Virus record (IMG/VR): IMGVR_UViG_3300009149_000025
Coordinates: 1-64,000 of that record
Strand: one strand, 5' to 3'
From: a virus
Length of the DNA stretch: 64,000 nt
Shown: piece by piece, positions 1 to 64,000 of the stretch
Position numbering within the stretch: the stretch's first letter is position 1
How the letters are laid out: each line of letters starts with the position of its first letter
Position numbers and translations under genes: made by a program
The notes under the pieces: generated by a model
Databases searched by the model: none
Told to the model about the DNA's origin: nothing
Seen by the model: the letters and a program-made list of their open reading frames with translations, nothing else

Positions 1-959
1 CGGCAGGAACAAGTGGAACAGATGGTACAAGTGGTACAGATGGTGTAGATGGAACTTCAGGTACAGATGGTCAAGATGGAACTTCAGGCACAGATGGTCA
101 AGACGGATCGGGAACTTCAGAAACAGACGGCACATCAGGCACAGATGGTTCGGGAACTAGTGGAACAGATGGTACATCAGGAACTAGTGGAACAGACGGA
201 ACATCAGGAACAGATGGTACATCAGGGACTAGTGGAACAGATGGTACATCAGGGACTAGTGGAACAGATGGTACATCAGGGACTTCAGGAACAGACGGAA
301 CATCAGGAACAGACGGTACATCAGGAGTTGATGGTTCTAATTGGACAGATTGGTCGGTTTCGGCAAATTCATCAAATTCTTTTACATCTACAACAAATTT
401 AGCACCTGGGACACCAGTTAGATGGACAGATGGAACTGTAAAATATGGTATAGTAACATCATTGGGGTCAGATATTCACACAATAGCAGGTGTGTCTATA
501 TCATCACCAAGTAATTACGAATATGGTCCAGTTAATTCGGTGGTTGTTGAACATTTCCATGTTGATGGATCATTTGCTGATGCATTGACAACAGGTTCTA
601 CTGCTGGTGGATTATTATATGAAGATTTAAATATGTATAAACATTATAGATGGAGATATTCTAAGGCACTTTGTGTGATGATGGAAGTAGTCTGTTATAC
701 AGCAGACTCAACCTCAGTTCCAACAATTGATGCAGAAGTTAGTAGTGATAATTCTACATATAACGATATATTCAATACAGCTATAGATGTAGATAACACA
801 TCAAGAACAACATTAGTTACTGCAGATACAACTTATTATGATATTGATTATGATGATTATATAGATTTTAGTGTTACAGCTGGTGGAGCAGGTGATGCGA
901 AGGATATAGATATATCATTGGTATTTATAATAATTGGTGATGTGACTTTAAATATTTAA
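1..959 (+). CDS. Collagen-like tail fibre protein (C-terminal part, 5' end outside window)
   Basis: The reading frame is open from base 3 to the TAA at 957-959, so the start lies left of the window. The first ~110 codons are a collagen-like G-x-x series built from TSG, TDG and QDG triplets. A ~200-residue C-terminal domain follows from about base 340, rich in Ser, Thr, Asp and Tyr, ending in a hydrophobic strand (VFIIIGDVTLNI). Collagen-like stalks with a globular tip are common in phage tail fibres, so a host-contact role is inferred. The downstream LamG-like gene 15 nt away supports this. A 117-aa frame at 49-402 is an artefact of the repeat. Confidence 0.75.
   Translation, partial: AGTSGTDGTSGTDGVDGTSGTDGQDGTSGTDGQDGSGTSETDGTSGTDGSGTSGTDGTSGTSGTDGTSGTDGTSGTSGTDGTSGTSGTDGTSGTSGTDGTSGTDGTSGVDGSNWTDWSVSANSSNSFTSTTNLAPGTPVRWTDGTVKYGIVTSLGSDIHTIAGVSISSPSNYEYGPVNSVVVEHFHVDGSFADALTTGSTAGGLLYEDLNMYKHYRWRYSKALCVMMEVVCYTADSTSVPTIDAEVSSDNSTYNDIFNTAIDVDNTSRTTLVTADTTYYDIDYDDYIDFSVTAGGAGDAKDIDISLVFIIIGDVTLNI
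3..333 (+). repeat. Collagen-like G-x-x coding repeat
   Basis: Short DNA units such as ggaacagatggtacatca recur with small variation and encode GTSGTDG blocks. The repeat keeps the fibre frame throughout. It is a coding low-complexity repeat and not a CRISPR: there are no unique spacers. Confidence 0.85.
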
Positions 960-974
960 AATTAAAAATATAAA

Positions 975-1709
975 ATGATAACAAATAGAAATGGTTTTGG
1001 GAATGATTCACACTCCGTATTATATATAACTGGTGAAGAGGGATTGATAGGTGCTTACCCATCTAGTACTTTTACAGAATCATCTAAAAATGGATTGACG
1101 GGGGTTACTATTGATTATGTTGAACAATCAATAACCCCAACTCATGGTGATTTTGGTTCTAAAGTATTAAATTGGAATACAACAGAAAATGTTGAAAAGG
1201 GCGTAACAGCAACATCATCTGATTTTTTATTTGGTAAACAAGATTATTGTATAGATTTTTTTATTAGAGGTTCGGCTTGGGCTGCTGGTTCTACACATTT
1301 TATAACATCATTTGTGGATGCTAGTAACTATATGTCAATCGATGGTTACTTTAATTCTGGTGGATATATTCTATGGTATTGGCAAATAAAGGATGGTGGA
1401 ACAGATATTATAAATTTTATTAGACAGCAAAATGATGTTAGTCTCAATACTTGGTATCACGGTGCATTTGTTCGTAAAGTCACAGGAACTAGTAATGAAA
1501 GATATGATTTATATGGAAATGGGGTAATCATCACAGGTGTAACAAGAGAATCTGTTCACAATTACCAAATAGATGATACTATAAATATAGGTAAAGAATC
1601 AGCACTTGTATCAGGTAATATGAAAAATGTATATGTTGATAATTTTAGAGTTTCCAAAGGAAATAAAAGATGGGATAGGGGGTTTAATATACCCAAACGA
1701 TCATATTAA
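975..1709 (+). CDS. LamG/concanavalin-like fibre or adhesin protein
   Basis: The 244-aa product looks like a laminin-G/concanavalin jelly-roll domain. From residue ~90 it shows the usual run of strands: a CIDFFIRG strand, YMSIDGY, WYWQIKDGG, then NTWYHGAFVRK, RYDLYGNG and a terminal VYVDNFRVSKGNKRW strand. Such domains bind carbohydrate or form fibre tips in phages. It sits between the collagen-like fibre and the 1361-aa tail protein with gaps of about 15 nt, so it is probably co-transcribed with them. The fold is assigned by pattern only; no catalytic residues are apparent. Confidence 0.65.
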   Translation: MITNRNGFGNDSHSVLYITGEEGLIGAYPSSTFTESSKNGLTGVTIDYVEQSITPTHGDFGSKVLNWNTTENVEKGVTATSSDFLFGKQDYCIDFFIRGSAWAAGSTHFITSFVDASNYMSIDGYFNSGGYILWYWQIKDGGTDIINFIRQQNDVSLNTWYHGAFVRKVTGTSNERYDLYGNGVIITGVTRESVHNYQIDDTINIGKESALVSGNMKNVYVDNFRVSKGNKRWDRGFNIPKRSY

Positions 1710-1724
1710 AAAAAATAATAAAAA

Positions 1725-4700
1725 GTGGATAAATCAGATAAGTTGATGTTTTTTAATAAAGAGGGATACCCTTACAATTTCCAATATGATGAAATAAATC
1801 AAAGGTGGGATGGAAAATTATTATTTGACGAAAATAGTAGTGAAGTGTTTAAAACACTTGGTATGTATATTTTTGAAAAGGTATACCCTATTGACATATC
1901 ATTATATGTGGATTTTGAACCATCACAATTATTTAATTGGAGTGGTATGACATTTGCTGCAAAAACATATGAAGATCAATGGGTAACAAATATAGAAAAG
2001 GTAAATAATGATCCAAATTTTCATACTAAATGGATATATGGTACAGATTTTGATATTAGATTTAGACCTGGGACTATTGTAACATTTTCTGGATACACGA
2101 ATGAATTAGTTGGTTCATATTGGTCAGATTTTATTAATTATGCATATTTTAATGTTCTTGGGACAAAATCGAATGCAATATTAATTTCTACAATAACAGA
2201 TAATCAAACATTTGATGGTTTTGTATTTCAAACAGGTGCAACAATAACAAGTCATAATATAATAAAAGTTCCTGATTATGGTAATCAGTATTTAGTTGAT
2301 ATTAACAATTTAAATTACTATGATGGTAAGAAAATTAATGTGGTTAGTTCCATCAATAATGACGGAGTCTATACATATAAAGATTATAGTATTTTAAAAA
2401 ATAGAGTATTTGATTTTGAATTATCACCAGAAACAACAGGTACATTAGACATTGAATTAACACTATACACAGAAAGACCAAAATTATATTCAGGTCCAGT
2501 TGAAATAGAAATTTTGAGCATGGCTGAAAATGGTACAATAATTACATTTAAAAATGACATAAATAATGATATAGAATTTTTCAATACTGGACAGACAATG
2601 GTATTTGAAAGATTGGATGGTGGTGGTGTTTTTTCATCAAACCCAATATTTACAATAACTGGATATAAAGATAAAGAGTTAATTATAGAAGATAATATAG
2701 AATTTGTTGAAGAATATGATAGATATTTTATTGAAATACCAAGTTTATCTGGATTGACTGGATTGACATATATTAACCAAATATATTTAGAAGCCGACCC
2801 AATAATTACAGGTACTACTGGTTCAACAATACATAATGGTAGATTATTTGATGTTATATCTGTAAATTTATTATATCCAGGGGATTCGACTAAATCTGGT
2901 GTAAGAATTGAAGTGGATCAATATGTATCGGATGAAGTTTTGAATAATTATAAAATATATAAGAAATTTAAAAGATCTCAAATACAAGTGATTTATGCAC
3001 AAGTGTCTTATGCGTCAACAACATATAGTGGTGATGCTATTTGTTATACCACTAGTAACGTTATAAATTTATATCAAGATATTTTATTTTCTGGTGATAC
3101 AAGTTATTATTATGAAAATACGGTAGATGCATTAAACATAAGATATGAAACATACCTTAGAAGTTATGGTGTACAATTATATCACTATAATTATGATGGG
3201 AGTAATTATTTAATGATAGAAGGTATTCATGATTATAATTATAATCCATATTTTGATGTGACAGCATCGATAGATGGGACACCTTTAACAATAGGAAATA
3301 ATTTTACATTTACAACTGGATTTACAAATTCTGATGTTTATTATTTTGAATTAGAAGAACAATTGGTATATGAAAAAATAAATTTATATGAAACTAATAA
3401 GTTAAATAGAAATTTCAATTCTGAAATTTTATTAGATTTAAATAATGATTTAATAGATTATGGATTTAAAGTCATATTAAATAGTACTGAATATTTTATA
3501 AATTATGCAAGTACAAGTGGAACAACATCGTATACAAATGAAACAATTAATGATTTTATATTAAAATATGAAGACGTTTTTGATAGACAAGGGTTCAGTA
3601 TTTATAGTGGATATACTGATGGTTATACTTTACATATAGATGGTAAATATCCTAATGTTGGTGTTGTTGATATTGATGTTTTTGTAAATATATATTCAAC
3701 ATATTCGTTAACAACTAGTTTTAATGATGGTGTGGTATTATCAAGCAATCAATTAAAATCTACACCAATTCCAAGTACAAGTACTAGTGTGGATTTTTAT
3801 GATATGGAATTATCTACAGGAATGATAATATCTATTAATGGTAGTAAAAATTCTCTAAATAATAGAGAATATAATATAATTAGAGTAGATAGTGATACGA
3901 TACAATTATCATATCAAGGTTCATTTTTCTATGAATATAATGTTGTTGCAAATGTAACAACAAGAGAATTTTTAAGAAAACCAAGAAGTTACTATAATAA
4001 AATAGTAGATTATAAATTTTCATGGGAACCAGCACAACAAGGTGAAATATCTAAAGATATTTTCTTTTATGATTATTCTGGTGAACAGTTAACACCATAT
4101 AATGATATATCTGGATTGACATATACAGGTGTAAAACCATTGTATGATGAAAATAGTTCTACTAAAGTTTTCTTAAATGATAAACCAAATAAATTTGATT
4201 ATGGAGTAAATAACCCATCAGTTCAACAGACAATATTTGAATCAATCACACATAGATTAGATAATTTGAATGATAGTGATACATATGATTATGTTCCTGT
4301 TCCAATGGAAATATTTATTGGGTTTAATTCGCCATATGAAGGTGTATCAACAAATGAACTAAAATTAGAAAAAATAGAATATTGTGTATTTTCTGGAACA
4401 ACACAAGAAAGTGGAACAACACAATTTCAACAACAATTTATAATAACTGGAAATACAATATCTTATATTACAAATGATTATTTATTTGATATAACAGATT
4501 ATGGGTTTGAAGTAGATCAACTAATTACTGTAGATTTAATAGACACTAGTCTAACTGGTCAAACAGTTTATGAAGATTATACAACATATAGAATTAAAGA
4601 CATTACCCCTAAAAATATTTTTATTGATAGAAATTACTCTGATGATTTAGTTGCATTCGATACAGTAGATATGTTTAATCTAAGTGGTAAAACATTTACA

Positions 4701-5810
4701 TTTAAAATAGAAGTACAACCAAAAGAATTATTAAGATGTAAAGTATATGGTCAAACTGAAATTGAAGACGAAAGAATCGATATTAATCTTAGAAATTTAG
4801 GTATAGATATATTTAAAGAAGCTGAATTTATATTTAAAGAATCTGATATACAAGAACATTCTGTGGATTATTCTAGATTAAATAGAAAAAGAAAAGAAAT
4901 GTTATCTATGTATACTGAAATTTTTAATTATGTTGGTTCATATAAAGCTCTTATACATTCAATTGATTATTTTGGTTATAATGATTTAAAATTATATGAA
5001 TATTATAGAAATATAAAAGCAGATTCTCCATTGTATGGTAAATTACAGAAATTGCTAATACCTGATATATTTGATAATAGTGTAGATGGTTGGAATACAA
5101 GTGATTACATACAAAATAAATATGACAAAGGATATTATAAAAAGACAAATTTATTTAATCTAACATATAGGATAACAGATATTTACGGTAACTATAGTTT
5201 ACAATATTCTTTAGATGAAGTACAAACTAAATTGATGTCTTTGGTTAAATGGTTAAGAAAGAATGTTATACCATTATCATCTAATATAAGAGATATAACT
5301 GGTGTATCCGATGCTAACCACACAATAACATTAAGACATGATTCATCAATATGGTCAACAAAATCCGTAATGGATCAAGAGGTTGTTGGTGTTAATTTTT
5401 ATTATACTGCAACAAGAATCAATGATGGTAATTATTTATTTACTACTAGTTTTTATGTGACAAGTGGTAGCACTGAACCTGATTATTATACTGTAAGAAT
5501 AAAAACATTTAGCATAAATACTGAAAACAATGAATTGATACCTCAACAGAATATTTTACTAAATAAAACTGATTATGATTCATATTCATTTAATATTAAT
5601 TTTGATGTTGATCCATATATATCGATAGAAGTATCGACTTTTAATGGGTATGGTGTTGGGTATTCTAATTCTAAAATGTTTAAATATGATGAAAGTAGAA
5701 ATTATTATTTAGTAAATTCAAATTTTACTGATTTAACAGAATCTTATGTACACACTGAAGATGGTTATTATATCATTGATAATGGAAGATACTATATTAT
5801 AAAATATTAA
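1725..5810 (+). CDS. Large tail/baseplate structural protein
   Basis: A 1361-aa protein rich in beta strands, Tyr, Asn and Asp. It begins with FFNKEGYPYNF and LLFDENSSEVFKT, and its composition and strand spacing resemble the other very large tail protein at 51608. Position next to fibre genes and size suggest a baseplate-associated or tail-sheath-proximal component; the exact role is not recognised. The start used is GTG at 1725; an ATG at 1746 (before FFNKEG) is an equally good alternative. Residues ~1060-1100 hold a helical segment (RLNRKRKEMLSMYTEIFNY) within an otherwise strand-rich chain. Confidence 0.65.
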   Translation: MDKSDKLMFFNKEGYPYNFQYDEINQRWDGKLLFDENSSEVFKTLGMYIFEKVYPIDISLYVDFEPSQLFNWSGMTFAAKTYEDQWVTNIEKVNNDPNFHTKWIYGTDFDIRFRPGTIVTFSGYTNELVGSYWSDFINYAYFNVLGTKSNAILISTITDNQTFDGFVFQTGATITSHNIIKVPDYGNQYLVDINNLNYYDGKKINVVSSINNDGVYTYKDYSILKNRVFDFELSPETTGTLDIELTLYTERPKLYSGPVEIEILSMAENGTIITFKNDINNDIEFFNTGQTMVFERLDGGGVFSSNPIFTITGYKDKELIIEDNIEFVEEYDRYFIEIPSLSGLTGLTYINQIYLEADPIITGTTGSTIHNGRLFDVISVNLLYPGDSTKSGVRIEVDQYVSDEVLNNYKIYKKFKRSQIQVIYAQVSYASTTYSGDAICYTTSNVINLYQDILFSGDTSYYYENTVDALNIRYETYLRSYGVQLYHYNYDGSNYLMIEGIHDYNYNPYFDVTASIDGTPLTIGNNFTFTTGFTNSDVYYFELEEQLVYEKINLYETNKLNRNFNSEILLDLNNDLIDYGFKVILNSTEYFINYASTSGTTSYTNETINDFILKYEDVFDRQGFSIYSGYTDGYTLHIDGKYPNVGVVDIDVFVNIYSTYSLTTSFNDGVVLSSNQLKSTPIPSTSTSVDFYDMELSTGMIISINGSKNSLNNREYNIIRVDSDTIQLSYQGSFFYEYNVVANVTTREFLRKPRSYYNKIVDYKFSWEPAQQGEISKDIFFYDYSGEQLTPYNDISGLTYTGVKPLYDENSSTKVFLNDKPNKFDYGVNNPSVQQTIFESITHRLDNLNDSDTYDYVPVPMEIFIGFNSPYEGVSTNELKLEKIEYCVFSGTTQESGTTQFQQQFIITGNTISYITNDYLFDITDYGFEVDQLITVDLIDTSLTGQTVYEDYTTYRIKDITPKNIFIDRNYSDDLVAFDTVDMFNLSGKTFTFKIEVQPKELLRCKVYGQTEIEDERIDINLRNLGIDIFKEAEFIFKESDIQEHSVDYSRLNRKRKEMLSMYTEIFNYVGSYKALIHSIDYFGYNDLKLYEYYRNIKADSPLYGKLQKLLIPDIFDNSVDGWNTSDYIQNKYDKGYYKKTNLFNLTYRITDIYGNYSLQYSLDEVQTKLMSLVKWLRKNVIPLSSNIRDITGVSDANHTITLRHDSSIWSTKSVMDQEVVGVNFYYTATRINDGNYLFTTSFYVTSGSTEPDYYTVRIKTFSINTENNELIPQQNILLNKTDYDSYSFNINFDVDPYISIEVSTFNGYGVGYSNSKMFKYDESRNYYLVNSNFTDLTESYVHTEDGYYIIDNGRYYIIKY

Positions 5811-5819
5811 TAAAACGAA

Positions 5820-6137
5820 ATGGAAAAAGACATATTAATGGACGGCATAATTTTATATACTAAAGATGATGAATTAAAATGGGAAGTATATAACGAAAAA
5901 GATTTGATTAGTGAATATAAAACAAAAACGATGATTTCTAACTCTAAAGAACTTCAAATTAGGTTTTACTGTAATTATAAAGACATGAAAAAATCAGCTA
6001 TTGAAGTAAATATACAATCTGAACCAAATAGGATTACAACATACGCATATATGTTATCTACTGATTTTCATACAGGTAATAGATTTAAAGAATTATCAGA
6101 TTTAATTAACAATAAGTTGAAAAGAGTGATATCTTAA
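5820..6137 (+). CDS. Conserved-looking small phage protein, unknown
   Basis: 105 aa, ATG 9 nt after the stop of the large tail protein, so part of the same transcript. The sequence alternates short strands and a C-terminal helix (FKELSDLINNKLKRV). No known motif was recognised. Its position suggests an accessory tail or chaperone role, but that is only inference. Confidence 0.5.
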   Translation: MEKDILMDGIILYTKDDELKWEVYNEKDLISEYKTKTMISNSKELQIRFYCNYKDMKKSAIEVNIQSEPNRITTYAYMLSTDFHTGNRFKELSDLINNKLKRVIS

Positions 6138-6201
6138 TTTTTTTATAAACATTTTTGATTTATTAATAATTTTTATTATTTTTATTCAAAATAGAATAAA
6201 T

Positions 6202-6705
6202 ATGAAAAAGATTTTTATAGGACAAACAGATCAAAGGTTAAAATTTTTAGATTTAAAATTTTCATTTAAAATTTATAAAGTAGATAGAAATAGTAAAAAT
6301 ATTATACAAAAAATATCCAAAGGTATAAAAGACGATACATTTTTAGTATCTGAAGGATTACTTGGTTATTACACATACTTTGCAGCAGGATTGATGGATA
6401 ATTGTAAAATTTCCATAGTTATTAACCCAATTTTCTTTACTAAGAAAGGATTAATGGTAACTCCATCATATGATATTATCAGTGATAATATTAGTAAAAA
6501 TTTAGTTGTATTACATAAAGATTTACCTTACTTAAAGGAAACTATTAAATTATTAGAATCTAATGGTAATAAGTATGAAATTGTGGAAAATACTTCTAAT
6601 GGTGATATATCTGGTATAATTGAAAAATTTACAAATCCAGATACAAAAACTAAACCTTCTTCAAGTTCAGGTAAAAAAATATGGGGATTAGGTATAGATT
6701 GGTAA
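6202..6705 (+). CDS. Unknown protein, weak resemblance to YqiA-type alpha/beta hydrolases
   Basis: 167 aa. Residues ~52-80 (LLGYYTYFAAGLMDNC followed by ISIVINPIFF) resemble the strand-elbow-helix and N-P strand of the UPF0227/YqiA esterase family, but a canonical G-x-S-x-G nucleophile elbow is not clear, so activity is doubtful. The tail is a Ser/Lys linker ending KIWGLGIDW. The end meets the minus-strand gene at 6707 almost without a gap. The family assignment is tentative; the ORF itself is well supported by codon use and frame. Confidence 0.4.
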   Translation: MKKIFIGQTDQRLKFLDLKFSFKIYKVDRNSKNIIQKISKGIKDDTFLVSEGLLGYYTYFAAGLMDNCKISIVINPIFFTKKGLMVTPSYDIISDNISKNLVVLHKDLPYLKETIKLLESNGNKYEIVENTSNGDISGIIEKFTNPDTKTKPSSSSGKKIWGLGIDW

Positions 6706-6706
6706 A

Positions 6707-6964
6707 TTAACTTCTGTTTAAAAATCTTTCTATATTTTGACAAAGTGGAGATTTTCCAGATATTCTTTCGTTAGTATCTTGACAATTAAATCCTACACCT
6801 TGATAGTATCTTAGTACTATATTTTCATTTATTTTAAATCCAGAATTAGATAATAAGAACTCTAGTGATTCTTCATCATAATTTTCATTCATATAAATAA
6901 TGTTTTTACTAACATTTTTATCTAAATTTCTATCAACTAATTTTTGTAATTTATCTTTTATCAT
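6707..6964 (-). CDS. Small unknown protein
   Basis: 85 aa, starting inside the end of the upstream minus-strand gene (14-nt overlap), which indicates a two-gene operon read leftwards. It contains two Cys (FNCQDTNE and PLCQNIE) but no full zinc motif. Its function is not recognised. Confidence 0.5.
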   Translation of the reverse strand: MIKDKLQKLVDRNLDKNVSKNIIYMNENYDEESLEFLLSNSGFKINENIVLRYYQGVGFNCQDTNERISGKSPLCQNIERFLNRS

Positions 6965-7286
6965 TTGGTCCTACTTTTTTTATAAATATTCCACTTTCAG
7001 ATAACCATTGAAACTCATAGAATATACCTTCTACAACATCGTGAGCATCCGTATCTTCTATTATCTTAGTATCAACATTAATTAATAATTCATAATTTTC
7101 TTTATCAATTTCATTAATATCTATTAATGTTATAGTATCTGTCCAATTCAATTCGTTTTTAATAGCATCTTTGATATTACTCTGTCCAGATACTTCTAAT
7201 AAATAATCTTTATTTATTTTACACTTAACTGTGAATTTCATATTATTTATATTTTCATTTAGATAATTTTTATATTTCTGTAACAT
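6951..7286 (-). CDS. Small protein with possible N-terminal leader, unknown
   Basis: 111 aa. The N-terminus MLQKYKNYLNENINN resembles the short K-x-Y-x-x-Y-L-N-E leader seen on many proteins in this window. An internal ATG (MKFTVKCK) is an alternative start that would remove that leader. The body is an alternating strand pattern (TITLIDINEIDKENY). The function is unknown. Confidence 0.5.
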   Translation of the reverse strand: MLQKYKNYLNENINNMKFTVKCKINKDYLLEVSGQSNIKDAIKNELNWTDTITLIDINEIDKENYELLINVDTKIIEDTDAHDVVEGIFYEFQWLSESGIFIKKVGPNDKR

Positions 7287-7352
7287 TTGGTAGAATCATT
7301 TTTTATTTATATATTAAATATTATATATAGAATAAATTATAATGTTTTAAAA

Positions 7353-7565
7353 ATGGTAGATATTATAGAAGTACCATCAGGTGAAATAATAGAAGTGACT
7401 GAAAGACAGTTAAAAGGATTGATACATCAAGGGTTAGTAACGTATGCTAAAAGTTACAATAATTCTGAAATAAATGGGTATGTCTTTTATTTGCCATATA
7501 AACAAGACATTTTTAATTATATCGATAGAACAGGTATAGATAATTTTCAAAATTTTTTAAGATAA
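7353..7565 (+). CDS. Small protein, tandem paralogue of the next gene
   Basis: 70 aa from the ATG at 7353; an upstream in-frame ATG at 7287 adds an unlikely hydrophobic extension. Residues DIIEVPSGEIIEVTERQL align with DIVGLPSGQVISVTTGQL of the next gene, so the two are tandem paralogues. No function was recognised. Confidence 0.55.
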   Translation: MVDIIEVPSGEIIEVTERQLKGLIHQGLVTYAKSYNNSEINGYVFYLPYKQDIFNYIDRTGIDNFQNFLR

Positions 7566-7566
7566 G

Positions 7567-7818
7567 ATGGATAGAAATGACATTGTAGGATTACCATCAG
7601 GACAAGTGATAAGTGTCACTACAGGACAGTTAAACTATCTTAAAGGTTTATATTTAGTCTATTCCGTCCCCAAATATAATGGTAAAGATTTAGGTTATGA
7701 TTGCTTCTCAGATACACAATTTCAAGATGTTAAAGCTAAAGCTTTAGAACAAATACTAGATGAGATAACAAACGATGACGATGGTGATGATGGGGAGTAT
7801 GGTGAAATATATTATTAA
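7567..7818 (+). CDS. Small protein, tandem paralogue of the preceding gene
   Basis: 83 aa, starting 1 nt after the preceding stop. It shares the V-P-S-G-x-x-I-x-V-T core and a following G-Y-x-C/V-F segment with its neighbour, but adds an acidic C-terminal tail (NDDDGDDGEYGE). The unit looks like a local duplication followed by divergence. Confidence 0.55.
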   Translation: MDRNDIVGLPSGQVISVTTGQLNYLKGLYLVYSVPKYNGKDLGYDCFSDTQFQDVKAKALEQILDEITNDDDGDDGEYGEIYY

Positions 7819-7955
7819 CAATTTTAAATCTGTGACGACCAACATTATATAACCGATCATACAAGATCATGATATATATAAATATATTATAATATTATTA
7901 AATCCTGTTATACCCTAATTTTTAACTATATACTAGGTAAAATAACAAATTTGAT

Positions 7956-8636
7956 ATGGTATATGTTGGTATAGATATTTCGGTTAATTCGACTGCAGTT
8001 TCAATTTTTGATGGTGAATATAATTTTTATAATTATACAACAAAGAAATCCAATTACACTTGGATAAAAAAAACAATAGATATAATCAATTTTAGATTTT
8101 TCCATTTTGGTTATAAAGATATTGTTGAATTCTCAGATAAATTATTATCGAAAGTAAAAGATTACGATAGTTATTCAGATTTAATTATTAATGATATAAA
8201 AAGTCATGGATGTATTCCATGTGGTGATAAATTTGTAATAGGTATTGAAGGATATAACTATGGTCTGAAGACAACAGATTCTATTATAGATCTTGCTGAA
8301 TTAAGTAGTATTATAAAAATGAAATTGGTAAAGAACTTTCCTGACTCTCAAATTATTATAATGCCACCAAAGACTGTAAAGATAAAATCCTGTAAGATGG
8401 TATATAAGGTGATTGATGGTAAAAAGGTTGTTAGAAATGATAAAGGTGTTGCTGGTGGTAGTTTTGATAAGCATGATATGATGGTAGCTCTTTTGGATAG
8501 TAAAATGGAAAATAAATTAATAGAATTTTTAAAAGAAAATCAGGAAATTTTATTAAATATGAAAAATATCCCTAAGCCGTGGGACGATATAACTGATTCT
8601 CTATTCATTATGGAAATTGTTAAAAATGAAATTTAA
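7956..8636 (+). CDS. RuvC-like Holliday junction resolvase
   Basis: 226 aa with an RNase H-like/RuvC pattern. GIDISVNSTAV at residues 5-15 carries the first catalytic Asp, VIGIEGYNYG near residue 94 supplies the Glu, and SFDKHDMM plus WDDITDSLFI near the C-terminus supply the last acidic residues. A PPKTVK segment sits between them, as in phage RuvC-type resolvases. It would resolve branched DNA before packaging. A 138-nt non-coding leader precedes it; its 3' end overlaps the convergent nuclease fragment by 36 nt. Confidence 0.75.
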   Translation: MVYVGIDISVNSTAVSIFDGEYNFYNYTTKKSNYTWIKKTIDIINFRFFHFGYKDIVEFSDKLLSKVKDYDSYSDLIINDIKSHGCIPCGDKFVIGIEGYNYGLKTTDSIIDLAELSSIIKMKLVKNFPDSQIIIMPPKTVKIKSCKMVYKVIDGKKVVRNDKGVAGGSFDKHDMMVALLDSKMENKLIEFLKENQEILLNMKNIPKPWDDITDSLFIMEIVKNEI

Positions 8637-8825
8637 CTTTTCATTTATTTTTTCGTTGTATTTAATTCTAAATAATTTTATATTATGTTTTTTACAATAA
8701 TTATTTTTAATTTTATCATTTATTTTAGTATTCTTTAAATTATCATCACCACCAAAATAATCTATAGATTCAAAATGTTGAATTCCATCATATTCTATAC
8801 AATAATTAGTTGTTAATTTTTTCAT
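8601..8825 (-). pseudogene. Truncated Vsr/EDxHD-like homing endonuclease remnant
   Basis: 74 aa that match only the C-terminal part of the full-length nuclease at 15556-16455: CIEYDG-QHF, then DKIKNNYCKKHNIKLFRIKY in the same order. The upstream part of that nuclease, including the repeated binding modules and the FDFYLP strand bearing the first catalytic Asp, is missing. Its ATG overlaps the stop of the upstream RHH gene as ATGA, so it is still translationally coupled. It is most simply a decayed homing nuclease, but it could be a retained small protein. Confidence 0.65.
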
Positions 8826-8983
8826 ATAAACATATCTTTTTCTATTAGATTATTATCTTTCATATCTTTATATATTAAATATTCTACATATTTTGATTTA
8901 TTTTCAAAATTTTCAGACAAGAATTCTATGAGTTCTGGAATCAGAGTTATTGTTACTTTTTGTTTTGTTATTTTCTTTTTCAT
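8822..8983 (-). CDS. Ribbon-helix-helix protein, homing-nuclease-coupled type
   Basis: 53 aa, MKKKITKQKVTITLIPELIE followed by ENKSKYVEYLIYKDM. The short N-terminal strand, a helix, and an S-K-Y-V-E-Y-L-I helix fit Arc/MetJ/CopG-type RHH DNA-binding proteins. The closest relative in the window is the RHH at 62843: both have N-K/R-S-K-Y-x-E-Y-L-I-Y and L-I-E-K near the end. It is divergent from another RHH gene at 9082 and overlaps the nuclease remnant downstream by ATGA. Autoregulation of the locus is an inference. Confidence 0.75.
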   Translation of the reverse strand: MKKKITKQKVTITLIPELIEFLSENFENKSKYVEYLIYKDMKDNNLIEKDMFI

Positions 8984-9000
8984 TTTGTTTTCTTTTTATT

Positions 9001-9014
9001 AGTATATATAAAAT
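9001..9014 (-). promoter_or_regulatory. Phage-type promoter candidate for the minus RHH gene
   Basis: Read on the minus strand this is ATTTTATATATACT, a match to the recurrent T-rich TATATATA element, 18 nt upstream of the RHH start at 8983. It lies in the 98-nt divergent region between the two RHH genes. Confidence 0.5.
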
Positions 9015-9049
9015 AAAATATATCATATTTTTCCATTTTAGAACATGAT

Positions 9050-9063
9050 TTATAAATATATAA
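9050..9063 (+). promoter_or_regulatory. Phage-type promoter candidate for the plus RHH gene
   Basis: TTTATAAATATATAAG-type sequence about 19 nt upstream of the ATG at 9082. Together with the minus-strand element at 9001 it makes the region a divergent promoter. Confidence 0.45.
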
Positions 9064-9081
9064 GAATAAATTAGATAGAAT

Positions 9082-9258
9082 ATGATAGGAAGGCCTAAGA
9101 TTAAAAATAAGAAAAAGAATTTATCATTATCATTAAATATTGAATTAGTAAAGATATTAGATAAATATTTAGAAGATAAAGATATTAATAAATCTAAATA
9201 TGTAGAATACCTTATTAAAAAGGATATGAATAAATCAAATAAAGAATTTAATATATAG
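9082..9258 (+). CDS. Ribbon-helix-helix protein (RPK type)
   Basis: 58 aa from ATG 9082 to TAG 9256-9258. It starts MIGRPKIKNKKKNLSLSLN, then has a helix and INKSKYVEYLIKKDM. The G/A-R-P-K basic arm, the beta strand and the K-S-x-Y-x-E-x-L-I-K-K-D-M helix are shared with the RHH at 62554-62763, which also sits divergent from a nuclease-coupled RHH. It is therefore one half of a duplicated divergent RHH pair. It uses a UAG stop, showing that UAG terminates in this genome. The gap to the next gene is 4 nt. Confidence 0.75.
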   Translation: MIGRPKIKNKKKNLSLSLNIELVKILDKYLEDKDINKSKYVEYLIKKDMNKSNKEFNI

Positions 9259-9262
9259 ATAT

Positions 9263-9766
9263 ATGAAAAATTTTAAAGAATTCATGAACGAAAGTAATAT
9301 AGACAAAGATACATTAGTTATTTCTGGATTTCCAGGTATAGGTAAGTCACATTTCTATAGAAAGAATGAAAAAGAAGGTAAAATTGTATTAGATTCTGAT
9401 TCTAGTAAATTTAGTTGGATAAAAGATGAAAATGGTAATAACACTAAGGAAAGAGATCCAAATTTTCCTAATAATTATATTAAACACATAAAAGAAAATA
9501 TAGGAAAAGCTGATATAATTTTAGTATCATCACATAAAATTGTTAGAGATGTTCTTGTAGAAAACAATATAACATTCACACTTGTTTATCCATCAAGAGA
9601 AATAAAAGAAGAATATTTACAACGATATAAAGATAGAGGTAGTGATGGTCCTTTTGTGGAATTGTTAAATAATAATTGGGATAATTTTTTAGATGAATTA
9701 GAAGAACAAAAAGGTTGTGATAAAATAGAATTAGAAGAAGGTAAATATCTTAGTGATTATTTATAA
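9263..9766 (+). CDS. P-loop kinase-like protein with capsid-targeting-like leader
   Basis: 167 aa. The N-terminus MKNFKEFMNE closely resembles the T4 internal-protein leader (MKTYQEFIAE). A nucleotide-binding P-loop follows at residues ~21-32 (SGFPGIGKSHF), and a downstream VLDSDSSKF could be the Walker B/substrate region. It resembles small nucleoside- or polynucleotide-kinase-like phage proteins. The leader before a kinase fold suggests a protein packaged in the head, but cleavage and packaging are inferences. Confidence 0.6.
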   Translation: MKNFKEFMNESNIDKDTLVISGFPGIGKSHFYRKNEKEGKIVLDSDSSKFSWIKDENGNNTKERDPNFPNNYIKHIKENIGKADIILVSSHKIVRDVLVENNITFTLVYPSREIKEEYLQRYKDRGSDGPFVELLNNNWDNFLDELEEQKGCDKIELEEGKYLSDYL

Positions 9767-9782
9767 ACTCATTATTATATAT

Positions 9783-9792
9783 TTATATATAA
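9783..9792 (+). promoter_or_regulatory. Phage-type promoter candidate
   Basis: TTATATATAA ends 6 nt before the ATG at 9799 of the homing nuclease gene. It matches the recurrent motif. Such a short distance would give an almost leaderless mRNA if it acts as a -10 element. Confidence 0.45.
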
Positions 9793-9798
9793 GTAGTT

Positions 9799-11316
9799 AT
9801 GATTATAGATAATAAATGTAAGATTAAAATCACGAATAGGAATAAAAAATATTTTAAATCTAAAGGATATTTATGTGATAATGAATACGAAAATGTAAAT
9901 CCAAATGATTTGAGTAATGGGAGTAATATTAAAATTACGGTTAAATGTGATTATTGTGATAATATAAAAAATATTTCTGTAAAAAATTATAATTCTGTAA
10001 AAAGTAAAAATAATGATGAATATTATTGTTCTAAATGTTGGAATAAACGATTAAAAAAAATAATGATAGATAAATATGGAGTAGATATTCCATTAAGAAA
10101 TAAAAAAATACAAGAAAAACAGAAAAATACATTATATAATAATTATGGTGTTTATCATCCATCTGAAAGTAAATTATTGAAAGGTAATTTAAAAAATATA
10201 TTAATTGATAAATATGGTGTAGATAATGTGTCAAAAATTGATACTGTTAAAATAAAAAAAATAAAATCCTTAAAAAAATCTTCTTTATTTAGATTAAAAT
10301 CTAAATATAATGAAATAATAGATTTTGATTACGATACAAAGATATTGAAATGTGTATGTATTAATCATAATTATAATATATCATATGATTTATTTTACAA
10401 TAGAAAGGAATTAAATACTGTAATATGTACAATATGTAATCCTATTAATAAAAATATATCTGGTTTAGAAATCCAATTACAAGATTTTATTAAAGACAAT
10501 TACACTAATATTATATTAAATGATAGACATTTAGGTAAAGAACTTGACATTTATGTTCCTGATTTAAAACTTGCATTTGAATTTAATGGTTTATATTGGC
10601 ACAATGAAATTAATAAAGAAAATAATTATCATTTAAATAAAACTGAATTATGTGAAGAACAAGGAATTCAATTGATTCATATTTATGAAGATGATTGGTT
10701 ATATAAACAAGATATTGTTAAATCTGTGATATTAAATAAATTAGGTAAATCTGTAAATAAGATATATGCCAGAAAAACAGAAATCAGAGAAATAACTGAT
10801 AATAAAATAGTTAGAGAATTTTTAAATAAAAACCATCTTCAAGGATTTATTGGTGGTAAAGTAAAATTAGGTTTATATTATGATAATAAATTGACTAGTT
10901 TAATGACATTCGGAAAAAGAAGGGTTGTAATGGGTAAAAAGGGTTCAGAAGAAGGAGAATATGAGTTATTAAGATTTTGTTCCAAACTAAATACAAATGT
11001 AGTTGGCGGTGCAAATAAATTATTTAAACATTTTGTTAGGAATTTTCAACCAAAAGAAATAACAACATATGCTGATATGTCATGGAGTAATGGTAATTTA
11101 TATGAACAATTAGGGTTTGAATATCAGGGCAAAACAAAACCTAATTATTATTATATAATTGATGGAATTAGACATTATAGATTCAACTACAGAAAAGATA
11201 AATTAATGAAAGAAGGATATTCTAAAGAAAAAACTGAAAAACAAATAATGTTAGATAGAGGAATTTATAGAATATATGATTCTGGTAATCTAAAATTTAT
11301 ATATAATATAATATGA
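9799..11316 (+). CDS. Large free-standing homing endonuclease (Vsr/EDxHD-like)
   Basis: 505 aa. The N-terminal half has zinc-ribbon-like CDYCDN and CSKCW pairs (residues ~50-80) and two repeated DKYGVD modules of the kind used for DNA recognition by phage nucleases. The core from residue ~240 reads GKELDIYVPDLKLAFEF, NGLYWH, matching the PD-(D/E)xK/Vsr-like catalytic arrangement (D..E..H). A C-terminal domain (LQGFIGGKVKLGLYY, TTYADMSWSNGNLYEQLGF) resembles a GNAT-like region often fused to this nuclease type. Its TGA overlaps the next ATG. It is likely a mobile gene inserted between phage genes. Confidence 0.7.
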   Translation: MIIDNKCKIKITNRNKKYFKSKGYLCDNEYENVNPNDLSNGSNIKITVKCDYCDNIKNISVKNYNSVKSKNNDEYYCSKCWNKRLKKIMIDKYGVDIPLRNKKIQEKQKNTLYNNYGVYHPSESKLLKGNLKNILIDKYGVDNVSKIDTVKIKKIKSLKKSSLFRLKSKYNEIIDFDYDTKILKCVCINHNYNISYDLFYNRKELNTVICTICNPINKNISGLEIQLQDFIKDNYTNIILNDRHLGKELDIYVPDLKLAFEFNGLYWHNEINKENNYHLNKTELCEEQGIQLIHIYEDDWLYKQDIVKSVILNKLGKSVNKIYARKTEIREITDNKIVREFLNKNHLQGFIGGKVKLGLYYDNKLTSLMTFGKRRVVMGKKGSEEGEYELLRFCSKLNTNVVGGANKLFKHFVRNFQPKEITTYADMSWSNGNLYEQLGFEYQGKTKPNYYYIIDGIRHYRFNYRKDKLMKEGYSKEKTEKQIMLDRGIYRIYDSGNLKFIYNII

Positions 11317-12272
11317 AAAGAAGTGAAGATTATTTAAATTTTAATAAGCATAAACCTGAAAAGGTAAAGGGAGAATTCTATACAATAAGAAATACTGTCA
11401 ATGAAAAGAATATTCCTTTAAATAAAAGAAAATATAACAGTAGAGGTAATGTAATTAATGAAGCCCAAGATTTAGATGCGTCTTTGATACAAGGATTACC
11501 TGTAAACCAAAGAGTAAAATTTGATCAGGGATTAATGGTTAAAGCTATTCAAAATGGTTTAGTTATAATGATTAATTATAATGGCGATAAAGATAATTGG
11601 AAAGGTGGAAGAGAAAGAGTTATATATCCAATGGTTATTGGTGTTAATAGAAATACTGGTAATATGTTAATTAGAGGTTGGCATTTAACAGGTTGGTCTG
11701 TATCTAAAAAGAGAAATGTTGCAAAAGAATGGAGATTGTTTAAAGCTAAAAATATTAAATCAATGATGTTCACTGGTGACTTTTATAGATTAATACCAAA
11801 GGGATATAAGATGAATGATAGGGTAATGACCGAAAGATTAATTAAGTCTGCAGATTTTAATGAAATTAGAAGAAATCAAGATGCTTTGGTTAAATCAGGT
11901 AAGTTAGAAACTATGCAAAAACAAACAATAGGACAAGAAGAATTAGGTGGGATAGTAAAATTAGATGCAAGAACAACCGATACAATTTTTAATTTAGCAT
12001 TGCCATTTGATAATGAATACACTTCTGATTATGAAAAGAAACCAGAAGATATGAAGATGACTTTCATGAAAAATATAAATAAAAATGAACATGTTGCTAT
12101 TGTAGGTGCTTTAGGTACAGTTAATAGAACAGTTAAATTATATGATGGTAAAGAATTCATTGGAAATTTTAAAGTTAGAAAAAGTGTTAAAGGTAGAGAT
12201 ATAAAAACTACAAGAAATATAGATGGACAAACCGAATTTCCATTGTATACATTTAATGAAGTAATGAAATAA
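11313..12272 (+). CDS. WYL-like domain protein
   Basis: 319 aa. Residues ~85-165 resemble a WYL ligand-sensing domain: IMINYNGD, RERVIYPMVIGVN, a LIRGWHLTGWS strand and EWRLFKAKNIKSM. WYL domains usually bind nucleic acid or nucleotides and regulate bacterial or phage factors; here there is no helix-turn-helix in front. The ~60-residue N-terminal region holds NVINEAQ, a possible I-x-E cleavage site of the T4 prohead-protease type. It is coupled by ATGA to the preceding nuclease, suggesting the nuclease inserted upstream of it. The fold assignment is moderate. Confidence 0.5.
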   Translation: MKRSEDYLNFNKHKPEKVKGEFYTIRNTVNEKNIPLNKRKYNSRGNVINEAQDLDASLIQGLPVNQRVKFDQGLMVKAIQNGLVIMINYNGDKDNWKGGRERVIYPMVIGVNRNTGNMLIRGWHLTGWSVSKKRNVAKEWRLFKAKNIKSMMFTGDFYRLIPKGYKMNDRVMTERLIKSADFNEIRRNQDALVKSGKLETMQKQTIGQEELGGIVKLDARTTDTIFNLALPFDNEYTSDYEKKPEDMKMTFMKNINKNEHVAIVGALGTVNRTVKLYDGKEFIGNFKVRKSVKGRDIKTTRNIDGQTEFPLYTFNEVMK

Positions 12273-12282
12273 AATAATTATT

Positions 12283-13089
12283 ATGAAAAGGTTTAATAAA
12301 TTTATTAATGAAATTAATTTTGATGATTTCGAAGACGAATTTGATTTCGAAGACGAATTTGATTTCGAAGAAGAAGAATTTGATAGAGTTTATGGGTATA
12401 CCTGTCAATATAGTAAACGTGATATATTATCATCCAGAGTTACGAATAAAGAAATTAAATATAAAGAATTAAAAACTTTTGATTTAAGTTATGAAAATAT
12501 TCCATTTACAATAGAAATGAACACAAGTGGTTTTGCTGGTTCAGATGCTCCTATTATTTTAGTGAAATTTATAATAGATAGAGCAGTAGTTGATGCATTA
12601 GAAGATGATGAATGTATAGGATTTAATAGTACTTATGGTGGTAATAAAAATATAGATTTGAGAGCAGGTTCATATGTTAAAAAGTATGGAATGCATAAAT
12701 TAATACCTGTTTATAAGAAAGCATATGAATGGGTGTATGATGATGAATTTCCTTTTAAACATATAAAAGAGTCAAGACAAAGTGTTAGAGTTTATAGAGA
12801 AGATTGGAAAAAATTTGTAGATATGTTATCTAATGGAAAATGGGGACAAACTAAATTTGGTAAATATGTTAAAAGTAAAAAACCTTTATGGTGTGCTCAT
12901 CACGACTGGAATGAAGTCACATATGATGATTTTGAAAGATATTATCCCAATAAAGATTATATATATGTTTATGGATTTAGTGGATGTTTAATACCTCATT
13001 ATACCAAAAAATATAGACATCATTATGGAAAATATTATGTAGATTTTAAAGACATTTTAAGCCATGATGCTACTTATAAAAAATATTGA
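12283..13089 (+). CDS. Acidic-leader protein, unknown
   Basis: 268 aa starting MKRFNKFINEINFDDF, a T4-capsid-targeting-like leader followed by three repeats of the acidic-aromatic unit DFEDEF. After residue ~40 comes a globular domain with no motif I recognise; it has CAHHDWNEV and YVYGFSGCLIPHY segments near the C-terminus. Similar acidic-aromatic stretches follow the leader in at least six other proteins in this window. A head-packaged role is inferred from the leader only. Confidence 0.55.
   Translation: MKRFNKFINEINFDDFEDEFDFEDEFDFEEEEFDRVYGYTCQYSKRDILSSRVTNKEIKYKELKTFDLSYENIPFTIEMNTSGFAGSDAPIILVKFIIDRAVVDALEDDECIGFNSTYGGNKNIDLRAGSYVKKYGMHKLIPVYKKAYEWVYDDEFPFKHIKESRQSVRVYREDWKKFVDMLSNGKWGQTKFGKYVKSKKPLWCAHHDWNEVTYDDFERYYPNKDYIYVYGFSGCLIPHYTKKYRHHYGKYYVDFKDILSHDATYKKY
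12325..12378 (+). repeat. 18-bp tandem coding repeat
   Basis: gatttcgaagacgaattt occurs twice exactly (12325-12342, 12343-12360) and a third diverged copy follows. It encodes the DFEDEF acidic-aromatic units and suggests expansion by replication slippage. Confidence 0.85.
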
Positions 13090-13095
13090 TAAATA

Positions 13096-13524
13096 ATGTT
13101 TGAATTTCTAAGTGAAATGATAAATAAAAAAGGTAAAGTAAGAAAAGTCAAATTACATTTATCCGAAAATTTTCTTAAATTTGTATTGAATAACAGAATT
13201 AAAGCATCTGATCTATTAATGGATTTTAAGGAAGAATGTGAAATTTGTTATGTTGATATATCTAAAAATGCTGGATATGTTAAGATAATGACAACATCTA
13301 AATATTTACATATTCTTAAAAAGAATAAAATAGATGGGATGGAAAACGAATTTTTAAAATATTATAAAGATAAAGAAAACGATATCAAAGAAGTAGAACA
13401 AAGTATTCAAGAAATGAGAATAGGTAGATTTATAAATAATATTGTAGAAATCGAACCATATGATGTAGAAACTTTTGTGATAAGATATAAATATTTCCAA
13501 GAAAATGAAGTTAAAATAATGTGA
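13096..13524 (+). CDS. Unknown protein
   Basis: 142 aa, ATG 6 nt after the preceding stop, same operon. It has a helical N-terminus, a central CEICYVDISK strand and a charged helix (DKENDIKEVEQSIQEM). No known domain was recognised. It ends with TGA about 30 nt before the convergent gene at 13554. Confidence 0.5.
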   Translation: MFEFLSEMINKKGKVRKVKLHLSENFLKFVLNNRIKASDLLMDFKEECEICYVDISKNAGYVKIMTTSKYLHILKKNKIDGMENEFLKYYKDKENDIKEVEQSIQEMRIGRFINNIVEIEPYDVETFVIRYKYFQENEVKIM

Positions 13525-13553
13525 TAAGTTCTTGTTAAGAATAAGTTAAAATC

Positions 13554-14807
13554 TTAAACGACATACCAATCATCACATATATACCAGGGATAAAATTTTA
13601 TTATTTTCATTATTTTTACACCTTGTTTATCTTTATCAATCATTGATACTGTATGATCATATTTCCAAGTAGATGTTAATTTTCCTTCTGTATATATTCC
13701 ATCATTATTTTCATTGAATGTTCTACGGTATGTTTTATTTTTACATCTCACAATATCACCAACTTTAATTTCATTTGGTTGTTCTTCTTCGAAGTCAAAA
13801 TCTTCATCATTAAAGTCAAAACTCTCTATAATTATATCATCAACACAATCAAATGGTATAAACCAATCATTATCATCAAAGTCGAATGATTCATTAATTA
13901 TTTTATATAAATCAAATTTTTGTACATACCACCCATGTCCATATGGACAACCATATCCAGTTGCGTGATTCATTTCCCTATCATTCATTATACTATCTGG
14001 TAAATTTTTATCAAAATTTACATATATATTCCAACTACTACGGATATTTAAAATTGTTCCTTTACCATATTTTTTATGAAATACTCTTTCTCCAACTTTG
14101 AATTTAGTCCCATAAGGTGGTTTAATAATCTTTGGTTTTTTAAATTCTTCTTCATCCCAATCAAAGTCATCATCATCAAAATCAAATTGTTCATTAAATT
14201 TTATTATTCCATTTTCTTTTAGTGGAACATATTTATCAACTTTTCTTTTATATAATTTACCATCATATTTCATGAATTTATATTTCCCATCAAGATTATA
14301 AACGATATAATAACTATCAGGTTTCAATTCCGAAAAATATTTCATATTTTTAAATTGGTTTTCATATGCTAAATTTATAAAATCAATATCAACATTTCTT
14401 TCTCTTTTTTTATTTTGTTTTAAAGATAAATCTTTAGTGCCCATTAGATGAATGAATAAAATAGTATAATTATGTTCTTTTGATAAATTTGTAATATTGG
14501 TAATATTATCTTTTTGTGTTCCTGTTGTATCATATATGAATGATTTTCCATATTCTATAAATAGTTTCAATCTTCTAACATTTAATTCTGATGTACCTTC
14601 TTTATATCTATTAGGATCTTTTGTAAATACTAATGAAACATCATCAGTTGAAAATATTTTAATATTTTGATTTTTATTTAAAATATAGTTTTTAGCGAAT
14701 GTTGATTTACCAATACCAGGTGCCCCCAATAAAATTATACCTAATTTATCATTTCTTGTTATTTCAGGTATGGGATCATTTTTTGAATGTTCATATATTT
14801 GATGCAT
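13554..14807 (-). CDS. P-loop kinase fused to acidic-motif/SH3-like modules
   Basis: 417 aa. Residues 1-190 are a P-loop kinase: GAPGIGKSTFAKN near residue 28, a FSTDDVS site, YDTTGTQKD and an RER arginine patch, as in polynucleotide-kinase or zeta-toxin-type enzymes. The C-terminal half contains three copies of an acidic-aromatic motif (FNEQFDFDDDDFDW, INESFDFDDNDW, IIESFDFNDEDFDF), each followed by or next to a short VGERVFHKKYGKGTI or VGDIVRCKNKTY segment like an SH3-type barrel. The motif is the same as the N-terminal leader of other proteins, so this gene looks assembled from leader-bearing proteins. Confidence 0.6.
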   Translation of the reverse strand: MHQIYEHSKNDPIPEITRNDKLGIILLGAPGIGKSTFAKNYILNKNQNIKIFSTDDVSLVFTKDPNRYKEGTSELNVRRLKLFIEYGKSFIYDTTGTQKDNITNITNLSKEHNYTILFIHLMGTKDLSLKQNKKRERNVDIDFINLAYENQFKNMKYFSELKPDSYYIVYNLDGKYKFMKYDGKLYKRKVDKYVPLKENGIIKFNEQFDFDDDDFDWDEEEFKKPKIIKPPYGTKFKVGERVFHKKYGKGTILNIRSSWNIYVNFDKNLPDSIMNDREMNHATGYGCPYGHGWYVQKFDLYKIINESFDFDDNDWFIPFDCVDDIIIESFDFNDEDFDFEEEQPNEIKVGDIVRCKNKTYRRTFNENNDGIYTEGKLTSTWKYDHTVSMIDKDKQGVKIMKIIKFYPWYICDDWYVV

Positions 14808-14822
14808 TTTAATTGTTTAATT

Positions 14823-15569
14823 TTAAATTGGTTCGAACCAGTAATTAAAGAAGTAGTAGTCATTATTTTTCAAATAATACTTCTTATCATTTTGTTTCAT
14901 AATAATATATGGTGTTCCATCTTTTTCCATATCAACCCCTTTGATTTCAACTATACTACCTTCTTTTAATTTAACAACAGTACCCATATCATTTTTAACA
15001 CGACAATCTTGTTTCAGGTTGGTATATAATTCTTTTTTCGGTCTGAACCAATTATCTAATATGTTTTTCATATAAGCACTTAATTTAAGTCTATATTCAT
15101 AATCCATATAATTAAATCTACCATCTGTAAACATTTCAGATTGTAAAAAAGTTTCAGAGAAAAAATTGAAATTTTTAAATACACCAAAGAATTCTTCATC
15201 ATTGAAATTAAATGATATAAATATATCTAAATGGAGTGAATCATTTTTAAATATTCTTAAAATTTTATAGTCTGAATAATTTTCAATATCGTCTAAATAA
15301 TTATCTTGTTTTGATAATTCAATAGATGTTTGAATATCATTCATAGCTGAATTAGCTATTTGTTTTAATCTTGATATAGAACCACCAGTTCTTGAATAAT
15401 AATCAACATAAGGGCTAGCTGAATCTTGTCCATATATAGATAAATTTGGATCGGTGGCGAATCCATATGCTGGACCAAGTGGGTTTTGTGCTCCTATATC
15501 CATTTGATATTGGTTAAATTCAGAATATTCTAGAATTAATTTTATATTACTATATTTAAGATTTTTCAT
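14823..15569 (-). CDS. Unknown protein, possible head-associated leader
   Basis: 248 aa, starting MKNLKYSNIKLILEYSEFN. The L-E-Y-S-E-F segment is like the L-Y-E-E-F leaders elsewhere in the window. Residues ~20-60 are rich in Gly, Pro and Tyr. The C-terminal ~60 residues form a strand-rich region (VKLKEGSIVEIKGVD) like a small barrel. It overlaps the upstream nuclease gene by 14 nt. Confidence 0.5.
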   Translation of the reverse strand: MKNLKYSNIKLILEYSEFNQYQMDIGAQNPLGPAYGFATDPNLSIYGQDSASPYVDYYSRTGGSISRLKQIANSAMNDIQTSIELSKQDNYLDDIENYSDYKILRIFKNDSLHLDIFISFNFNDEEFFGVFKNFNFFSETFLQSEMFTDGRFNYMDYEYRLKLSAYMKNILDNWFRPKKELYTNLKQDCRVKNDMGTVVKLKEGSIVEIKGVDMEKDGTPYIIMKQNDKKYYLKNNDYYFFNYWFEPI

Positions 15570-16455
15570 TTAGAATTAACATATTTAATTTTTCAATAAT
15601 ATTTTCATCATATTTAATTCTATATAATTTAATATAATTGTTTTTGCAGTATATATTTTTAATTTGATCTCGTTTTTTTCGTATGTTTAATTTATCGTTA
15701 TTTTCTTCAAATCTATATTTTCTAAAATGTTGTTCTCCATCATATTCTATACAACAATTAAAAATTGGTAAATAGAAGTCAAATTTTAATAAAGATTTAT
15801 ATTTACATTTTTTAAATGTTTTTTGAGTTTCAAAATTTATTTTATTATTTAATAAATAGTTATTTATTTTCTTTTCACCTTTGGATTCATTACATCGTGG
15901 ACAACCTGAATTTGTGTGACTTTTTGGTATTTGTTTAAATATTCCATGAATTGGACAAATAATTTCAATTGGAGTTCTACTATTTTTATAATCGATTAAA
16001 GAATAATCATATTTATAATTATGAATGATATTAGATTTATCTATAAATTTTTTTAGTTGTAGTTTTTGTTTAGAAAGATTAGAACATTCTAAACATCCAT
16101 TTCCTCTTAAATGTGAATATGGGATTTGTTCAAAAATCCCATGTTCTGAACATATTATTTTAATTTTATTAACTCTATTTTTATAGTCGATTAAGGAATA
16201 ATCATATTTATCACCATGAATTTTTTTAGACTTTTTAATAAATATATCATTATTCATTTTTTCACAATTTACACATTTAGGACAACCTCTACCATTTAGG
16301 TGATTATTTGTAATTTGTTCAAAAATACCATGTTCAGGACAAATAATTTTAATTTTATTTCGTGTTCCATTATAAACGACTAAACTATAATCATATTTAT
16401 TACCATGTATTTTAATAGACTTTTCAATAAATTCATTTGTGTTGTATTTATCCAT
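15556..16455 (-). CDS. Homing endonuclease, repeated DNA-binding modules plus Vsr/EDxHD-like nuclease
   Basis: 299 aa. Three ~60-residue repeats share I-H-G-x-K-Y-D-Y-S-L-V/I and KIICPEHGIFEQI, each ending with a Cys pair (GCPKC, GCLEC, GCPRC); this is the DUF723-type recognition repeat of free-standing phage nucleases. The C-terminal ~100 residues carry KFDFYLPIFNCCIEYDGEQH, the catalytic strand pair of Vsr-like enzymes. It acts on DNA and is probably a selfish insertion between the 14823 gene and a divergent promoter region. Confidence 0.75.
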   Translation of the reverse strand: MDKYNTNEFIEKSIKIHGNKYDYSLVVYNGTRNKIKIICPEHGIFEQITNNHLNGRGCPKCVNCEKMNNDIFIKKSKKIHGDKYDYSLIDYKNRVNKIKIICSEHGIFEQIPYSHLRGNGCLECSNLSKQKLQLKKFIDKSNIIHNYKYDYSLIDYKNSRTPIEIICPIHGIFKQIPKSHTNSGCPRCNESKGEKKINNYLLNNKINFETQKTFKKCKYKSLLKFDFYLPIFNCCIEYDGEQHFRKYRFEENNDKLNIRKKRDQIKNIYCKNNYIKLYRIKYDENIIEKLNMLILNEKS

Positions 16456-16471
16456 ATTTTTGATTCCAATC

Positions 16472-16490
16472 TTTTTTATATATATTAAAA
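16472..16490 (-). promoter_or_regulatory. Phage-type promoter candidate
   Basis: On the minus strand TTTTAATATATATAAAAAA lies about 17 nt upstream of the nuclease start at 16455. It is a close match to the recurrent motif. Confidence 0.5.
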
Positions 16491-16507
16491 AATATTAATC
16501 AAAAAAT

Positions 16508-16720
16508 ATGTCTAAATTAAAGAAAACAGTATTAATAGAAAGACTTTCTAAATTAGGAGTAGAATATGATGATAGTATGAGTTATAATGATTTATATAAA
16601 TTATATAAGATTGTTAATTGGAATGACAATAAATTAAACGCTTCATATACGTATATTCCTGGTGAAGGTGAAGAACTATTAATGGATAGACCAAGTACAC
16701 CAGTTCAAAAATTGATTTAA
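16508..16720 (+). CDS. Small protein with SAP/HeH-like N-terminus
   Basis: 70 aa. KKTVLIERLSKLGVEYDDSM followed by YNDLYKLYKIV looks like a helix-extended-helix (SAP/HeH-like) motif, which usually binds nucleic acid. The tail is extended and Pro-rich. It is divergent from the nuclease on its left and precedes the head-type gene by 61 nt. Confidence 0.5.
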   Translation: MSKLKKTVLIERLSKLGVEYDDSMSYNDLYKLYKIVNWNDNKLNASYTYIPGEGEELLMDRPSTPVQKLI

Positions 16721-16781
16721 ATTCATTTCCTATATTTTGAATTATAATTTTTAATATATAATAAAAAATATACTATCTAAA

Positions 16782-18629
16782 ATGGATTTAAAAAACATTA
16801 CAACATTTAACGAATTCAAAGAATACAAAGAAATAGATATTCTATTGGAAGAAGCATTACCAAGAGATTACGCTTCAAATGCAACTAATTTTTCTACAAG
16901 TTTATTGGGAAGAGGAGTAAACACATTATTTAAGTTTTTAAATAAGGGTAAAAATTATGCTAAATTATATCTACATAATAAAAGATTTAGAAATGAATTG
17001 GCTATGGGTGTATTAAGAACATGGGAAAAGTTAGAACCAAAAATTAAAGATTGTTCAGAAGAACAAGGTGGTGGAGATGGTCAAGGACAAGGAAATTACC
17101 AAGGAGATGGTCAAGGAGATGGTCAAGGGCAAAATTCAAATGCTGTTTGGTTTCATTATAAAGTCAATCCAAATGCGAAAGTTAAAAATAAACAAAACCC
17201 TAATGGTCCACAGGTGATTTCTCCAAATGCGGGATTAATTTTTTTAGTTGAAAAGAAAATTTTAAAAAAAGATGGTAAAGATAAAACTATTTATCAACCA
17301 ACTTATAATATTGGGAGAAGTGGGGGATCGTGGATAGGTGTTGACAATATGACACCGATAACTAATTTGGATATAGTTAAGGCTAATAAAATATTATCAA
17401 AAGTATATGATTTTATAAGTAAAAATGAAGTAAATGAAGGTATAGTACAGGAAGTTAAAAATGGTATTGAATCTTTGAAAGGTTATAACGATTGTCCAGT
17501 TTTCAAAAGAAATAGAGAGTTATTATTAAATAAATTAGAAAGAACACCTGAAGATAGTCCTACAAATAATTTGATAGATTTTTTAGAATCTATAGAAGTA
17601 AATGAAAGTTATCATTTTTATGGTGATGTGTTAAATGAACGTAATGATATACCAAGTTTAAGACATAGTAAACAAACTGGATCTAAAGTAAAAAAAATGA
17701 CAAGGACATCTGGAAGATTCGCCCCAGTTGAAATATTAGGAGATGCTACCAAATTAGATTGGTCTGTATTTGAAGGTGAAAAACCAAATCAACTATGTGA
17801 ATATTTTAGTAATCATGTGTGCATAGAAGGTGAAGGTGGAAAAATAAAACGTATTGAAGGTAAAGACTTAAAAAAAGACGCAACATCTAATGTTAATATT
17901 GATGCTATTATCGCTATACAATATTCTATATTATCAGCAATACAACATACTGATAGTACAGATTCTACAAAAATGTTTGCGCAGAAAGGTGGTGGAATAT
18001 CTGGAAACAATACTACAACAGGATTAGATAGAGTTTGGCATCGTATGGTTAGTAAAACTTTGGCTGAATTTAAATGTTTCTTAAATGTAGAAAATTTAAA
18101 TCCATATGATTTAGCATCTAAAGGTGAAAATAAAGATACTCGTAAAAATGCTGAAGGAATAGGTAAAAAAATAGATGATGATTTAAAGGGTGCTGAACAT
18201 AAAAAATTAGTTTACGATGCTATACTTAATTCAAAAGCAAAATCTGCACCATTTAAAGATGTACAAGCTGTTTTAGTAGAAAGAAAAATGGATGAAGATA
18301 AATATAGATTCTATTACTTTACACATATAGAAAAAGAAGATGAAGACATAGTGGTTAATAAAATCTATAGATTGAATGGAAAAATAGAAACAGTAACTCA
18401 AATAACTAAAGCAGTTGATCAAAATAAAAAGGTTTATTTCCCAGATGGTGCAAGTAATAGAGATAGAACATATAAAGGATTATCTGAAAGAATGTATCCT
18501 GCTTTAGAAAAATTGATAGATGCTACTGACGATACAGGATATAATAATAATTTCAACATATCTCATGTATATCATATTTTTGATAAAACTGTAGCATATG
18601 ATATAGGAAAAATGAAAGTTAATATTTAA
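16782..18629 (+). CDS. Large head-associated candidate protein with leader
   Basis: 615 aa. The N-terminus (TTFNEFKEYKEIDILLEEAL) combines an F-N-E-F-K leader with an L-L-E-E-A site that fits L-x-E prohead-protease cleavage. A Gly/Gln-rich linker (GDGQGQGNYQGDGQGDGQGQ) lies at ~92-115. The remainder is a long globular region with no recognised catalytic motif; further L-N-E and V-N-E sites occur near residues 273-285. It precedes the small coiled-coil gene and the tape measure. An internal head or tail-assembly protein is inferred. Confidence 0.5.
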   Translation: MDLKNITTFNEFKEYKEIDILLEEALPRDYASNATNFSTSLLGRGVNTLFKFLNKGKNYAKLYLHNKRFRNELAMGVLRTWEKLEPKIKDCSEEQGGGDGQGQGNYQGDGQGDGQGQNSNAVWFHYKVNPNAKVKNKQNPNGPQVISPNAGLIFLVEKKILKKDGKDKTIYQPTYNIGRSGGSWIGVDNMTPITNLDIVKANKILSKVYDFISKNEVNEGIVQEVKNGIESLKGYNDCPVFKRNRELLLNKLERTPEDSPTNNLIDFLESIEVNESYHFYGDVLNERNDIPSLRHSKQTGSKVKKMTRTSGRFAPVEILGDATKLDWSVFEGEKPNQLCEYFSNHVCIEGEGGKIKRIEGKDLKKDATSNVNIDAIIAIQYSILSAIQHTDSTDSTKMFAQKGGGISGNNTTTGLDRVWHRMVSKTLAEFKCFLNVENLNPYDLASKGENKDTRKNAEGIGKKIDDDLKGAEHKKLVYDAILNSKAKSAPFKDVQAVLVERKMDEDKYRFYYFTHIEKEDEDIVVNKIYRLNGKIETVTQITKAVDQNKKVYFPDGASNRDRTYKGLSERMYPALEKLIDATDDTGYNNNFNISHVYHIFDKTVAYDIGKMKVNI

Positions 18630-18647
18630 AAAAAACAATTAAATAAA

Positions 18648-18842
18648 ATGGTTTTAAGATTTAAAGAATTCCTAAATGAACAAGAAGATAAATCTAAAGA
18701 AGAAATTCAAAAATTAGATAAAGATGTTAATGATACAACTATTGACCTGAAGAAAAAACAGATAGAAATCAACAATAGAAAAAAGGAATTACAAAAGAAA
18801 GAAGAAGAATTCCTAAAGAAAAAGGAATCTGAAACTAAGTAA
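18648..18842 (+). CDS. Small coiled-coil protein with capsid-targeting-like leader
   Basis: 64 aa. MVLRFKEFLNEQED is nearly the T4 MKTYQEFIAE pattern, followed by ~50 residues of unbroken charged heptads (KKKQIEINNRKKELQKKEEE). The form is that of a small scaffold-core or internal head protein. It lies 18 nt after the 615-aa gene and 62 nt before the tape measure. Confidence 0.55.
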   Translation: MVLRFKEFLNEQEDKSKEEIQKLDKDVNDTTIDLKKKQIEINNRKKELQKKEEEFLKKKESETK

Positions 18843-18904
18843 TATTTAAAAATAAGATCAGAATTTATCTATCTTACTATATAAATAAAAACGGATAATT
18901 TTCA

Positions 18905-21900
18905 ATGGCAGTAGATAGAGAATTTGTAGAAAAATTAGATGCTTTTACCGAAGCATTAGGTGATGTCGTAAAAATCCTTAAATCGGATATAGATAAAAAC
19001 AATACTGATACTATAGATAAGGCTATGGATAGTATGCCTGATAAAATTATTCAAATATCTGAAGATTTAACATCAATTAAGAAAGATATGAAAAGTTTAA
19101 TATCATCAACAGGTGATATTAAAAAATCTATTGATGAAATCAAAAAAAGTAAGGAAACTGGGGTTTTTGGTAAAATATCTAATTCAGATAATAAGAAAAA
19201 AATTGTAGATGGTATATCTGTTATTGGTATGATAGCTGGTGGGGTGTTAGCTATGGGGTTAGCATTTAAGTTGATAGGCAAAGTAGATTTTTTATCTGTA
19301 ATAGCTTTATCTGCTGGTATGGTAGCAATGTCATATTCTTTCGTTATGATAACTAAGTCAATGAAAGACAATAAGTTAAAATCTGGAGATATTATGATGA
19401 CTTCTGCTATTTTACCCATAATGGCATTGGGGTTATTGGGTTCTGGGATGATAATGTCAAAGATGCCAACAATTGGATTAATGGAAGGTATTTCTATATT
19501 GGTTGTATCAATTGCTATGGGTGCGTCATTGTTTTTTATGACTAAGGCGTTGAAAGAATCTAAAATGAAGGGTAAACACACTTCACAATTTTTATTATTA
19601 CCAATTATTTTACCAGCTATAGCTCTTGGTTTGTTGGGTTCTGGGATGATATTATCAAAGATGCCAGTAATTGGATTAATGCAAAGTGTTTCGATATTAG
19701 TAGTATCGATAGCTATGGGTGCTTCGTTGTTTTTTATGTCTAAGGCTTTAAAAGAATCCAAAATGGAAGGTAAACATACATCACAATTTTTGTTATTACC
19801 AATAATATTACCAGCGATAGCTTTGGGTATAGTTGCATCATCATGGGTATTGCAATTAGTAAATGGAAATATAGATTTATTGGATGTTTTAAAAGCATCT
19901 TTGGCTGTTGGGATATCTGTGTTGGTTATGATGCCTACTATTTTATTAATTAATAAGTTCAAAGTAAGTACAAAAGACATTATAAAGGGAGGATTTTCGA
20001 TACTTACTTTATCTGGTATTGTGGCATTATCATCTATGGTATTATCAAAAGGTGATTATAGTGGTAATGTACCAGATTATCAATGGAGTTTAAAAGTTGG
20101 GTTATCTATGGTGGTATTTGGTGGTTCAGCAGTTTTACTTGGATTATTATCTAAGAATGCTTTGATACAAGGTATGATAGCTATGGCATTACTTGTTCCT
20201 ACTATATGGTTAGCTGATTGGATAATAAGTAAGGGAGATTATAGTAAATATCCATCTACTGATTGGTCGTTGGGTGTTGGGTTAAGTATGTTGATATTTG
20301 GTGCGGCTACTGCGGCTTTAGGTTTTATTGCGATTAGTGGATTAGGTGCTGGTGCGTTAGCATTAGGTTTAATTGCGGTTATTGGGATAGCTGCATTGAT
20401 GGTGGAAGTAGATAAATTATTATCCCCTAGAGGTTGGAATAAATTTCCAAAACTTGATTGGTCAAAAGGTGTGGGTCAAGCGTTATTGGTTTTTGGTACT
20501 GCTACTGTGGTTTTAGGTGCATTTGCACTTGCTACATTTGGATTTGGTGTGTCCGCTGGATTATCCGCTGTTAATGATATTGCTCAAACAATGGTTGATG
20601 TTGATAAAAAATTATCAGAAGGTAATTGGGGATCATTTCCACCTATGAAGTGGAGTGAATCGGTTGGTTTATCACTTATGAGTTTTACAAAGGCGATTGC
20701 TAATAATTCACCTGGTTTGTTGGATAAATTTGGGGATTGGTTATTTGGAACAAGTCAAGGTGAAAATCCATTATTATCTGTTGCAAAATCAATGAAATCT
20801 GTTGCAGAAGAATTAAATTGGGAAGGTTGGGCAAATGCTAAGTATCCAGATGTTAAATGGGCAGCTGGCGTCGGTGCGTCGTTAATAGCTTTTTCAGCGA
20901 TGGAAGTTGGTGCTGGGGTAGGAAAAGCAATTAGTGGTTTATTGAGTAAAATAGGTGGTGGTTCAGGTAGTCCTTTAGAAGATTTAGCAGGAAGTATGGT
21001 AGCTATTGCTAAAAAAATGAATGACCCAATTTGGGATAAAGTCAATAAATCTGGTGGATACCCATCGGAAGAATGGGCAACTGGTGTTAGTATGGCATTG
21101 GGTGCTTTTTCAAATATAATGAACACATTAGATGATATTGGTGTTGATAATGATGAATTTGGAGAAGAAGCAATTTTGATTATATCTGGATTAAAACGAG
21201 TTGCTATTTATATGAATCAAGATTGGGGAAAACCTAATGACGATATAAATAAATGGGCTGAAGGGTTATATTTAGTTGTTGAAAATCTTGTAAAAACATT
21301 GAATTACATAGATGATGCGACATACGAAGCAGATGATAGAATAGGTTTAGTTAGTATGTTTAATAGTATGTCATTAGTAAATGAAAAATTAAATGTATCA
21401 TGGAATGATTTACCAAGTGACTGGTCTAAAAATTTATTCCCAATAGTTCAGAATCTTGTAAAATCTTTAGATTATATTGACGCGGCAACATACGATGCAG
21501 ATGATAGAATAGGTTTAGTTAGTATGTTTGAAAGTGTAAGATTAGTAAATGAAGAATTAAAGATATCAAAATGGAATAGTTTACCAATTGCTTGGTCTAA
21601 AGATATATTTCCAATAGTTAAAAATTTAGTAAAATCTTTAGATTTTATTGATATGGCGACTTATGATACATTTGATAGAACAAGTTTAGTTAATTTATTT
21701 TCTACTATAAATGATATTAATGAAACACTTGGTGAAAATAATAAATGGAACACAATTGATGGTGATTGGTTATCATCAATGAAATTGGTGGTAGACACTA
21801 TTCTATCTATATCTCCTGAATTATTATCTAATACAAATGATATAGTTAAATCATTTGAAAAATTATCAGAAATAAGTGATGCTTCGGATAATTTTAAAGT

Positions 21901-22315
21901 GTTGGCTGATTCAATCAAGTACGTTGCAGAAGCTTTAAAAGATGTTAATACAGATGTATTGGACAATTTATCTAAGTTTTCAGGGAGTATGTTGGTGTTG
22001 TCATTGGTTGATGAATCAAAATTAAACGAATTTATAGATGTTATTGATGATAGAAAAGATGTTTTAAAGGATATAATATCACTTGGTCAAATGGGTGAAG
22101 GTGGATATGAAAATATCAAGTCTACGACTACACAAATTATTACTAAAACAGATAAAGAAGAACAAAAACAAAGAGAAGAAAAATTTAATGAATTAATAAC
22201 AGAAATAAAATCATTAAAACAAGTATTATTATCAATTGATGGAAATACAGATTTATCTAAAACTATAAATTCACCAAATAGATTAAAAACATTTGTTCCA
22301 GATTCATTACAATAA
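18905..22315 (+). CDS. Tape measure protein
   Basis: 1136 aa. A helical, charged N-terminus (residues 1-105) is followed by ~250 residues of hydrophobic membrane-like helices and then by at least six ~70-residue repeats containing W-S/A-x-G-V-G/S. Three further repeats of the YDADDRIGLVSMFESVRLVN type follow, and the C-terminus is a coiled coil (KEEQKQREEKFNELITEIKS). Length, internal repeats, central hydrophobic segments and helical ends are typical of a tail-length ruler that is ejected into the envelope. The long minus-strand frames across it are shadows. Confidence 0.8.
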   Translation: MAVDREFVEKLDAFTEALGDVVKILKSDIDKNNTDTIDKAMDSMPDKIIQISEDLTSIKKDMKSLISSTGDIKKSIDEIKKSKETGVFGKISNSDNKKKIVDGISVIGMIAGGVLAMGLAFKLIGKVDFLSVIALSAGMVAMSYSFVMITKSMKDNKLKSGDIMMTSAILPIMALGLLGSGMIMSKMPTIGLMEGISILVVSIAMGASLFFMTKALKESKMKGKHTSQFLLLPIILPAIALGLLGSGMILSKMPVIGLMQSVSILVVSIAMGASLFFMSKALKESKMEGKHTSQFLLLPIILPAIALGIVASSWVLQLVNGNIDLLDVLKASLAVGISVLVMMPTILLINKFKVSTKDIIKGGFSILTLSGIVALSSMVLSKGDYSGNVPDYQWSLKVGLSMVVFGGSAVLLGLLSKNALIQGMIAMALLVPTIWLADWIISKGDYSKYPSTDWSLGVGLSMLIFGAATAALGFIAISGLGAGALALGLIAVIGIAALMVEVDKLLSPRGWNKFPKLDWSKGVGQALLVFGTATVVLGAFALATFGFGVSAGLSAVNDIAQTMVDVDKKLSEGNWGSFPPMKWSESVGLSLMSFTKAIANNSPGLLDKFGDWLFGTSQGENPLLSVAKSMKSVAEELNWEGWANAKYPDVKWAAGVGASLIAFSAMEVGAGVGKAISGLLSKIGGGSGSPLEDLAGSMVAIAKKMNDPIWDKVNKSGGYPSEEWATGVSMALGAFSNIMNTLDDIGVDNDEFGEEAILIISGLKRVAIYMNQDWGKPNDDINKWAEGLYLVVENLVKTLNYIDDATYEADDRIGLVSMFNSMSLVNEKLNVSWNDLPSDWSKNLFPIVQNLVKSLDYIDAATYDADDRIGLVSMFESVRLVNEELKISKWNSLPIAWSKDIFPIVKNLVKSLDFIDMATYDTFDRTSLVNLFSTINDINETLGENNKWNTIDGDWLSSMKLVVDTILSISPELLSNTNDIVKSFEKLSEISDASDNFKVLADSIKYVAEALKDVNTDVLDNLSKFSGSMLVLSLVDESKLNEFIDVIDDRKDVLKDIISLGQMGEGGYENIKSTTTQIITKTDKEEQKQREEKFNELITEIKSLKQVLLSIDGNTDLSKTINSPNRLKTFVPDSLQ
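19424..19819 (+). repeat. Tandem 198-bp coding repeat in tape measure gene
   Basis: Two adjacent 66-codon units (19424-19621 and 19622-19819) encode nearly identical chains beginning ALGLLGSGMI and ending LLLPIILPAI; a third copy starts at 19820 but diverges at once. This suggests a recent in-frame duplication that would lengthen the ruler. Confidence 0.85.
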
Positions 22316-22347
22316 ATTAGTCAATTTATTAAACAAATTTCTAATTC

Positions 22348-22366
22348 TTGATATATATTAAAAAAA
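22348..22366 (+). promoter_or_regulatory. Phage-type promoter candidate
   Basis: TTGATATATATTAAAAAAA ends 9 nt before the ATG at 22376 and fits the recurrent element. Confidence 0.45.
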
Positions 22367-22375
22367 GTATTTTTT

Positions 22376-22867
22376 ATGTTTAAGTCCATATTGAACTATA
22401 TTAGATATAGGAAGTTAATTGATCTTAATAGAGAAGAATTAGAAAAAGATTTTGATATTAAAGTAGATAAGATCTATCGTTTAGGAACAAGAGTATCATT
22501 ACCTGAAAATAAGTATACTGTTTTAAAGGAATATAAAAATTCCGAATTAGACATTTACAAAAATCTTGACGAAGAAGTTAAAAGAACAATTACTAGATTG
22601 GATAGATATTTCATGCAAAAGAATCTTGTTGAATATGTTGGAATATTTAATGTAGATAGAGTTGATGTGAATTTGGTAATTGTAATATTATCTTATAGGT
22701 TGTTTAATGTGGTTAAAGTGATAAATGGTAATAGGATATTTTCTATATTTTCTTTTTTAGGATTATCCATTGGTTTTTGGGATGTGTGGTATATGATTCC
22801 ATTTGGTGTTATGTTAATTTTATCATTATTATTAAATCTCGTATTATTTAAAAAACTTTTCGTATAA
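22376..22867 (+). CDS. Membrane protein, two C-terminal TM segments
   Basis: 163 aa. A charged ~95-residue N-terminal region is followed by hydrophobic stretches VNLVIVILSYRLFNVV, FSIFSFLGLSIGFW and YMIPFGVMLILSLLLNLVLF. No enzymatic motif was recognised. A membrane role during infection is inferred. It lies in the structural region but has its own upstream promoter-like element. Confidence 0.55.
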   Translation: MFKSILNYIRYRKLIDLNREELEKDFDIKVDKIYRLGTRVSLPENKYTVLKEYKNSELDIYKNLDEEVKRTITRLDRYFMQKNLVEYVGIFNVDRVDVNLVIVILSYRLFNVVKVINGNRIFSIFSFLGLSIGFWDVWYMIPFGVMLILSLLLNLVLFKKLFV

Positions 22868-22905
22868 GATATTGTATATAGTATAAATAAATAAAATTAA
22901 ATAAA

Positions 22906-23334
22906 ATGGCAAAAGAAGATTTTTTGGAATTAGAAGGAGATATTGTAGAATTTATAAAGGATGTAGAAAAAGATTTTAATCTACCACTTGATATAACATT
23001 TAAGTATGTTGCAAATGTTAAACAGAAACAATTAATCAAATTTACTAAAATTCCTGATATGTATGCTTGTGACACAGCATTAAATTCAGATATTATGGTA
23101 GTGGTGAATGATGAATATTATGATAATTTTGATGATGAAACAAAAAAGATATTAATTGAAAAGGAATATGATAGAATTGATTTTAATTATGAAAAAGGAA
23201 CAATTAAAGTCATTAATCCAAAGATTAATGTGAATAGTGGATTTGTTGATAAACACACTTGGGAAACAGTATCAGATGCTCTTAAATTAGAAGAAGAGTA
23301 TGAACAACAAAGAAAAGATAAAGAAAATAAATAA
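22906..23334 (+). CDS. Unknown protein, distant phage-metallopeptidase-like layout
   Basis: 142 aa. The arrangement of MVVVNDEYYDNFDDETKKIL, then IEKEYDRIDFNYEKGTI resembles small phage proteins annotated as putative metallopeptidases, but the zinc-binding H-E-x-x-H is replaced by I-E-K-E-Y, so activity is unlikely if the relationship is real. The C-terminus is a charged helix. The resemblance is weak. Confidence 0.4.
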   Translation: MAKEDFLELEGDIVEFIKDVEKDFNLPLDITFKYVANVKQKQLIKFTKIPDMYACDTALNSDIMVVVNDEYYDNFDDETKKILIEKEYDRIDFNYEKGTIKVINPKINVNSGFVDKHTWETVSDALKLEEEYEQQRKDKENK

Positions 23335-23340
23335 AAAACT

Positions 23341-23559
23341 ATGAGTATAGAAATATTGAATGAATATAACAATTACCGACTAGATGAGTTTGTGATGTGT
23401 AAGAAAAGTATTGGTAGCTGGAATGAAGGTTCTACCTATAAAATTACTGAAATCAAAAAATTGATAAATCGTGAACGACATGTGGAAGTAAGAATTTCAT
23501 TAGAAGGTGTCTATTGTGGTAATATGAATGAAGAATATTTTTATTCACTAAAAAAGTAA
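23341..23559 (+). CDS. Small unknown protein
   Basis: 72 aa, ATG 7 nt after the previous stop. VMCKKSIGSWNEGSTYKITEI looks like a small SH3-type beta barrel (a K-x-G-x-Y-x-I pattern often seen in phage accessory proteins). No function can be assigned. Confidence 0.5.
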   Translation: MSIEILNEYNNYRLDEFVMCKKSIGSWNEGSTYKITEIKKLINRERHVEVRISLEGVYCGNMNEEYFYSLKK

Positions 23560-23575
23560 AAAATAATAATTAATT

Positions 23576-24445
23576 ATGAATAAAGATGGAATTTCTGCAG
23601 AAGAAATGAAAGAATTGGTAATTGAGGATTCACAAGGCGAATTTGATATTGATAATACAGATTATGAAATTACAACATCTGATGATGTTTTTGATTTTGA
23701 TTTTGATTCTGATAAAGAATTCGATATCGAAACTGCATTCGATTTTGTTAAACATTCTTCTAAACCTAAAGAAACTAAGGAATTAGTAGAAAAAAAGGAA
23801 GCTGATAATGTTGTTAAATCAACGGCAGAAACATTTCTAAGTCCAGAATATGTAGAATTGATGGATAATGGATATGCTAAGTTACTTGCAATTTTGAAAA
23901 AATATGAGGTGAATTCAGATTATGTTAAAAGTATGTCAGAAGCTGATAAAGATAAAATCTATATCATTGCTGAACATCTTTTTAACGAATATCAAAAGAA
24001 TTTGAATAAAATGGATTTCAATTTTGAATTAACTCAAGATGAATGGAAATTCATGATAGATGTTCTAAAACATAAATTAGAATATGATCAGAATGAAATT
24101 TTTCAAATGGAAGAAGTTAGGAAAGAATATTTAGATGGAGCAGAAGAAATTCAAAAATCTATGCCGAAAGATGTAGAAGAAATTCCAACTATCATTAATG
24201 TTAATAACATAATCATTCTTTACCACTTAATTTCTAAGTATAAAGTGAAAGGTATAAATAAACAACATTATGCATTCCTAACACTTTTAACTAAAATTGG
24301 TGAAAGAATTAAACTATTTAATGCTTATACTGTATGGGTTCAACGTTTAAGTGAAGATTTCCAATTATGGGGTGGAAGCTTATCAGTTGATGATAGTGTG
24401 GTAAATGGTAGTGTAATTCAACCAGAAAATCCTACTGATGGATAA
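23576..24445 (+). CDS. Helical acidic protein, unknown
   Basis: 289 aa. The N-terminal ~60 residues are acidic-aromatic (DDVFDFDFDSDKEFDIETAF), like the acidic stretches after the leader in other proteins here. Residues ~90-270 are predominantly helical. The stop overlaps the next start by one base (TAATG). Its position upstream of portal-like and capsid-like fragments suggests an assembly role, but this is inference. Confidence 0.5.
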   Translation: MNKDGISAEEMKELVIEDSQGEFDIDNTDYEITTSDDVFDFDFDSDKEFDIETAFDFVKHSSKPKETKELVEKKEADNVVKSTAETFLSPEYVELMDNGYAKLLAILKKYEVNSDYVKSMSEADKDKIYIIAEHLFNEYQKNLNKMDFNFELTQDEWKFMIDVLKHKLEYDQNEIFQMEEVRKEYLDGAEEIQKSMPKDVEEIPTIINVNNIIILYHLISKYKVKGINKQHYAFLTLLTKIGERIKLFNAYTVWVQRLSEDFQLWGGSLSVDDSVVNGSVIQPENPTDG

Positions 24446-24633
24446 TGAACAATATTGATTCATATGTTTCAATAATTGATGAATTGAAAAGGGTGTATTG
24501 GAACGGAAGAACTCATACACCTTTTCTTTTACCAATTGAAATGAAAATTTGTGCTCAATCAATTGGATTAGAATTGGTAAGTGTAAAACCAATGAAATCA
24601 CCTAATTATAAAATAAATTACAACTATGGATAA
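24445..24633 (+). CDS. Small unknown protein
   Basis: 62 aa, overlapping the preceding gene by 1 nt and the next by 8 nt, so it is translationally coupled on both sides. It contains one helix (SYVSIIDELKRVYW) and a short strand pair. No motif was recognised. Confidence 0.5.
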   Translation: MNNIDSYVSIIDELKRVYWNGRTHTPFLLPIEMKICAQSIGLELVSVKPMKSPNYKINYNYG

Positions 24634-25138
24634 TGAAAAAGTAAAAGAAATTCCTTATATGGATAAATCATATAATGAAAAAAGAAAAATTTTAAGAAGA
24701 CAACATTTTATATCAAAAGATATTTTTGAATTAACAAACCAAGTGTTATACAAAGTTCTTAAAAAAATTAAACCTAATAAATTTGTAGATTATAAAGAAG
24801 TAATAAAACATATACTTGTTGATGGGTATGTTGCATATGAAAAAATTTACGATGATAATGATAAAGTAATAGCATTAAATCCAATTGATCCGATATCATT
24901 GGTATTATCAGTGGAAAAAGATGGACAAATTTTGTGGCATCAAAACAAAGGAACACCTTTTGCAAGAATTTTATACGATTCACAGGTATTGTATGTTAAA
25001 TCTGGATTAGAATCGTATACATCTTTAGTCGAATTATGTTATATAAAAATGATAGATAAGGATAGTAAATATTCTTTGAAATATTGTGTAGATAGTGTGG
25101 TTGATTCTTATAATGAAAGTTTTTTAAAAATAAAATAA
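24626..25138 (+). CDS. Portal-like short protein (gp20-type segment)
   Basis: 170 aa. VIKHILVDGYVAYEKIYDDN, then ALNPIDPISLVLSV and SQVLYVKSGLESYTSLVEL reproduce the order of the T4 gp20 region (DG-x-x-Y/F-x-K-I, x-D-P-x-x-I, I-x-Y-V-x-S-G-L). T4-type portals exceed 500 residues, so this is either a fragment, a split portal part or a diverged accessory protein. No frameshift remnants were noticed after it. The resemblance rests on pattern only. Confidence 0.45.
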   Translation: MDNEKVKEIPYMDKSYNEKRKILRRQHFISKDIFELTNQVLYKVLKKIKPNKFVDYKEVIKHILVDGYVAYEKIYDDNDKVIALNPIDPISLVLSVEKDGQILWHQNKGTPFARILYDSQVLYVKSGLESYTSLVELCYIKMIDKDSKYSLKYCVDSVVDSYNESFLKIK

Positions 25139-25146
25139 AATAAAAT

Positions 25147-25848
25147 ATGAAAGATGAAGACAATTTTCCATTTGATGAATGGGATGATGAAGAATTTGAA
25201 GAAACAAATGAAAATTTAGAATTTATTTGTAAGAGAGAAATACCTACACCAGTTTGTAGTATTATGTATGTGGATTTTCGTTATAATGAACCACAAGAAG
25301 AAACTATTGTAGATTTAGATAACCCTTTAACAAGAGAAAACGAAACTATGGGTCAAGTAATAGTACCTGAAGTTTTTAGTAAAAATGTTGAATTGAGTGA
25401 AGATTTTATTTCGGAAGATGATGTAAAAGAAAAAGCTATAGAAAAAATCATAGAATTATCTGAAAGGAATTTTAATGGTAATAATGCTGAATTATATGAA
25501 AAATTTAAATTTAAATTTTCAGATTTTCCAGAAAATACTAGTAGAAAGTTAATGTCAAAAATATTTACTGGTAGTAGTGCAATTGCAGTTAATGGTAGAA
25601 TTGGTCCTGCTCAATATATGATAATTTCTGAGGAAATTTATAACGAACATGGATTATCTGATATATCTGGAACAATTACACCGATTTTTTACGATACTAA
25701 AGATATATATCTTTTTAGAAAAAATACTATGGATCAACCAGGTTTAGTTTATATAACAAATAATGATAAATATTCCTTAGTGGATATTGGATTTTATCCA
25801 GAAAAACAATTTTTAAAAATAAAATTAGAAAGAGAAAATGAAGAGTAA
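25147..25848 (+). CDS. Unknown protein, C-terminus with faint gp23-like pattern
   Basis: 233 aa. The N-terminus is acidic (FPFDEWDDEEFEE). The C-terminal half reads NGRIGPAQYMIISEEIYNEH followed by TPIFYDTKDIYLFRK and GFYPEKQFLKIKL, which is faintly like the R-R-G-x-G-N-F-I-V-x-S-P and V-D-P-Y segments of T4-type major capsid proteins, but it is far shorter. It could be a capsid-derived accessory protein. It overlaps dut by 11 nt. Confidence 0.35.
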   Translation: MKDEDNFPFDEWDDEEFEETNENLEFICKREIPTPVCSIMYVDFRYNEPQEETIVDLDNPLTRENETMGQVIVPEVFSKNVELSEDFISEDDVKEKAIEKIIELSERNFNGNNAELYEKFKFKFSDFPENTSRKLMSKIFTGSSAIAVNGRIGPAQYMIISEEIYNEHGLSDISGTITPIFYDTKDIYLFRKNTMDQPGLVYITNNDKYSLVDIGFYPEKQFLKIKLERENEE

Positions 25849-26320
25849 AATTTATGTTAAATTACACAACAAAAATTGCGAATTGGTTTCATTCGGTAAT
25901 TGGATTGATTTAAGATCATCTGAAACAGTGTCGCTTAAAAAATTTGAATTTAAATTAATAGATTTAGGTGTTTCTATGAAATTACCAAAATATTTTCAAG
26001 GAAATATTGTACCAAGATCAGGTACTTATAAAAATTTCAAACTTATACAAACAAACCATTATGGTGTAGTCGATGGACTAACAAAAACTGAATCTGGGTA
26101 TTCTGGTAATGATGATAAATGGAAATTTGCAGCATTGTCAATGGATGATACTATTATCAATGAGGGTGATAGAATTTGTCAATTTGAAATTAAACCAACA
26201 ATGTTTGCACCATTTTTAGTAAAACTTAAATGGTTATTTTCAAATGGAATTAAAATTATTTATGTTGATGAATTAAATTCCAATAATAGGGGTGGTTTTG
26301 GAACTACAGGAAAAAAGTGA
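25838..26320 (+). CDS. dut: dUTP diphosphatase (trimeric dUTPase)
   Basis: 160 aa with the family motifs in order: IDLGVSMKLP (motif 1 region), VPRSGT (motif 2, usually PRSS/PRSG), GVVDGLTKTESGYSGN (motif 3 with the catalytic Asp and Tyr), EGDRICQFE (motif 4) and GGFGTTG at the C-terminus (motif 5). It hydrolyses dUTP to dUMP and pyrophosphate, keeping uracil out of phage DNA. A strong terminator follows immediately. Confidence 0.93.
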   Translation: MKSKIYVKLHNKNCELVSFGNWIDLRSSETVSLKKFEFKLIDLGVSMKLPKYFQGNIVPRSGTYKNFKLIQTNHYGVVDGLTKTESGYSGNDDKWKFAALSMDDTIINEGDRICQFEIKPTMFAPFLVKLKWLFSNGIKIIYVDELNSNNRGGFGTTGKK

Positions 26321-26321
26321 G

Positions 26322-26350
26322 AAAGGGTGGTTTTAACCACCTTTTTTGTT
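26322..26350 (+). terminator. Rho-independent terminator after dut
   Basis: Stem GGTGGTT / AACCACC with a 2-nt loop, extended by A/T pairs and followed by CTTTTTTG on the plus strand, directly after the dut stop at 26320. Confidence 0.85.
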
Positions 26351-26356
26351 TTAATA

Positions 26357-26370
26357 TTTTTATATATAAG
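26357..26370 (+). promoter_or_regulatory. Phage-type promoter candidate
   Basis: TTTTTATATATAAG ends 2 nt before the ATG at 26373. It is a good match to the recurrent motif and follows a terminator, marking the start of a new unit. Confidence 0.5.
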
Positions 26371-26372
26371 TT

Positions 26373-26876
26373 ATGGAATTTTTACCACATAAAGGTTATG
26401 ATATAAATGATATTACAAATATTGTCACACCAAATGCTAAATTTAAATCTATTTATATGGGTGTGGAAGGTGGTGATGTTAAAGATATATTAGATAAATT
26501 AAATCCTCAATTCGAAAAATCAAATCCATTTGATGGTGTATTCACATTATTTACAGAAAATTTACCCAAATCTTTTATTCAAAAAGGTATAAGATTTTTT
26601 CTATTTAATGAAAATTTAGTAGGCAATGGAAGACAGATTGTGAAAGCATATAGTAATAACGGTGAATATATCACTAAATATAAAGTGAAAATCAATAGTA
26701 TAGATTTGGATGAAAAACAAGAAATACCATATAAAACAACTTCAGGGATACCAATTGGTCCATCTTTACTCGAAACAGTTAAAACTGAAAAATTTCAAAG
26801 AATAATAAATTCTACAAGTAAATTTGTTAGATTTAATGAGTTTAACACAGATATTGACTTTCAAGAAATAATTTAA
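26373..26876 (+). CDS. Unknown protein
   Basis: 167 aa, single-gene unit between a terminator/promoter pair and a convergent operon (4-nt overlap with the minus gene at 26873). Strand-rich with a C-terminal RFNEFNTD segment. No motif I recognise. Confidence 0.5.
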   Translation: MEFLPHKGYDINDITNIVTPNAKFKSIYMGVEGGDVKDILDKLNPQFEKSNPFDGVFTLFTENLPKSFIQKGIRFFLFNENLVGNGRQIVKAYSNNGEYITKYKVKINSIDLDEKQEIPYKTTSGIPIGPSLLETVKTEKFQRIINSTSKFVRFNEFNTDIDFQEII

Positions 26877-27214
26877 CTTTTTTCCATCTCAAAGAATTTC
26901 TTCAATTTTTCTATGTGACGACAATCATTATCAGAATTGAATTTATCACAATCACAATATAGTTCGGTATGATTTATTATCTTCATTTTATGCATCTTAG
27001 TATCTTTAAAGATGATATTTTTAACAGAAGATCTATCATTGTTTTTAGTTTTTGATTTATACCAAACCATTATTAAATCTTTTTCGGTTATATCATTGTT
27101 TAAAACATGATACATTATATAATCAATGATAGCATATCTTTCATCATGATTATTAGTAGTTATTGTGGGTTTATGTCTTATCTTTTTTGGTAATTCTCTT
27201 AATATATTAATCAT
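26873..27214 (-). CDS. SWIM-type zinc-finger-like small protein
   Basis: 113 aa. The C-terminus, CDCDKFNSDNDCRHIEKL, fits C-x-C-x(n)-C-x-H, the SWIM zinc-finger spacing used in DNA- or protein-binding. The N-terminal ~70 residues are helical and basic. It overlaps the upstream SLOG gene by 8 nt and is therefore in the same leftward operon. Its partner is unknown. Confidence 0.55.
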   Translation of the reverse strand: MINILRELPKKIRHKPTITTNNHDERYAIIDYIMYHVLNNDITEKDLIMVWYKSKTKNNDRSSVKNIIFKDTKMHKMKIINHTELYCDCDKFNSDNDCRHIEKLKKFFEMEKS

Positions 27215-27785
27215 CGTTGAAAGTTTTCTTGTAAATTGATTTTATTGCGTTTATACCATTTTGATTTAATTCCCTTGTTCCAACACCTGCGAAATTTTTA
27301 GATAATGTAGGTTCTTCTATTTCAATAAATTCATTGTCCCATTTAAACCAATTGTTTTTATCTTGATCAAATACATAAACAGGTTTATCTGATTCAATTC
27401 CCATCATAACAGCATAACCAGTTCCACCATCAACTACATCAATATCAGATTTATTTACATATTTTTTACCTTTTTCACCAGGTTTTAATATATTACCAAT
27501 AGCAAATATAGCATCAGCGTTTTTAACCTGAAACCAATTTCTCGATAATAATCTTCTTACATATTGTGATGATTTTTCTACATATTTACCCATTTTGGCA
27601 GCAGAAATAAGAACCATTTCCCACCCTTCATGTAATTCTTCATCTGTTAATATTTCTCTATTGGGGGATAAACTTCTATGTTTATCAAATGAAAAAGCTA
27701 CGGTTTGAACATTATATTTTTTTCCAATTATTTCCCATCCCATATCGGCACCTCTTGCACCTCCACTAAAATTATAATAATTCAT
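27207..27785 (-). CDS. SLOG/LOG-family Rossmann-like protein
   Basis: 192 aa. FSGGARGADMGWEIIGKKY at the N-terminus, NADAIFAIG mid-protein and VVDGGTGYAVMMGIE later are the three glycine-rich loops of the SLOG (DprA/LOG-like) nucleotide-binding superfamily. SLOG proteins bind or process nucleotides and nucleotide-derived ligands, and occur in DNA uptake and immune signalling systems. The exact ligand here cannot be read from sequence. Neighbours are a zinc-finger-like gene and an NMP-kinase-like gene. Confidence 0.7.
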   Translation of the reverse strand: MNYYNFSGGARGADMGWEIIGKKYNVQTVAFSFDKHRSLSPNREILTDEELHEGWEMVLISAAKMGKYVEKSSQYVRRLLSRNWFQVKNADAIFAIGNILKPGEKGKKYVNKSDIDVVDGGTGYAVMMGIESDKPVYVFDQDKNNWFKWDNEFIEIEEPTLSKNFAGVGTRELNQNGINAIKSIYKKTFNDD

Positions 27786-27829
27786 ATTTTTTTATTTTAA
27801 ATATAATTAAAATTTGATTAATAAAAAAA

Positions 27830-28351
27830 TTATTTGATATCGTTTATAAATTGTTGAACCTTTTCATTGAGTTCTTCTAATCCATTGTTATTATCAATAG
27901 TATATTGATATTCAAAATTGTTAACATTTTTATCAGAAAAATTATCTGGGTGTATTTCGACATCTTTATTTACAATTAATGTGATACAATTATCACCATA
28001 TATTTTTTGGATTTTTGCAATTTCTTCTGGTTCTCTTATATGTACAAAATAAACATTGTTTTTGATATTTTTACCTTTTTCTATACAATATTTAGTATCA
28101 ATATCTATTCTATTTAAAATATCATTAGTTGGTCCATCGTTAAATTCTGACCAAGATCTTTTAACATCAGATAGAAATTTTCTTGATTTTTCATCTTTTT
28201 TACCATTCCAACCGAAACAAAGCTCGGCAACGTTTTTTACTCTATCTACAGATGAATAATTTTTAACTCTTAATCCACTTATATCTTTAAATATTTTTAC
28301 AAATCGATCTTTTCCAACACCTGCGCCTCCGTTTACGACTATTACTCTCAT
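27830..28351 (-). CDS. P-loop NMP-kinase-like protein
   Basis: 173 aa with the P-loop GGAGVGKDRF at residues 8-17, a hydrophobic YFVHIREPEEI strand-helix that fits the NMP-kinase LID/Arg region, and a C-terminal helix. The layout suggests a deoxynucleoside-monophosphate kinase of the phage type or a related P-loop kinase. It is in the same leftward run as the SLOG gene. Confidence 0.6.
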   Translation of the reverse strand: MRVIVVNGGAGVGKDRFVKIFKDISGLRVKNYSSVDRVKNVAELCFGWNGKKDEKSRKFLSDVKRSWSEFNDGPTNDILNRIDIDTKYCIEKGKNIKNNVYFVHIREPEEIAKIQKIYGDNCITLIVNKDVEIHPDNFSDKNVNNFEYQYTIDNNNGLEELNEKVQQFINDIK

Positions 28352-28361
28352 ATTCTTTTGA

Positions 28362-29147
28362 TTATTTTATTTTTTTATAACTCCAATAAAAACCACCAGA
28401 TGACTTTGTGGTTTGTCTAGCACAATTTCCAATTGCAATATTATTTAAACTCAATTTTCTACTTGCTTCAGAACAGCTTTTCCATTCTTTAATTAATTTA
28501 AAACTTTTTGTATATTGATAAACTTTTTTAGAATTTATATCATGTCCTTTACTAAAAGAAGTTTTATTGGGTTTTTTGATTTTATCATTAGCCCATTTTA
28601 TATGTTCTAATAATTCATCACTTGACATATTAGTATATTCTTCATAATATAACCATATATAACCTTTACAAGTTTTTCTGGATTTATTAAGAGTTCCTCC
28701 AAGATTACCACCATTTAAATCAAAATACAAGTTAGCATCTTTGATAGATGGAAAAATTTTAAATATATTACCATTTGTTTTTAATGATATAACTTTTTTA
28801 TTACCATCCCCTTTTTTAAATGAAGTTTGATTACCAAATGTTAAACCATATCCTCCTTCGGTATGATTAACTAATTTACAACCTTTATCTGTGTAATATT
28901 TAATCCAGTATTTTTCTCTTTCTTTCCAATTATCGTTGTTAGTTTCTTCTATCATTTCCATAATTGGTTTCAATCCATCTTTTATCAATTTGTTAATCCA
29001 ATTTCTTTTGTGGGTGTTTTTATCCCTACATTTATTTATATGATTTTTAAATCTTTGTTTTAAATTTCTAGATTTCCCGACATACCTTATCTTGTTATTG
29101 ATTGGGTTTTTTAAAACGTAAATAAAACATTTATTATCCATAATCAT
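28362..29147 (-). CDS. GIY-YIG homing endonuclease with NUMOD modules
   Basis: 261 aa. FIYVLKNPINNKIRYVGKS is a GIY-YIG catalytic core (the YVLK / YVGKS form), with R in LKQRFKNH and E in WKEREKYWI following. After residue ~100 come NUMOD-type recognition segments: NQTSFKKG and TSFSKGHD (NUMOD3-like), and KKVYQYTKSFKLIKEW followed by SCSEASRKLSLN (NUMOD1-like). It is a free-standing mobile endonuclease. It has its own promoter-like element upstream. Confidence 0.85.
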   Translation of the reverse strand: MIMDNKCFIYVLKNPINNKIRYVGKSRNLKQRFKNHINKCRDKNTHKRNWINKLIKDGLKPIMEMIEETNNDNWKEREKYWIKYYTDKGCKLVNHTEGGYGLTFGNQTSFKKGDGNKKVISLKTNGNIFKIFPSIKDANLYFDLNGGNLGGTLNKSRKTCKGYIWLYYEEYTNMSSDELLEHIKWANDKIKKPNKTSFSKGHDINSKKVYQYTKSFKLIKEWKSCSEASRKLSLNNIAIGNCARQTTKSSGGFYWSYKKIK

Positions 29148-29153
29148 TTTTTA

Positions 29154-29170
29154 TATTTATATATAAAAAA
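29154..29170 (-). promoter_or_regulatory. Phage-type promoter candidate
   Basis: Minus-strand TTTTTTATATATAAATA lies 7 nt upstream of the GIY-YIG gene start at 29147. It is the clearest match to the recurrent element. Confidence 0.55.
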
Positions 29171-29182
29171 TGAGCAGTCCCA

Positions 29183-29365
29183 TTAATTATTTTTTTCACA
29201 ACCATATCTAGTTCCTAACCAATTGAAACTTATTTCAATAAATGGTGTTATAAATATGGAATATTGCTTAACTTTATTGCCGTTCATGGTGTTACTACCA
29301 ATACCAATTATATAAGGTATGATCCACCAAAATTTTGTTTTTAATTTACAATTATATTCTTTCAT
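29183..29365 (-). CDS. Small hydrophobic protein, unknown
   Basis: 60 aa with hydrophobic stretches FWWIIPYIIGIG and FITPFIEISF. It could be membrane-associated. It lies 13 nt downstream of the zinc-ribbon gene. Low information content makes this a tentative gene. Confidence 0.4.
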   Translation of the reverse strand: MKEYNCKLKTKFWWIIPYIIGIGSNTMNGNKVKQYSIFITPFIEISFNWLGTRYGCEKNN

Positions 29366-29378
29366 TTTTCTTTTTTAT

Positions 29379-29534
29379 TTATTCATCTTCTTTAACTGAA
29401 TATTCATACCACATTTTTTCGGCAAGGACTCCAATTTTAGAACCACAATCATCACATATCGCAGTTGTTTTAGTTTTAGTTTTAATTTTATCACTATCAC
29501 ATACTGGGCAAATTTTTATATCTTTTATTTCCAT
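29379..29534 (-). CDS. Zinc-ribbon protein, 51 aa
   Basis: The start at 29534 gives MEIKDIKICPVCDSDKIK followed by a second CDDC pair, so C-x2-C-x16-C-x2-C is a classical zinc ribbon. The C-terminal tail is acidic. It lies 7 nt downstream of the IF3 gene, so it is probably co-expressed. It may assist translation or transcription, but this is inference. Confidence 0.7.
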   Translation of the reverse strand: MEIKDIKICPVCDSDKIKTKTKTTAICDDCGSKIGVLAEKMWYEYSVKEDE

Positions 29535-29541
29535 ATTCAAT

Positions 29542-30060
29542 TTATTTTTTAGGGTTAATCGTAACCGACATTCTTTTATTTTCTAATTTTGGCATAGATT
29601 CTATCTTACCATATTCTTTTAATGCGTCTACAAAACGAAGAATAAGTAATTCACCTTGATCTGCAAATTGTATTTCTCTTCCATGAAACCACACAGTAGT
29701 TTTCACTTTATCGCCTTTTTCTAAAAAATTAATAGCGTGTTTCAATTTGAAATTAAAATCATGATCACCCGTATTATAAGTAAAACGAATTTCTTTTACT
29801 TTAGTTTTCTTTTGACTTTTCTTATTTTCTCTTTCCTTTTGTTTCTTTTCATAAATGAATTTTTGAAATTCAATTATTTTACAAACAGGTGGATTTGCAT
29901 TTGGTACAATTTCCACGAGGTCTAATTTCATATCAGTGGCAATTTTCAAAGCTTCTGATATGTCAACAATTTGACTTTCGATATCTTTACCAGTTATTCT
30001 AACTTTTGGTGATTTGATTTTTTCATTGACTCTGAAAAAATTCTTATTTGTTTTTATCAT
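29542..30060 (-). CDS. infC: Translation initiation factor IF-3
   Basis: 172 aa, full bacterial length. FFRVNEKIKSPKVRI opens the N-domain; LVEIVPNANPPVCKIIEFQK is the family's signature before the lysine-rich linker (YEKKQKERENKKSQKK). The C-domain follows with VKEIRF, HDFNFKLKHAINFLEKGDKV and GREIQF. IF3 splits ribosomes and checks start-codon pairing at the 30S subunit. A complete phage IF3 is uncommon and implies control of host initiation. No obvious AUU-type start is used; the start is ATG. Confidence 0.93.
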   Translation of the reverse strand: MIKTNKNFFRVNEKIKSPKVRITGKDIESQIVDISEALKIATDMKLDLVEIVPNANPPVCKIIEFQKFIYEKKQKERENKKSQKKTKVKEIRFTYNTGDHDFNFKLKHAINFLEKGDKVKTTVWFHGREIQFADQGELLILRFVDALKEYGKIESMPKLENKRMSVTINPKK

Positions 30061-30092
30061 ATAAACATTATATTTTTCTTTTTCTCTTTTGT

Positions 30093-30509
30093 TTATTTTA
30101 ATTCAGGGTAGTGTTTGATGAAGTTTTTATAATATGTAGACATATTCTTAAACCCAATGTAATTAGCTGTGTGAAATCTCATTTCAGGCAATGATATATT
30201 TTTATCTAAAGCATAGTCACATAACCATTTTACTGAATCATATCCTGTTTTTTCTTCAAAGTCTTTACTAATATCAAACCCATTTCTTATGGCGGCAACT
30301 GTTACTTGATAATGTTCATCAGCTAAATCGTGATCGAAACTAGCAAGTTTTGGCATACCATTTTCAGATACGTAATTTATGAATTCATCGTGTGATCTAA
30401 CTACAATCCATTTCAATTTATTGTATGTAGGATCGTTTTTATATAGTGTCACCCAATCGGGTTCACGAACATCATCTAAAAATATATTATATGTTGATTT
30501 GTTTTTCAT
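30093..30509 (-). CDS. cREC-type cyclic-phosphate-processing receiver-like protein
   Basis: 138 aa. IFLDDVREPDW at residues 9-19, KWIVVRSHDEF, LASFDHDLADEH near residue 56 and a C-terminal FHTANYIG match the cREC (cyclic phosphate processing receiver) family, which keeps a receiver-like metal site of acidic residues. The family is predicted to handle cyclic phosphate ends on RNA or nucleotides. Here it lies next to IF3 and in a genome with RtcB, so an RNA-repair role is plausible. The activity is an inference. Confidence 0.7.
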   Translation of the reverse strand: MKNKSTYNIFLDDVREPDWVTLYKNDPTYNKLKWIVVRSHDEFINYVSENGMPKLASFDHDLADEHYQVTVAAIRNGFDISKDFEEKTGYDSVKWLCDYALDKNISLPEMRFHTANYIGFKNMSTYYKNFIKHYPELK

Positions 30510-30577
30510 AGTATAAATATATGAAAAAAATAATAGAATAAGAAAATATTCTACAAATTTTATATAGGGTATGAAAA

Positions 30578-30739
30578 TTATTTGTCTTTGGGATAACCAA
30601 AGGACATAACTTTAACATCTTGTTTTACTTTTTCTTTAAGGTACTGAATTTTTTCATCGCTTATATTGTATTCGTTTTCAATAGATGCGAAATAATTATC
30701 GAACAATTCAATAACTTTTTCTTTGATGTCGTCACTCAT
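30578..30739 (-). CDS. Small helical protein, 53 aa
   Basis: MSDDIKEKVIELFDNYFASI begins at 30739 and the frame ends TAA at 30578. Two amphipathic helices and a basic tail (SFGYPKDK). It fills the otherwise empty 30510-30845 gap. No function recognised. Confidence 0.55.
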   Translation of the reverse strand: MSDDIKEKVIELFDNYFASIENEYNISDEKIQYLKEKVKQDVKVMSFGYPKDK

Positions 30740-30845
30740 TAACTTTGAATAAAAATTCTTTTTTTTAATTTGTAGGATTTTAAGGATTTTTAAGTAATTA
30801 AATTAACTAATATGTTTGTATATATATAATTTTAAAATTCGTTTT

Positions 30846-31583
30846 TTATTTATTAATCCATGAACTAATAGAATGAACTTGTCTTTTTATTCTTCTTTTT
30901 CTATATACACCATCTCCTTCTCTTGAACCTTGTTCATTTGTGTTACCTTCGACAGTGAAATAATATTTGTCATTTTCGCCATCATAAAAACCAATATGAG
31001 CTAATCGTTCTTTTTTAGGAAACCATATACCAATAAGATCACCAAACATCGGTTTTCTTAATTGAAATTGTCCTCTAACCATAATGAGTTTATTTTCAGG
31101 GAAATAAGATGGCACCCACGCTGGGTATTTTAAGTTTAATTTTATATCACATTCTAAAAGTGACCAATTTATATAAGCTGCACACCAAGCATAACCTTTA
31201 CCTAATCCTGCAGATTTTAGATATTTTTCGACATCGAAACCATCATTGTTACCTGTTAATTCTCTTATACCAATTTGACTATAATAGACATTTTTAACAC
31301 ATATTCTATTGTATACATCTAAATTGTTTAAATCTCCAATTTCAATATTAAAATTAGAATCATCTTTATTAGGTATACTAATAATTTGATTGATAAATAT
31401 CATATTAGATGTTAATCCATTTAATTCTTTTATATCATCAATAGATACATCATACTTCATTGAAATTTTAGAAAGACTTTCTCCTGATTTTACTATATGT
31501 TCTGTTATATTACTCTGGCTAAAAGAACAATTAATAGAAAAAATAAGGAAAATAGCCACAATACAACTTTTGATTTTTCCCAT
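30846..31583 (-). CDS. Secreted LysM-CHAP-type endolysin
   Basis: 245 aa. Residues 1-23 form a signal peptide (IVAIFLIFSINCSFS). A LysM peptidoglycan-binding module follows (HIVKSGESLSKISMKY at ~28-44, then NGLTSNMIFINQIISIP). The catalytic part has YAWCAAYINWSL with the candidate Cys, then RLAHIGFYDGEN with His and FTVEGNTNEQG, as in CHAP/NlpC-P60-like peptidases. It would cut peptidoglycan during lysis. The N-terminal 79 nt overlap the membrane gene 31505-31879 in another frame, a typical holin-lysin arrangement. Confidence 0.75.
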   Translation of the reverse strand: MGKIKSCIVAIFLIFSINCSFSQSNITEHIVKSGESLSKISMKYDVSIDDIKELNGLTSNMIFINQIISIPNKDDSNFNIEIGDLNNLDVYNRICVKNVYYSQIGIRELTGNNDGFDVEKYLKSAGLGKGYAWCAAYINWSLLECDIKLNLKYPAWVPSYFPENKLIMVRGQFQLRKPMFGDLIGIWFPKKERLAHIGFYDGENDKYYFTVEGNTNEQGSREGDGVYRKRRIKRQVHSISSWINK

Positions 31584-31879
31584 TGTGTCATTTGATTATT
31601 TTCTACTTTTAGATTATCCCCTAAGGCATCATCTAAATATTTATATACTTCTGGAAATGTTATTTTCATAAATATCCATATTACTCCAGAATATATGAAA
31701 AACTGAATAATTGAAAACAATATAATTTGAAATATACCAGCATCATATGTAGCTGAAGTTGGGTCTAACCATCTTAAAAAAGTATCACTGAAGTACCATA
31801 AAATTAATGCCAATGGTATTGTAACCAATTCACTCCAACTTGCTAAAAATTTAAAAATTTTTTTAATTGTTTTTTTCAT
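31505..31879 (-). CDS. Holin candidate, three TM segments
   Basis: 124 aa with hydrophobic segments LVTIPLALILWYFS, IFQIILFSIIQFFIYSGVIWIF and WLFSLFFLLIVLLARVI, and positively charged ends. Size, topology and the 79-nt overlap with the lysin gene suggest a holin, but the fold is not unique. It has a promoter-like element about 32 nt upstream. Confidence 0.55.
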   Translation of the reverse strand: MKKTIKKIFKFLASWSELVTIPLALILWYFSDTFLRWLDPTSATYDAGIFQIILFSIIQFFIYSGVIWIFMKITFPEVYKYLDDALGDNLKVENNQMTQWEKSKVVLWLFSLFFLLIVLLARVI

Positions 31880-31910
31880 AGTGGTTTATTATTTTTATAA
31901 GTATCTTTTA

Positions 31911-31928
31911 GTATATATAAATAAAAAA
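31911..31928 (-). promoter_or_regulatory. Phage-type promoter candidate for lysis genes
   Basis: Minus-strand TTTTTTATTTATATATAC, 32 nt upstream of the holin start. It faces a plus-strand copy at 31953, making a divergent promoter region. Confidence 0.5.
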
Positions 31929-31952
31929 TTATGATAAAATTTTCAATTATTA

Positions 31953-31966
31953 TTTTTTATATATAC
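31953..31966 (+). promoter_or_regulatory. Phage-type promoter candidate
   Basis: TTTTTTATATATAC is 42 nt upstream of the ATG at 32008 of the head-associated candidate gene. Confidence 0.5.
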
Positions 31967-32007
31967 TAAAAAATGAAGTATTTTTATAAAAATAAAATGT
32001 GGTAGAT

Positions 32008-33075
32008 ATGAAGATAATGAAAAAGTTTGGCAACTATATAAAAGAGGATGTGGAAACATGGGACGATGCTATCGATGATATTCCAGATTTCGATGATGAA
32101 GAAACTGGAACAGAAAAGAAAGCAGAAAGACCAAAACCTAGAAAGAGACAAAAGCCACCTTCAGTTTCTATGAGAAATCCTAAAAAGGAAGAAGAAGTTG
32201 TAGAAGATGAAGTCAAAACTGATGAAGATGGTAATGTAATAAAACCAAAGAAGAAACTTGTAAGAAGTGAAGAAGGTAATGTTAAGGTGAGATTCACTAC
32301 AAAACTTAAAAAAATTTTTAAGACTCTACAGGCACGAAAGGATAGTAAAGATATTGCCGATGCATTTATAGCTAGTTATAGAAAACTTGGAAGTGATATA
32401 TCATTTTTGAATATGGTTGATGACGTAAATGACCAATTATCTTATTTGCCAAGAAATAGAATTGTTGGGATGGAAAGAACTAAGAGTGAAAAAACTGGTA
32501 AAATGGTTCTTAATTCTTATGGTAGTGATCAAAGACAACAAATGAGATTAGGTAGAATCATTAATAGATTATGGCCTGATAAATTTAATGCAAGACAAGT
32601 TGAATTGTTTGTTAATGAATATAAAGGTGAACATGATATGATGACTGGTAATATCGATATTGAATTGATTCATGGGAAAGATATTTATGAATGGTATCAA
32701 CAAAAAAAATATGCAGGTGGAGGCACATTGGGAAATTCTTGTATGAGAGGAGCTGGTAAACAACAAATGGCCATGTATACCGATAATCCACAACAAATAA
32801 GAATGGCAGTATACAGAAGAGCTGGAAAATTGGAAGCAAGAGCACTTGTTTGGACAACAGATCATGGTATTTTTATGGATAGGATTTATTATACAAAAGA
32901 TCATTTGCAGAATGCGTTTAGAAGATATGCGGATAGAAATGGTTGGATGTATAGGGAACAAAATCCTAGACCACCACATTTGACAGTTAGATTACAAAAT
33001 CAAGTTAGAGGACAACACCCATATTTAGATACATTTAGATTGACTCACAATGGTGCAAGAGCAGAAGCTTTTTAA
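32008..33075 (+). CDS. Leader-bearing protein, SCM family paralogue A
   Basis: 355 aa from ATG 32008 (GTG 31999 and ATG 32017 are alternatives). The N-terminus MKIMKKFGNYIKEDVETWDD resembles the capsid-targeting-like leaders, followed by a charged linker rich in K, R, E and P. The C-terminal ~200 residues are related to the protein at 54839: G-G-T-L-G-N-S-C-M-R, M-Y-T-D-N-P, R-A-L-V-W, F-M-D-R-I-Y-Y and Y-L-D-T in the same order. The conserved Cys could be catalytic. The fold is not recognised. A packaged enzyme is inferred. Confidence 0.55.
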   Translation: MKIMKKFGNYIKEDVETWDDAIDDIPDFDDEETGTEKKAERPKPRKRQKPPSVSMRNPKKEEEVVEDEVKTDEDGNVIKPKKKLVRSEEGNVKVRFTTKLKKIFKTLQARKDSKDIADAFIASYRKLGSDISFLNMVDDVNDQLSYLPRNRIVGMERTKSEKTGKMVLNSYGSDQRQQMRLGRIINRLWPDKFNARQVELFVNEYKGEHDMMTGNIDIELIHGKDIYEWYQQKKYAGGGTLGNSCMRGAGKQQMAMYTDNPQQIRMAVYRRAGKLEARALVWTTDHGIFMDRIYYTKDHLQNAFRRYADRNGWMYREQNPRPPHLTVRLQNQVRGQHPYLDTFRLTHNGARAEAF

Positions 33076-33089
33076 AATAATATTTTTAA

Positions 33090-33827
33090 ATGAAGTCTTA
33101 TATTAATTTTGTTAATGAACAAAAGTATACCCATAAAGAATTAAATAAAAAATTTTGGACAGATTTTGAATTTGATGAAGGTGTTAAAGAAAAATTGGTA
33201 GAAATTGCTAATGATTTCTATGATACTCTTGATAAATTTGATTTAGATATAGATGATATACATTTAACAGGTTCAATATCTAATTATAATTATCATCCAG
33301 ATTCAGATTTAGATGTTCATATATTGGTGGATTTTGATGAATATGATGGTGATAAAGATATTTTGGTTAGTATGATACAATCAAAGTCTTTTATTTGGAA
33401 TTTAAAACACGACATTAATATTAGAGGAGCTGATGTTGAATTATATGTTCAAGATAAAAATGAAGAACATATATCATCAGGTATATATTCGTTACAAAAT
33501 GATGAATGGATTAAAAAACCATCATATAGTGATCCAGATGTGGATGATGATGACATTAATCTAAAATATAAAAGATGGGTATTTGAAATAGATGAAATTG
33601 CTAAATCTGAAGACGATGAAAATTTATCTGAAGAAGATAAAAGAGAACGTTTTGAAAGATCTGAAAAACTTAAAAAGAAATTGAAAAAGTTTAGAAAAGA
33701 AGGATTAGAAGGTGTAGGTGAATATTCAATTGAAAATTTAACTTTTAAGAAATTAAGAAATGATGGGCATATAGAAAAATTATACAAATCAAGTGTTGAA
33801 TTTTATGATTCAATCTTTAGTCAGTAA
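33090..33827 (+). CDS. Nucleotidyltransferase-fold protein with capsid-targeting-like leader
   Basis: 245 aa. The leader is MKSYINFVNEQ. Then LTGSISNYNYHPDSDLDVHI at ~59-78 gives the G-S and D-x-D of a minimal nucleotidyltransferase, and GADVELYVQD supplies a third acidic residue. Such enzymes transfer nucleotides to RNA, protein or small molecules. The C-terminal ~70 residues are a charged helix. Its leader suggests entry with the DNA. Substrate unknown. It overlaps the convergent protease gene by 18 nt. Confidence 0.65.
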   Translation: MKSYINFVNEQKYTHKELNKKFWTDFEFDEGVKEKLVEIANDFYDTLDKFDLDIDDIHLTGSISNYNYHPDSDLDVHILVDFDEYDGDKDILVSMIQSKSFIWNLKHDINIRGADVELYVQDKNEEHISSGIYSLQNDEWIKKPSYSDPDVDDDDINLKYKRWVFEIDEIAKSEDDENLSEEDKRERFERSEKLKKKLKKFRKEGLEGVGEYSIENLTFKKLRNDGHIEKLYKSSVEFYDSIFSQ

Positions 33828-34244
33828 CGTTTTATTTTCAATATCAATTTTAGAAACCAATTCAAAAATTACGTCATTCCCCAATATACCATCAATAACA
33901 TTTAAGTGATTAGTTGATAGTGTATTATTTAAATTGATCAAATCTATAACATTAAATTCTTTATTTGTTAATATAGATTCCCCTATACTAAATTCATTAA
34001 TTTTAACCTGATAAGTATCTATTTCTTTATTTATACTTGATGTATCTAAAGACTTCAGGGGCTTAACTGAAGTGAATTTATCAATTTTTCTCAAATCGAT
34101 AACACTAGTCGATGCCCCTGTGTCTAATAAAAAGATGGCACTTATTTTATTGATATTAACATTTATTGTTAATATTTTACCATCATTGAAATTGTTTATA
34201 TTAATCGGTATTTCCAATTTTTGAATCCTTTTCTGCGTTTTCAA
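33810..34244 (-). CDS. Retropepsin-like aspartic protease
   Basis: 144 aa. IFLLDTGASTSVIDL around residue 39 is a D-T-G-A active-site loop, and VIDGILGNDVI near residue 116 is the hydrophobic-G flap partner of clan AA aspartic proteases. The size suits a single-domain enzyme that dimerises, as in retroviral-type proteases. No signal peptide or TM segment is evident. It overlaps the upstream vWA gene by 44 nt, so the two are translated together. Confidence 0.75.
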   Translation of the reverse strand: MKTQKRIQKLEIPININNFNDGKILTINVNINKISAIFLLDTGASTSVIDLRKIDKFTSVKPLKSLDTSSINKEIDTYQVKINEFSIGESILTNKEFNVIDLINLNNTLSTNHLNVIDGILGNDVIFELVSKIDIENKTLLTKD

Positions 34245-34866
34245 AATTTATATCTTTTGAAGCTTTCACTGATCTAGATTTTCTAAACGAAGAAGTGTAG
34301 TTACTAATATTTGCGTATGCAAAGTTCATACCAGCATCAGTTGCTGCGTAATCCAAAGTTTTACCTCTTTTCACACCCATTTTACTACCTTCGCCGAAAG
34401 CATCTTGATTTGCCCCTAAATAGATAAATGACCAGTCATTTTTTTCTTCTCTTTTATTAATCATTTTGAAAACTTCGTCTTTACCAAAAGTACGACTTGA
34501 ATTTTCTTCACCATCAGTGATAATTACAAAAAGAACCTTTTCAGGTCTTTCATCTTTATCTAGGTTTTTAATTCTTTTCTTTAAAGCTTTAATTGTTTTA
34601 CCAATACAATCGTAAAGAGCTGTTGCACCACCAGGTCTGTAATTTTCAGTTGTAAGTTCAGATATTTCTTGTATATCTACACTATCAAAAACTATTTCTT
34701 CTTTACCTGGGGAACTAAATAGAACAAGAGAAAAATTTGCATCTCCGTCTAATTGTTTTTGTTCGTTGAGGAATTCGTTGTATCCCTCGATTGTTCTTGA
34801 TTGTAAACTCGACATTGAACCAGATTTGTCAATGATCGTAACGATTTCTGTTAATCCTTTTTTCAT
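34201..34866 (-). CDS. TerY-like von Willebrand factor A protein
   Basis: 221 aa from the ATG at 34866; a start at 34920 would add an Asn/Lys-rich extension not typical of the family. MKKGLTEIVTIIDKSGSMSS is the classical start plus MIDAS D-x-S-x-S, followed by GGATALYDCI (the MIDAS Thr) and VLFVIITDGEENSS (the MIDAS Asp). Metal-dependent ligand binding is expected. Co-transcribed with the aspartic protease. A second, different vWA protein lies at 57375. Confidence 0.85.
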   Translation of the reverse strand: MKKGLTEIVTIIDKSGSMSSLQSRTIEGYNEFLNEQKQLDGDANFSLVLFSSPGKEEIVFDSVDIQEISELTTENYRPGGATALYDCIGKTIKALKKRIKNLDKDERPEKVLFVIITDGEENSSRTFGKDEVFKMINKREEKNDWSFIYLGANQDAFGEGSKMGVKRGKTLDYAATDAGMNFAYANISNYTSSFRKSRSVKASKDINFENAEKDSKIGNTD

Positions 34867-34975
34867 AATACATTTTTTATTTTTGTTTGTGTTGTCGTCA
34901 GTCTTATTATTGTTCTTCACAATTCAAAAGCAGGTCAATCCTACTCAAAACCATCGAAACCCAAAATGTCTCTAA

Positions 34976-34992
34976 TGTATATATTAAAAAAG
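34976..34992 (-). promoter_or_regulatory. Phage-type promoter candidate for vWA-protease operon
   Basis: Minus-strand TTTTTTAATATATACAT, 110 nt upstream of the vWA start. With the plus element at 35022 it forms a divergent region. Confidence 0.4.
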
Positions 34993-35021
34993 GTGGGTTG
35001 TTTGAAATTATTGATATATTA

Positions 35022-35038
35022 TTTTTAATATATAAAAG
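35022..35038 (+). promoter_or_regulatory. Phage-type promoter candidate
   Basis: TTTTTAATATATAAAAG lies 14 nt upstream of the ATG at 35053. Confidence 0.5.
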
Positions 35039-35052
35039 AAAACACTTTTAAT

Positions 35053-35487
35053 ATGAAAAAAATATTTTTATTTTTAGTTATTCTATTTTCTTCATTTTTA
35101 ATGTTTTCTCAATCGGATGATAATTTTGCAATAAACATACCATTTGATTGGTTACAAGTTGATAGAGTTGGTAATAATTATGAATATGGTTATGATATTC
35201 ACAATGTACATAGTCCATCTTTTATAATAACAAAAACAGTAGAAAATACTAAAAATGGGTATTTATATAAAATATGGGTTGCATCTAATACAGTTCAAAA
35301 TGGTGCTTATCGAAATATTCAAATAGATGATATTTCTGTTTTATATTATGGTGGTTATAATTGGATAAGTGTTTTTGATATTAACTTTACTATTATAGGT
35401 GGAGAATCCACACTTGTGACTTATTTTTATAATAATGATCCAAATTTACAAATATCATTTCAATGGTATAATATAAAAATTAATTAA
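35053..35487 (+). CDS. Secreted protein with signal peptide
   Basis: 144 aa. Residues 1-20 (KKIFLFLVILFSSFLMFS followed by QSDD) are a Flavobacteria-style Sec signal with cleavage near FSQ. The mature part is all-beta, with no Cys. Together with the neighbouring single-TM protein it could act in the envelope, for example in lysis or superinfection exclusion. Not a recognised family. Confidence 0.55.
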   Translation: MKKIFLFLVILFSSFLMFSQSDDNFAINIPFDWLQVDRVGNNYEYGYDIHNVHSPSFIITKTVENTKNGYLYKIWVASNTVQNGAYRNIQIDDISVLYYGGYNWISVFDINFTIIGGESTLVTYFYNNDPNLQISFQWYNIKIN

Positions 35488-35493
35488 ATAATT

Positions 35494-35850
35494 ATGACTG
35501 TTCTATCAGAAGACAATGTTGTTCAAATTAAGATGAGTTTTTTAATTTGGTTTTGTGTTATTATTTTTAGTGTGTTTTCGGCTTTATTTGGTTGGCAACA
35601 AATTCAATTATCAAATATGAAAGATAATATAAAAGATTTTGAAGATAATCAAATTGCAAAAATATATGAAAGTATAGGAGAAAATGGTGATAAAATATAT
35701 GTAATACAAACTACAGATTTACCAAATATTACTACTTTAACATCTGTCCAACAGTCACAGTTAAATACTATATTTACAGTTCTTTTTGGAAAACCAGTTG
35801 AAAGTAATTTCAATACAAATTCACCGACTTTACCAACGAGAGGTAATTAA
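35494..35850 (+). CDS. Single-TM membrane protein, possible spanin-like partner
   Basis: 118 aa. Residues ~15-33 (FLIWFCVIIFSVFSALFGW) form one TM helix with a charged short N-terminus, followed by a short coiled coil (NMKDNIKDFEDNQIAKIYES) and a Pro/Thr tail. The topology is that of an inner-membrane spanin or an envelope anchor. It starts 6 nt after the secreted protein gene. The functional idea is weak. Confidence 0.45.
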   Translation: MTVLSEDNVVQIKMSFLIWFCVIIFSVFSALFGWQQIQLSNMKDNIKDFEDNQIAKIYESIGENGDKIYVIQTTDLPNITTLTSVQQSQLNTIFTVLFGKPVESNFNTNSPTLPTRGN

Positions 35851-35905
35851 ATAAAACCAATTTTGAAAATTACTATATAATAATTGACGTATTAAATTTG
35901 ACTTT

Positions 35906-35926
35906 TGAGGGTATAAGATGCCCTTA
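35906..35926 (+). promoter_or_regulatory. Leader hairpin before the aaRS-like gene
   Basis: AGGGTAT-AAG-ATGCCCT forms a 7-bp stem with a 3-nt loop, followed by a run of A and then TTTTT right before the ATG at 35940. It lacks the T-tract of a terminator on this strand, so a leader RNA structure controlling translation is more plausible. Confidence 0.45.
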
Positions 35927-35939
35927 AAAAAAAATTTTT

Positions 35940-36854
35940 ATGAAGAAAGTAAATTACAGAACGAATTACATTGAACCTCAGGATTTTAACGATACAATAT
36001 CGAAATTAAGAGGTTTTTTTATGCAAAAAGGATTTATTGAAACATTCCCACAACCTAAGTTAACAATCCTAGCAGCATGTGAAGATCCAAAAACAGTGAA
36101 GACATTTAATTTTGATAATAATGTTTGGCCTTTACCACAAACTAACCAAATGAATTTAGAAGAAGAATTAATGGTTTCTAAAGATGTAGATGGGTTATTT
36201 TGTATGACGGCATCATATAGAGATGAACCAAATCCAGTAGAAGGAAGACATATGAAAACATTCCCAATGTTTGAAGCAGAACACAAGGGGGATTTTGAAC
36301 ATTTAATAAAAACAATTAGTGAATGTTGTGTTTATTTGGAATTAGTGGATAGTGTAGAAGATATACCAATTTTTACTTATGATGAATTATGTGAACATTA
36401 CAAAACAGATGAATTAACATCAGAACACGAAACTAAAATGTGGGAAGAATATGGTAATGTTGTTGCTATAACATATTTTCCAGAAAGAACAAGTCCATTT
36501 TTCAATATGAAACAAGGTGGGTATAATAAACAAGGTGAAAAGATTTCTAAAAAAGTGGATTTTATAGTATGTGGTCAAGAAACTTTTGGTTGTGCTGAAA
36601 GGGAATGTGATGTAGATGTCATGAGAGAAAATTTCCACACAATTAGTGATGGTGAGTATTCTGGACTATTATATGATAAATTTGGAAAAGAAAGAGTATC
36701 TGAAGAACTTGAACAATTTCTTAAATTACCTATGATAGATAGATGGGGATTTGGTATGGGAATTACTAGGTTGGTTAGAGCTCTTAAAATAGTTAAAGAA
36801 CAAAAAAAGGTGAAATCGGCTCACGAAATATTCTTTAGTCAAGAACATGTGTAA
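35940..36854 (+). CDS. Class II aaRS core, asparagine-synthetase-like
   Basis: 304 aa consisting only of a class II aminoacyl-tRNA synthetase catalytic core. Motif 1 region is FFMQKGFIETFPQP, motif 2 is CMTASYRDEPNPVEGRHMKT plus FPMFEAEH, and motif 3 is GFGMGITRLVRAL. No anticodon-binding OB domain is present. The size and layout match the AsnRS-related asparagine synthetase type described in archaea, so synthesis of asparagine or another amino-acyl adenylate is possible; AsnRS-like aminoacylation is the alternative. A bidirectional terminator follows. Confidence 0.7.
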   Translation: MKKVNYRTNYIEPQDFNDTISKLRGFFMQKGFIETFPQPKLTILAACEDPKTVKTFNFDNNVWPLPQTNQMNLEEELMVSKDVDGLFCMTASYRDEPNPVEGRHMKTFPMFEAEHKGDFEHLIKTISECCVYLELVDSVEDIPIFTYDELCEHYKTDELTSEHETKMWEEYGNVVAITYFPERTSPFFNMKQGGYNKQGEKISKKVDFIVCGQETFGCAERECDVDVMRENFHTISDGEYSGLLYDKFGKERVSEELEQFLKLPMIDRWGFGMGITRLVRALKIVKEQKKVKSAHEIFFSQEHV

Positions 36855-36859
36855 ATAAA

Positions 36860-36891
36860 AAAAGGGGTGAATTTTCACCCCTTTTTTTTAT
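36860..36891. terminator. Bidirectional terminator
   Basis: Stem AAAGGGGTGAA / TTCACCCCTTT with flanking A and T runs lies between the convergent aaRS-like gene (ends 36854) and the minus gene (ends 36892). Confidence 0.85.
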
Positions 36892-37815
36892 TTAATTTAA
36901 ATAATCTTCTTCATCATTTTCTAACCATCCTCTAAAACCAGGATCATTTCTGAAACCTTCATCTATCAATCCTTGAACAATATCTTCTTTGGTCAAATCA
37001 CGATTTCTAACTCCGAATACTGCTTCCATATCTTCAGTTGTTGATACACCTACTCTACGTAGTGCTCTTTTAACATCTGTTGATAAGTTATGTCCACCTA
37101 GTCTATCATCAAGACAATTCTCTCTTCTATAATAAGAATATGCTGTTAAATATACACATATATCACCATCACCCATACCTGCTTCATAATTATCACTAAC
37201 TGCGAAAAGATAATCATTAGGAACATTATCTACTTTATTATCTCTATCCCAAATATCATCATTGTTATTATTAAATCCACCACCATTTCCAACTAATCCA
37301 TCATCGAAATCACTATCTATTTGAGTAGATGGATCGATAGTTGTAAATCTATTTGTTGAATAGTAAAATACTTTCTTTTTACCTTCATCAGTGTGTCTAT
37401 GACAACCAATGTCAATTTTACCACTTGAATTAATTTTTAAAACTGTAAATTTATCTTTTGTATTTAAGAATTGGGTTGCATATGATGGTAAATTATCTCC
37501 TGATTTGGTTAATGGGTAAACTTCGTCACCAATATCAAATTTTTTGGGTGGTCTTGGTATTTTACCAAGTGGTTGTCCATCACCATCAACCAAATTAAAT
37601 CCACCAAATTTTTTGGGTGTGGATTGCCTTGTTTCAGATGGGGTTGATGGTTGGTTTTTAAGTTTTTCTAAATTTATATCTTCTCCATTGGATATTTTAT
37701 TTAGTAAATCTTTTTCTTCATCTGTTAATTTATCGAACCCATCATTTGAAATTTTATCTAATAATGCATTCATTAAATCATTAATATCATTAAAATCGTT
37801 GTAGTTTATAATCAT
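36892..37815 (-). CDS. Unknown acidic, Pro-linker protein
   Basis: 307 aa. The helical N-terminus has GFDKLTDEEKDLLNKIS, a pattern often found in Bacteroidota proteins. A Pro/Ser/Thr linker lies at ~57-90, then a KKFDIGDEVYPLTKS small-barrel start, an Asn/Gly-rich loop and a C-terminal helical region (TDVKRALRRVGVSTTEDMEA). No catalytic motif was recognised. First gene of the leftward stretch that leads to no obvious operon partner. Confidence 0.5.
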   Translation of the reverse strand: MIINYNDFNDINDLMNALLDKISNDGFDKLTDEEKDLLNKISNGEDINLEKLKNQPSTPSETRQSTPKKFGGFNLVDGDGQPLGKIPRPPKKFDIGDEVYPLTKSGDNLPSYATQFLNTKDKFTVLKINSSGKIDIGCHRHTDEGKKKVFYYSTNRFTTIDPSTQIDSDFDDGLVGNGGGFNNNNDDIWDRDNKVDNVPNDYLFAVSDNYEAGMGDGDICVYLTAYSYYRRENCLDDRLGGHNLSTDVKRALRRVGVSTTEDMEAVFGVRNRDLTKEDIVQGLIDEGFRNDPGFRGWLENDEEDYLN

Positions 37816-37847
37816 CTTTATTATTTTTTTGTAAAGATAATAATTTT

Positions 37848-38258
37848 TTATTTATTTAGGAAACTTATTGGTAATTTTTTTCTAATTGAAATCCAATCAG
37901 AAATTTTTCTAGTTAAATATTGGAATGATTGTTCAAGGTTTAATTTTCCATTATCTGTTAATTTTCCATCATTCCATTCGTATCCTCTTATATCCAATTG
38001 GTGAAGTTGCCAAGGTTTGCCTTTAATTTCGTGACATTTAAATTCATGGATATTATTATCGTTAGTTGGGTTTATAAATATGACTTTATCACAACTGTTT
38101 AAGTCATCGTCTGTGAATGAATTGAAATCTTTTTTGGTTTTTATATGCGATAATTTATTTTCTTTTATCCAATTATTAATCATATCAATCATTTTAACAC
38201 CTATTCCATTATCTTGATTGGTGTTGTTTTCTGTGCAATAAATAAGAATGTTTTTCAT
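37848..38258 (-). CDS. Unknown alpha/beta protein
   Basis: 136 aa. Starts with a Rossmann-like strand (NILIYCTEN) then a helix, and DKVIFINPTNDNNI as a second strand-loop. The layout is faintly flavodoxin/TIR-like but no signature residues support either. Function unknown. Confidence 0.45.
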   Translation of the reverse strand: MKNILIYCTENNTNQDNGIGVKMIDMINNWIKENKLSHIKTKKDFNSFTDDDLNSCDKVIFINPTNDNNIHEFKCHEIKGKPWQLHQLDIRGYEWNDGKLTDNGKLNLEQSFQYLTRKISDWISIRKKLPISFLNK

Positions 38259-38306
38259 AATAACTATTTGTTTTTATAAATATAATAAAAATTATTAAAA
38301 GTTTAT

Positions 38307-38588
38307 CTAGTTCTTCTTAATTTGTTCTTTAAATAATCTATATTGTTCTTTGAACCAGGGATGTTCTAATTCTTCATCCCAAGATGTAAATGTTAAATTA
38401 ACTCCACGATCATCATCATCATGTGAATAATAATCAGTTAATACTATAACAGCACAACCACCATCTTCTACACTTAATTCATCATCTGGATCAATCATAT
38501 CATTGAATTTATTAAAAATATCTTGTTTTGTTGGTTCTTCATTGTCCCAATCGTCATCATAACCTTCATTAAATTTTCTTATTTTCAT
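38307..38588 (-). CDS. Small acidic protein with leader-like N-terminus
   Basis: 93 aa beginning MKIRKFNEGYDDDWDNE, a short form of the K-x-F-N-E leader followed by acidic-aromatic residues. Then DGGCAVIVLTDYYS and a C-terminal helix. It ends 8 nt upstream... of the position where terminase reads out, on the same strand, so it is translated from the same mRNA after terminase. Unknown function. Confidence 0.45.
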   Translation of the reverse strand: MKIRKFNEGYDDDWDNEEPTKQDIFNKFNDMIDPDDELSVEDGGCAVIVLTDYYSHDDDDRGVNLTFTSWDEELEHPWFKEQYRLFKEQIKKN

Positions 38589-38595
38589 TTTCTTA

Positions 38596-40794
38596 TTATT
38601 GTTTTTTGTACCAATTATCTATATTTTTTATACCTAAGTTATAAGTTCTACTATTAGATAATTTTAAATTTCCATCATCATCAATTTTAGCTCCTTTGTT
38701 ATAAATTCTTTTGTAAGAATCACTTAATATGCTTATTGTTCCATTATCTCTTTTATCTGAATAATCAAAAATTAATGGTTTATAATCATCTGGTAATCCA
38801 TTTTCGATATAGTCTTCAATCGATTCTTTGTAATGTGGGTGTCCAAATACCGATGTTAGGTTTACTAAGCTCATCACCATATCATCATGTCCTGATTGTG
38901 ATTTATATGTTACATCCCCAGATGGTGTTTCTTTTTTGGCAAATGATTTTAATTCTATTATATTGGAATCATTACTAAGAGATAAATTATCTTTTATCAT
39001 ATTATCTTGAAACTCTTTTATGTTATATTTTTTATCTCTACCTATTAATAGTCCTTTTTTAACTATTTTATCTTTTTGATTGTGTTTAAATCTCAAGAAA
39101 ACATAATCACCATAATCGTTTTCGCCTTCAAAAACATATGGCATAGATTGGAAAAGTAGATTTCCTAAATTTTTATTCATTTCAACTACACATTTAACTT
39201 TTTCAGGATCAAAGAATTCAAATACCAACATGTAAAGAATATGGGCAAGTTCACTTATTTTATAAATATTTGATCTCCATAAACCTATTTGTTCCAATTT
39301 AAAGAAATCGTAAAGATTGTGTATGGATTCTTTGTTATTTTCAATCCATTCTTTATCTTTTGGTAATAATCTAAATATATTTATAACACTATAATCTAAT
39401 CCTAATCCTTCTGCTAAATCTATACCAATAAAGATATGATAATTTTTTTGATTACCCATTTCAAATATTTCTGGACTATCGTTTACAAAATGTAAATTGT
39501 TATAAGGGATTGGTAATTTTCTGCTAAAATTATCGATTTCGATATGTTCATATTTTTTAATATTTTTAGTCATTTGTTGGAATTTAACAGTGTCAAATAG
39601 TGTTTTATCGTCTGTTAAAAATTCTAATCCAAATTCCTGTTTGAAGAAACTTTCACCACCAATAAGTTTTGTTTGTTCTTCTTCCCATGTGCTGATTTTA
39701 CACAATTCTGCTAATGGAATTTTTTTACCATCATTCATAGGAATCATAAGTTTTCTAATATCGGTAACTCCTGCTTTTGGATATGGTATAGTTTCTTTTT
39801 CGTCTTTATAAAATTTGATGAATATTGTAACATCACTATTTACAGTTTCTTCATATAATTTATACCCTAAAGATTTTAAATAATTTTTAATAAATGTTCC
39901 TGTTATTCCATATTGTGAATATTTTCTAATTTTGGTTTTATTTAATAATATTTTAGTATCTCTTCGTCCATTTTTTTCATACCAATATACTCTCATAGGT
40001 TTATATCCATTGTTATCATCATCATCTTCTGGTTTTTCGGCACCTGTTATTAATTCCCAAAATAAGTTAAATCCATCAGGTGTTGATGATATAATAATTT
40101 TAGAATCGTTAATGGACGACACAACAGGAACAACTTCAGCATAATATTTCCTTATTATTGTATCAGGTACTTTGGCAAATTCATCAAGATATAGTAAATC
40201 AATTGTAAAACCGATAGCTGGTTCAGCTGTTCTTGCTTCTGTTTGAATTCTTGAACCATTTTCAAGTGCAATTGCACTTTCATTCCAGTTCGTAACTCCC
40301 TCTTTTAAGAAAAATGGTAAAAGCTTGTAAATCCCTTTTATTTTGTTTATAATTTCCTTTGTGGTTTTAGATTTATTTGCAACAATCATTACACCCTTAT
40401 TACTATGAAATAAAACAAACCATAAAATATAGATGGCTGCCGATACAGTTTTACCAGTTTGACGACTTGCCATTAAAATGGAATATCTATTATCGTTAAA
40501 TAATTTTATTATTTCTTTTTGATATCTTCTTAATTTTATTTCACCAATTGTACCATCTTCTCTTTTAATTTTACAATATTTTTGGGCGAAATAAAAAACA
40601 CTTAATTTACATTTAATATATTCTTCTCTTTCAGCCTTAGTCATAGCAAATGAAATTCCACCTTTTCTAACTCCCCTATTTCTACTGTGCCATAGAATTT
40701 CGGTTCTTTTTAATTTAAGAGCATATTTTTCTTTCTGTTGGATTTCATCTACCTTTTTGGTAGTCATTACATTACTTTCTTGGTTATCAGCCAT
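38596..40794 (-). CDS. Terminase large subunit (T4 gp17-like)
   Basis: 732 aa. ATPase: Walker A MASRQTGKTVSAA (~108-120), Walker B IDLLYLDEFAK (~198-208) with catalytic Glu, and ISSTPDGFN coupling motif. Nuclease: FIGIDLAEGLGLDYSVINIF (~455) with the first Asp, and SGHDDMVMSLVNL near the C-terminus with the last acidic residues. It packages DNA into the prohead and cuts it. Length is larger than T4 gp17 (610 aa). Its ATG overlaps the stop of the receiver gene by 1 nt. Confidence 0.93.
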   Translation of the reverse strand: MADNQESNVMTTKKVDEIQQKEKYALKLKRTEILWHSRNRGVRKGGISFAMTKAEREEYIKCKLSVFYFAQKYCKIKREDGTIGEIKLRRYQKEIIKLFNDNRYSILMASRQTGKTVSAAIYILWFVLFHSNKGVMIVANKSKTTKEIINKIKGIYKLLPFFLKEGVTNWNESAIALENGSRIQTEARTAEPAIGFTIDLLYLDEFAKVPDTIIRKYYAEVVPVVSSINDSKIIISSTPDGFNLFWELITGAEKPEDDDDNNGYKPMRVYWYEKNGRRDTKILLNKTKIRKYSQYGITGTFIKNYLKSLGYKLYEETVNSDVTIFIKFYKDEKETIPYPKAGVTDIRKLMIPMNDGKKIPLAELCKISTWEEEQTKLIGGESFFKQEFGLEFLTDDKTLFDTVKFQQMTKNIKKYEHIEIDNFSRKLPIPYNNLHFVNDSPEIFEMGNQKNYHIFIGIDLAEGLGLDYSVINIFRLLPKDKEWIENNKESIHNLYDFFKLEQIGLWRSNIYKISELAHILYMLVFEFFDPEKVKCVVEMNKNLGNLLFQSMPYVFEGENDYGDYVFLRFKHNQKDKIVKKGLLIGRDKKYNIKEFQDNMIKDNLSLSNDSNIIELKSFAKKETPSGDVTYKSQSGHDDMVMSLVNLTSVFGHPHYKESIEDYIENGLPDDYKPLIFDYSDKRDNGTISILSDSYKRIYNKGAKIDDDGNLKLSNSRTYNLGIKNIDNWYKKQ

Positions 40795-41258
40795 TACATG
40801 TTAATTGATTTTTTAATATTATCAAATTTTTTATTTGATATAATTTTTTTGGAACTATATAAATAGTCTTCTACTTTCTTTTTTATGTTATTATCAATGG
40901 GTTTTATGATATAATCAATTGAACCAATGTTGTATCCTTTTATTTTATCTTCATTTGTTTCATATATTGCTGTTATAAATACAATAGGAGTATCTATGTT
41001 TTTACCATATTTACCATATTTTATCTTGGTAGCTAATTCATACCCATCCATTCCATTCATTTGGATATCTAACAGTAGTAGAGAAAAGTCTATTTCTTTA
41101 AGTAATTTTTCAGCACCAAATGGATTATAAGATTTATATATTTTTACATCTTTGATTTTTTCAATGTACCCTTCTAATAAAGTAACATTATCTACTGTGT
41201 CATCAACGATGAGTATATTATGTGTTTTTTTGTTAAATATTTTTGATAAACATTTCAT
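40794..41258 (-). CDS. Response-regulator receiver domain protein
   Basis: 154 aa, a complete stand-alone receiver domain: ILIVDDTVDN (acidic pair), FSLLLLDIQMNGMDGYELA (phospho-acceptor Asp), IVFITAIYE (Thr) and DYIIKPIDNN (Lys). No output domain follows. It would be phosphorylated by a histidine kinase, either of the host or an unseen phage one. Its stop overlaps the terminase start by 1 nt, so it is coupled to packaging-gene translation. A phage receiver of this kind is unusual. Confidence 0.88.
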   Translation of the reverse strand: MKCLSKIFNKKTHNILIVDDTVDNVTLLEGYIEKIKDVKIYKSYNPFGAEKLLKEIDFSLLLLDIQMNGMDGYELATKIKYGKYGKNIDTPIVFITAIYETNEDKIKGYNIGSIDYIIKPIDNNIKKKVEDYLYSSKKIISNKKFDNIKKSINM

Positions 41259-41273
41259 GATTTTATATTTTTT

Positions 41274-41648
41274 TTAGTCAATAATAAAATTTATATTATA
41301 GTTATTAATACCAAATCTAAGATACATTATATCCCTCAAAGTACCTTCGTATATGTCTACATTAAGTGAATACCCAATTGTGGATAATTCTGGTATATAT
41401 GTATTGATTTGATTATTCATTCTTTTCTTTATTTCATATGATGGTATAGAAGTTGACCATAAATAATATTCTAAATTTGAACCAATATTAAAGTCACCAT
41501 ATAAATCTCCTTGATTTGTAAAAATTAACATTTCTAATTTTTGTATAAGAACGTTAATTAGTTCTTCTTCAACTAATTTACCTTCTTCGTAATTTGGGTG
41601 TGATTTTCCTTTTATGTAAAAATCAGTATGATCACTATTCTTTGCCAT
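41274..41648 (-). CDS. Baseplate wedge protein, gp25-like
   Basis: 124 aa. LIQKLEMLIFTNQGDLYGDF followed by NIGSNLEYYLWSTSIPSYEI fits the gp25/GPW-type pattern (I-x-x-I-L-T-x-x-G-x-x-x-x-x-P-x-F-G-x-x-L). gp25 links baseplate and sheath in contractile tails. It supports a myovirus-like particle. The promoter-like element lies 20 nt upstream. Confidence 0.8.
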   Translation of the reverse strand: MAKNSDHTDFYIKGKSHPNYEEGKLVEEELINVLIQKLEMLIFTNQGDLYGDFNIGSNLEYYLWSTSIPSYEIKKRMNNQINTYIPELSTIGYSLNVDIYEGTLRDIMYLRFGINNYNINFIID

Positions 41649-41667
41649 ATCTAAAGACCTTTTTCTT

Positions 41668-41684
41668 TTTATATATAAAAAATA
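41668..41684 (-). promoter_or_regulatory. Phage-type promoter candidate
   Basis: Minus-strand TATTTTTTATATATAAA precedes the gp25-receiver-terminase run (start 41648). Confidence 0.5.
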
Positions 41685-41698
41685 AACAATCTTATTTT

Positions 41699-41962
41699 AT
41701 GAATATATCGGTTATTGATTACATTGGTGAATTACATGGTGGTGTAGCTATCTTATTATCGTGGATAATAGATGATGAATATTTTGAATTTGTATTCTGG
41801 TTTGATAGGAATGACGAATATAAAGTTTATTCCGATGAAAAATTAAACAATAAGTTAGGTATAGATGATATTATGAAATGGGATAAGTTACAATATTTGA
41901 TAATATATGTTAATTTGATTTTACCATCAAAAGATGATATATTTAATGAATTTAATATTTAA
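41699..41962 (+). CDS. Small unknown protein
   Basis: 87 aa from ATG 41699; upstream in-frame codons overlap the promoter region and are unlikely. Strand-rich start (ISVIDYIGELHGGVAILLSW) then FEFVFWFDRNDEYKVY. Function unknown. It is divergent from gp25 and 11 nt upstream of the next gene. Confidence 0.5.
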   Translation: MNISVIDYIGELHGGVAILLSWIIDDEYFEFVFWFDRNDEYKVYSDEKLNNKLGIDDIMKWDKLQYLIIYVNLILPSKDDIFNEFNI

Positions 41963-41973
41963 TATATAAGGAT

Positions 41974-42633
41974 ATGAGCTCGGAAAATGAATCAATGAAA
42001 AGCAACACTATCATTGAAAGGATGATGAATGAAACCTCTACCGATGGAATGGATTGGATATTCTTAGGTGTGGGTATGGATGAAGGTGGCAAGAAAAATA
42101 TATTCATGTCTTTTGTAAATTTATATGGTGCTAAAAATTTGATAATTGAAGTATTGATGTATAAAGATAAACATAAGAATAAGATATTAATTTATATGGA
42201 AAATGCAAAAACAAATGATCAAATACCATTAAAGGATATTAAATTTAATAAAAATATTACAAAACTGTGTTTAAAGGTTTTAGATTCAGTAAAAGGTTAT
42301 CTTGATGATGAGGAATTTTTGGATATTTATAAAGAGTTGAAACCTTTGTATAAAGTAGAAGATAATTTTAACGATTTTTTAGCTTTTGAAGAAGAAGAAT
42401 TTGAAGATGAAGAAGAAATAAGTAACAAACTTGTAGATACAGATGCTTCTGAAACTAGTTATTTGGATTATGAGGATGAAATAAAAAAATTGTTATATAA
42501 AAAGGGAGATAAAAAATATTGGGATAATTATGTAAAAGGTTTTATATTTAGTCAGTATGTATTGGATGGTTGGGAAGATAGAATCACACCAGAAGAAGTA
42601 TCTAGTGATATTCACACAGATCACAAATTATAA
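41974..42633 (+). CDS. Acidic unknown protein
   Basis: 219 aa. N-terminal ~110 residues alternate strands and helices (WIFLGVGMDEGGKKNIFMSF). A strongly acidic loop (FEEEEFEDEEE) at ~140 is similar to the acidic-aromatic segments elsewhere. The C-terminal part is helical. It ends 1 nt before the convergent gene. No known family. Confidence 0.45.
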   Translation: MSSENESMKSNTIIERMMNETSTDGMDWIFLGVGMDEGGKKNIFMSFVNLYGAKNLIIEVLMYKDKHKNKILIYMENAKTNDQIPLKDIKFNKNITKLCLKVLDSVKGYLDDEEFLDIYKELKPLYKVEDNFNDFLAFEEEEFEDEEEISNKLVDTDASETSYLDYEDEIKKLLYKKGDKKYWDNYVKGFIFSQYVLDGWEDRITPEEVSSDIHTDHKL

Positions 42634-42634
42634 G

Positions 42635-43300
42635 TTAAGATACAATAGTAATAGTTATACCATTTTCTTTTAAGATAACCTTTATATCATCATTAGATAG
42701 TATGTCTTTAAATACTTCATCTTTATTTTCAATGTTTTTCAGTATCCAATTTTGTCCATTACTAACATAGATATATTTTTTATCGCCTTTAACAAGTTCA
42801 ATTGTTTTTGAACTTAGTTTTTCATAGAAATTGCTAAAATTACCGTTTATTTTATAGATTTTAATTTTATCCCTATTCCATTCACCATTTATATCTTTTG
42901 TTTGGAATATAACATATAAAGGATCATCCAATTTTTCTAACTTATCCATTTTTCTATTTTCTCTCTTATGAATTAATAAATATTTAATATCATCAATTAT
43001 GTAAGTATCATAATCTTTAGTATTTTGTAATTCACTTATGAATAGTTCTTTCTTTGATAAATTATCATTGAAATCTGGATTGTCTCTTAATTGTTCTAAT
43101 GTGTAATTGTCATCATATTTTTTTATATCAAAATTGAAAGGTTCTCCTACAAAATCAACTGGTTCTGCATTTACTGTATTCATTAACATATCAGAATCAA
43201 CAACAATACTTTCGAGTATTTCTGCATCAGCTACTAATGGTATGTTTTCAATTTCTTCTAAGAAATTTTCAAATAAAAATATATTGTAATTTTTTAACAT
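42635..43300 (-). CDS. Leader-bearing protein, unknown
   Basis: 221 aa, MLKNYNIFLFENFLEEIENI at the N-terminus, with L-F-E-N-F and L-E-E sites like the leader plus protease-site pattern. The body is alpha/beta with DYDTYIIDDIKYLLIHKREN and KYIYVSNGQNWILKN. No recognised motif. Confidence 0.45.
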   Translation of the reverse strand: MLKNYNIFLFENFLEEIENIPLVADAEILESIVVDSDMLMNTVNAEPVDFVGEPFNFDIKKYDDNYTLEQLRDNPDFNDNLSKKELFISELQNTKDYDTYIIDDIKYLLIHKRENRKMDKLEKLDDPLYVIFQTKDINGEWNRDKIKIYKINGNFSNFYEKLSSKTIELVKGDKKYIYVSNGQNWILKNIENKDEVFKDILSNDDIKVILKENGITITIVS

Positions 43301-43314
43301 TTTGGTTTTTTGTT

Positions 43315-43746
43315 TTATAGATTATTTATAATATTATCATGATCTCTATCACGGATAAAATTTTTCTTTTTTTTATAAAGTTTTTTAATCATTTTTAATA
43401 TTTTTGATGAATATGGTATTTTCGGTGTAATGATTTCATTGTCATCAACAACATCATCCCATTCTTCATCCTCTAAATCTTCATTGTCTTTTATTAAAAT
43501 TTTAACATTTGTGTATCCGTGTCCCATTGTTATATTATCACTCATTGTTACTATATATAAATATAAATCATCATTATCTATTTTGAAATCCCATGTATGG
43601 TTTGGGTTGTGATGCACGTTATAATCTATATTATCACTTTCGTAAATATCTGTCAGTTTTTTATGTATTAAATCTATAACTTTATTAGTTTTCTTACTAT
43701 TAAATATTCTAATACCCCATTCTTCATATAATTTTAAATGTTTCAT
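43315..43746 (-). CDS. MKHLKLYEE-leader protein 1
   Basis: 143 aa starting MKHLKLYEEWGIRIFNSKKT. The first nine residues are identical to four other proteins in this window. The body has a DIYESDNIDYNVHHNPNHTW segment, strands and an acidic stretch (EDLEDEEWDDVVDDNE), ending in a basic helix. Unknown function. Part of a leftward group. Confidence 0.5.
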   Translation of the reverse strand: MKHLKLYEEWGIRIFNSKKTNKVIDLIHKKLTDIYESDNIDYNVHHNPNHTWDFKIDNDDLYLYIVTMSDNITMGHGYTNVKILIKDNEDLEDEEWDDVVDDNEIITPKIPYSSKILKMIKKLYKKKKNFIRDRDHDNIINNL

Positions 43747-43776
43747 AATGTTTTTATCATTTTTTTAATATTTTAT

Positions 43777-44112
43777 TTATAATACTTTTCTAATTCCTTT
43801 ACTGTGTTCTCCATGTATAACACAGACATCAATTGGTAATATTATTTCTTTATTATCATGATCTTTAATAACAGCAAACATCATTCCTGATTTACTTCTT
43901 GATCCAATCATTTTTTGTATTTTGAATTTATAACCGATTAATTTATATAATTGTATTTTTCTATTTGGATCTGTTATATTGTACATATAATCCACTAAAT
44001 TTGGTTTAATAACTATAGTATCACCTTTTTTAAATGGTATGTATTTTTCTTCTTCATCAAAGTCATCTTCATCCCATTCATCGAAATTTTCATATAATTT
44101 TAAATGTTTCAT
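43777..44112 (-). CDS. MKHLKLYEN-leader protein 2
   Basis: 111 aa. MKHLKLYENFDEWDEDDFDE carries leader plus acidic-aromatic motif, then a small beta-barrel-like domain beginning FKKGDTIVIKPN. Such leader-plus-barrel architecture is repeated at 13554-14807. A phage-type promoter element abuts the start. Confidence 0.5.
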   Translation of the reverse strand: MKHLKLYENFDEWDEDDFDEEEKYIPFKKGDTIVIKPNLVDYMYNITDPNRKIQLYKLIGYKFKIQKMIGSRSKSGMMFAVIKDHDNKEIILPIDVCVIHGEHSKGIRKVL

Positions 44113-44115
44113 GAT

Positions 44116-44132
44116 GTTATATATTAAAAAAC
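44116..44132 (-). promoter_or_regulatory. Phage-type promoter candidate
   Basis: Minus-strand GTTTTTTAATATATAAC lies only a few nt upstream of the ATG at 44112, suggesting a nearly leaderless transcript. Confidence 0.45.
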
Positions 44133-44175
44133 AAAATCTAAAAATTGTAATATAAATAAAAAATAAACTATAATT

Positions 44176-44814
44176 ATGGAAAGTGCGTTTGATTTTTTCG
44201 ATAAAATGTTTTGTATCAATTTAGATGAAAGAACAGATAGGTGGGAAATTTGTAAAAAGGAATTTGAAAAGGTTGGTATATTGGATAAGGTGGAAAGATT
44301 TTCTGCTGTTAAAGATGTTGATGGAAGAATAGGTATTATTAAATCTAATTTGGAAATTGTTAAATATGCCAAGGAAAATAAATTAAATAATGTTCTTGTA
44401 TTTGAAGATGATGTGGAATTTATAACTGATGATACAGAAGGTAATTTGAAAAAATCTTTATCACAAGTTGGGACATTAAAATGGTCACTTTTTTATCTTG
44501 GAGCAAATACACATAATAAACTTCTTAAAATAAAACCAAATTTAATTTTAATTAAAAATTCATATGCTGTTCATGCAATGGCTTATAATAAAGTGGTTTA
44601 TGATAATTTTATAAGAAAGTATGAAGGAATGGATAGAATAACAAAGCATTCTGATATTTTAGATGTTTATTTGGCTGAACAAATTCAATCTAAATATGTT
44701 TGTTTGATGACTAATCCAATGTTGGCAACACAACGAAACGATTATAGTGATATAGAAAAAAGAGAAGTTAATCAGAATTACATTGAAGAAAGATTTAAAA
44801 AGAACATAAAATGA
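44176..44814 (+). CDS. Glycosyltransferase family 25-like protein
   Basis: 212 aa. MFCINLDERTDRWEICKKEF at residues 10-30 and VLVFEDDVEFI at ~74 match the GT25/LPS-glycosyltransferase pattern (I-N-L-x-x-R-x-x-R and E-D-D). These transfer sugars such as galactose; in a phage the acceptor could be DNA, a virion protein or host surface. A second glycosyltransferase-like gene lies at 45820. Confidence 0.75.
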   Translation: MESAFDFFDKMFCINLDERTDRWEICKKEFEKVGILDKVERFSAVKDVDGRIGIIKSNLEIVKYAKENKLNNVLVFEDDVEFITDDTEGNLKKSLSQVGTLKWSLFYLGANTHNKLLKIKPNLILIKNSYAVHAMAYNKVVYDNFIRKYEGMDRITKHSDILDVYLAEQIQSKYVCLMTNPMLATQRNDYSDIEKREVNQNYIEERFKKNIK

Positions 44815-45037
44815 TTTTAGAAAGAGTGTATTTTTTTATGATTTAAAAGATTATGATGAATTATTAAATAGTATTAAATTTAATGATAAAATGAACAATA
44901 TAGATAGGGATTATATTTTATATAAAGTAAAATTATCAGATAGAAATATTATTCATACTGATCCAAATTATATAAATGGTTTTTACACAACTGATAATAT
45001 TAGTCCATTCGATATTGAAATAATAAAAATAAATTAG
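44811..45037 (+). CDS. Small protein requiring a -1 frameshift (or broken by one)
   Basis: An ATG at 44811 overlaps the previous TGA as ATGA. The frame MILERVYFF closes at TAA 44844-44846. In the -1 frame a long open continuation runs from 44837 to the TAG at 45035-45037 (YDLKDYDELLNSIKFND and so on to FDIEIIKIN). The junction is a T7 run, T-TTT-TTT at 44831-44837, exactly in register for -1 slippage. Either programmed frameshifting produces a ~75-aa protein, or a 1-base deletion broke the gene. Function unknown. Confidence 0.5.
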
Positions 45038-45047
45038 AAAATCGTTG

Positions 45048-45419
45048 TTATTTACTATTTACAAATTCATCTCCATTAATTATTTCATACCCGTCACTAT
45101 TTAATTCCTTGAATCCGTTGACACGATCTACACTATATTGATTATCTGACCATATTATAACTGAGTCACCACCACCATCTAATAAATCATATCCATCGTT
45201 ATCTAATAAATCGGTAAATTTATGGAGATTATTTAATCTTAAAAATTTAATATAATAAATTTTACCTGTTACATATCCACCACCAGGTTTATTTATATCA
45301 TCAATGTATTCAGTAATATAATCTGTATATATTTTTCTATTTATAGTTTCATCTTCTTCTTCAAAGTCGAAGTCATCGTCATTAAAATCGAATTCTTCAT
45401 ATAGTTTTAAGTGTTTCAT
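45048..45419 (-). CDS. MKHLKLYEE-leader protein 3
   Basis: 123 aa. The first 24 residues (MKHLKLYEEFDFNDDDFDFE and more) are almost identical to the next gene upstream, while the bodies differ, so only the leader was duplicated or conserved. The body holds YIDDINKPGGGYVTGKI and LLDGGGDSVIIW. Unknown function. Confidence 0.5.
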   Translation of the reverse strand: MKHLKLYEEFDFNDDDFDFEEEDETINRKIYTDYITEYIDDINKPGGGYVTGKIYYIKFLRLNNLHKFTDLLDNDGYDLLDGGGDSVIIWSDNQYSVDRVNGFKELNSDGYEIINGDEFVNSK

Positions 45420-45421
45420 AG

Positions 45422-45763
45422 TTATTTTATTATATCCATATTCATAAATTCATCATATTTAATATTACTATTATGATTTTTTCCAAATCCTCTTGTCCAA
45501 GATGTGTGTGTCCATGAAGGTAAAAAACAATTCCATTTTTCTCCATCATAATTAGTAGAATTTTCATCATTTAAAATATCACTCTCACCAAGAATTCTAA
45601 ACCCTAATCCTTTTAATTTATTAACAATATCAATAGCTTCTTCATTTGTATTGAAAAAGATTATTCGTTTTAACAATTCATCTTTAGTTAAAGTATCTTT
45701 TTCTTCAAAATCAAAATCATCATCATTAAAGTCGAATTCTTCGTATAGTTTTAAGTGTTTCAT
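45422..45763 (-). CDS. MKHLKLYEE-leader protein 4
   Basis: 113 aa from the ATG at 45763; the upstream in-frame ATG at 45787 would place a promoter element inside the gene. It starts MKHLKLYEEFDFNDDDFDFE like its neighbour. The rest is a small alpha/beta domain with IDIVNKLKGLGFRILG and a Trp-rich loop (WNCFLPSWTHTSW). Unknown function. Confidence 0.5.
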   Translation of the reverse strand: MKHLKLYEEFDFNDDDFDFEEKDTLTKDELLKRIIFFNTNEEAIDIVNKLKGLGFRILGESDILNDENSTNYDGEKWNCFLPSWTHTSWTRGFGKNHNSNIKYDEFMNMDIIK

Positions 45764-45768
45764 ATATT

Positions 45769-45780
45769 GTATATATAAAC
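45769..45780 (-). promoter_or_regulatory. Phage-type promoter candidate
   Basis: Minus-strand GTTTATATATAC, 5 nt upstream of the ATG at 45763. Confidence 0.4.
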
Positions 45781-45819
45781 TTTTCATTTTTATTTTAATA
45801 TATTTTAAAAAATTGAATT

Positions 45820-46605
45820 ATGATAAATATTATTATATTTAGCCGCGATAGAGGTTCACAATTAGAACTTCTATTAAGAAGTATGAAATTACATTTTAAA
45901 GAATGGGATAAACAAAAAATATATATATTATATACATTCTCTAATTATTTATTTGGTAAAGGATATGATATAACAAGAGAATTACATCCTGAGTTTAACT
46001 ATGTTAAAGAAAAGAATTTTAAACAAGATTTATTATCTTTAATGGATAAAAGTAAGAAATTTAGTACATTTTTAGTTGATGATATAATTTTTAAAGAAGA
46101 TTTTTCGATTGAAGATGAAAAAATGAAAATGTTAGAAACAGATAGTAACATTTTATGCTTATCTTTAAGATTACACCCAAGATTATCTTATTGCTATCCC
46201 GCTCGTTGTAAAATGGTTAGTCCATCACCAGATAAGAATAATAAATTTAATTGGATAGGGAAAACTGGTGATTATGGTTATGCGATGTCTTTGGATTTTC
46301 ATGTTTTTAGAACAAATGAAATACTTTATAGATTACAACATTTAAATTATTCTAATCCAAATACATTAGAATCAAATTTGGCAGCCATGCCAATTAAAAA
46401 ACCTTTTATGTTAATGTATGACAAATCTATCATAGTTAATAATCCAGCTAATAAAGTTCAAAATTTTAATCAAAATGTTCATGGAAATATATCAGCGGAA
46501 TATATCAACGAAGAATACTTAAAAGGTAAAAAAATATCATTAGAAAATTCAAAAGGATTAGAAAATATATCCTGTCATCAAGAAATCGACATAATATTTG
46601 AATAA
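45820..46605 (+). CDS. GT-A-like glycosyltransferase
   Basis: 261 aa. NIIIFSRDRGSQLELLLRS at the N-terminus is a nucleotide-sugar-binding start, FSTFLVDDIIFKEDF near residue 85 contains the D-x-D-like acidic site, and CLSLRLHPRLSYCYP follows. The pattern suits bacterial GT-A enzymes. With the GT25-like gene it may decorate the virion or modify bases. The acceptor is unknown. Confidence 0.6.
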   Translation: MINIIIFSRDRGSQLELLLRSMKLHFKEWDKQKIYILYTFSNYLFGKGYDITRELHPEFNYVKEKNFKQDLLSLMDKSKKFSTFLVDDIIFKEDFSIEDEKMKMLETDSNILCLSLRLHPRLSYCYPARCKMVSPSPDKNNKFNWIGKTGDYGYAMSLDFHVFRTNEILYRLQHLNYSNPNTLESNLAAMPIKKPFMLMYDKSIIVNNPANKVQNFNQNVHGNISAEYINEEYLKGKKISLENSKGLENISCHQEIDIIFE

Positions 46606-46609
46606 ATAA

Positions 46610-46624
46610 TTTTTATATATAAAG
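46610..46624 (+). promoter_or_regulatory. Phage-type promoter candidate
   Basis: TTTTTATATATAAAG, 15 nt upstream of the gene starting at 46640. Confidence 0.5.
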
Positions 46625-46639
46625 AAAAATAATATAAAT

Positions 46640-46933
46640 TTGATGTTATTAGATTATAAAAAATTCAAAGAAAAAAGTATATTGGTTGAAAGTGTTATTG
46701 AAGATGTTGGTGAAGATAATATTGATAATTTAATAGATGATGCATATAAACATTTTAAAGAAATTCAAAAACCAGTTAATACTTTGAATATAATAAATTA
46801 TGTAGAACAAAGTATAGGTAAAGAGTTAGATGATGAAGATTATTACGATCTTTATTATAAGATAACGGGTGAAGAGTATGATGGGGATGAGATTGATGAT
46901 CTAGATGATGAAGAAAAATATATTATAAAATAA
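46640..46933 (+). CDS. Small acidic protein with leader-like N-terminus
   Basis: 97 aa, starting with TTG (or ATG 46643). MLLDYKKFKEKSILVESVIE has K-K-F-K-E then L-V-E, compatible with the leader/protease site. The rest is acidic and helical, ending DDLDDEEKYIIK. First gene of a three-gene rightward unit with the UVR-like and Nudix genes. Confidence 0.45.
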   Translation: MMLLDYKKFKEKSILVESVIEDVGEDNIDNLIDDAYKHFKEIQKPVNTLNIINYVEQSIGKELDDEDYYDLYYKITGEEYDGDEIDDLDDEEKYIIK

Positions 46934-46942
46934 AGAATAATA

Positions 46943-47128
46943 ATGAAAGTTTGTTTCGAAAAGAAAGATTTAGATAAATTCAGTGTAGAAGAACTGAGAA
47001 AAATGTTAGAGATACAAATCAGTATTGAAAGATTTGAAGGAGCTAGTGTCATAAGGGATGTTATTGAAGAACGTAAAAAATCTTACGGTATTGGTGAAAG
47101 TAACGATGATGATGGAGAATTACAATAG
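46943..47128 (+). CDS. UVR-motif-like small protein
   Basis: 61 aa. FSVEELRKMLEIQISIERFE then GASVIRDVIEERKKS matches the UVR helical-hairpin motif of UvrB, McsA and ClpC (E-x-F-E-x-A-x-x-I-R-D). The UVR hairpin mediates protein contacts. It ends in TAG at 47126-47128, and overlaps the Nudix start by 17 nt. Confidence 0.6.
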   Translation: MKVCFEKKDLDKFSVEELRKMLEIQISIERFEGASVIRDVIEERKKSYGIGESNDDDGELQ

Positions 47129-47594
47129 AGATATTTTGAAGTATAGAGATTTTGAGAAAATGAATGTCAGAGTTACATCTGGTATTGTTTTCATTTATAG
47201 GAATAAAATTATGTTGGTACACCCATCAGATAGAAAATGGGATAATTCTTTTTCATACCCTAAAGGAAAAATCGATAATGGTGAATCTATAAAGGATGCT
47301 GCTGTTAGGGAAACAGAAGAAGAAATAGGTGTCAAGTTTCCAAGAAAATTCTTATCTAATAAAAATTTATATAGAATAGTAAATAGGGATGAAGAATTCG
47401 GTGGACTTATCAAAATAGATTATTATTATTTAGTAAAGTTAGATGACAATATGTTTAGAAAGTATTTTAAACAAGATATAATAAAAAGAAAAAAACTTCC
47501 ACATGGTGAATTAGATTGGGGTGGATTTATGTCTAGTAAACAATCTAAGGGTAGAGTGAAGGATAGATTAAAAACAATATTAAGACACGTATAA
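47112..47594 (+). CDS. Nudix hydrolase
   Basis: 160 aa. The Nudix box GKIDNGESIKDAAVRETEEE followed by IGV fits G-x5-E-x7-R-E-U-x-E-E-x-G-U exactly, near residues 54-76. SFSYPKGK precedes it. Substrate is not readable; small-nucleotide housecleaning, Ap4A or RNA-cap hydrolysis are family options. ATGs at 47106, 47109 and 47112 are all possible starts. A bidirectional terminator follows. Confidence 0.85.
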   Translation: MENYNRDILKYRDFEKMNVRVTSGIVFIYRNKIMLVHPSDRKWDNSFSYPKGKIDNGESIKDAAVRETEEEIGVKFPRKFLSNKNLYRIVNRDEEFGGLIKIDYYYLVKLDDNMFRKYFKQDIIKRKKLPHGELDWGGFMSSKQSKGRVKDRLKTILRHV

Positions 47595-47628
47595 AAAAAG
47601 TCAGTAATTTCTTACTGACTTTTTTTTA
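47593..47628. terminator. Bidirectional terminator
   Basis: Stem AAAAAGTCAGTAA / TTACTGACTTTTT with a 4-nt loop between convergent genes (Nudix, ending 47594, and the minus gene ending at 47649). Confidence 0.85.
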
Positions 47629-47648
47629 TAAACGGGGCTTTTTTAATC

Positions 47649-48134
47649 TTAAAATGGTAAGTTTTCTTCATCGTCAAAGTCATCATCATCCATATCTTCT
47701 TCTTGTGATATATTGTCCAATTCATCTTTGTATCCTTTTTGAGAATCTAGATATACAATATACAAGTCTTCTGGTATGTGGAATACAATTTCATCACCTT
47801 CTTCTTTCATAGAAGCTGTTGTTGTGTCATCATCGCTGATTTCTTCCATAAACCATTCTTGAAATGATTCAAAGTCAGTTGGTAAATCTAATTCACCAAT
47901 ATCGTCCCATGAATCAGTTTTTTGATTATATACTATTTCTAATAAATCATCGATTTCTTCATCTTCTGAATCGGTTTCTATTTCACTTTTGAATTCTGTT
48001 TTATCATCATCACCATCAAAAAATACATCTTCTGTATCAATATCCGAATCTGGTTGAATAGTTTCAAATTCGTCTATTTCTATGTTTTCGTTTATAAAGT
48101 CTTTAAAATTTTTAATTTTTTTCATAATTTTCAT
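47649..48134 (-). CDS. Acidic protein with capsid-targeting-like leader
   Basis: 161 aa. KKIKNFKDFINENIEIDEFE opens the protein; F-K-D-F-I-N-E closely follows T4 Y-Q-E-F-I-A-E. Nearly the whole chain is acidic, including a C-terminal DDDDFDDEENLPF. A strongly acidic, leader-bearing protein could be a DNA mimic or internal head component, but this is inferred. Starts at 48134 or at the internal ATG of MKKIKNF. Confidence 0.55.
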   Translation of the reverse strand: MKIMKKIKNFKDFINENIEIDEFETIQPDSDIDTEDVFFDGDDDKTEFKSEIETDSEDEEIDDLLEIVYNQKTDSWDDIGELDLPTDFESFQEWFMEEISDDDTTTASMKEEGDEIVFHIPEDLYIVYLDSQKGYKDELDNISQEEDMDDDDFDDEENLPF

Positions 48135-48151
48135 AATTAGTTTTTAGTTAT

Positions 48152-48167
48152 TTATATATATAAAAAT
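48152..48167 (-). promoter_or_regulatory. Phage-type promoter candidate
   Basis: Minus-strand ATTTTTATATATATAA, 17 nt upstream of the gene starting at 48134. Confidence 0.5.
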
Positions 48168-48225
48168 AAAAGTCCAGTTTTTTAAACTTTTGATCTTTTT
48201 TTTAATAAAAAAACAAAATAAAGAA

Positions 48226-48501
48226 ATGAATGTGGAATTAGATATTAAGGAGAAAATTACATATAAAAGTTTCAAAACTCAATCGGAACTTAATGAAACT
48301 ATTTTAAATATGATATTTGAATCAAAAACAGATAAAATTATATTTAAAGGAGATCCTTATGATATTAATTATAAGATGATGAAAAAGTTGATATCTCTTG
48401 ATAATCCATTAGTTATGGAAGGTGATATTAGAGGAGCATTTAGAAAAGTTATTCAATTAAGCAATAACGAGCCTTACTGTATGGTATATAAAAAATCATA
48501 A
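48226..48501 (+). CDS. Small unknown protein
   Basis: 91 aa from ATG 48226; an upstream in-frame start would read through the T-rich promoter region. TQSELNETILNMIFESKTDK then IIFKGDPYDINYKMM. No motif recognised. It abuts the convergent 48502 gene. Confidence 0.5.
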   Translation: MNVELDIKEKITYKSFKTQSELNETILNMIFESKTDKIIFKGDPYDINYKMMKKLISLDNPLVMEGDIRGAFRKVIQLSNNEPYCMVYKKS

Positions 48502-48678
48502 TTAATTAATAATAATTTTACCATTTTTATCGATATTCCAAATATCACAATAATGCCACCTGTCACCATATTGTTCCATTATAAGATTATCAATTTCTTC
48601 TTTAGTTGGATTTCCATTTAATGTGAAAGTATCAGATATTTTATAATTTTCCGATAAATAAACTACTACTTTAATCAT
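48502..48678 (-). CDS. Small unknown protein, 58 aa
   Basis: MIKVVVYLSENYKISDTFTL begins at 48678, overlapping the Nudix (ADPRase-like) stop by 8 nt. The last gene of a leftward run of five tightly coupled genes. Contains a RWHYCDIWNIDKNGK strand pair like small ferredoxin-like domains. Function unknown. Confidence 0.5.
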   Translation of the reverse strand: MIKVVVYLSENYKISDTFTLNGNPTKEEIDNLIMEQYGDRWHYCDIWNIDKNGKIIIN

Positions 48679-49354
48679 CTTTTTTAATTTTTTCTGTGTA
48701 TTCGATGAATACTTTTTTCATTAATAAGGAAGCTTCATCTCTATCACATTTGCTTTTCCAATCTAATTTAGAAAATACTCTTATTAATCTATAAATATAT
48801 TTATCATATTCTTCAAATACTTTTTCTTTGTCTATTTTTATTATTCCTAATAATCCAAAACATAAATAACACTTACTATCTTGGAAATCATAATCTAATA
48901 CTTCAGTATAATTCATTTCCACTGTCTCAATGAATTCGTTTTCACTATCTAAACCTCCACCACTATTTATTTTCTTGCTAACTTCAGCATAATAATAATG
49001 AATAATTTCATCGGTGTATCCAGCTGCGGTATATGATTTTGATAAAAATTTTACAAAATCAGTTTTATATCCCAATTCTTCAGATATTTCTTTTTTAATA
49101 GTTTCCAATGGTGTTAAATTTTCATCATCAATCATCCCAGCTACTAATTCAACTATTTCATTTTTTGAACCAGGTCTGAATTGTTTAACGAATAAATACT
49201 TATTGGTTGATGTGTTGTATACTACAGCCGATACAGCTGGTAATCTTACAATGTAATCTCTATGGTATTCAACATCACCATCTTTAACATATATTCTATT
49301 TGTTGGTGAAAAGGATTCATCACATAATCTTTCGGTGTGTAAAATTTCTGTCAT
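48671..49354 (-). CDS. Nudix hydrolase, ADP-ribose pyrophosphatase-like
   Basis: 227 aa. The box GMIDDENLTPLETIKKEISE then ELGY near residue 85 fits a Nudix motif (with K-E for R-E). LFVKQFRPGSKNEIVELVAG before it and SKSYTAAGYTDEIIHYY after it are typical of ADP-ribose/nucleoside-diphosphate-sugar hydrolases. It may remove ADP-ribose generated in host NAD metabolism or defence. Coupled at both ends by 4-nt and 8-nt overlaps. Confidence 0.8.
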   Translation of the reverse strand: MTEILHTERLCDESFSPTNRIYVKDGDVEYHRDYIVRLPAVSAVVYNTSTNKYLFVKQFRPGSKNEIVELVAGMIDDENLTPLETIKKEISEELGYKTDFVKFLSKSYTAAGYTDEIIHYYYAEVSKKINSGGGLDSENEFIETVEMNYTEVLDYDFQDSKCYLCFGLLGIIKIDKEKVFEEYDKYIYRLIRVFSKLDWKSKCDRDEASLLMKKVFIEYTEKIKKDD

Positions 49355-49479
49355 ATTATTTTCTTTACTTCAGCGTTTTTTCCAATGAAAAATGATTTAT
49401 CAGTATACAATTTGGATAATTCTAAGAATCTATCTATATCTTTAAGTTCTATCAATTTTTTATCTTTTAATTCAATCAT
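49351..49479 (-). CDS. Small protein, 42 aa
   Basis: MIELKDKKLIELKDIDRFLE starts at 49479; its TGA overlaps the Nudix ATG as ATGA. Charged helices. Kept as real because the frame is tightly coupled to both neighbours. Confidence 0.45.
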   Translation of the reverse strand: MIELKDKKLIELKDIDRFLELSKLYTDKSFFIGKNAEVKKII

Positions 49480-49480
49480 T

Positions 49481-49726
49481 TTATATTTGTTTAATTTTTT
49501 CAGATTTATTAATTAATTTAAATTCTGATTCGGATAGTTTCTTTCCTTGAAAATAATATAAATCTGTAGTTTCACTAGAAAAATATTCAATAGCTGGACC
49601 ATCAATTCTACTTAATTGATTATCTTCTTTATATTCAATTCTATCTTTAAATCTTATAATTTGAAATTTATCATTGGTCATCCAATCGAGAATACCAATG
49701 TCATTTAGGTAAAATTCTTTATCCAT
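49481..49726 (-). CDS. Small protein with DGPA-type segment
   Basis: 81 aa. SRIDGPAIEYFSSETTDLYY followed by FQGKKLSESEF is a single copy of the common D-G-P-A-x-x-Y ... Y-x-x-G-K-x-x-x-x-x-x-F repeat of phage and giant-virus proteins (MORN-like). Function unknown. Confidence 0.5.
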   Translation of the reverse strand: MDKEFYLNDIGILDWMTNDKFQIIRFKDRIEYKEDNQLSRIDGPAIEYFSSETTDLYYFQGKKLSESEFKLINKSEKIKQI

Positions 49727-49904
49727 TTTTAATAATATCTATAATTGTTACAAAAAAATCAGAAATCCAAGTACCTATAAATGTACCTGATTGTTCTGGA
49801 AATAAAATAATAATAGCAATTAATAGATATATTAGATGTATCCATTTCAGTTTTTTCAAAAAACTTACTTTTTTAATCGTTTTTCCATCTCTTAAGTCGT
49901 ACAT
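49719..49904 (-). CDS. Small single-TM protein
   Basis: 61 aa with one clear TM helix (WIHLIYLLIAIIILFP) and a basic N-terminus. Overlaps the next gene by 8 nt. Possibly a membrane anchor; no more can be said. Confidence 0.5.
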   Translation of the reverse strand: MYDLRDGKTIKKVSFLKKLKWIHLIYLLIAIIILFPEQSGTFIGTWISDFFVTIIDIIKNG

Positions 49905-49942
49905 TATTAGAATACTTTTTTTATTATATTAGAAATGAATGA

Positions 49943-50461
49943 TTAAGTTTTAATAAAATTAATATTGATATCAAAATCTACCCAAGGCTCGATTTTGTAT
50001 GCCCATTCTTTAAGAATGTTTATTTCACTATCTCTATCTTCCCATATTTCAATTTCTTCTAAATTTGGGAATTGTGGAATATATTCATCTAAATCATCAG
50101 CTTTTGTTAAAAAATATGATCTTCTATATAATTTATCATCGAATTTAATTTTAAATTTATCTAATATTTTAGATACTTCTTTATCCAATGTTGGTAATCT
50201 GTGAGTTAACATGATAACCCATGTATCGTTTATGTTTGCGTATCGTCTAAAATCAAATAACACATGTGGTTTTGGTGTTATTTCATCTTTAAAAACTTCT
50301 ATATCTAAAGAATATGGTTCTGTCCACCACGCTTTTGATGGGTATTTTTCACCGTAGTGTTCTACCCATTTCTTTATACCATCTTTTCTAAATGGTGTAT
50401 TCATTAATGTGTTGTCGAAGTCAAAAACACATAATTTTTTTATATCTCTTTTATTTTTCAT
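49943..50461 (-). CDS. HAD phosphatase, Swiss-Army-Knife RNA-repair type
   Basis: 172 aa. CVFDFDNTLMNTP at 11-24 is the HAD D-x-D-x-T motif. YPSKAWWTEPYSLD follows, as in the HAD_SAK_1 group, then MLTHRLPTLDK (motif II region) and EIEIWEDRDSEI with the motif IV acidic residues. Related domains are proposed in RNA end repair. It overlaps the PAS-TPR gene by 4 nt. Specific substrate unknown. Confidence 0.7.
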   Translation of the reverse strand: MKNKRDIKKLCVFDFDNTLMNTPFRKDGIKKWVEHYGEKYPSKAWWTEPYSLDIEVFKDEITPKPHVLFDFRRYANINDTWVIMLTHRLPTLDKEVSKILDKFKIKFDDKLYRRSYFLTKADDLDEYIPQFPNLEEIEIWEDRDSEINILKEWAYKIEPWVDFDININFIKT

Positions 50462-51486
50462 AATTCTTCTAATAATTGTAATGATTCATTGTATTTGTAA
50501 TGGTTTTTATCATTTGCTATTTTTGATAAAATTAATATAGCATCTACTTTTTTATTTAGTTTAATATAACAAAGAGATAATAACCAATCGGATTGATCAA
50601 CAAATATGCTATCTTCTTTTATTATTACACTGAAATTTTTAACACTTTCTTCATAATTACCAAGTTCCATATTTGTTATACCTAAATAAAAATTAGTATT
50701 TATATTATTATCTTTTTTAAAGGTTTCTAATGCTTTTTCATATTTACCATCTTCATATAATATTGTTCCATTATAAATAATGTTTTCATTATTTGATAAA
50801 CTTCTGGTTGTTCCGACTATTGTGATGTCTGATTTTTTATAGTAATTATCATAATAATTACTATAATTATGTTCGTTGAAATGAGAATGTAGATGTATAC
50901 TAATGGATAGTATTAATAATATCAAACATAAAGTTATAAAAATTTGATATCTTTTCATTTTCTTTATTATCTTATTAGTTTTTTCTAATTTTTTTACGTG
51001 TGTAACATCATCATACATAGATACTAATTCATATTTACCATTAGTTTCTATTCTATATATGTAACTATCTCTATAACTATTTATATTACTATCTTTGTAA
51101 TAACCTTGATGTTTTATTGGTGTGCCGTTAAGTAAAACATCGTCAAACAAATCAATAATTCCAAATTTTTCTATACTATTATAAATGTTTTTTAATTTTT
51201 CACCTTTTTGTTCACAAGATAATTTATCAATTATTTGTGATTTTTTATTAAAATCAACTAATATATAATCACCTTCACCATCTTTTTTAATAATAACAGT
51301 GGCTAAATGTAAATTGTTGAAAGTATCACTTAATCTACTATTTTGAATTTCTAAGGAATTTTTAATTCTTTTTAATTCTTTTGATTGTTCTAAAAGATCA
51401 TGTTCTCCAATTACCTTACTTTGTAATAACGTATTACCTTGAAAATCAATACTTGTCTGGTCATATTCTTTTTGAAAAATCTTCAT
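50458..51486 (-). CDS. PAS-TM-TPR sensor-like membrane protein
   Basis: 342 aa. N-terminal coiled coil (LEQSKELKRIKNSLEIQNSR) leads into a PAS domain (~60-165; NNLHLATVIIKKDG, YDDVTHVKKLEK end as in histidine-kinase PAS). One TM helix follows at ~181-199 (FITLCLILLILSISIHLHS). C-terminally there are at least two TPR units (NIIYNGTILYEDGKYEKALE, FYLGITNMELGNYEESVKNF). There is no kinase or output domain. It might influence host two-component signalling. Related in theme to the receiver at 40794. Confidence 0.7.
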   Translation of the reverse strand: MKIFQKEYDQTSIDFQGNTLLQSKVIGEHDLLEQSKELKRIKNSLEIQNSRLSDTFNNLHLATVIIKKDGEGDYILVDFNKKSQIIDKLSCEQKGEKLKNIYNSIEKFGIIDLFDDVLLNGTPIKHQGYYKDSNINSYRDSYIYRIETNGKYELVSMYDDVTHVKKLEKTNKIIKKMKRYQIFITLCLILLILSISIHLHSHFNEHNYSNYYDNYYKKSDITIVGTTRSLSNNENIIYNGTILYEDGKYEKALETFKKDNNINTNFYLGITNMELGNYEESVKNFSVIIKEDSIFVDQSDWLLSLCYIKLNKKVDAILILSKIANDKNHYKYNESLQLLEEL

Positions 51487-51501
51487 ATGAATTGTTAATT
51501 T

Positions 51502-51516
51502 GCTTATATATAAAAA
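51502..51516 (-). promoter_or_regulatory. Phage-type promoter candidate
   Basis: Minus-strand TTTTTATATATAAGC, 15 nt upstream of the PAS-TM-TPR start. Confidence 0.5.
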
Positions 51517-51536
51517 TTTACTTCTGTATTTTTTAT

Positions 51537-51548
51537 TTTATATATAAG
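51537..51548 (+). promoter_or_regulatory. Phage-type promoter candidate
   Basis: TTTATATATAAG, 60 nt upstream of the 51608 tail gene; divergent from the minus copy at 51502. Confidence 0.45.
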
Positions 51549-51607
51549 AATAGTATTATTTTCTATCGGTGTTAAAATAATATATAAAATAAAAATATAA
51601 CCATTTT

Positions 51608-53929
51608 ATGGATTTATGGAATGTAAAATTTGATTGGGAATTTAATAGTGGAGTAACAGTATTTCCTAGTCAGATAATTATGACTTATGGAGTTTGGGAA
51701 AAAGTTAATAGATTAAATGAATATGTTAATGATAATACTATAGATAATTTAGATGAAGTTTATTTTAAATTTCAAAAGTGTATATCAGGATTGACATATC
51801 AATATGTATTAGATCTATATGATATATATGAAAGAAATATAATGGTTGGTGATGTGGAATATACTGAATTGTTTTATAATGAATATGATGTTATAAATGA
51901 ATATATGGGTAATTTCAATTATGTTGATTTTTATATAGATGAACAAATTGATATAAACCAAAGAATAACTAAAATTGATGGACATTATTTAAAATCAGCA
52001 CATAAAATATTAGTTGCTGGACAAACAGGTAAAACTGAAAATGGTATTTATTCATTTGACGTAGATGGATATTTACAGAAAACTACAGATTTAGATACAA
52101 CAGGTAATACATATAGATATGGGTGTCATGTAAAAATGGATAATAGTAATAACATAGAATTCTTTTTACAAAATAGTGGTAATACATTTCCAATAACAGA
52201 TGAAGAAATGGATTTTATGACAGGGCACACTTATATATTGAAGAATGGGTTTGAATATAATATAAATAATACGGGAACAACATATGATAGTATACCAAAA
52301 TTGTGGTTTACAGATTATAATTTTGCTAGAAAATTAAATAAATTAAATTATAGTTTATATAATACAATAGAAGTACCGACAATACCAACAACTACTTTTT
52401 CAATACAATATAGAAATAACCCACCAGTTGTTTTTGATGTATCTCTTGGAAATTCTCAGACATATGGAGGAGATTTTGAATATTCCATATATTCTGGTAA
52501 AACTATTTTAACATTATTAGATACAGTATCTTCTACATTTTGTAAACCAGGTGATTATTTATATATCGATACAAGGTCCAATATTACATCTACTGATAAT
52601 ATTGCATTATTTAATACAATAGTAGATAGTTTCGATGGTACTAATATTATATTGAATGAATATGTTCCAAATTATGTTCTATCTGGTGATACATCACAGA
52701 CTTTGGTTATTGATAATCTTAATAATATTAGACCGAGTCTTGGAGATATCAATTTGATATATTTAAATGGTCATTATTATAGTGAGTTTTTTACATTTAG
52801 TGGAGAAACTCTTGATCAATGGTCTGGAACAGTGAATTTAAAAATCATTCCAAAGGAAAATGAATATAGTAAATATATTGATTATGACGCATTTACTTTT
52901 ACATTCGATTCAACTGATTATACGTTCACATCAGATAACCATTACATAGATTATAAGTTATATGAACATTTGAGTGGTATTACTAGTGATGTATTTAATA
53001 GTTCATTTGATTTGGGTTCAGGGTATACTATGAGTGAATTTTCATCACAATATACATATTTGATAGATGATACATCTTATCCCCAACAGATAGTAGAACA
53101 AGACAGTCCAATAAAAATAACACCAGCATCAGAAGGTAGTTTAGATAATTTCTATAAATATACAAGTGTTTATATTAATGAAAATTATGATGATAAAGTT
53201 TTTGTTTTAGATAAGGATAATACATCAATAACAATTGAAAAACCATTTTCTATATCAGTAAAAGGCGACATAACGGGGATTACTTCATTTTATTCATTAA
53301 CAGGTATTTCTGAAACGTTGTATGATGTTTATTTAAATACAGGTGTAACATATTACACTAAAGATGATGAATTTAGAGCAAGAATTTATAGGACTTATAA
53401 TGAATTATTATCAGTAGATAGTAGAATAAAAGAATATACAACAGGTACAATTACCGCAAATGATAAAAATAATTATATTCTTAAACTTTATAATTATAGA
53501 AATGGATATATTACCGATTTAACTGGTAATACAATAGGTGATGTTTATTATGAAAATGATAATAACCTATTATTTAAACCATTAGAAATAGTTGATATTG
53601 GTATTGATAAACAATCAAAAATGCCTCTTTTAATTTATAATGACGATTTACGAATATCAGATACTATATCCAGTGGTCATACTGTAAGTATAATTAAAGA
53701 TTCAGTTGAAAGTAATATTACATTGATTGATGGGATGACTATTGAAAAATTAAAAGTTAAGTATATTTGGATTTTTAATGCAATAATTGAAGATGCCTTA
53801 ATTGGTGAAGATGAATATGGTTTGGTATGGTATAAAGGAACATGGGTATGTGGAGATTGGACAGATGGTACATGGTATTCGGGGACTTGGTTAAATGGGA
53901 CATGGAAAAATGGTAAATGGTTAAGTTGA
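51608..53929 (+). CDS. Large tail/fibre protein, first part (ends at in-frame UGA)
   Basis: 773 aa before a TGA at 53927-53929. The N-terminus (WNVKFDWEFNSGVTVFPSQI) and strand-rich, Tyr/Asn/Asp-rich body resemble the 1361-aa tail protein. The last ~30 residues start a W-x-x-G-x-W repeat (YKGTWVCGDWTDGTWYSGTW). The same repeat continues in the same frame after the stop. Either the two parts are one readthrough protein of 1063 residues or two polypeptides. The role is inferred as a fibre or baseplate component. Confidence 0.6.
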   Translation: MDLWNVKFDWEFNSGVTVFPSQIIMTYGVWEKVNRLNEYVNDNTIDNLDEVYFKFQKCISGLTYQYVLDLYDIYERNIMVGDVEYTELFYNEYDVINEYMGNFNYVDFYIDEQIDINQRITKIDGHYLKSAHKILVAGQTGKTENGIYSFDVDGYLQKTTDLDTTGNTYRYGCHVKMDNSNNIEFFLQNSGNTFPITDEEMDFMTGHTYILKNGFEYNINNTGTTYDSIPKLWFTDYNFARKLNKLNYSLYNTIEVPTIPTTTFSIQYRNNPPVVFDVSLGNSQTYGGDFEYSIYSGKTILTLLDTVSSTFCKPGDYLYIDTRSNITSTDNIALFNTIVDSFDGTNIILNEYVPNYVLSGDTSQTLVIDNLNNIRPSLGDINLIYLNGHYYSEFFTFSGETLDQWSGTVNLKIIPKENEYSKYIDYDAFTFTFDSTDYTFTSDNHYIDYKLYEHLSGITSDVFNSSFDLGSGYTMSEFSSQYTYLIDDTSYPQQIVEQDSPIKITPASEGSLDNFYKYTSVYINENYDDKVFVLDKDNTSITIEKPFSISVKGDITGITSFYSLTGISETLYDVYLNTGVTYYTKDDEFRARIYRTYNELLSVDSRIKEYTTGTITANDKNNYILKLYNYRNGYITDLTGNTIGDVYYENDNNLLFKPLEIVDIGIDKQSKMPLLIYNDDLRISDTISSGHTVSIIKDSVESNITLIDGMTIEKLKVKYIWIFNAIIEDALIGEDEYGLVWYKGTWVCGDWTDGTWYSGTWLNGTWKNGKWLS

Positions 53930-54720
53930 TTGATAGATGAATTTAAATTCTTATCAACTGGTGTACTAAAAAAATTGGATGATAATAAAAAATATTCTAT
54001 ATTTGTAAATGGAACATGGAGAAATGGTTTATGGTATAATGGCATATTCGGTGACGAAATTTCTATAAGTGGATATACATCCGAAGCGTTCTTAAACCAT
54101 ACTGATGTTTTACCCAATTTAAATGTTGCGACATGGAAGAATGGTAATTTTTATGATGGGGTATTTAAAAATTCCATATGGGAAAATGGTAATTTTATAA
54201 GTGGTAAAATGTATGGGGGTTATTGGAAAAATGGTGTATTTAATAATGGAACATTTGATGGAAATTGGTGGAATGGATCATTTAGTAATTCAGATTTTGT
54301 TAGTGGGGTATGGGAAAATGGTGTATTTTCATATTCGAGACTTGGATACAACACTGGAACCACATCTGCAACAACTACAGAATGGTGGAATGGTAATATG
54401 AATTTATCTGAAGTTTATTCTGGTACATATGAACCAACTAACTACAATAGAACCCATTGGTATAGTGGTGTATTTAGAAGTAGTAAATGGTATGGTGGGC
54501 ATTTTTTTACTGGAAATTTCATAGATAGTACGTTTTACGATGGTGTATTTGGAACTAATGATACAGATGTATTAAGTGATAAGAGATATAGTGGTATAAC
54601 ATTTACTAGTGGTGATTTTATAAATGGATTATGGGTAAATGGGATATTTGTGGATGGTAATTTTAGAAATGGTGTATGGTTGAATGGGGTATTTATAGAT
54701 GGAAATTTAAGAACATTAAA
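53820..54720 (+). repeat. W-N-G coding repeats across the UGA
   Basis: Units of the form W-x-N-G-x-F/W recur about every 5-15 codons on both sides of the UGA at 53927 (for example GTWKNGKW before it and GTWRNGLWYNG after it). The pattern shows that the two frames encode one repeat domain. Confidence 0.75.
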
Positions 54721-54799
54721 TCCAAATATTACTCAGGGTAAAAATGTACCAACCCTATATGTTGGAAACAAAAATATTAAAAATCGTAAAATATTATAA
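53930..54799 (+). CDS. Large tail/fibre protein, second part (W-N-G repeat domain)
   Basis: 289 aa in the same frame as the preceding part. The first codon is TTG right after TGA; there is no in-frame ATG until residue ~90, so readthrough or TTG re-initiation is needed. It is dominated by W-K-N-G, W-E-N-G and N-G-V-F repeats, which resemble beta-solenoid or MORN-type repeats. The end is KNIKNRKIL. Probable receptor-binding or shaft region. If the stop is a nonsense mutation, this half would be lost. Confidence 0.55.
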   Translation: MIDEFKFLSTGVLKKLDDNKKYSIFVNGTWRNGLWYNGIFGDEISISGYTSEAFLNHTDVLPNLNVATWKNGNFYDGVFKNSIWENGNFISGKMYGGYWKNGVFNNGTFDGNWWNGSFSNSDFVSGVWENGVFSYSRLGYNTGTTSATTTEWWNGNMNLSEVYSGTYEPTNYNRTHWYSGVFRSSKWYGGHFFTGNFIDSTFYDGVFGTNDTDVLSDKRYSGITFTSGDFINGLWVNGIFVDGNFRNGVWLNGVFIDGNLRTLNPNITQGKNVPTLYVGNKNIKNRKIL

Positions 54800-54807
54800 A
54801 AATAAAA

Positions 54808-54822
54808 TTTAATATATAAATA
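54808..54822 (+). promoter_or_regulatory. Phage-type promoter candidate
   Basis: TTTAATATATAAATA, 17 nt upstream of the ATG at 54839. Confidence 0.45.
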
Positions 54823-54838
54823 AAATTAAAATACAATT

Positions 54839-55870
54839 ATGAGTCTTGGTAATTACAGTGATTATATAGTGAAGGAAGCTTTGACTCCTGAACAAATACA
54901 GAAAAAGAAAGAATTAGCCTTATCTTCTCAGATGAGAATGTATTTATCTAAGGGACTATCTGATATCTTAAAAACAATGAGTAGCCCGATTGCTAAGGAT
55001 TTATTATCATTATCATCTCAAGATATTAAATTTGATATATCATATATGGATGTATCTGGTAATGAAGGTATGGTTACATTTATTTCAACAATTAAAGCGT
55101 TGAAGATTAATCCAGATTTAAAAAGTGATAAAATGTCACCTGAAGGAACTGATGTGTGGTCATCTCCACAAAGAGTTCAACCAACTAAAATTGGTAAAAT
55201 AATAGTTAAACTTTTTAAAGGAAAATACACACCATCACAAATTGAACAATTTGGTAATGAATTTAGAGCTAAATGTAGTAAAGATGATAGTAAAATGAAA
55301 GTTGTTTATGGTGAAGATATTAGAAAATATTATAACGAAAATACTTATAGTAGGGAAATATATGGTGGAACTTTAAAAGGTTCATGTATGAGATATAAAG
55401 AAAAACAGGGTTATTTCGATATTTACTGCGATAATAGTCCTGGTAGTGGTTCTTTTTCACATGTTGGGTTATTGATTCTTTTGGATGATGATGAAAAATT
55501 AATTGGTAGAGCATTAGTTTGGTTTAATAGTGTTAGACCTGAACCAGGTAGAATTTTTATGGATAGAATTTATTATATGAGGGATTCAGACCAAACAGTA
55601 TTTATTGATTACGCTAAAGAAAGAGGTTGGTTGTATAAACAATCTCAAACTTTCAATAATGCAAATTATATTGATCCAAAAGATGGTAAAAAACATGGTC
55701 TTACATTAACTTTCAGATTAAAAAATAAAGATTATAGAAGATATCCTTTCTTGGACACTTTATTATTTTACACACCAGAAACAGGTAGAATATCATCTAA
55801 ACAAAATAAAAATCCAAAATATAAGTCGTATAGAATACAAAATCAAGATGGTGGTGCGGCAGGTGTCTAA
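54839..55870 (+). CDS. Leader-bearing protein, SCM family paralogue B
   Basis: 343 aa. MSLGNYSDYIVKEALTPEQI shows a Y-I-V-K-E-A site like V/L-x-E cleavage. The C-terminal ~200 residues align with the 32008 gene: VVYGEDIRKYY, GGTLKGSCMRYK, IYCDNS, RALVWF, FMDRIYYMRDSD, YPFLDTLL. Conserved Cys, Arg and Asp suggest an enzyme, but I cannot name the fold. The paralogues are 23 kb apart. It sits just after the fibre genes and ends with a terminator. Confidence 0.55.
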   Translation: MSLGNYSDYIVKEALTPEQIQKKKELALSSQMRMYLSKGLSDILKTMSSPIAKDLLSLSSQDIKFDISYMDVSGNEGMVTFISTIKALKINPDLKSDKMSPEGTDVWSSPQRVQPTKIGKIIVKLFKGKYTPSQIEQFGNEFRAKCSKDDSKMKVVYGEDIRKYYNENTYSREIYGGTLKGSCMRYKEKQGYFDIYCDNSPGSGSFSHVGLLILLDDDEKLIGRALVWFNSVRPEPGRIFMDRIYYMRDSDQTVFIDYAKERGWLYKQSQTFNNANYIDPKDGKKHGLTLTFRLKNKDYRRYPFLDTLLFYTPETGRISSKQNKNPKYKSYRIQNQDGGAAGV

Positions 55871-55881
55871 CCAATAAAAAT

Positions 55882-55914
55882 AAAACCTTGTAATTTTTAC
55901 AAGGTTTTTTTTAT
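55882..55914 (+). terminator. Rho-independent terminator
   Basis: Stem AAAACCTTGTAA / TTACAAGGTTTT with short loop and a T tract, 12 nt after the stop of the 54839 gene. Confidence 0.85.
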
Positions 55915-55933
55915 TTTATATTATAAATTGTGT

Positions 55934-55941
55934 TATATTTG
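55934..55941 (+). promoter_or_regulatory. Bacteroidota-type -7 box
   Basis: TATATTTG matches the Bacteroidota housekeeping -7 consensus TAnnTTTG, 25 nt upstream of the ATG at 55966 and just after a terminator. A clear -33 box was not seen. Confidence 0.55.
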
Positions 55942-55965
55942 ATGTATAATTAAAAATATATTATT

Positions 55966-56526
55966 ATGGCTCTAACTATATCAGAATTTAAGAAGTTTTC
56001 AATAGACAAACACAATTTACCATCAGATTCACAGAGATACGGAAGTGCACCGTACGCGGTTCACTTAGATGGTGTAGATAAAGTATTTGAAGAATATGAA
56101 TATTTACTTGTTGGTGAAGATAAGATAAATGCAAGATATGCGATTTGGGGACATGATTTGATAGAAGATACAGATGTTAATGTTAGGGTAATTGCCAAAT
56201 TAACTAATCACATCGTTGCTGATATCGTATATAGAGTAACTAATGAAAGAGGGTACTGTAGAAAAGAAAAGAATTTCAAAACTTATCCAAAAATTTGGTC
56301 AAGTGATTTAGCAATTTTTGTTAAGTTATGTGATAGAATTTCTAATACAAGAAACAGTAAAATCTATGGACAAAAATCAGGTGTTGAAGAAGATGTTGAA
56401 AAGGCAGTTGAAATGTATAAGGTATATAAAGAAGAATATCCTATATTCAGATATGCTTTAAAGGTGAGAGGGTTATATAAAGTAATGTGGGATGAATTAG
56501 ATAGATTATATGACTATGAAGCTTAA
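55966..56526 (+). CDS. HD-domain protein, (p)ppGpp-hydrolase (Mesh1/SpoT-HD) like
   Basis: 186 aa. QRYGSAPYAVHLDGVDKVF carries the first His, YAIWGHDLIEDTDVN the central H-D-x-x-E-D-T, and LAIFVKLCDRISNTRN the last Asp-containing helix, all as in the HD hydrolase of SpoT/RelA and Mesh1. It could remove the alarmone ppGpp and keep host growth permissive. No synthetase domain is present. Host-like promoter upstream. Confidence 0.75.
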   Translation: MALTISEFKKFSIDKHNLPSDSQRYGSAPYAVHLDGVDKVFEEYEYLLVGEDKINARYAIWGHDLIEDTDVNVRVIAKLTNHIVADIVYRVTNERGYCRKEKNFKTYPKIWSSDLAIFVKLCDRISNTRNSKIYGQKSGVEEDVEKAVEMYKVYKEEYPIFRYALKVRGLYKVMWDELDRLYDYEA

Positions 56527-56905
56527 AATCCTTACATATTTATCGGAATATTCAGTATATATACTATATGTTCTTAGTTGTGTAATATTATCAATTCTAA
56601 TATCTTTGTTATTTTATAAAACCTTTACATTTATATTATACATATTTATTTGTAGTATTACCGCTTTTGTAATGACAGTATTATATCAATTTATATTACA
56701 GGAATGGTTGGTTGAATTGAATTATAAACTTGGGTATAAGATGTATAAGAAATTCAAAATAGAAGAAAAAATAGTTTCTAATAGAATAGAAAAACAAAAA
56801 CAAGAAAGAAAAAATTCTTTTTTGAAAATTGAAATAAATAAAAAACAAATGGATGAAATAAGTCCTATAAGAGGAATAATAATTAAAAGATTAGAAGATG
56901 AATAA
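56510..56905 (+). CDS. Membrane protein, two TM segments
   Basis: 131 aa overlapping the HD gene by 17 nt (ATG 56510 or 56516). Hydrophobic segments YILYVLSCVILSILISLLFY and FTFILYIFICSITAFVMTVL are followed by a basic cytoplasmic tail (NRIEKQKQERKNSFLK). Function unknown. Confidence 0.5.
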   Translation: MTMKLKILTYLSEYSVYILYVLSCVILSILISLLFYKTFTFILYIFICSITAFVMTVLYQFILQEWLVELNYKLGYKMYKKFKIEEKIVSNRIEKQKQERKNSFLKIEINKKQMDEISPIRGIIIKRLEDE

Positions 56906-57104
56906 TGTATTTGAGATTGGTATGAAAATAGAAATTTATGAAAATCGACTTCTATTTATTAAGAAAGATTTACAGAAAGAATTAAGTAAACATGAAATTA
57001 ATTGGGAGCAAGTTCATAAACTATCTACGAAGGCTGTAGATTATAATGAAAAAATAAAAGAACATTTTAATTTGAAATTAAAATGTATTCATGAAAGTGT
57101 ATGA
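56898..57104 (+). CDS. Small helical protein
   Basis: 68 aa, overlapping both neighbours by 8 and 4 nt. Coiled-coil-like (MKIEIYENRLLFIKKDLQKE). No function recognised. Confidence 0.45.
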   Translation: MNNVFEIGMKIEIYENRLLFIKKDLQKELSKHEINWEQVHKLSTKAVDYNEKIKEHFNLKLKCIHESV

Positions 57105-57286
57105 AAAAATTTAAAATTATAAAAATTAATGATGGATATATCATAAAGAAAAGAAATTTTCTTTTCTTTTATGAAACATTACATGGTTCTGTTTTATATA
57201 AAACTGAAAACGAAGCAATGACATATATACATACGTTATATTACCCAGATGAATGTGATATTAAGTATGTTGACTTATTAAAATAG
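57101..57286 (+). CDS. Small protein
   Basis: 61 aa, ATGA overlap with the preceding gene. Basic strand-rich N-terminus (FKIIKINDGYIIKKRNFLFF). Ends in TAG at 57284-57286, another normal UAG stop. Unknown. Confidence 0.45.
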   Translation: MKKFKIIKINDGYIIKKRNFLFFYETLHGSVLYKTENEAMTYIHTLYYPDECDIKYVDLLK

Positions 57287-57334
57287 TATTGTTAATTTAT
57301 AACAGTTCTATTCATTTTATGTTGATATTTGTCG

Positions 57335-57342
57335 TATATTTG
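57335..57342 (+). promoter_or_regulatory. Bacteroidota-type -7 box and strong SD
   Basis: TATATTTG at 57335-57342 matches TAnnTTTG. Downstream, AAAGGAG at 57362-57368 lies 6 nt before the ATG at 57375, one of the few clear Shine-Dalgarno sequences in the window. Confidence 0.6.
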
Positions 57343-57374
57343 TAGTGTAAACAAAAAAAAGAAAGGAGTAAATT

Positions 57375-58256
57375 ATGGGACATGGAAGTTATTCATTTAG
57401 TGATAGAACTACTAGATCGACCAAGTTGGGTTATAATACAAAATCCGCTAAAGATATTTTTGTAGAAAAAAACTTAAACAAAGAAATGAACCCCAAAGGG
57501 GTTGCAATAAGAGAATCCAGAGATTCAGATGAACATCCAGAATCAGTGGCAATTATGTTAGGATTGGATGTAACTGGTACAATGGGAACAGTTCCACATT
57601 ATTTGGTAAAAAATGGTTTACCAACTATTATGGATAAAATAATCGAAAGTGGTGTAAAAGATCCACAAATTTTATTTATGGGTGTTGGAGATCATAGATG
57701 TGATAGAGCACCATTACAAATTTCACAATTTGAATCAAGTGATGAATTGATGGACAAATGGTTAACATCTGTTTATTTAGAAGGTGGTGGTGGTAGAAAT
57801 GGTGGAGAAAGTTATTTTCTACCCTGGTATTTTGCATCAAGACACACATCTATAGATTGTTTTGAAAAAAGAGGTAAAAAAGGAATTCTAATAACAATTG
57901 GTGATGAACCAACTCACGGTAGTATAACTAAAAATGAATTGAAAAGAATCGTTGGTAAAACTTTTGTTGAACAACCAATTGTAGTTGATGATACATTTGA
58001 ACAATGGGATGATGATTTCGTAGAAATCGATGAACAAGAATATGAAGATAAAGATAATTTTACTGCTGAAGAATTGTTGATTGATGCACAAAAAATGTAT
58101 GATGTTTATCATATACATATCGCTCAAACAAAAAGTGGAAAAATTGAAAGTACTGTAAACAAATGGGATGATTTATTAGGTGATAATTTACGTGTTGCTG
58201 AAACAAGAGAAGATGTCCCAGATATTATTTCAAAAATTATAAACTCTAAAAATTAA
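57375..58256 (+). CDS. von Willebrand factor A-like protein
   Basis: 293 aa. IMLGLDVTGTMGTVPHY (~59-75) is the MIDAS D-x-T-G-T, GGGGRNGGESY likely holds the second MIDAS residue region, and GILITIGDEPTHG the third Asp. It differs from the TerY-like vWA at 34201. Five nt upstream of the PurA-like gene, so expressed with it. Likely a metal-dependent adaptor; partner unknown. Confidence 0.7.
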   Translation: MGHGSYSFSDRTTRSTKLGYNTKSAKDIFVEKNLNKEMNPKGVAIRESRDSDEHPESVAIMLGLDVTGTMGTVPHYLVKNGLPTIMDKIIESGVKDPQILFMGVGDHRCDRAPLQISQFESSDELMDKWLTSVYLEGGGGRNGGESYFLPWYFASRHTSIDCFEKRGKKGILITIGDEPTHGSITKNELKRIVGKTFVEQPIVVDDTFEQWDDDFVEIDEQEYEDKDNFTAEELLIDAQKMYDVYHIHIAQTKSGKIESTVNKWDDLLGDNLRVAETREDVPDIISKIINSKN

Positions 58257-58261
58257 AAGAT

Positions 58262-59365
58262 ATGAAGGCGGTAATTGGATTAGGATTCGGTGATGAAGGT
58301 AAAGGTTTAGTTACTAATTATTTAGAAGGATCATTGGTGATTAGATATTCAGGTGGACAACAAGCTGGACACAATGTTGTTTTGAAAGATGGTAAAAGCC
58401 ATATCTTTTCAAACTTCGGTTCAGGTACTTTGAAAGGTATACCAACATATTGGTCAAAATTTTGTACAGTTGATCCAGTTGGTATGATGAATGAACTAAA
58501 TGATTTATTGGAAAATGGGTTCAATCCCGTTTTGTATATCGATGGTGATTCTCCAATTACCACTCCATATGATAAGTATCACAATAGTAATAATGTAGCT
58601 GATTTAAATCATGGTACATGTGGTGTCGGTGTCGGTTCTACATTTAATAGAGAAGAACATTTTTACCATTTAACATTCAGTGATATCTTTAATTCGTGGA
58701 TATTAGATACTAAATTAAATAATATTGCTAAATATTATGGATATTTGTCTCATGAATTAATAGAACAAGTTGAAGAATTTTTAATTATGTGTGATGAAAT
58801 GGTCAAAAGTGGAAATTTTCATTTAGTTTATGGTATTCCAGATGGTTTTGATGAAGATGGATATGTTTTTGAAGGTTCACAAGGGTTGTTATTAGACCAA
58901 CACTATGGATTTTTCCCACATGTTACAAGATGTAATGTAGGAACAACAAATATTTTAGAAATGGTTACTGATAAATCTTTCGAATTATTCTTGGTGACAA
59001 GAGCTTATCAAACAAGACATGGTAATGGTCCAATGACTAATGATAATATAGATTTTGATGTAAATAACCCAAATGAAACAAATGTAGATAATGAATATCA
59101 AGGTAAATTTAGAAAATCAATTCTTGATGTATCATTGTTAGAATATGGTATAAATAAAGATAAGTATATTAGAGAAAATCCTAAAAATTTAGTAATTACT
59201 TGTCTGGATCAAGTTGATGAATATACATTTACATATGATGGGTTGATGGTTTTATGTGATGATGAAGATGAATTTGTTAAAAGAATTTCAGATATTCTAA
59301 ATATAGATAGTGTGTATATAAGTAAATCAAACGTTAGTGAAAATATAAAAAAATGGAATAAATAA
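58262..59365 (+). CDS. Adenylosuccinate synthetase-like enzyme (PurA/PurZ family)
   Basis: 367 aa. VIGLGFGDEGKGLV at 3-16 is the P-loop with the catalytic Asp; YSGGQQAGHNVV replaces the canonical G-G-N-N-A-G-H; HGTCGVGVGSTFN, FEGSQGLLLDQHYG and TRHGNGPMTNDN follow in family order. It is shorter than bacterial PurA (~430), as in archaeal and phage forms. PurA joins IMP and Asp; PurZ acts on dGMP in 2-aminoadenine DNA synthesis. The retained Asp in GDEGKG argues for PurA-like chemistry. A terminator follows. Confidence 0.8.
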   Translation: MKAVIGLGFGDEGKGLVTNYLEGSLVIRYSGGQQAGHNVVLKDGKSHIFSNFGSGTLKGIPTYWSKFCTVDPVGMMNELNDLLENGFNPVLYIDGDSPITTPYDKYHNSNNVADLNHGTCGVGVGSTFNREEHFYHLTFSDIFNSWILDTKLNNIAKYYGYLSHELIEQVEEFLIMCDEMVKSGNFHLVYGIPDGFDEDGYVFEGSQGLLLDQHYGFFPHVTRCNVGTTNILEMVTDKSFELFLVTRAYQTRHGNGPMTNDNIDFDVNNPNETNVDNEYQGKFRKSILDVSLLEYGINKDKYIRENPKNLVITCLDQVDEYTFTYDGLMVLCDDEDEFVKRISDILNIDSVYISKSNVSENIKKWNK

Positions 59366-59398
59366 AAAAAGGGAGACTAAATTGTCTCCCCTTTTTCT
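59366..59398. terminator. Terminator after the PurA-like gene
   Basis: AAAGGGAGAC / GTCTCCCCTTT stem with flanking A and T runs, between the convergent purA-like gene and the H1-like gene. Confidence 0.85.
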
Positions 59399-59399
59399 T

Positions 59400-59594
59400 T
59401 TATTTCTTCAAACTTTTCGTGATTTCTACAGAAGCTTTTCTGTATGGTGTGACTAGTTTTTTAATTTCACCAAGAGCAACTCTAACGTCAGCTTCAGCAG
59501 ATTTATTGCCTTTTTCAATGAATTTTTCATGTCTAGCTTTGACTATTTCAAATTGTTCTAAAATTGCATCGTAAATTGATTCTAATTCTTTCAT
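59400..59594 (-). CDS. Histone H1/Hc1-like protein
   Basis: 64 aa. HEKFIEKGNKSAEADVRVAL then GEIKKLVTPYRKASVEITKS aligns with the Hc1/H1-like proteins of Bacteroidota (F-x-E-K-G-N-K-A-A-x-x-R-V-R-x-x-L). These small Lys/Ala-rich proteins bind DNA; a phage copy may help condense phage DNA or compete with the host nucleoid protein. The longer Lys/Pro/Ala tail of chlamydial Hc1 is absent. Confidence 0.65.
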   Translation of the reverse strand: MKELESIYDAILEQFEIVKARHEKFIEKGNKSAEADVRVALGEIKKLVTPYRKASVEITKSLKK

Positions 59595-59715
59595 ATATTT
59601 TTGTTTAATTTTTTGTATCCCTTACTTCATAAAGGATTTATGGGTATATATTCAAATGTGACGGTTCAAAAATAATATATAAACAAAAAAGTAATATTTA
59701 TATAAGAATTTATAT

Positions 59716-59723
59716 TATCTTTG
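59716..59723 (+). promoter_or_regulatory. Bacteroidota-type -7 box
   Basis: TATCTTTG matches TAnnTTTG, 20 nt upstream of a short leader ORF and 69 nt upstream of the ATG at 59792. Confidence 0.6.
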
Positions 59724-59742
59724 TAAAAAATAAATACAAAAA

Positions 59743-59769
59743 ATGAAGAAGAAAGGATATGGTCTATAA
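59743..59769 (+). CDS. Possible 8-codon leader peptide
   Basis: ATG at 59743 reads MKKKGYGL then TAA at 59767-59769. Its last codons and stop lie inside the left arm of a perfect 10-bp hairpin, the classic geometry for translation-coupled leader control. No expression evidence; treat as a regulatory candidate. Confidence 0.35.
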   Translation: MKKKGYGL

Positions 59770-59791
59770 GTAAAAAATAAAACTTATAGAC
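59762..59791 (+). promoter_or_regulatory. Perfect 10-bp hairpin directly before a start codon
   Basis: GTCTATAAGT (59762-59771) and ACTTATAGAC (59782-59791) are exact inverted repeats around a 10-nt A-rich loop. The right arm ends on the base before the ATG at 59792, so folding would hide the start region. No T tract follows, so it is not a terminator. Confidence 0.7.
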
Positions 59792-60094
59792 ATGAAAAAA
59801 ATAGAACAATACGGTTGGACAAACAATCGTTCAGTTTACAACAAACTTCGTAAATATCATTTACAAGGAGTTGGGAAAATCCGTTGTGCTTGGTGTGGTT
59901 ACAACAAAAACGAAAATAGTAACAAACACTGGTATGGTGGATTTGAAGAAGATTCCGTAAAATATCCTAGTTGGAAAATTGTTTCTAAAAATAGAAAACA
60001 ATGGATGGATAAACCAAAAGGATATAAAGTAACAAAAAAAGTAATTAAAAGAAGTTGGAGAGATCCATATACCTTATATGAAGTTATTTGGTAA
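59792..60094 (+). CDS. Basic Cys-pair protein, unknown
   Basis: 100 aa, very basic, with one CAWC pair (CAWCGYNKNEN). The pattern Q-Y-G-W-T-N-N-R-S and a Trp-rich C-terminus suggest nucleic-acid binding, but no family was recognised. It follows a leader hairpin and precedes the RF1-like gene by 30 nt, so the two could share one mRNA. Confidence 0.55.
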   Translation: MKKIEQYGWTNNRSVYNKLRKYHLQGVGKIRCAWCGYNKNENSNKHWYGGFEEDSVKYPSWKIVSKNRKQWMDKPKGYKVTKKVIKRSWRDPYTLYEVIW

Positions 60095-60124
60095 AAAATT
60101 AACTAATAAAAAAATAAAACAGTC

Positions 60125-60802
60125 ATGAAAACAGTACTAATAGAAATTAGGGACATGGAAGGTGGTGATGATGCTAAGCTTTTAGTCCAAGAAATGAAAA
60201 ATATTTATCTAAAATCAATAAGAATAAATGATTTTAGAATTACATCTATGGATGAAAAATATGGTTAGTTAACCATTGAAGTCTGTGGTGATAATGTAAA
60301 AAAATTCTTCTCAAAAGAAATAGGTGGACACAGATTTCAAAGAGTTCCACCAACCGAATCAAAAGGTAGAGTACACACTTCTACAATTTCCGTATCAGTT
60401 TTAGATAGTAAGTCAGAAGTATCTGATAATCTAAATATGGATGATATTAATGTTTTTTATACAAAAGGAACAGGACCTGGTGGACAACATAAGAATAAAA
60501 CACAATCATGTGTTAATATGGTACATATACCTACAGGTATAAAGGTAATGGTAGATGGGAGAAATCAACACCACAATTACGATGGAGCTTTAAAAGAATT
60601 AAAAAAAAGATTGAAAGATAAGAATCAATCGGATTATGATAAAGGATATTTTGATGAAAAAAGAAATTAAATCGGTATTCAAAATAGAAGTAATCGTAGA
60701 AGAACTTACAATTTTAGAAATGGAATAGTAACAGATCATTTAACTAATAAGAGTACAACAGTGAAGAATGTATTAAAAGGAAAAATTGATTTATTACATT
60801 AA
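60125..60802 (+). pseudogene. prfA-like: RF1-like release factor gene with in-frame UAG and UAA
   Basis: One frame of 226 codons from ATG 60125 to TAA 60800-60802, interrupted only by TAG 60266-60268 and TAA 60668-60670. Part 1 (VLIEIRDMEGGDDAKLL) is the start of RF domain 2. Part 2 has the RF1 stop-recognition tripeptide PPT (RFQRVPPTESKGRVHTS) and the catalytic G-G-Q (GTGPGGQHKNKTQSCVNM). Part 3 is the C-terminal RSNRRRTYNF and GIVTDH. RF domain 1 is absent. GGQ and P-x-T are intact. It is either recoded (autoregulated) or recently inactivated. Confidence 0.8.
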
Positions 60803-60810
60803 TGGATAAA

Positions 60811-60843
60811 AAAAACCTCAAATAATTTATTTGAGGTTTTTTT
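60811..60843 (+). terminator. Terminator after the RF1-like gene
   Basis: AAAACCTCAAATAA / TATTTGAGGTTTT stem followed by T run, 8 nt after the last RF1 stop. Its place after the full 226-codon frame, and not after the first or second stop, supports a single gene. Confidence 0.85.
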
Positions 60844-60872
60844 GAAAATTTAAAAAAATATGAGTTTGAAAT

Positions 60873-60884
60873 CTTTATATATAC
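60873..60884 (+). promoter_or_regulatory. Phage-type promoter candidate
   Basis: CTTTATATATAC, about 20 nt upstream of the RHH start at 60904. Confidence 0.45.
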
Positions 60885-60903
60885 TATAAAATATAAAGAA
60901 GAT

Positions 60904-61059
60904 ATGAAGAAATCAGATAAAAAGTTGTGTAATTTTTGGCTACCCAATGAAATTTATGAACATTTAAAATTAAATTCAAAAGATAATTATATGTCAATGA
61001 CAGATTATGTTATTCAAATGTTATTAAGAGATAAAAAAAAATTAGATAAAGGTGTATAA
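60904..61059 (+). CDS. Ribbon-helix-helix-like protein, HNH-coupled
   Basis: 51 aa: MKKSDKKLCNFWLPNEIYEH and MSMTDYVIQMLLRDKKK. Short strand, helix and an S-M-T-D-Y-V-I helix are RHH-like, although less clear than the other copies. Its TAA at 61057-61059 overlaps the GTG start of the HNH gene at 61052 by 8 nt, so the two are coupled. Confidence 0.6.
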   Translation: MKKSDKKLCNFWLPNEIYEHLKLNSKDNYMSMTDYVIQMLLRDKKKLDKGV

Positions 61060-61678
61060 TCATAAAGAATATCAGAAAAATTATTATGAAAATAATAAAG
61101 AAGAATTGAATAAGAAATCAAAAGAATGGGGATTAAAAAATAAAGAAAAGGTTAAAGAATATCGGAAAGAATATAATTTAAAAAATAACAATGTAAATAA
61201 AGAAAGAAGCAAAAAATGGGCATTAGATAACAAAGATAAATCAAAAGAATGGGTATTAAAAAATAAAGAGAAGATTAAAAAATATAAAAAAGAATATAGA
61301 TTAAAAAATAAAGAAAAAATAAAAGAAGATTATAAAAAATGGCGTTTAGAAAACAAACAATGTAGAATTCGTAGATTAATTGGTAATTCTTTTAAAAATT
61401 GTGGGTATAAGAAAAACACAAAAACTGAAAAAATATTAGGTTGTACATTTGAACAATTTAAAACACATATTGAAAACCAATTTGAAAATTGGATGTCGTT
61501 TGACAATCATGGTAAATATAATGGAGAATACTTCTTTGGGTGGGATATAGATCATATAGTTGAATTAAAAAGTGCTAAGACAGAAGAAGATATATTGATA
61601 TTAAATCATTATTCAAATTTAAGACCATTGGATAGTAAAATCAATAGAGTTGATAGAAACAAAAAAAGAGAAAGTTAA
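61052..61678 (+). CDS. HNH homing endonuclease
   Basis: 208 aa from GTG 61052. The N-terminal ~100 residues are repeats of K-E-W-x-L-K-N-K-E-K and K-x-Y-R-x-E/K-Y, a lysine-rich recognition tail. The core is TFEQFKTHIENQFENWMSFD, then FFGWDIDHIVELKSA (HNH D-H) and LNHYSNLRPLDSKINRVDRN (N..N). This is the family of phage HNH endonucleases that cut at homing sites. Its stop lies within a terminator stem. Confidence 0.85.
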   Translation: MYNHKEYQKNYYENNKEELNKKSKEWGLKNKEKVKEYRKEYNLKNNNVNKERSKKWALDNKDKSKEWVLKNKEKIKKYKKEYRLKNKEKIKEDYKKWRLENKQCRIRRLIGNSFKNCGYKKNTKTEKILGCTFEQFKTHIENQFENWMSFDNHGKYNGEYFFGWDIDHIVELKSAKTEEDILILNHYSNLRPLDSKINRVDRNKKRES

Positions 61679-61697
61679 TAACCTTCTCTTTTTTATT
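61661..61697 (+). terminator. Terminator overlapping the HNH stop
   Basis: AAAAAGAGAA...TTCTCTTTTT stem with the HNH TAA (61676-61678) in the loop region and a following T run. Confidence 0.7.
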
Positions 61698-61712
61698 TGA
61701 ATTTGATAAAAT

Positions 61713-61910
61713 TTATATGATTTCTACATTTGTAGCAATTTTGCCTTTTTTACCATCTGTTAGTTCAAAACTAACTTCATCATTTTCTTTGATTGTGTCT
61801 ACTAAACCTGTGACATGCACAAAGTACTCATCTTCTGTTTCAGATTCTTTAATAAATCCAAATCCTTTTGCATCGTTAAAAAATTTTACGATACCTTTTA
61901 ATTCACTCAT
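61713..61910 (-). CDS. csp: Cold-shock domain protein
   Basis: 65 aa. GIVKFFNDAKGFGFIKE has the RNP1 motif (K-G-F-G-F-I) and EYFVHVTGL the RNP2 motif. It binds single-stranded RNA and DNA and may act as an RNA chaperone. Full length for the family. The leader contains two palindromes at 61934-61963. Confidence 0.92.
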   Translation of the reverse strand: MSELKGIVKFFNDAKGFGFIKESETEDEYFVHVTGLVDTIKENDEVSFELTDGKKGKIATNVEII

Positions 61911-61933
61911 TATTTATTTATTTATTTTTTATA

Positions 61934-61963
61934 CGGAAATATTCCGCACATCTATATATAGAT
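61934..61963 (-). promoter_or_regulatory. Two palindromes in the csp leader
   Basis: CGGAA-ATA-TTCCG (61934-61946) and ATCTATATATAGAT (61950-61963) lie 24-53 nt upstream of the csp start. They may be operator and promoter or a leader structure. Confidence 0.45.
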
Positions 61964-61988
61964 ATGATAATGTTGGAAAAAGTTGTTT

Positions 61989-62279
61989 TTAATTTTTAAA
62001 ATGGTTTTTAAGTAGGGATAATCTCTCTTTTAGAACAAATATCATTTTTTCTTTAGTAACTTCTAAAGTTGGGTGAACTTCTTCATTTTCCCAATAACGA
62101 ATAGCCTTATTTATTAGTTTTAATTCTGATTCATAATTTTCTTTTTCGAAGTTTCTAAACCATGTTTTGTTTGATTTGTATTTAATTCCTTCTGGTATAT
62201 CAAATTCCTCTTCATCAAAATCATCATCGTCCCATTCACCGAAATCTTCAAATTCTTCGTATAGTTTTAAATGTTTCAT
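61989..62279 (-). CDS. MKHLKLYEE-leader protein 5
   Basis: 96 aa. MKHLKLYEEFEDFGEWDDDD is leader plus acidic-aromatic motif, then a short helical body (ESELKLINKAIRYWENEEVH). It lies far (16 kb) from the 43-46 kb group with the same leader, so the tag is not explained by local duplication alone. A phage-type promoter abuts it. Confidence 0.55.
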   Translation of the reverse strand: MKHLKLYEEFEDFGEWDDDDFDEEEFDIPEGIKYKSNKTWFRNFEKENYESELKLINKAIRYWENEEVHPTLEVTKEKMIFVLKERLSLLKNHFKN

Positions 62280-62281
62280 GT

Positions 62282-62298
62282 ATTATATATTAAAAAAA
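62282..62298 (-). promoter_or_regulatory. Phage-type promoter candidate
   Basis: Minus-strand TTTTTTTAATATATAAT, about 3 nt upstream of the ATG at 62279. Confidence 0.45.
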
Positions 62299-62325
62299 TA
62301 ATTTGGAAATTAAATAAATTGGAAA

Positions 62326-62544
62326 TTAAATAATTTCCCATAATTCCTTTTCAACATCCATGTTAATTATGTCAGATTCATTGTCGTTTAATAATTTTAT
62401 GGTTTTATCTAATTTTTCTTTCAATAATTTATAATCAGAATCATCTTTATAAGATTCTAATAATTTATTCCAATAATTCCATCCATTATCAGTTTTATTT
62501 ATTGTGTGACATATTACACAATATTTGTCTTTTGTTGTTGTCAT
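62326..62544 (-). CDS. Small Cys-pair protein
   Basis: 72 aa. A C-x2-C pair (YCVICHTINK) at the N-terminus with no second pair, then charged helices. It lies 9 nt downstream of the RPK-type RHH gene on the same strand. Unknown. Confidence 0.45.
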   Translation of the reverse strand: MTTTKDKYCVICHTINKTDNGWNYWNKLLESYKDDSDYKLLKEKLDKTIKLLNDNESDIINMDVEKELWEII

Positions 62545-62553
62545 AATGATATA

Positions 62554-62763
62554 TTAAATCTTTCTATTCCATTCATTACGAAGATTTTGGAGTTGATCAT
62601 CAATCTTATTTCCCATATCTTTTTTAATCAAATGTTCAATATACTCCGATTTAGATAAGTTATTTTCATCTACAAAATTATTCAAAATTTCATTCAATTC
62701 CTTTTTTATTGTGATGGACATAGTTCTCTTTTTGTCTTTTTCTTCTTTTTTTGGTCGTGCCAT
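62554..62763 (-). CDS. Ribbon-helix-helix protein (RPK type)
   Basis: 69 aa: MARPKKEEKDKKRTMSITIK, a helix, then LSKSEYIEHLIKKDM. It shares the R-P-K arm, strand and K-S-x-Y-x-E-x-L-I-K-K-D-M helix with the RHH at 9082, and is divergent from the LAGLIDADG-coupled RHH at 62843, as the 9082 gene is from the one at 8822. Longer C-terminal helix than its paralogue. Confidence 0.8.
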   Translation of the reverse strand: MARPKKEEKDKKRTMSITIKKELNEILNNFVDENNLSKSEYIEHLIKKDMGNKIDDQLQNLRNEWNRKI

Positions 62764-62812
62764 ATTAAAATCTTTTTTCTTTATATCATTTTGGAAAAAA
62801 ATGGTTTTATTT

Positions 62813-62825
62813 ATTTTATATATAG
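62813..62825 (+). promoter_or_regulatory. Phage-type promoter candidate
   Basis: ATTTTATATATAG, 18 nt upstream of the RHH start at 62843, inside the 79-nt divergent region. Confidence 0.45.
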
Positions 62826-62842
62826 TAATAAAACAACAACAA

Positions 62843-63007
62843 ATGAAAAAGGTAAAAACTAAAGTTAGTATATCAATTGCTATTAATAATGAATTATATG
62901 ATTATTTAAAAGAAAATATAAATAATAGATCAAAATATATTGAATATCTTATTTATCAAGATACTAAATCTAAAGGATTAATTGAAAAAGAATTGTATAT
63001 AATATGA
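62843..63007 (+). CDS. Ribbon-helix-helix protein, LAGLIDADG-coupled
   Basis: 54 aa from ATG 62843: KVKTKVSISIAINNELYDYL, then NNRSKYIEYLIYQDTKSKGL and IEKELYII. Paralogue of the RHH at 8822 (S-K-Y-x-E-Y-L-I-Y, L-I-E-K). Its TGA overlaps the ATG of the LAGLIDADG gene as ATGA, so the nuclease depends on translation of this gene. The strand-helix-helix pattern is clear. Confidence 0.8.
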   Translation: MKKVKTKVSISIAINNELYDYLKENINNRSKYIEYLIYQDTKSKGLIEKELYII

Positions 63008-63804
63008 AAATAGATAAAGAAACATCTTATATGATTGGTTTTTTCCAAACTGATGGAAATTTATATCAACAGAAAAATACTAAATATGATAAAGGAAAGG
63101 CATCTATAGAAATATCTGAAAAAGATATAGATATATTAGAAAAATTGAGTAATATAATACCATATTATTCAAGTATTAGAAAAAGGAATAGGGATATTAT
63201 AATGAAAGGTAAAAATTACAATTTTAATAGTGTAAATTTAACTATTTGTAATAAAGAATTTAGAAAATTTCTAAATGAAAATGGTGTTCCTTATGGTAAA
63301 AAATCAAAGATTATTAAACCACCACATAATATAATAAGAGAAGATTATATAAGGGGACTTATAGATGGGGATGGTTCATTGGGATTTATTAAAAATGGAA
63401 ATCCATTTGTTACATTTGTTTCGGAAAGTGATGATGTTATTGGTTATTTATTAGATTATATTTCCGATATAACTGGAAACGAAAAGAAAACTATGAATAG
63501 AAACAATAGGGATGGTATATACAATGTTATGATAAAAAACGAAGATGCAATGGTGTTTTGTGATAATATTTATTATAATAATTGTTTATCTTTGGATAGA
63601 AAATATAAAATATCACAGGATATTAAAAAATGGAAAAGACCTGAAGGTGAATTCAAAGTCACTTGGCAACGAAGAAGATGGACGGATGGTGATGATGATT
63701 TTATATTAAATCATGATATTTATGAATCGATGGAAAAATTAGATAGAACTGAAAAAAGTATTAAAATGAGATTAATTAGATTAGAAAATAATCATAAGTA
63801 TTAA
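63004..63804 (+). CDS. LAGLIDADG homing endonuclease
   Basis: 266 aa. The two LAGLIDADG-type helices are YMIGFFQTDGN (~9-19) and YIRGLIDGDGSLGF (~118-131), with acidic catalytic residues at their ends. The C-terminal ~60 residues (WQRRRWTDGDDDFILNHDIY, then SMEKLDRTEKSIKMRLIRLE) form a Myb/SANT-like helix-turn-helix for added DNA binding. Probably a selfish insertion, coupled to the upstream RHH gene. Confidence 0.88.
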   Translation: MKIDKETSYMIGFFQTDGNLYQQKNTKYDKGKASIEISEKDIDILEKLSNIIPYYSSIRKRNRDIIMKGKNYNFNSVNLTICNKEFRKFLNENGVPYGKKSKIIKPPHNIIREDYIRGLIDGDGSLGFIKNGNPFVTFVSESDDVIGYLLDYISDITGNEKKTMNRNNRDGIYNVMIKNEDAMVFCDNIYYNNCLSLDRKYKISQDIKKWKRPEGEFKVTWQRRRWTDGDDDFILNHDIYESMEKLDRTEKSIKMRLIRLENNHKY

Positions 63805-63813
63805 AAAATTTTG

Positions 63814-63821
63814 TATCTTTG
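63814..63821 (+). promoter_or_regulatory. Bacteroidota-type -7 box
   Basis: TATCTTTG, 27 nt upstream of the rtcB ATG at 63848. It matches TAnnTTTG. Confidence 0.6.
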
Positions 63822-63847
63822 TAAAAAATTAGTAAAGAATAGAAATT

Positions 63848-64000
63848 ATGTTAGAAATAAAAGGAAAATATACAGACGCACTAATCACAATTGATGATAT
63901 CGAAGAATCATGTTTACGTCAAGTTTACGCTATGGCTAATCATGTTGCTTTTGATGGTAAAATTGTTATGATGCCAGATTGCCATGCTGGAAAATCAGCT
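63848..64000 (+). CDS. rtcB: RtcB-type RNA ligase (5' part, continues beyond window)
   Basis: 51 codons are visible: MLEIKGKYTDALITIDDIEE at the start and KIVMMPDCHAGKSA at the window end. The M-P-D-C-H-x-G motif holds the metal-binding Asp, Cys and His of RtcB, which joins 2',3'-cyclic-phosphate or 3'-phosphate RNA ends to 5'-OH ends. In phages it is thought to repair tRNA cut by host nucleases. Has a host-like promoter. Confidence 0.88.
   Translation, partial: MLEIKGKYTDALITIDDIEESCLRQVYAMANHVAFDGKIVMMPDCHAGKSA

Follow-up and report, generated by a model that had tools for sequence, protein, structure and literature searches.

A common N-terminus on unrelated proteins

Why do so many genes of one phage, encoding proteins with unrelated bodies, begin in nearly the same way? 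The question is raised by 64 kb of viral DNA (the window), part of a 69.8-kb contig, for which an earlier note had proposed that about fifteen unrelated proteins bear a leader resembling the capsid targeting sequence (CTS) of phage T4. T4 IPI, IPII and IPIII carry that sequence (MKTYQEFIAE), which is cut by gp21. The contig encodes a T4-type large terminase (38596..40794, minus strand; Terminase_6N, 1.4e-15) that is closest to those of the 634-735-kb "huge phages" (53% identity to LR756501) and places the phage near them.

When a matrix derived from other genomes, the window being left out, is used for scoring, 8 of the window's 109 genes reach the threshold of at least 10 bits, where 0.15 are expected (p=4e-12). 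The eight long-form tags score 13.8-19.4 bits and the next gene 4.7 bits; the chance expectation, with internal methionines of the same proteins as the control, is about 0.15-1 gene. On the plus strand they are MKNFKEFMNE (9263..9292, 16.4 bits) on a P-loop kinase-like protein (9263-9766), MKRFNKFINE (12283..12312, 18.3 bits) on ORF 12283-13089, MVLRFKEFLNE (18648..18680, 18.3 bits) on a small coiled-coil protein (18648-18842), MKIMKKFGNYIKE (32008..32046, 13.8 bits) on a protein of a family with some 37 members (32008-33075), and MKSYINFVNE (33090..33119, 15.9 bits) on a nucleotidyltransferase-like protein (33090-33827). On the minus strand they are MLQKYKNYLNE (7254..7286, 16.7 bits) on ORF 6951-7286, a copy that had previously been missed; MLKNYNIFLFE (43268..43300, 14.3 bits) on ORF 42635-43300, whose homologue in the 735-kb relative W01 is tagged too (MRIKGYNKFVKE); and MKIMKKIKNFKDFINE (48087..48134) on ORF 47649-48134, which at 19.4 bits is the best in the window.

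A short form, MKHLKLYE(E), is found on at least five further genes. MKHLKLYE begins minus-strand ORFs 43315-43746 (tag at 43723..43746), 43777-44112 (44089..44112), 45048-45419 (45396..45419), 45422-45763 (45740..45763) and 61989-62279 (62256..62279). A mechanical ORF call conceals the tag of the fourth of these because an earlier in-frame ATG exists at 45787; that ATG is probably not the true start, the tag beginning at 45763.

The N-termini originally quoted are all present in the sequence, but the looser forms among them have fared unequally. Those at 32008 and 42635 are strong, as just described, and three others are linked to the set through relatives. MKIRKFNE (38565..38588, minus strand, ORF 38307-38588), a probable short-form tag recognized by eye and unscored, resembles the short form MKHIKRFNE of the 634-kb relative W02. 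The longer N-terminus MDLKNITTFNEFKEYKEIDILLEE (16782..16853, plus strand, ORF 16782-18629), whose membership is tentative, belongs to a protein with its first 79 amino acids 42% identical to those of W01 27867-29933 and with a different body. The degenerate tag MSLGNYSDYIVKE (54839..54877, plus strand, 4.6 bits), on a second protein of the 37-member family, reads NYSDYIVKE; many of its family relatives bear the full tag, and its W01 homologue (65144) has NYNGFLFE. The fourth, LMLLDYKKFKEKSILVE (46640..46690, plus strand, ORF 46640-46933), is weak: it did not score and is doubtful.

At genome scale "about fifteen" falls far short, since the relatives have at least 35-85 tagged proteins each: at least 85 of 1018 proteins in W01, 64 of 936 in W02, 36 of 459 in G018 and 35 of 572 in G008, with about 2-6 expected in each. 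The tag is a feature of the whole clade, with relatives' genomes of up to 735 kb. It was not found to be commoner on lineage-specific genes.

Correspondence with the T4 capsid targeting sequence

Mutation of T4 IPIII has identified residues 4 and 7 as governing targeting, and 8 and 10 as governing processing (PMC9026906); these determinants are the conserved positions of the tag. In leave-one-out comparison with internal-Met controls, enrichment is found for Y/F4 and F/Y7 (p=1e-22 for each), I/L/V/M8 (p=3e-11) and E10 (p=2e-15). Glu directly follows the 7-residue pattern in 103 of 129 N-termini as against 5 of 57 controls, with S, E, N and A predominating right after it, and the long form has I or L at P3 in 73 of 88 seeds. 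Applied to 263 T4 ORFs, the tag matrix ranks gp61.1, IPII and IPIII at the top. The (L/I)-x-E site that had been suggested is indeed found at the end of the long form and the short form fits it as L-Y-E, although in some relatives the short form reads F-N-E and departs from the strict rule. The shared N-terminus is very probably a T4-type CTS, which a clade of huge phages carries on a great many mutually unrelated proteins.

The S77 protease and its scaffold-like repeats

Every close relative, W01, W02 and W03 included, has a gp21-type S77 protease adjoining a gp23-like capsid gene. Its ORF (707-807 amino acids in those three) includes a fused scaffold-like part with 11-14 YSEYIAEN-type repeats, the same motif as the tag. 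S77 is detectable in 7 of 19 tag-bearing IMG/VR contigs, all seven of which show the repeat-bearing ORF as well, and in W01 and W02 no other ORF has as many internal hits to the tag matrix as the S77-scaffold ORF (p ~1e-9 and ~1e-5, respectively). These repeats are suggestive, hinting at an affinity of the tag for the prohead core. Part of the tag-scaffold likeness could reflect coiled-coil composition, and a reverse matrix made from the scaffold repeats is too specific, detecting tags only weakly. A search of the contig to which the window belongs, a 69.8-kb fragment, gave no gp21-like S77 protease, and that of the window's phage is presumed from the relatives. The S77 protease alone does not imply tags: phage 121Q has one, and no such tagged N-termini, and in PTm1 both forms are all but absent.

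The best reading is of a greatly expanded T4-like set, for which we infer packaging in the head, trimming by the protease and, probably, injection. Late in infection, a tagged protein would dock, by way of an aromatic/aliphatic face (positions 4, 7 and 8), on the prohead core, where the tag motif recurs in the scaffold-like part. The gp21-type S77 protease would then cut after Glu-10 ([I/L/V/M]-x-E, usually before Ser, Ala, Asn or Glu), probably cutting the scaffold as well. Cleavage would free the bodies inside the head for ejection along with the DNA, and they would be active at once in the new host, where some would counter defence or nucleotide signalling. We lean towards a broader proposition, that this is a general protein-loading system in which a short portable tag is the copy of a single repeat from an unusual scaffold fused to a protease, at least 35-85 (probably ~100) proteins per genome are loaded, the virion delivers a large stock of finished enzymes and anti-defence proteins at infection, and gain or loss of the tag chooses the cargo.

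The bodies behind the tag

That the bodies are unrelated is amply borne out: 223 tagged proteins from five genomes fall into 181 body families without mutual homology. "Kinase" is a reasonable description of the 9263 protein (P-loop; PHROG 4182, E=4e-59); the PHROG match covers residues 13-166 only, the homologues L186-L188 begin at the body, without a tag, and L189 is likewise untagged. "Nucleotidyltransferase" is also reasonable for 33090, on a weak Pfam match (0.0018), and the corresponding domain in W01 occupies residues 317-544 of a different tagged protein. What had been called a Cys-motif family (32008 and 54839) is an uncharacterized one of about 37 members, with no match in Pfam or PDB; the 54839 protein folded alone gave no usable structure (pLDDT 36). 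Tagged bodies also include an RNA ligase, an Acb1-related 2H phosphoesterase and a SMODS-associated NUDIX protein (position 1 of the Sa_NUDIX profile aligns at residue 16, directly behind the tag), as well as radical SAM, ATP-grasp and PPK2 proteins. Among RnlA homologues, the one in W02 bears a tag and so, at an internal Met, does that of G018; those of W01, G008 and T4 are untagged. The tag has been gained or lost between homologues of one body, as the RnlA and 9263 kinase cases show.

The tag might instead bring structural or core assembly components into the head, most of which would not be injected and would have no early role. The presence of four members of the 32008/54839 family within ~15 kb of the W01 capsid gene, and of gp21 sites on T4 core proteins as well, fits such a role. 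The resemblance of many bodies to intracellular enzymes (those just listed) does not, and 181 different bodies in five genomes far exceed the needs of assembly; we regard this alternative as unlikely, though it is the one to be taken most seriously.

Upstream elements and other roles for the tag

An intracellular sorting tag, too, would take the form of a short N-terminal signal borne by numerous soluble proteins of unrelated kinds, so that a localization or stability signal in the infected cell (for compartment import, degradation or membrane recruitment), with no link to the capsid, has to be weighed. It is made quite improbable by the agreement with T4 at all four CTS determinants, by the top rank of T4 internal proteins, by the array of the same motif in the protease-scaffold ORF, by the capsid cleavage-like sites SINE|N and QMNE|N, and by the depletion of tags among core genes (2 of 110, both of which look spurious).

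The sequence ATATATA lies upstream of 117 of 233 tagged genes as against 519 of 2242 others, and of 33 of 56 structural genes as against 13 of 54 replication genes; it may be a promoter-like element common to tagged and structural genes. Unlike ATATATA, the T4-type late promoter TATAAATA is not enriched in the relatives. Common upstream elements, the CTS determinants, the repeat motif fused to the protease, and tag gain and loss all support the original suggestion of a T4-CTS-like leader.

The clustering of MKHLKLYEE genes at 43-46 kb of the window, and the adjacency of tagged genes to each other above chance in several genomes, could be taken for the marks of shared ancestry or of a DNA element: duplication remnants, a recombination site or a translation-start element. 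Tag DNA varies at synonymous sites, however, with a codon use that follows the genome except for an ATA bias for Ile, and the five MKHLKLYE genes are preceded by DNA of unrelated sequence; variation and unrelated flanks together imply that the tag is conserved at the level of protein, and with bodies in 181 families this origin is very improbable. A common virion-attachment domain, like the one anchor of tail or head fibres, has a precedent in eight 121Q proteins with the N-terminus MLPFxRMVKYGN, five of them matched by mass to phAPEC6 virion proteins, but it is hardly credible here, where the common part is only ~10 residues long and ends at a protease-like site, and the bodies are enzymes, not fibres.

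Implications and comparison with known systems

With a T4-like targeting tag on dozens of unrelated proteins, these viruses probably carry and inject a large protein toolkit. Reportedly, it was not until 2025 that two T4 internal proteins were found to block restriction enzymes, which makes the tagged set candidates for anti-defence and takeover proteins. The tag offers a sequence rule for predicting packaged, and probably injected, proteins of uncultured giant phages, and the scaffold repeat array suggests how cargo may be recruited. In the papers searched, no account of tags like these in huge phages was found; for T4-like phages, the reported number of proteins so used is about ten (PMC12373910).

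The 62-protein proteome of phAPEC6 virions was examined via the near-identical relative 121Q; since 121Q is without tags of this kind, that proteome neither supports nor refutes packaging. The ejection proteins of the phiKZ-like phage SPN3US have many head propeptides cut by a related protease at x-x-E, with Ser favoured at P1'. These propeptides are mostly of 111-254 residues, with no common short tag (PMC10052503, PMC5694885). Here, in contrast, the tags have 8-16 residues and the relatives' protease matches Pfam S77, which is not the combination of long propeptides (>100 residues) with a phiKZ-type protease. T4 Alt, the head-packaged ADP-ribosyltransferase, is a packaged and injected enzyme with a propeptide removed by gp21, but it is a single protein and its propeptide is divergent (MELITELFDE). 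Closer in form is Sphingomonas phage PAU, in which at least 18 proteins share the short N-terminus MKTLxxLYE, many of them grouped around S77 and capsid genes; its 219-kb genome has the short form only, and a separate scaffold-like gene without YSEYIAE repeats. The T4 internal proteins share with the present set a short N-terminus, the same key positions (Y4, F7, I8 and E10), unrelated bodies, and an S77 protease with a gp23-like capsid protein, seen here in the relatives. They differ in being a handful, as against at least 35-85 counted per genome here, with two forms of the tag, bodies that include enzymes, and a scaffold-like array of the tag motif fused to the protease.

The tag in the window and its parent phage

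The window covers bases 1-64000 of a viral contig of 69,824 bases, and its T4-type large terminase (38596-40794, minus strand) is closest to those of uncultured huge phages: LR756501 (735 kb, 53% identity), LR745206 (634 kb), LR756502 and LR756504. The paper "Clades of huge phages" has as its four largest genomes predicted Bacteroidetes phages that belong to the Mahaphage clade (PMC7162821). LR756501 (W01) and LR745206 (W02) were compared in full, along with 385 kb of IMG/VR contig G018 and 400 of the 434 kb of G008; the further comparison phages were Tenacibaculum phage PTm1, Sphingomonas phage PAU, T4 and most of crAss001 and 121Q.

The N-termini quoted in the earlier note are all present in the window; of its list of tagged genes the strong members stand, 46640 is doubtful, and a strong case, 6951 (minus strand), had been overlooked. 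With W01, W02, G018 and G008 as the sole training genomes of the scoring matrix, the long form (such as MKNFKEFMNE) scores 13.8-19.4 bits in eight genes of the window, and the next-best gene reaches 4.7; a control with internal methionines of the same proteins puts the number expected at or above 10 bits at 0.15 genes (p=4e-12). The short form, MKHLKLYE(E/N), is found on five further genes whose synonymous sites differ and whose upstream DNA is unrelated, so that the conserved entity is the peptide. Codon use in the tags is close to the genome average, except for an ATA bias for Ile. Another tag-like N-terminus, MLKNYNLFLES (3.3 bits), lies just past the window end (contig positions 69451-69780, minus strand). 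By eye, three small proteins (8822-8983, minus; 9082-9258, plus; 62554-62763, minus) end in a KSKYVEYLI(K/Y)KDM-like motif and resemble ribbon-helix-helix regulators.

Likeness to the T4 capsid targeting sequence (CTS)

Mutational work on T4 IPIII (MKTYQEFIAE) assigns targeting to positions 4 and 7 and processing to positions 8 and 10; the processing protease, gp21, cleaves after (L/I)-x-E (PMC9026906). The likeness proposed in the earlier note is borne out in the huge phages at each of these positions, when sequences selected on the other three are compared with controls: 129/196 against 54/260 for an aromatic residue at position 4, 129/199 against 54/265 at position 7, 129/169 against 54/138 at position 8 and 129/269 against 54/311 for Glu at position 10. 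A tighter pattern is followed by Glu in 103/129 cases (controls, 5/57), and Ser, Ala, Asn or Glu is preferred after the tag Glu in long and short forms alike. Among 263 T4 ORFs the huge-phage matrix ranks gp61.1 (MKTFKEFIKE), IPII and IPIII at the top and the head proteins gp2 and gp24 sixth and eighth. Gp61.1 (ORF L111; NC_000866 18966-19130; MKTFKEFIKEDMVAG), a hypothetical 54-residue protein that outscores IPII and IPIII, is by its N-terminus possibly an unrecognised T4 internal protein.

Scale, bodies and expression

Counts of long plus short forms, with the chance figure for the long form in brackets, are 8+5 in the window (1.0), 77+8 in W01 (5.2), 39+25 in W02 (6.0), 27+9 in G018 (2.2), 24+11 in G008 (3.8) and 1+18 in PAU; T4 has 3 (0.6), PTm1 3 (1.0) and crAss001 1 (0.2). 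They are conservative, variants such as NYQQYLIKE having been left out. In an alignment of 70 tagged W01 proteins YxxFxNE is the main common feature and Glu the sole nearly invariant column. PAU, which has an isolated host and is the best practical test case, groups many small MKTLxxLYE proteins around its protease and capsid genes (NC_019521, 100248-113735).

The tag behaves like a module that can be detached: of the 181 body families formed by the 223 tagged proteins of 75 aa or longer in five genomes, 48 also include untagged members. The kinase-like body of 9263 is tagged in the window and in a homologue from the same phage (L184), has a degenerate tag in L185, begins directly at TxIISGFPG in L186-L188 and shows no tag in L189. 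An RNA ligase resembling T4 RnlA carries the tag in W02 and, from an internal Met, in G018, and lacks it in W01, G008 and T4; the first position of the SMODS-associated NUDIX profile aligns with residue 16 in the W02 protein; and the nucleotidyltransferase domain of 33090 recurs in W01 within another tagged protein, as its residues 317-544. NYQQYLIKE comes from a family of about 37 members, tagged or untagged and without known domain (32008-33075 and 54839-55870 in the window; also L025, L043, L066 and others), with conserved SCM, GRALVW, MDRIY and YPYxDT motifs; four members lie near the W01 capsid gene, and Cellulophaga phages phi38:1 and Calle hold distant homologues.

A minority of the tagged bodies have a recognised identity. 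They include RNA ligase, SMODS-associated and ordinary NUDIX, ATP-grasp, PPK2, adenylate kinase, a class II tRNA-synthetase domain, methyltransferases and cell-wall hydrolases, as well as 2H phosphoesterases that match anti-CBASS Acb1 below threshold, radical SAM enzymes (two matching viperin models) and a DHH-like protein matching below cut-off. In T4, internal proteins I-III are inhibitors of Type IV restriction enzymes (PMC12373910), which makes it reasonable to suppose that some of the tagged proteins may act against defence.

ATATATA, a promoter-like element, occurs within 60 bases upstream of 33/56 structural-gene and 13/54 replication-gene homologues (p=2e-4), and of 117/233 tagged against 519/2242 other genes (p=3e-17). 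An element of the TAATATATA type, a candidate late promoter of the clade, precedes structural and tagged genes in W02 and G018. Core replication and structural genes nearly lack tags (2/110, p=0.008), and both exceptions are SSB homologues that look spurious.

Protease and scaffold

A protease of the gp21 family (Pfam S77) lies near a gp23-like capsid gene in W01, W02, a further huge-phage relative (W03), PTm1 and PAU; none was found in the window's own 69,824-base contig, itself a fragment. The W01-W03 matches are below the Pfam cut-off (E=1e-4 to 4e-6), yet directly upstream of the capsid gene. In these three phages the protease forms the N-terminal part of an ORF of 707-807 aa (764 aa in the W03 call), which also bears 14-residue repeats of the YSEYIAENLDKNI type in a row. 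Among 19 IMG/VR contigs retrieved with the tag DNA pattern, S77 is detectable in seven, all with 11-14 YSEYIAENLDKNI-type repeats. YSEYIAE in the repeat supplies the tag residues of positions 4, 7, 8 and 10, and the protease-scaffold has the most internal tag-matrix matches of any ORF (8/79 in W01, 5/71 in W02; binomial p about 1e-9 and 1e-5). By eye, MNE|N and INE|N sites stand at the probable propeptide end of capsid proteins. W01 also has a second, short S77-like ORF (L013, 11386-11787, 181 aa), separate from the fused one.

121Q has S77 without tags of this kind, and the virion proteome of its relative (PMC7247149) is therefore no test of the idea. Eight neighbouring 121Q proteins (KM507819, 118322-131273) share the N-terminus MLPFxRMVKYGN on variable bodies; five match by mass proteins found in phAPEC6 virions.

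Comparison with known systems

We infer that tagged proteins are packaged: they would be made late in infection, attach to the prohead core through mimicry of the core repeat, be cut free by the protease and be ejected along with the DNA. That the tags serve head targeting and are removed is, in our judgement, highly probable; that most tagged proteins are injected is rather likely. We found no virion proteomics of any tagged phage in the open-access literature. The CTS is known from T4, and neither the portable tag nor the protease nor the idea itself is novel. Apparently new, as far as we found in that literature, are the fused protease-scaffold with the tag motif in tandem and the scale of use, the huge phages having the tag on 35-85 or more proteins in each genome.

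Follow-up and report, generated by a model that had tools for sequence, protein, structure and literature searches.

The N-terminal tag shared by several small genes of the DNA analysed here, a window of 64,000 bases out of a 69,824-base IMG/VR virus record that is probably a fragment, is probably a capsid-targeting sequence (CTS) of the phage T4 type, as judged from sequence comparisons. The leader (MK-h-K-h-[FY]-E, in many cases continued as ...F-[LIV]-N-E) would bind the scaffold core during head assembly, and the protein carrying it would be built into the prohead; a prohead protease of the gp21 type (S77) would then cut after the glutamate of an h-x-E site and free the mature cargo, which would remain with the DNA inside the head and would probably be delivered on infection. 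Since the leader alone would be enough for entry, unrelated bodies could adopt it, and bodies could turn over quickly. We infer targeting, cleavage, presence in the virion, injection and the role of the acidic segment following many leaders from the comparisons presented below.

The sequence MKHLKLYE[EN] forms the N-terminus of five genes of the window, all on the minus strand, with tag ATGs at 43746, 44112, 45419, 45763 and 62279; four of them make up the cluster 43315-45763, and the fifth lies at 61989. As an earlier note on this DNA had claimed, the leader is common to these genes over the first eight to nine residues and the bodies are unlike each other. The statement that most of the tagged genes continue with acidic and aromatic residues also holds, for four of the five candidate cargo genes: 43777..44112 (111 aa; MKHLKLYENFDEWDEDDFDEEE, made up of the leader and the acidic-aromatic segment, at 44047-44112), 45048..45419 (123 aa; leader and segment at 45354-45419), 45422..45763 (113 aa from the tag ATG; leader and segment at 45698-45763) and 61989..62279 (96 aa; leader and segment at 62199-62279). 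The exception is 43315..43746 (143 aa), where the leader MKHLKLYEEW (43717-43746) reads on as MKHLKLYEEWGIRIF and no acidic-aromatic part is present. The 45422 gene has an in-frame ATG upstream, at 45787, and its tag start at 45763 lies 24 bases inside the longest ORF. A degenerate DNA pattern for the tag matched four of the five window copies, with 0 expected from 100 shuffles; the tag of the 43777 gene reads ...YEN and falls outside this pattern. Pfam and PHROGs searches with the five tagged window proteins revealed no match over the cut-off. The single-sequence model of the 43777 product (pLDDT 59 on average and mostly below 50 in residues 1-24, the tag) contained a weakly SH3-like body, and a PDB search with this model found no significant similarity (best E 0.02).

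Codon comparisons point to selection on the encoded peptide. The 45048 and 45422 genes had been described as near-identical over 24 residues with a sharp boundary; the sharp boundary stands, but the identity covers 21 residues, followed by E/K and then D, and the sequences are unlike from codon 24, with pairwise BLASTP aligning the tag and a weak tail only. Codons 1-21 of the two genes contain six synonymous and no non-synonymous differences, five of the six being located in codons 9-21, outside every search pattern used. Because these differences are synonymous only, selection would act on the peptide, and the pair looks like the outcome of such selection, not of a recent DNA copy. Across the five window tags, codons 2-9 gave a pS of 0.48 vs a pN of 0.04. 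Residues that stay fixed while codons vary argue strongly against the possibility that the genes have in common a nucleic-acid feature, such as a translation-initiation or recombination element, which is translated by chance; this explanation is very improbable, even though AT-rich starts are common and L020 or L033, compared with L056, share the same upstream DNA and leader followed by different residues, as in DNA exchange.

The pattern MKH[LF]K[LF][FY]E[DE] was found in 70 stretches of viral contigs, and 72 of 73 pattern matches stay open for at least 29 residues, the remaining one for 20. The pattern matches in viral contigs, taken together with the tags from nine gene-called records, yielded 158 tagged proteins, which fell into 117 body groups when residues 27 onward were compared (blastp, 1e-3). 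In their alignment (A1), the first eight columns are conserved, which is partly by construction, as the proteins were chosen with tag patterns, and nothing is conserved beyond approximately column 13; positions left free in the broader pattern are still skewed (e.g., H3 at 75%). A Pfam scan of 115 group representatives (two of the 117 groups straddled piece ends) revealed 35 families, including ART-PolyVal, Nudix, lysozyme, ankyrin, LRR and acetyltransferase, and each of the 25 families listed had one member. The 81 leadered proteins of the phage LR756501 and of record G004 gave matches to 52 families; among the 25 listed, two had two members and the rest one. The comparison of tag with body conservation, which the earlier note had proposed, found different bodies behind the tag.

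A family of ordinary paralogues, duplicated from one gene, with a slowly evolving N-terminus and bodies diverged beyond recognition, is an unlikely source of this pattern. Some body groups do consist of true relatives, several bodies appear SH3-like by eye (VGDxV...GxV), as does, weakly, the one model, and the tagged genes of G002 and G006 are adjacent more often than in shuffles. The bodies span, however, ADP-ribosyltransferase, Nudix, lysozyme, radical SAM, methyltransferase, PPK2, ankyrin and other folds and cannot form a single family; the DNA shows an abrupt boundary, and bodies have been swapped at one locus between flanking orthologues. These flanking genes, at 42635 and 44176 (both pairs 74% identical), enclose two tagged genes in the window and one, with an unrelated body, in the sister contig G010; in the next orthologous interval, 44176-45820, the window has the 45048 and 45422 genes and G010 has no gene. 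The unrelated Pfam folds largely refute the paralogue explanation, and leaders that vary together with their bodies, as expected of ordinary paralogues, were looked for and not seen outside small groups of true orthologues and, perhaps, several SH3-like bodies. The synonymous-only changes, the number of body groups and the replacement of bodies at a syntenic locus give good support to the earlier idea of a portable tag under selection.

The record encodes further leaders of a related form. On the minus strand, they begin a 221-aa protein at 42635..43300 (MLKNYNIFLFENFLEE), a possible core component whose sister-contig orthologue, 74% identical, is leadered too, a 161-aa acidic protein at 47649..48134 (MKKIKNFKDFINE, to which the first ATG adds MKI) and the product of 6951..7286 (MLQKYKNYLNEN). 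Plus-strand leaders are found in a P-loop protein with a weak AAA_33 match (9263..9766; MKNFKEFMNES), in a probable nucleotidyltransferase-fold protein, also a weak match (33090..33827; MKSYINFVNEQ), in 18648..18842 (MVLRFKEFLNEQ), in 32008..33075 (MKIMKKFGNYIKED, with an acidic stretch next) and in 12283..13089, where MKRFNKFINE is directly followed by a long acidic-aromatic run. This combination in the 12283 protein would join the two leader classes. The window ORF 24445-24633 (YVSIIDE) meets the loose motif described below, probably by chance, and was kept out of the leader list.

The T4 CTS comprises the first 10 residues of IPIII, with positions 4 and 7 used for targeting and positions 8 and 10 for processing (PMC9026906). 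The T4 proteins IPII and IPIII start with MKTYQEFIAEA and IPI with MKTFKEF, and the leader MKTYGEFINE of the sister contig G013 is identical to the T4 CTS in 8 of 10 positions. Leaders of G002 merge both forms (MKHIKLFENFLNE, MKHLKLFEGFLNE, MKRIKLFEAFINE); aligned by eye, F7, F10, L11 and E13 of the first of these correspond to T4 Y4, F7, I8 and E10. The same alignment by eye places Y7 or F7 and F10, W10 or I10, with the three-residue spacing of T4, in the five window tags and most of the relatives. The targeting pair of T4 is kept in the window tags, and the processing pair is lost; many leaders contain F[LIV]NE, instead of which the five window tags have KLYE. The tag of G006 reads MKYIKTFE or MKYLKRFE and has no hydrophobic P3. 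Because of the lost 8/10 site in the window cargos and this absence in G006, we regard a T4-like cut at E8 as uncertain in both. The earlier proposal of a second class of leader finds no support, since intermediates in relatives, such as the merged G002 form MKHIKLFENFLNE and MKTYGEFINE, connect both classes to a single T4-like leader.

The large terminase of the window (38596..40794, minus strand) has its nearest named match in LR756501, a 735-kb phage (53% identity), and tblastn matched 57 of the 105 record proteins to that phage. G010 and G011, from one metagenome sample, are largely syntenic with the window (G010 terminase 68%), and G012 and G013, from the same sample, have a few genes and the tags in common with it. 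A loose motif, [FY]xx[FLIYW][ILVM]xE starting within the first 14 residues, was counted at N-termini against an expectation drawn from equal windows inside the same proteins. It was found in 9 of 105 proteins of the record (expected 0.87), 20 of 317 in the four sister contigs (3.2), 65 of 1010 in LR756501 (7.9), 42 of 717 in G002 (6.4), 19 of 319 in G004 (2.7), 8 of 144 in G015 (1.3) and 11 of 387 in G006 (4.2); similar expectations resulted when residues 2-26 were shuffled within each protein so as to retain the N-terminal composition. The strict tag occurs in 5 proteins of the record, 30 of 317 in the sister contigs, 0 in LR756501, 44 of 717 in G002, 4 in G004, 6 in G015 and 39 of 387 in G006, with shuffled means not exceeding 0.08 in any set. 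Both motifs united, which include some chance members of the loose motif, mark 14/105, 49/317, 65/1010, 65/717, 22/319, 10/144 and 50/387 proteins in the record, the sister contigs, LR756501, G002, G004, G015 and G006, respectively. The cultured relatives PTm1 (4/300, expected 2.4), PAU (0/287) and MaF61 (0/188), considered as potential laboratory models, showed no enrichment of the leader, and since all three possess the protease, the protease alone does not predict it; the T4 part gave 2/70, and crAss001, a control without the protease, 0/104. Five patterns for a late-promoter-like motif upstream of tagged vs untagged genes, searched in six genome sets, gave weak and inconsistent differences.

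The S77 protease was found in 12 of the 29 tag-bearing IMG/VR records examined (G001-G004, G007-G009, G015, G017, G018, G019 and G022; in G003 and G008 with a profile built from 11 relatives), including 7 of the 10 records of at least 170 kb, and the search gave no match in the other 17. PF03420 (S77, gp21) exceeded the cut-off in G002, G004, G015, G017, G019 and PTm1. Among the large records without S77, G016 gave a weak match to the terminase; G005 and G006 gave none to Terminase_6N either, so that their head region may be absent from the record. In two sets of tag records, PF07068 (gp23) exceeded its threshold in 6 of 9 and in 6 of 20, and LR756501 and PTm1 have both the protease and gp23; neither was found in the 69.8-kb record of the window and the four sister contigs, which are fragments. 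The catalytic-region motifs GE[LFM][DE]HP and SSR align with T4 gp21, H71 and S126/S127 are invariant in 11 sequences, and S77 matches PDB 5JBL at E 1.9e-5. The protease sits within a longer protein, annotated in PTm1 as a prohead core scaffolding protein and protease, and these protease-scaffold proteins contain 15-25 hxE[ASGN] sites each vs 4.8-7.6 in shuffles (12 of 12 proteins). The shell-protein propeptides end in SINE|NA in five cases, SLNE|S in two and QMNE|NV in LR756501, and those of G015 and G019 end in KLYE|EA and KLYE|DA, repeating the letters found in the tag. With T4 gp23 as the model, the propeptide cut would be placed at these ends; the cut of gp23 itself, which we take to be FLTE|A, was matched by eye, as MAFFT did not align it with the SINE|N sites seen in the relatives.

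These findings bear on another explanation, in which the leader sorts proteins not to the prohead but to a different place, such as the membrane of the host, a replication complex or a compartment built by the phage. The acidic-aromatic part presumably resembles the acidic tails with which single-stranded-DNA-binding proteins dock their partners, which would favour such sorting. This explanation is nevertheless improbable, given that the leader agrees with the T4 CTS in both sequence and position, that its end has the same letters as the shell propeptides of two relatives and that it is found in records with a T4-type protease.

The acidic-aromatic part is a separate, lineage-specific module. 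The record contains 10 acidic-aromatic stretches vs 0.38 in shuffled proteins, and the module is common in the record and the sister contigs. In LR756501, G002, G004 and the parts of PTm1 and T4 covered, it is missing or occurs at about the rate expected by chance; in G013, neighbouring genes read MKYIKLFEEIDFDDFDWEEEEP and alike, each with another body. The core pattern occurs 29 times in the record and sister contigs, 20 times N-terminally and nine times internally, and these cases are related and hence not independent. All 20 N-terminal cores have E at -3, and 19 have a hydrophobic residue two positions further up; of the nine internal cores, eight have the glutamate and six the hydrophobic residue too (background 7.4% and 2.6%, respectively). 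As the module stands three residues after an hxE glutamate both N-terminally and internally, it probably forms the mature N-terminus left by the hxE cut, in many cargos as a segment like [IF]DFDD[FW]DWEEE starting from the predicted cut. Its position next to hxE would put it on the mature side of that cut and not in the sorting signal.

The simplest reading of the internal sites is that some module-bearing proteins are polyproteins, in which two or three units joined by hxE sites would possibly be cut into several cargos. The candidate in the window is an AAA_33 kinase of 417 aa (13554..14807, minus strand) with internal hxE sites and acidic-aromatic runs at about 14142-14198 and 13779-13832, reading FNE|QFDFDDDDFDWDEEE and IIE|SFDFNDEDFDFEEE; G012 has LNE|SIDFDDWDYEEEEP. 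A single-sequence model of the two-unit protein of G013 was poor, with a mean pLDDT of 42. The module itself may serve docking, avoidance of DNA or ejection. Perhaps, although we would give this somewhat less than an even chance, the heads of the very large phages of this group are loaded with a fast-changing arsenal of tens of proteins per genome under one label, partly made as polyproteins and cut in the head into effectors with the same acidic-aromatic N-terminus, which would have a second function (docking, keeping off packed DNA or passage through the tail). If the reading as a CTS is true, the short leader flags, among the hundreds of genes of a huge phage, the virion cargo that enters the host first; early delivery and the encounter with first-line defences become a list that can be checked by proteomics, and new effectors could be recruited by the gain of about ten codons.

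The kind of system is known from T4, where the CTS carries foreign proteins into the head (PMC9026906) and the internal proteins vary widely apart from a conserved CTS (PMC3012670) and include anti-restriction and host-range factors (PMC3012670, PMC9391042). In the open-licence PMC papers searched, we found no description of this kind of leader in huge phages or phages of Bacteroidota, nor of the scale seen here, the variant with the long leader, the acidic-aromatic module or the likely polyproteins. Propeptides on head and ejected proteins are known from SPN3US and phiKZ, where a gp21-related protease removes them from the N-termini and two proteins have identical N-termini and diverged bodies (PMC5694885); several of these propeptides are longer than 100 residues and the protease belongs to the S80 group, unlike here. 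In phage P1, the N-terminal 30 residues of DarB suffice to bring a reporter into the head (PMC9024508), but the Dar proteins have no consensus by the authors' BLAST, and they do not resemble a tag across unrelated bodies. The closest likeness is to IPI, IPII, IPIII and Alt of T4, with which the proteins described here share an N-terminal leader of approximately 8-13 residues, spaced aromatics and unrelated bodies; an hxE end is present in many of the leaders, and a gp21-type protease and a gp23-type shell protein in a number of relatives. The differences from T4 are the number of carriers per genome (tens, against a handful in T4), the longer MKHLKLYE-type variant, the acidic-aromatic module after the leader, the internal repeats of site and module and the fusion of the protease to the scaffold.

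Among the relatives, the 209-kb IMG/VR record G006 (L259-L269) carries the strict tag on 39 of its 387 proteins, the tag there being of the MKYIKTFE type and lacking the acidic module; the bodies of these proteins are ankyrin-, leucine-rich- and SH3-like in appearance. In LR756501 (L103-L139), a 735-kb phage related to the window, proteins of the wider leader class exceed expectation by about 57, and the leadered proteins of LR756501 and the tag-bearing record G004, taken together, include matches to PPK2, TonB_C, DeoC and lysozyme.

Two genes, glycosyltransferase-like by eye (44176-44814 and 45820-46605, plus strand), are interleaved with the tagged genes of the window, which lie on the opposite strand; their counterparts in sister contig G010 stand side by side, without intervening tagged genes. 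Relatives of the HNH/homing endonuclease (9799-11316, plus strand) are present in all four sister contigs. A 77-aa protein (60437-60670, plus strand) has a GPGGQHKNK motif, which resembles the catalytic domain of peptide chain release factors, here stand-alone.

The window's large terminase gene is immediately adjoined by a minus-strand gene (40794-41258) for what looks by eye like a stand-alone response-regulator receiver (ILIVDDTVDNV...LLLLDIQMNGMDG), and G010 has its orthologue. The gene at 58262-59365 (plus strand) encodes an adenylosuccinate-synthetase family protein assigned to PHROG 1211, named for 2-aminoadenine-type synthesis, and this assignment hints that the phage DNA may contain a modified base; in the cultured Flavobacterium phage MaF61, a similarly annotated gene adjoins the terminase.

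Follow-up and report, generated by a model that had tools for sequence, protein, structure and literature searches.

An RF1-type release factor gene of a phage, lacking domain I, occupies positions 60125-60802 of the window (the whole stretch of 64,000 nucleotides of viral DNA analysed here; all window features given below lie on its plus strand), and we consider it likely that this gene is expressed through a programmed stop, the in-frame UAG at codon 48 (60266-60268). Comparison with its relatives suggests that its family is one in which programmed stops act as gates and, more broadly, that these viruses keep a release factor under control by letting ribosomes pass a stop signal. Stops of this kind occur in 91% of our non-redundant sample of RF1-type genes, taken from large phages and from megaplasmids; they come in two mechanisms and make use of all three stop codons. 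If readthrough truly takes place, these genes would represent a new point at which translation is controlled while a phage infects, and a collection of natural bacterial readthrough elements; it would also explain why annotation splits them in two.

The anatomy of the gene is straightforward. Its translation begins at an ATG and runs in a single frame over 225 residues to a terminal TAA at 60800, with no indel and with the TAG at 60266 and the TAA at 60668 as its internal stops, just as the preliminary description had reported. The same description had noted an intact PPT and GGQ and a terminator after the full frame; the translation places the RF1-type stop-codon recognition tripeptide PPT at 60347-60355 and the catalytic GGQ at 60479-60487, and a terminator-like, AT-rich hairpin followed by a T run (60809-60843, -16.4 kcal/mol) comes after the terminal stop. 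In addition to these motifs the gene has both Pfam domains that mark RF1 membership, PCRF (1.6e-18, residues 2-90) and RF-1 (2.1e-22, residues 101-205). Its best NCBIfam fit is PRK00591 (RF1) at 193.6 bits, higher than the 170.5 of L002 and the 160 of L003, but the window gene lacks both the score above 400 and the domain I of an RF1 equivalog. Since the RF1 model is matched from position 104 onward only, domain I is missing. An AlphaFold2 model in which both stops were set to Gln has a mean pLDDT of 90.9 and a TM score of 0.90 to ribosome-bound RF1. In sequence and modelled fold, the gene is a phage RF1-type release factor without domain I. Elsewhere in the window, an adenylosuccinate synthetase family gene (58262-59365; PF00709 2e-36, with a weak PurZ match) lies near an HD-like RelA/SpoT-type gene (55966-56526), possibly forming a nucleotide-modification module.

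A genome-wide reassignment of UAG or UAA would dispose of both stops at once. Its probability is negligible: nothing beyond the two codons speaks for it, and the window and the flanks of the relatives use the standard code. Among the 76 ORFs in the window that reach 90 aa, 65 end in TAA, 9 in TGA and 2 in TAG; with code 11 these ORFs cover 87% of the window and one of 1361 codons stays open. A search for tRNA genes in the window returned none, and most other genes common to the window and G002 read without stops. The earlier opinion that general reassignment is unlikely, which pointed to genes ending in UAG at 9256, 45035, 47126 and 57284, is borne out by these counts, and all four codons are TAG. 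Code 4 was considered for the huge-phage relatives and is ruled out by their terminal TGAs (of the 526 ORFs with 150 codons or more that flank UGA-gated genes, 152 end in TGA) and by the use of TGG for other Trp residues (137 TGG codons in the 107 readthrough genes, where TGA is found at gate columns only), as well as by the in-frame TGAs in complete plasmids of Variovorax, Bosea and Rhizobium. The idea of selenocysteine insertion found no echo in Rfam, which at the gathering threshold matched only tRNA and tmRNA in the seven loci searched.

An argument for regulation comes from the family. The nearest relatives recovered by tblastn belong to huge phages of 485-735 kb. Scans of IMG/VR added about 200 further loci, and bacterial genomes, also scanned, supplied a small number besides; removal of duplicates left 159 genes, which come from phages, from a small number of contigs of bacterial genomes and from the window. 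An internal stop interrupts 145 of these non-redundant genes, a proportion that, like the others given here, holds for this family sample only, the census having been seeded from the window gene and one scan having contributed its best 80 matches. Leaving aside the UAA of the window, the stops sit in only 8 of about 220 alignment columns, around codons 32-54. In 107 genes the frame goes on unshifted after the stop, which is TGA in 96 cases, TGA plus TGA in seven, TGA plus TAG in two, TAG in L109, and TAG plus TAA in the window; the other 38 require a +1 shift at TGA (25), TAG (11) or TAA (2). No internal stop is present in the 14 remaining genes, 13 of which fall in one clade together with L211, the last one being L028. 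The ungated clade (L006, L054, L065, L067, L081, L153-L166) carries the motif GKH, or GQH in L164, instead of GGH, and may have lost the gate or never had it. On our tree, which was built quickly and leaves many forks open, the gate type switches at least 7 times, and UAG is exchanged with another stop at least 12 times. L094 captures such an event: it has TGG where its relatives have the gate TGA, and CTT-TAG-C a few codons later, which by sequence is one gate replaced by another. This gene (L094:4001-4661) lies in a contig binned as Hahella.

Copies are also found in isolate contigs of Gemmobacter caeni, Jiella and Thalassospira, and UGA-gated ones on complete isolate plasmids of Bosea (pBSY19_1), Rhizobium leguminosarum (pRlX5) and four Variovorax, with 99.2% identity or more across the gene in the latter. 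In the four Variovorax plasmids (L247:2959-3663) RefSeq breaks the gene at its TGA into two CDS, one called a hypothetical protein, the other a 'peptide chain release factor-like protein'. Arrays of tRNA genes are a frequent setting of gated RF1 genes in large phages or contigs (L022, L024, L032, L044, L087, L092 and L109). In L009, some 1.5 kb upstream of an RF1 gene with two UGA gates, ARAGORN gives a tRNA without an assigned type (3493-3569); its anticodon is written 'ccta' and contains CTA, which would read UAG. A second release factor-like stretch with a TAA in G005 (L099, G005:51923-52204) was rejected as a gated gene: it is an RF-1 domain fragment fused behind another ORF near the gated copy, and it looks like a recombination scar.

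Within this family, the UAG of the window falls on alignment column 58, one of the gate columns. Nine rows have a stop there, TAG in the window and L109, and TGA in L027, L037, L057, L063, L105, L107 and L108; in the Variovorax plasmids 'AKG*LNLEV' stands, by eye, at apparently the same place. After the window UAG (ggt TAG tta acc att gaa) the same frame continues with conserved coding, and the codon before it is GGT, with no CUU-stop slip of the prfB type and no change of frame. The window belongs to a clade of 19 rows (support 99) in which all other 18 are gated, and inside it groups with L002 and L010 (support 99). L002 and L010, its closest relatives, show 66% identity between them and have TGTCTTTAGCGGT and CUU-UAG-C in common; they are two clade members with a UAG frameshift gate. 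The gates of the other 18 rows are TGA at columns 42, 47 or 63, TAG at 63, and the CTT-TAG slip at 64; the window carries none of them, only the TAG at 58. Because the sites of its clade are 42, 47 and 63 for readthrough, or 64 for slippage, the alignment indicates that the use of column 58 in the window is convergent and not inherited. Had the UAG arisen by decay, the clade's own gate should persist, or the window gene should be the sole ungated member of its clade. A random nonsense mutation would land on one of the 8 gate columns with a probability of roughly 4%. The pattern suggests that the UAG is not random decay, and the earlier claim that it is a regulatory stop gains support from the eight rows that share its column and from the gates found nearby in 18 of 18 clade relatives.

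How ribosomes would pass the gates is hinted at by their contexts. All 38 slips have CTT directly before the stop, a codon that makes up 1.1% of downstream codons in the same genes, and 29 of them have a Shine-Dalgarno-like purine run just upstream; by analogy, this is the design of prfB. Downstream structure was not found in the slip group (z -0.28), as expected if the purine run serves instead. At unshifted readthrough stops, the base that follows is U in 1 of 117 cases, compared with 77 of 159 at terminal stops (Fisher 4e-22), a deficit to which constraint on the next codon could contribute. A U at this +4 position has been reported to lower readthrough (PMC5289835). The UGA group at column 38 combines the lack of +4 U with structure: a hairpin starts about 7 nt after the UGA, and downstream folding has a mean z of -4.0, whereas control stretches taken from these genes average -1.2. 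In 47 genes the 14 pairs of this hairpin covary, with 97.1% of cells paired and 18 cells with double changes; none of 500 shuffles matches either value, a count that is not a probability, the sequences being related, and slid versions stay below 48% paired. RNAalifold gave no useful consensus over all 59 divergent UGA sequences and gave one over the 47 in register. An Rfam family for the hairpin (L022-L222, alignment A5) was not matched in the loci scanned. The context at the gate of the window is mixed, and two of its features count against our main reading: it is the sole case of +4 U among the 117 readthrough stops, and the long stem predicted 3' of it (60271-60346, -16.5 kcal/mol), a weak candidate for a readthrough stimulator, is just mildly better than shuffled sequence (z about -1.8 to -2.0).

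Codon 182 (60668-60670), the in-frame UAA, has a different standing. The preliminary description had taken it for a second gate, and this part of its proposal found no support in the alignment: none of the 158 relatives has a stop in that column, which holds Gln in 143 of 159 rows, L002 and L010 among them, and the UAA is the sole internal stop in the C-terminal half of any of the 159 genes. Nor was RNA structure found 3' of it (z +0.8). It is probably a recent nonsense mutation or a strain variant, separate from the gate, and it may silence the window copy; an exact-pattern scan for strain variants at this codon detected none. The UAA would multiply the cost of readthrough, and its lack of a parallel also weighs on our preferred reading. 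A circuit in which both stops are gates and the UAA is decoded as Gln is, in our view, unlikely; UAA is usually the most efficient stop. It would draw on the nine other members with two in-frame stops (seven TGA plus TGA, two TGA plus TAG), on Gln being a residue that a near-cognate tRNA could insert, and on the Mimivirus eRF1, which requires two recoding events (PMC3521657). However, second stops in the other genes are confined to columns 42-63 and are never near the C-terminus. The fuller version of the idea, an RF1 counterpart of RF2 autoregulation in which the in-frame UAG and a second UAA gate would yield product only at very low RF1 activity, strikes us as likewise unlikely.

Neutral decay of both stops in a pseudogene would account for the uniqueness of the UAA, and a second window gene is interrupted as well: an in-frame TGA at 53927-53929 splits a WxNG-repeat protein of structural type (51608-54799) that is unbroken in three huge phages (L241-L243). 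This TGA can be read as readthrough, a split gene or an error, and it keeps a contig-level cause of the UAA in play. However, about 16.5 missense changes are expected per nonsense change under neutral random substitution, and, not counting the stop, the window gene differs at no more than 3 of the 42 highly conserved columns, much as its relatives do (2 in L010, 4 in L002). Conserved columns being eroded no more than in relatives, any loss of function must be recent. The score of the gene against the RF1 model exceeds those of L002 and L003, and its UAG falls on a gate column; altogether, we regard decay of both stops as very unlikely. The preliminary description had set against itself a picture of sense codons at both sites in close relatives together with further decay of this copy. 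Half of this picture applies to codon 182, where the relatives have sense codons; it does not apply to codon 48, and further decay is not seen. Finally, the window is a metagenome contig for which our scans found no near-identical copy, so that a consensus error at one or both codons may be suspected. We give this even less credit: the UAG sits on a gate column, in a frame with no other gate there, in a clade where 18 of 18 relatives are gated.

We return to the programmed UAG as the preferred reading. Ribosomes would normally stop at codon 48 and release a peptide of 47 residues; when termination at UAG is slow, as when RF1 runs short in the course of infection, a near-cognate tRNA would read the UAG and translation would continue in the same frame. 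The product would in turn terminate at UAG and UAA and so lower its own synthesis. In relatives, the same job would be done by an in-frame UGA or by a prfB-like +1 slip at CUU-stop. Both the passage of ribosomes through the gate and the feedback by the product are suggested by this comparative evidence. Because of the specificity of RF1, direct negative feedback is the simplest model for UAG gates, and it is plausible for the window gene. It is not a rule for the family: the majority of gates are UGA, a codon that canonical RF1 does not read. For this reason the earlier framing, in which the interruptions are the two codons that RF1 recognises, does not extend to the family. Unless specificity differs, direct feedback cannot be the common logic, a further point against our reading in its general form. 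The PPT tripeptide is kept in nearly all classes, and the abundance of UGA gates ahead of RF1-type proteins raises the question of codon specificity or of sensing of the host's RF2: UGA-gated proteins may also act at UGA, their gate may sense host RF2, or it may set a level only. Alternatively, the window gene could itself be gated by readthrough with no RF1 feedback, its gate reporting a shortage of host RF2 or fixing a low level of expression. We hold this as a tentative possibility, on the doubtful side. The UGA majority and the PxT-type motif retained by nearly all gated genes are in its favour, yet UAG and UAA gates arose repeatedly, also in the clade of the window, and there direct RF1 feedback is simpler.

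Earlier reports of such gates were not found in the literature searched, which lay mostly outside subscription papers and preprints, and a prior report is possible. A 2016 review states that RF2 genes with an early in-frame UGA and same-frame continuation have not been found, and that the corresponding arrangement of UAG in an RF1 gene 'is also unknown', a giant virus excepted (PMC5009743). The part of the huge-phage paper that lists RF1 and RF2 leaves internal stops unmentioned (PMC7162821).

Among known systems, a close analogy is the +1 frameshift of bacterial prfB (RF2), which also places an early in-frame stop in a release factor gene; 38 relatives, L002, L010 and 36 others, use its CUU-stop slip. 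It differs in that the relatives encode RF1-type proteins without domain I, that the window itself has no slip site, and that UAG is carried by 11 of the relatives' slips and by none of the 8,164 motif-bearing prfB genomes of a 2025 survey (PMC12421855). Bacterial RF1 (prfA) shares domains II-IV, the PxT and GGQ motifs and the fold modelled for the window protein, which lacks domain I and has 225 aa against about 360; the survey knows of no internal or programmed stop in prfA (PMC12421855). PrfH is likewise a short relative of RF1 and RF2 (its model has 200 positions), but with NCBIfam TIGR03072, whose cut-off is 166.65, the window gene reaches 61.6 bits, RF1 models fit far better, and we rejected this identity. 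The eRF1 genes of Mimivirus and Megavirus (R726, mg280) provide the other precedent of a viral release factor behind recoded stops, combining UGA readthrough with a CUU-UAG-C or CUU-UAA-C slip (PMC3521657). Those encode a protein of eukaryotic/archaeal type in viruses of amoebae, whereas the genes described here are of the bacterial RF1 type, and a single recoding event is their rule.
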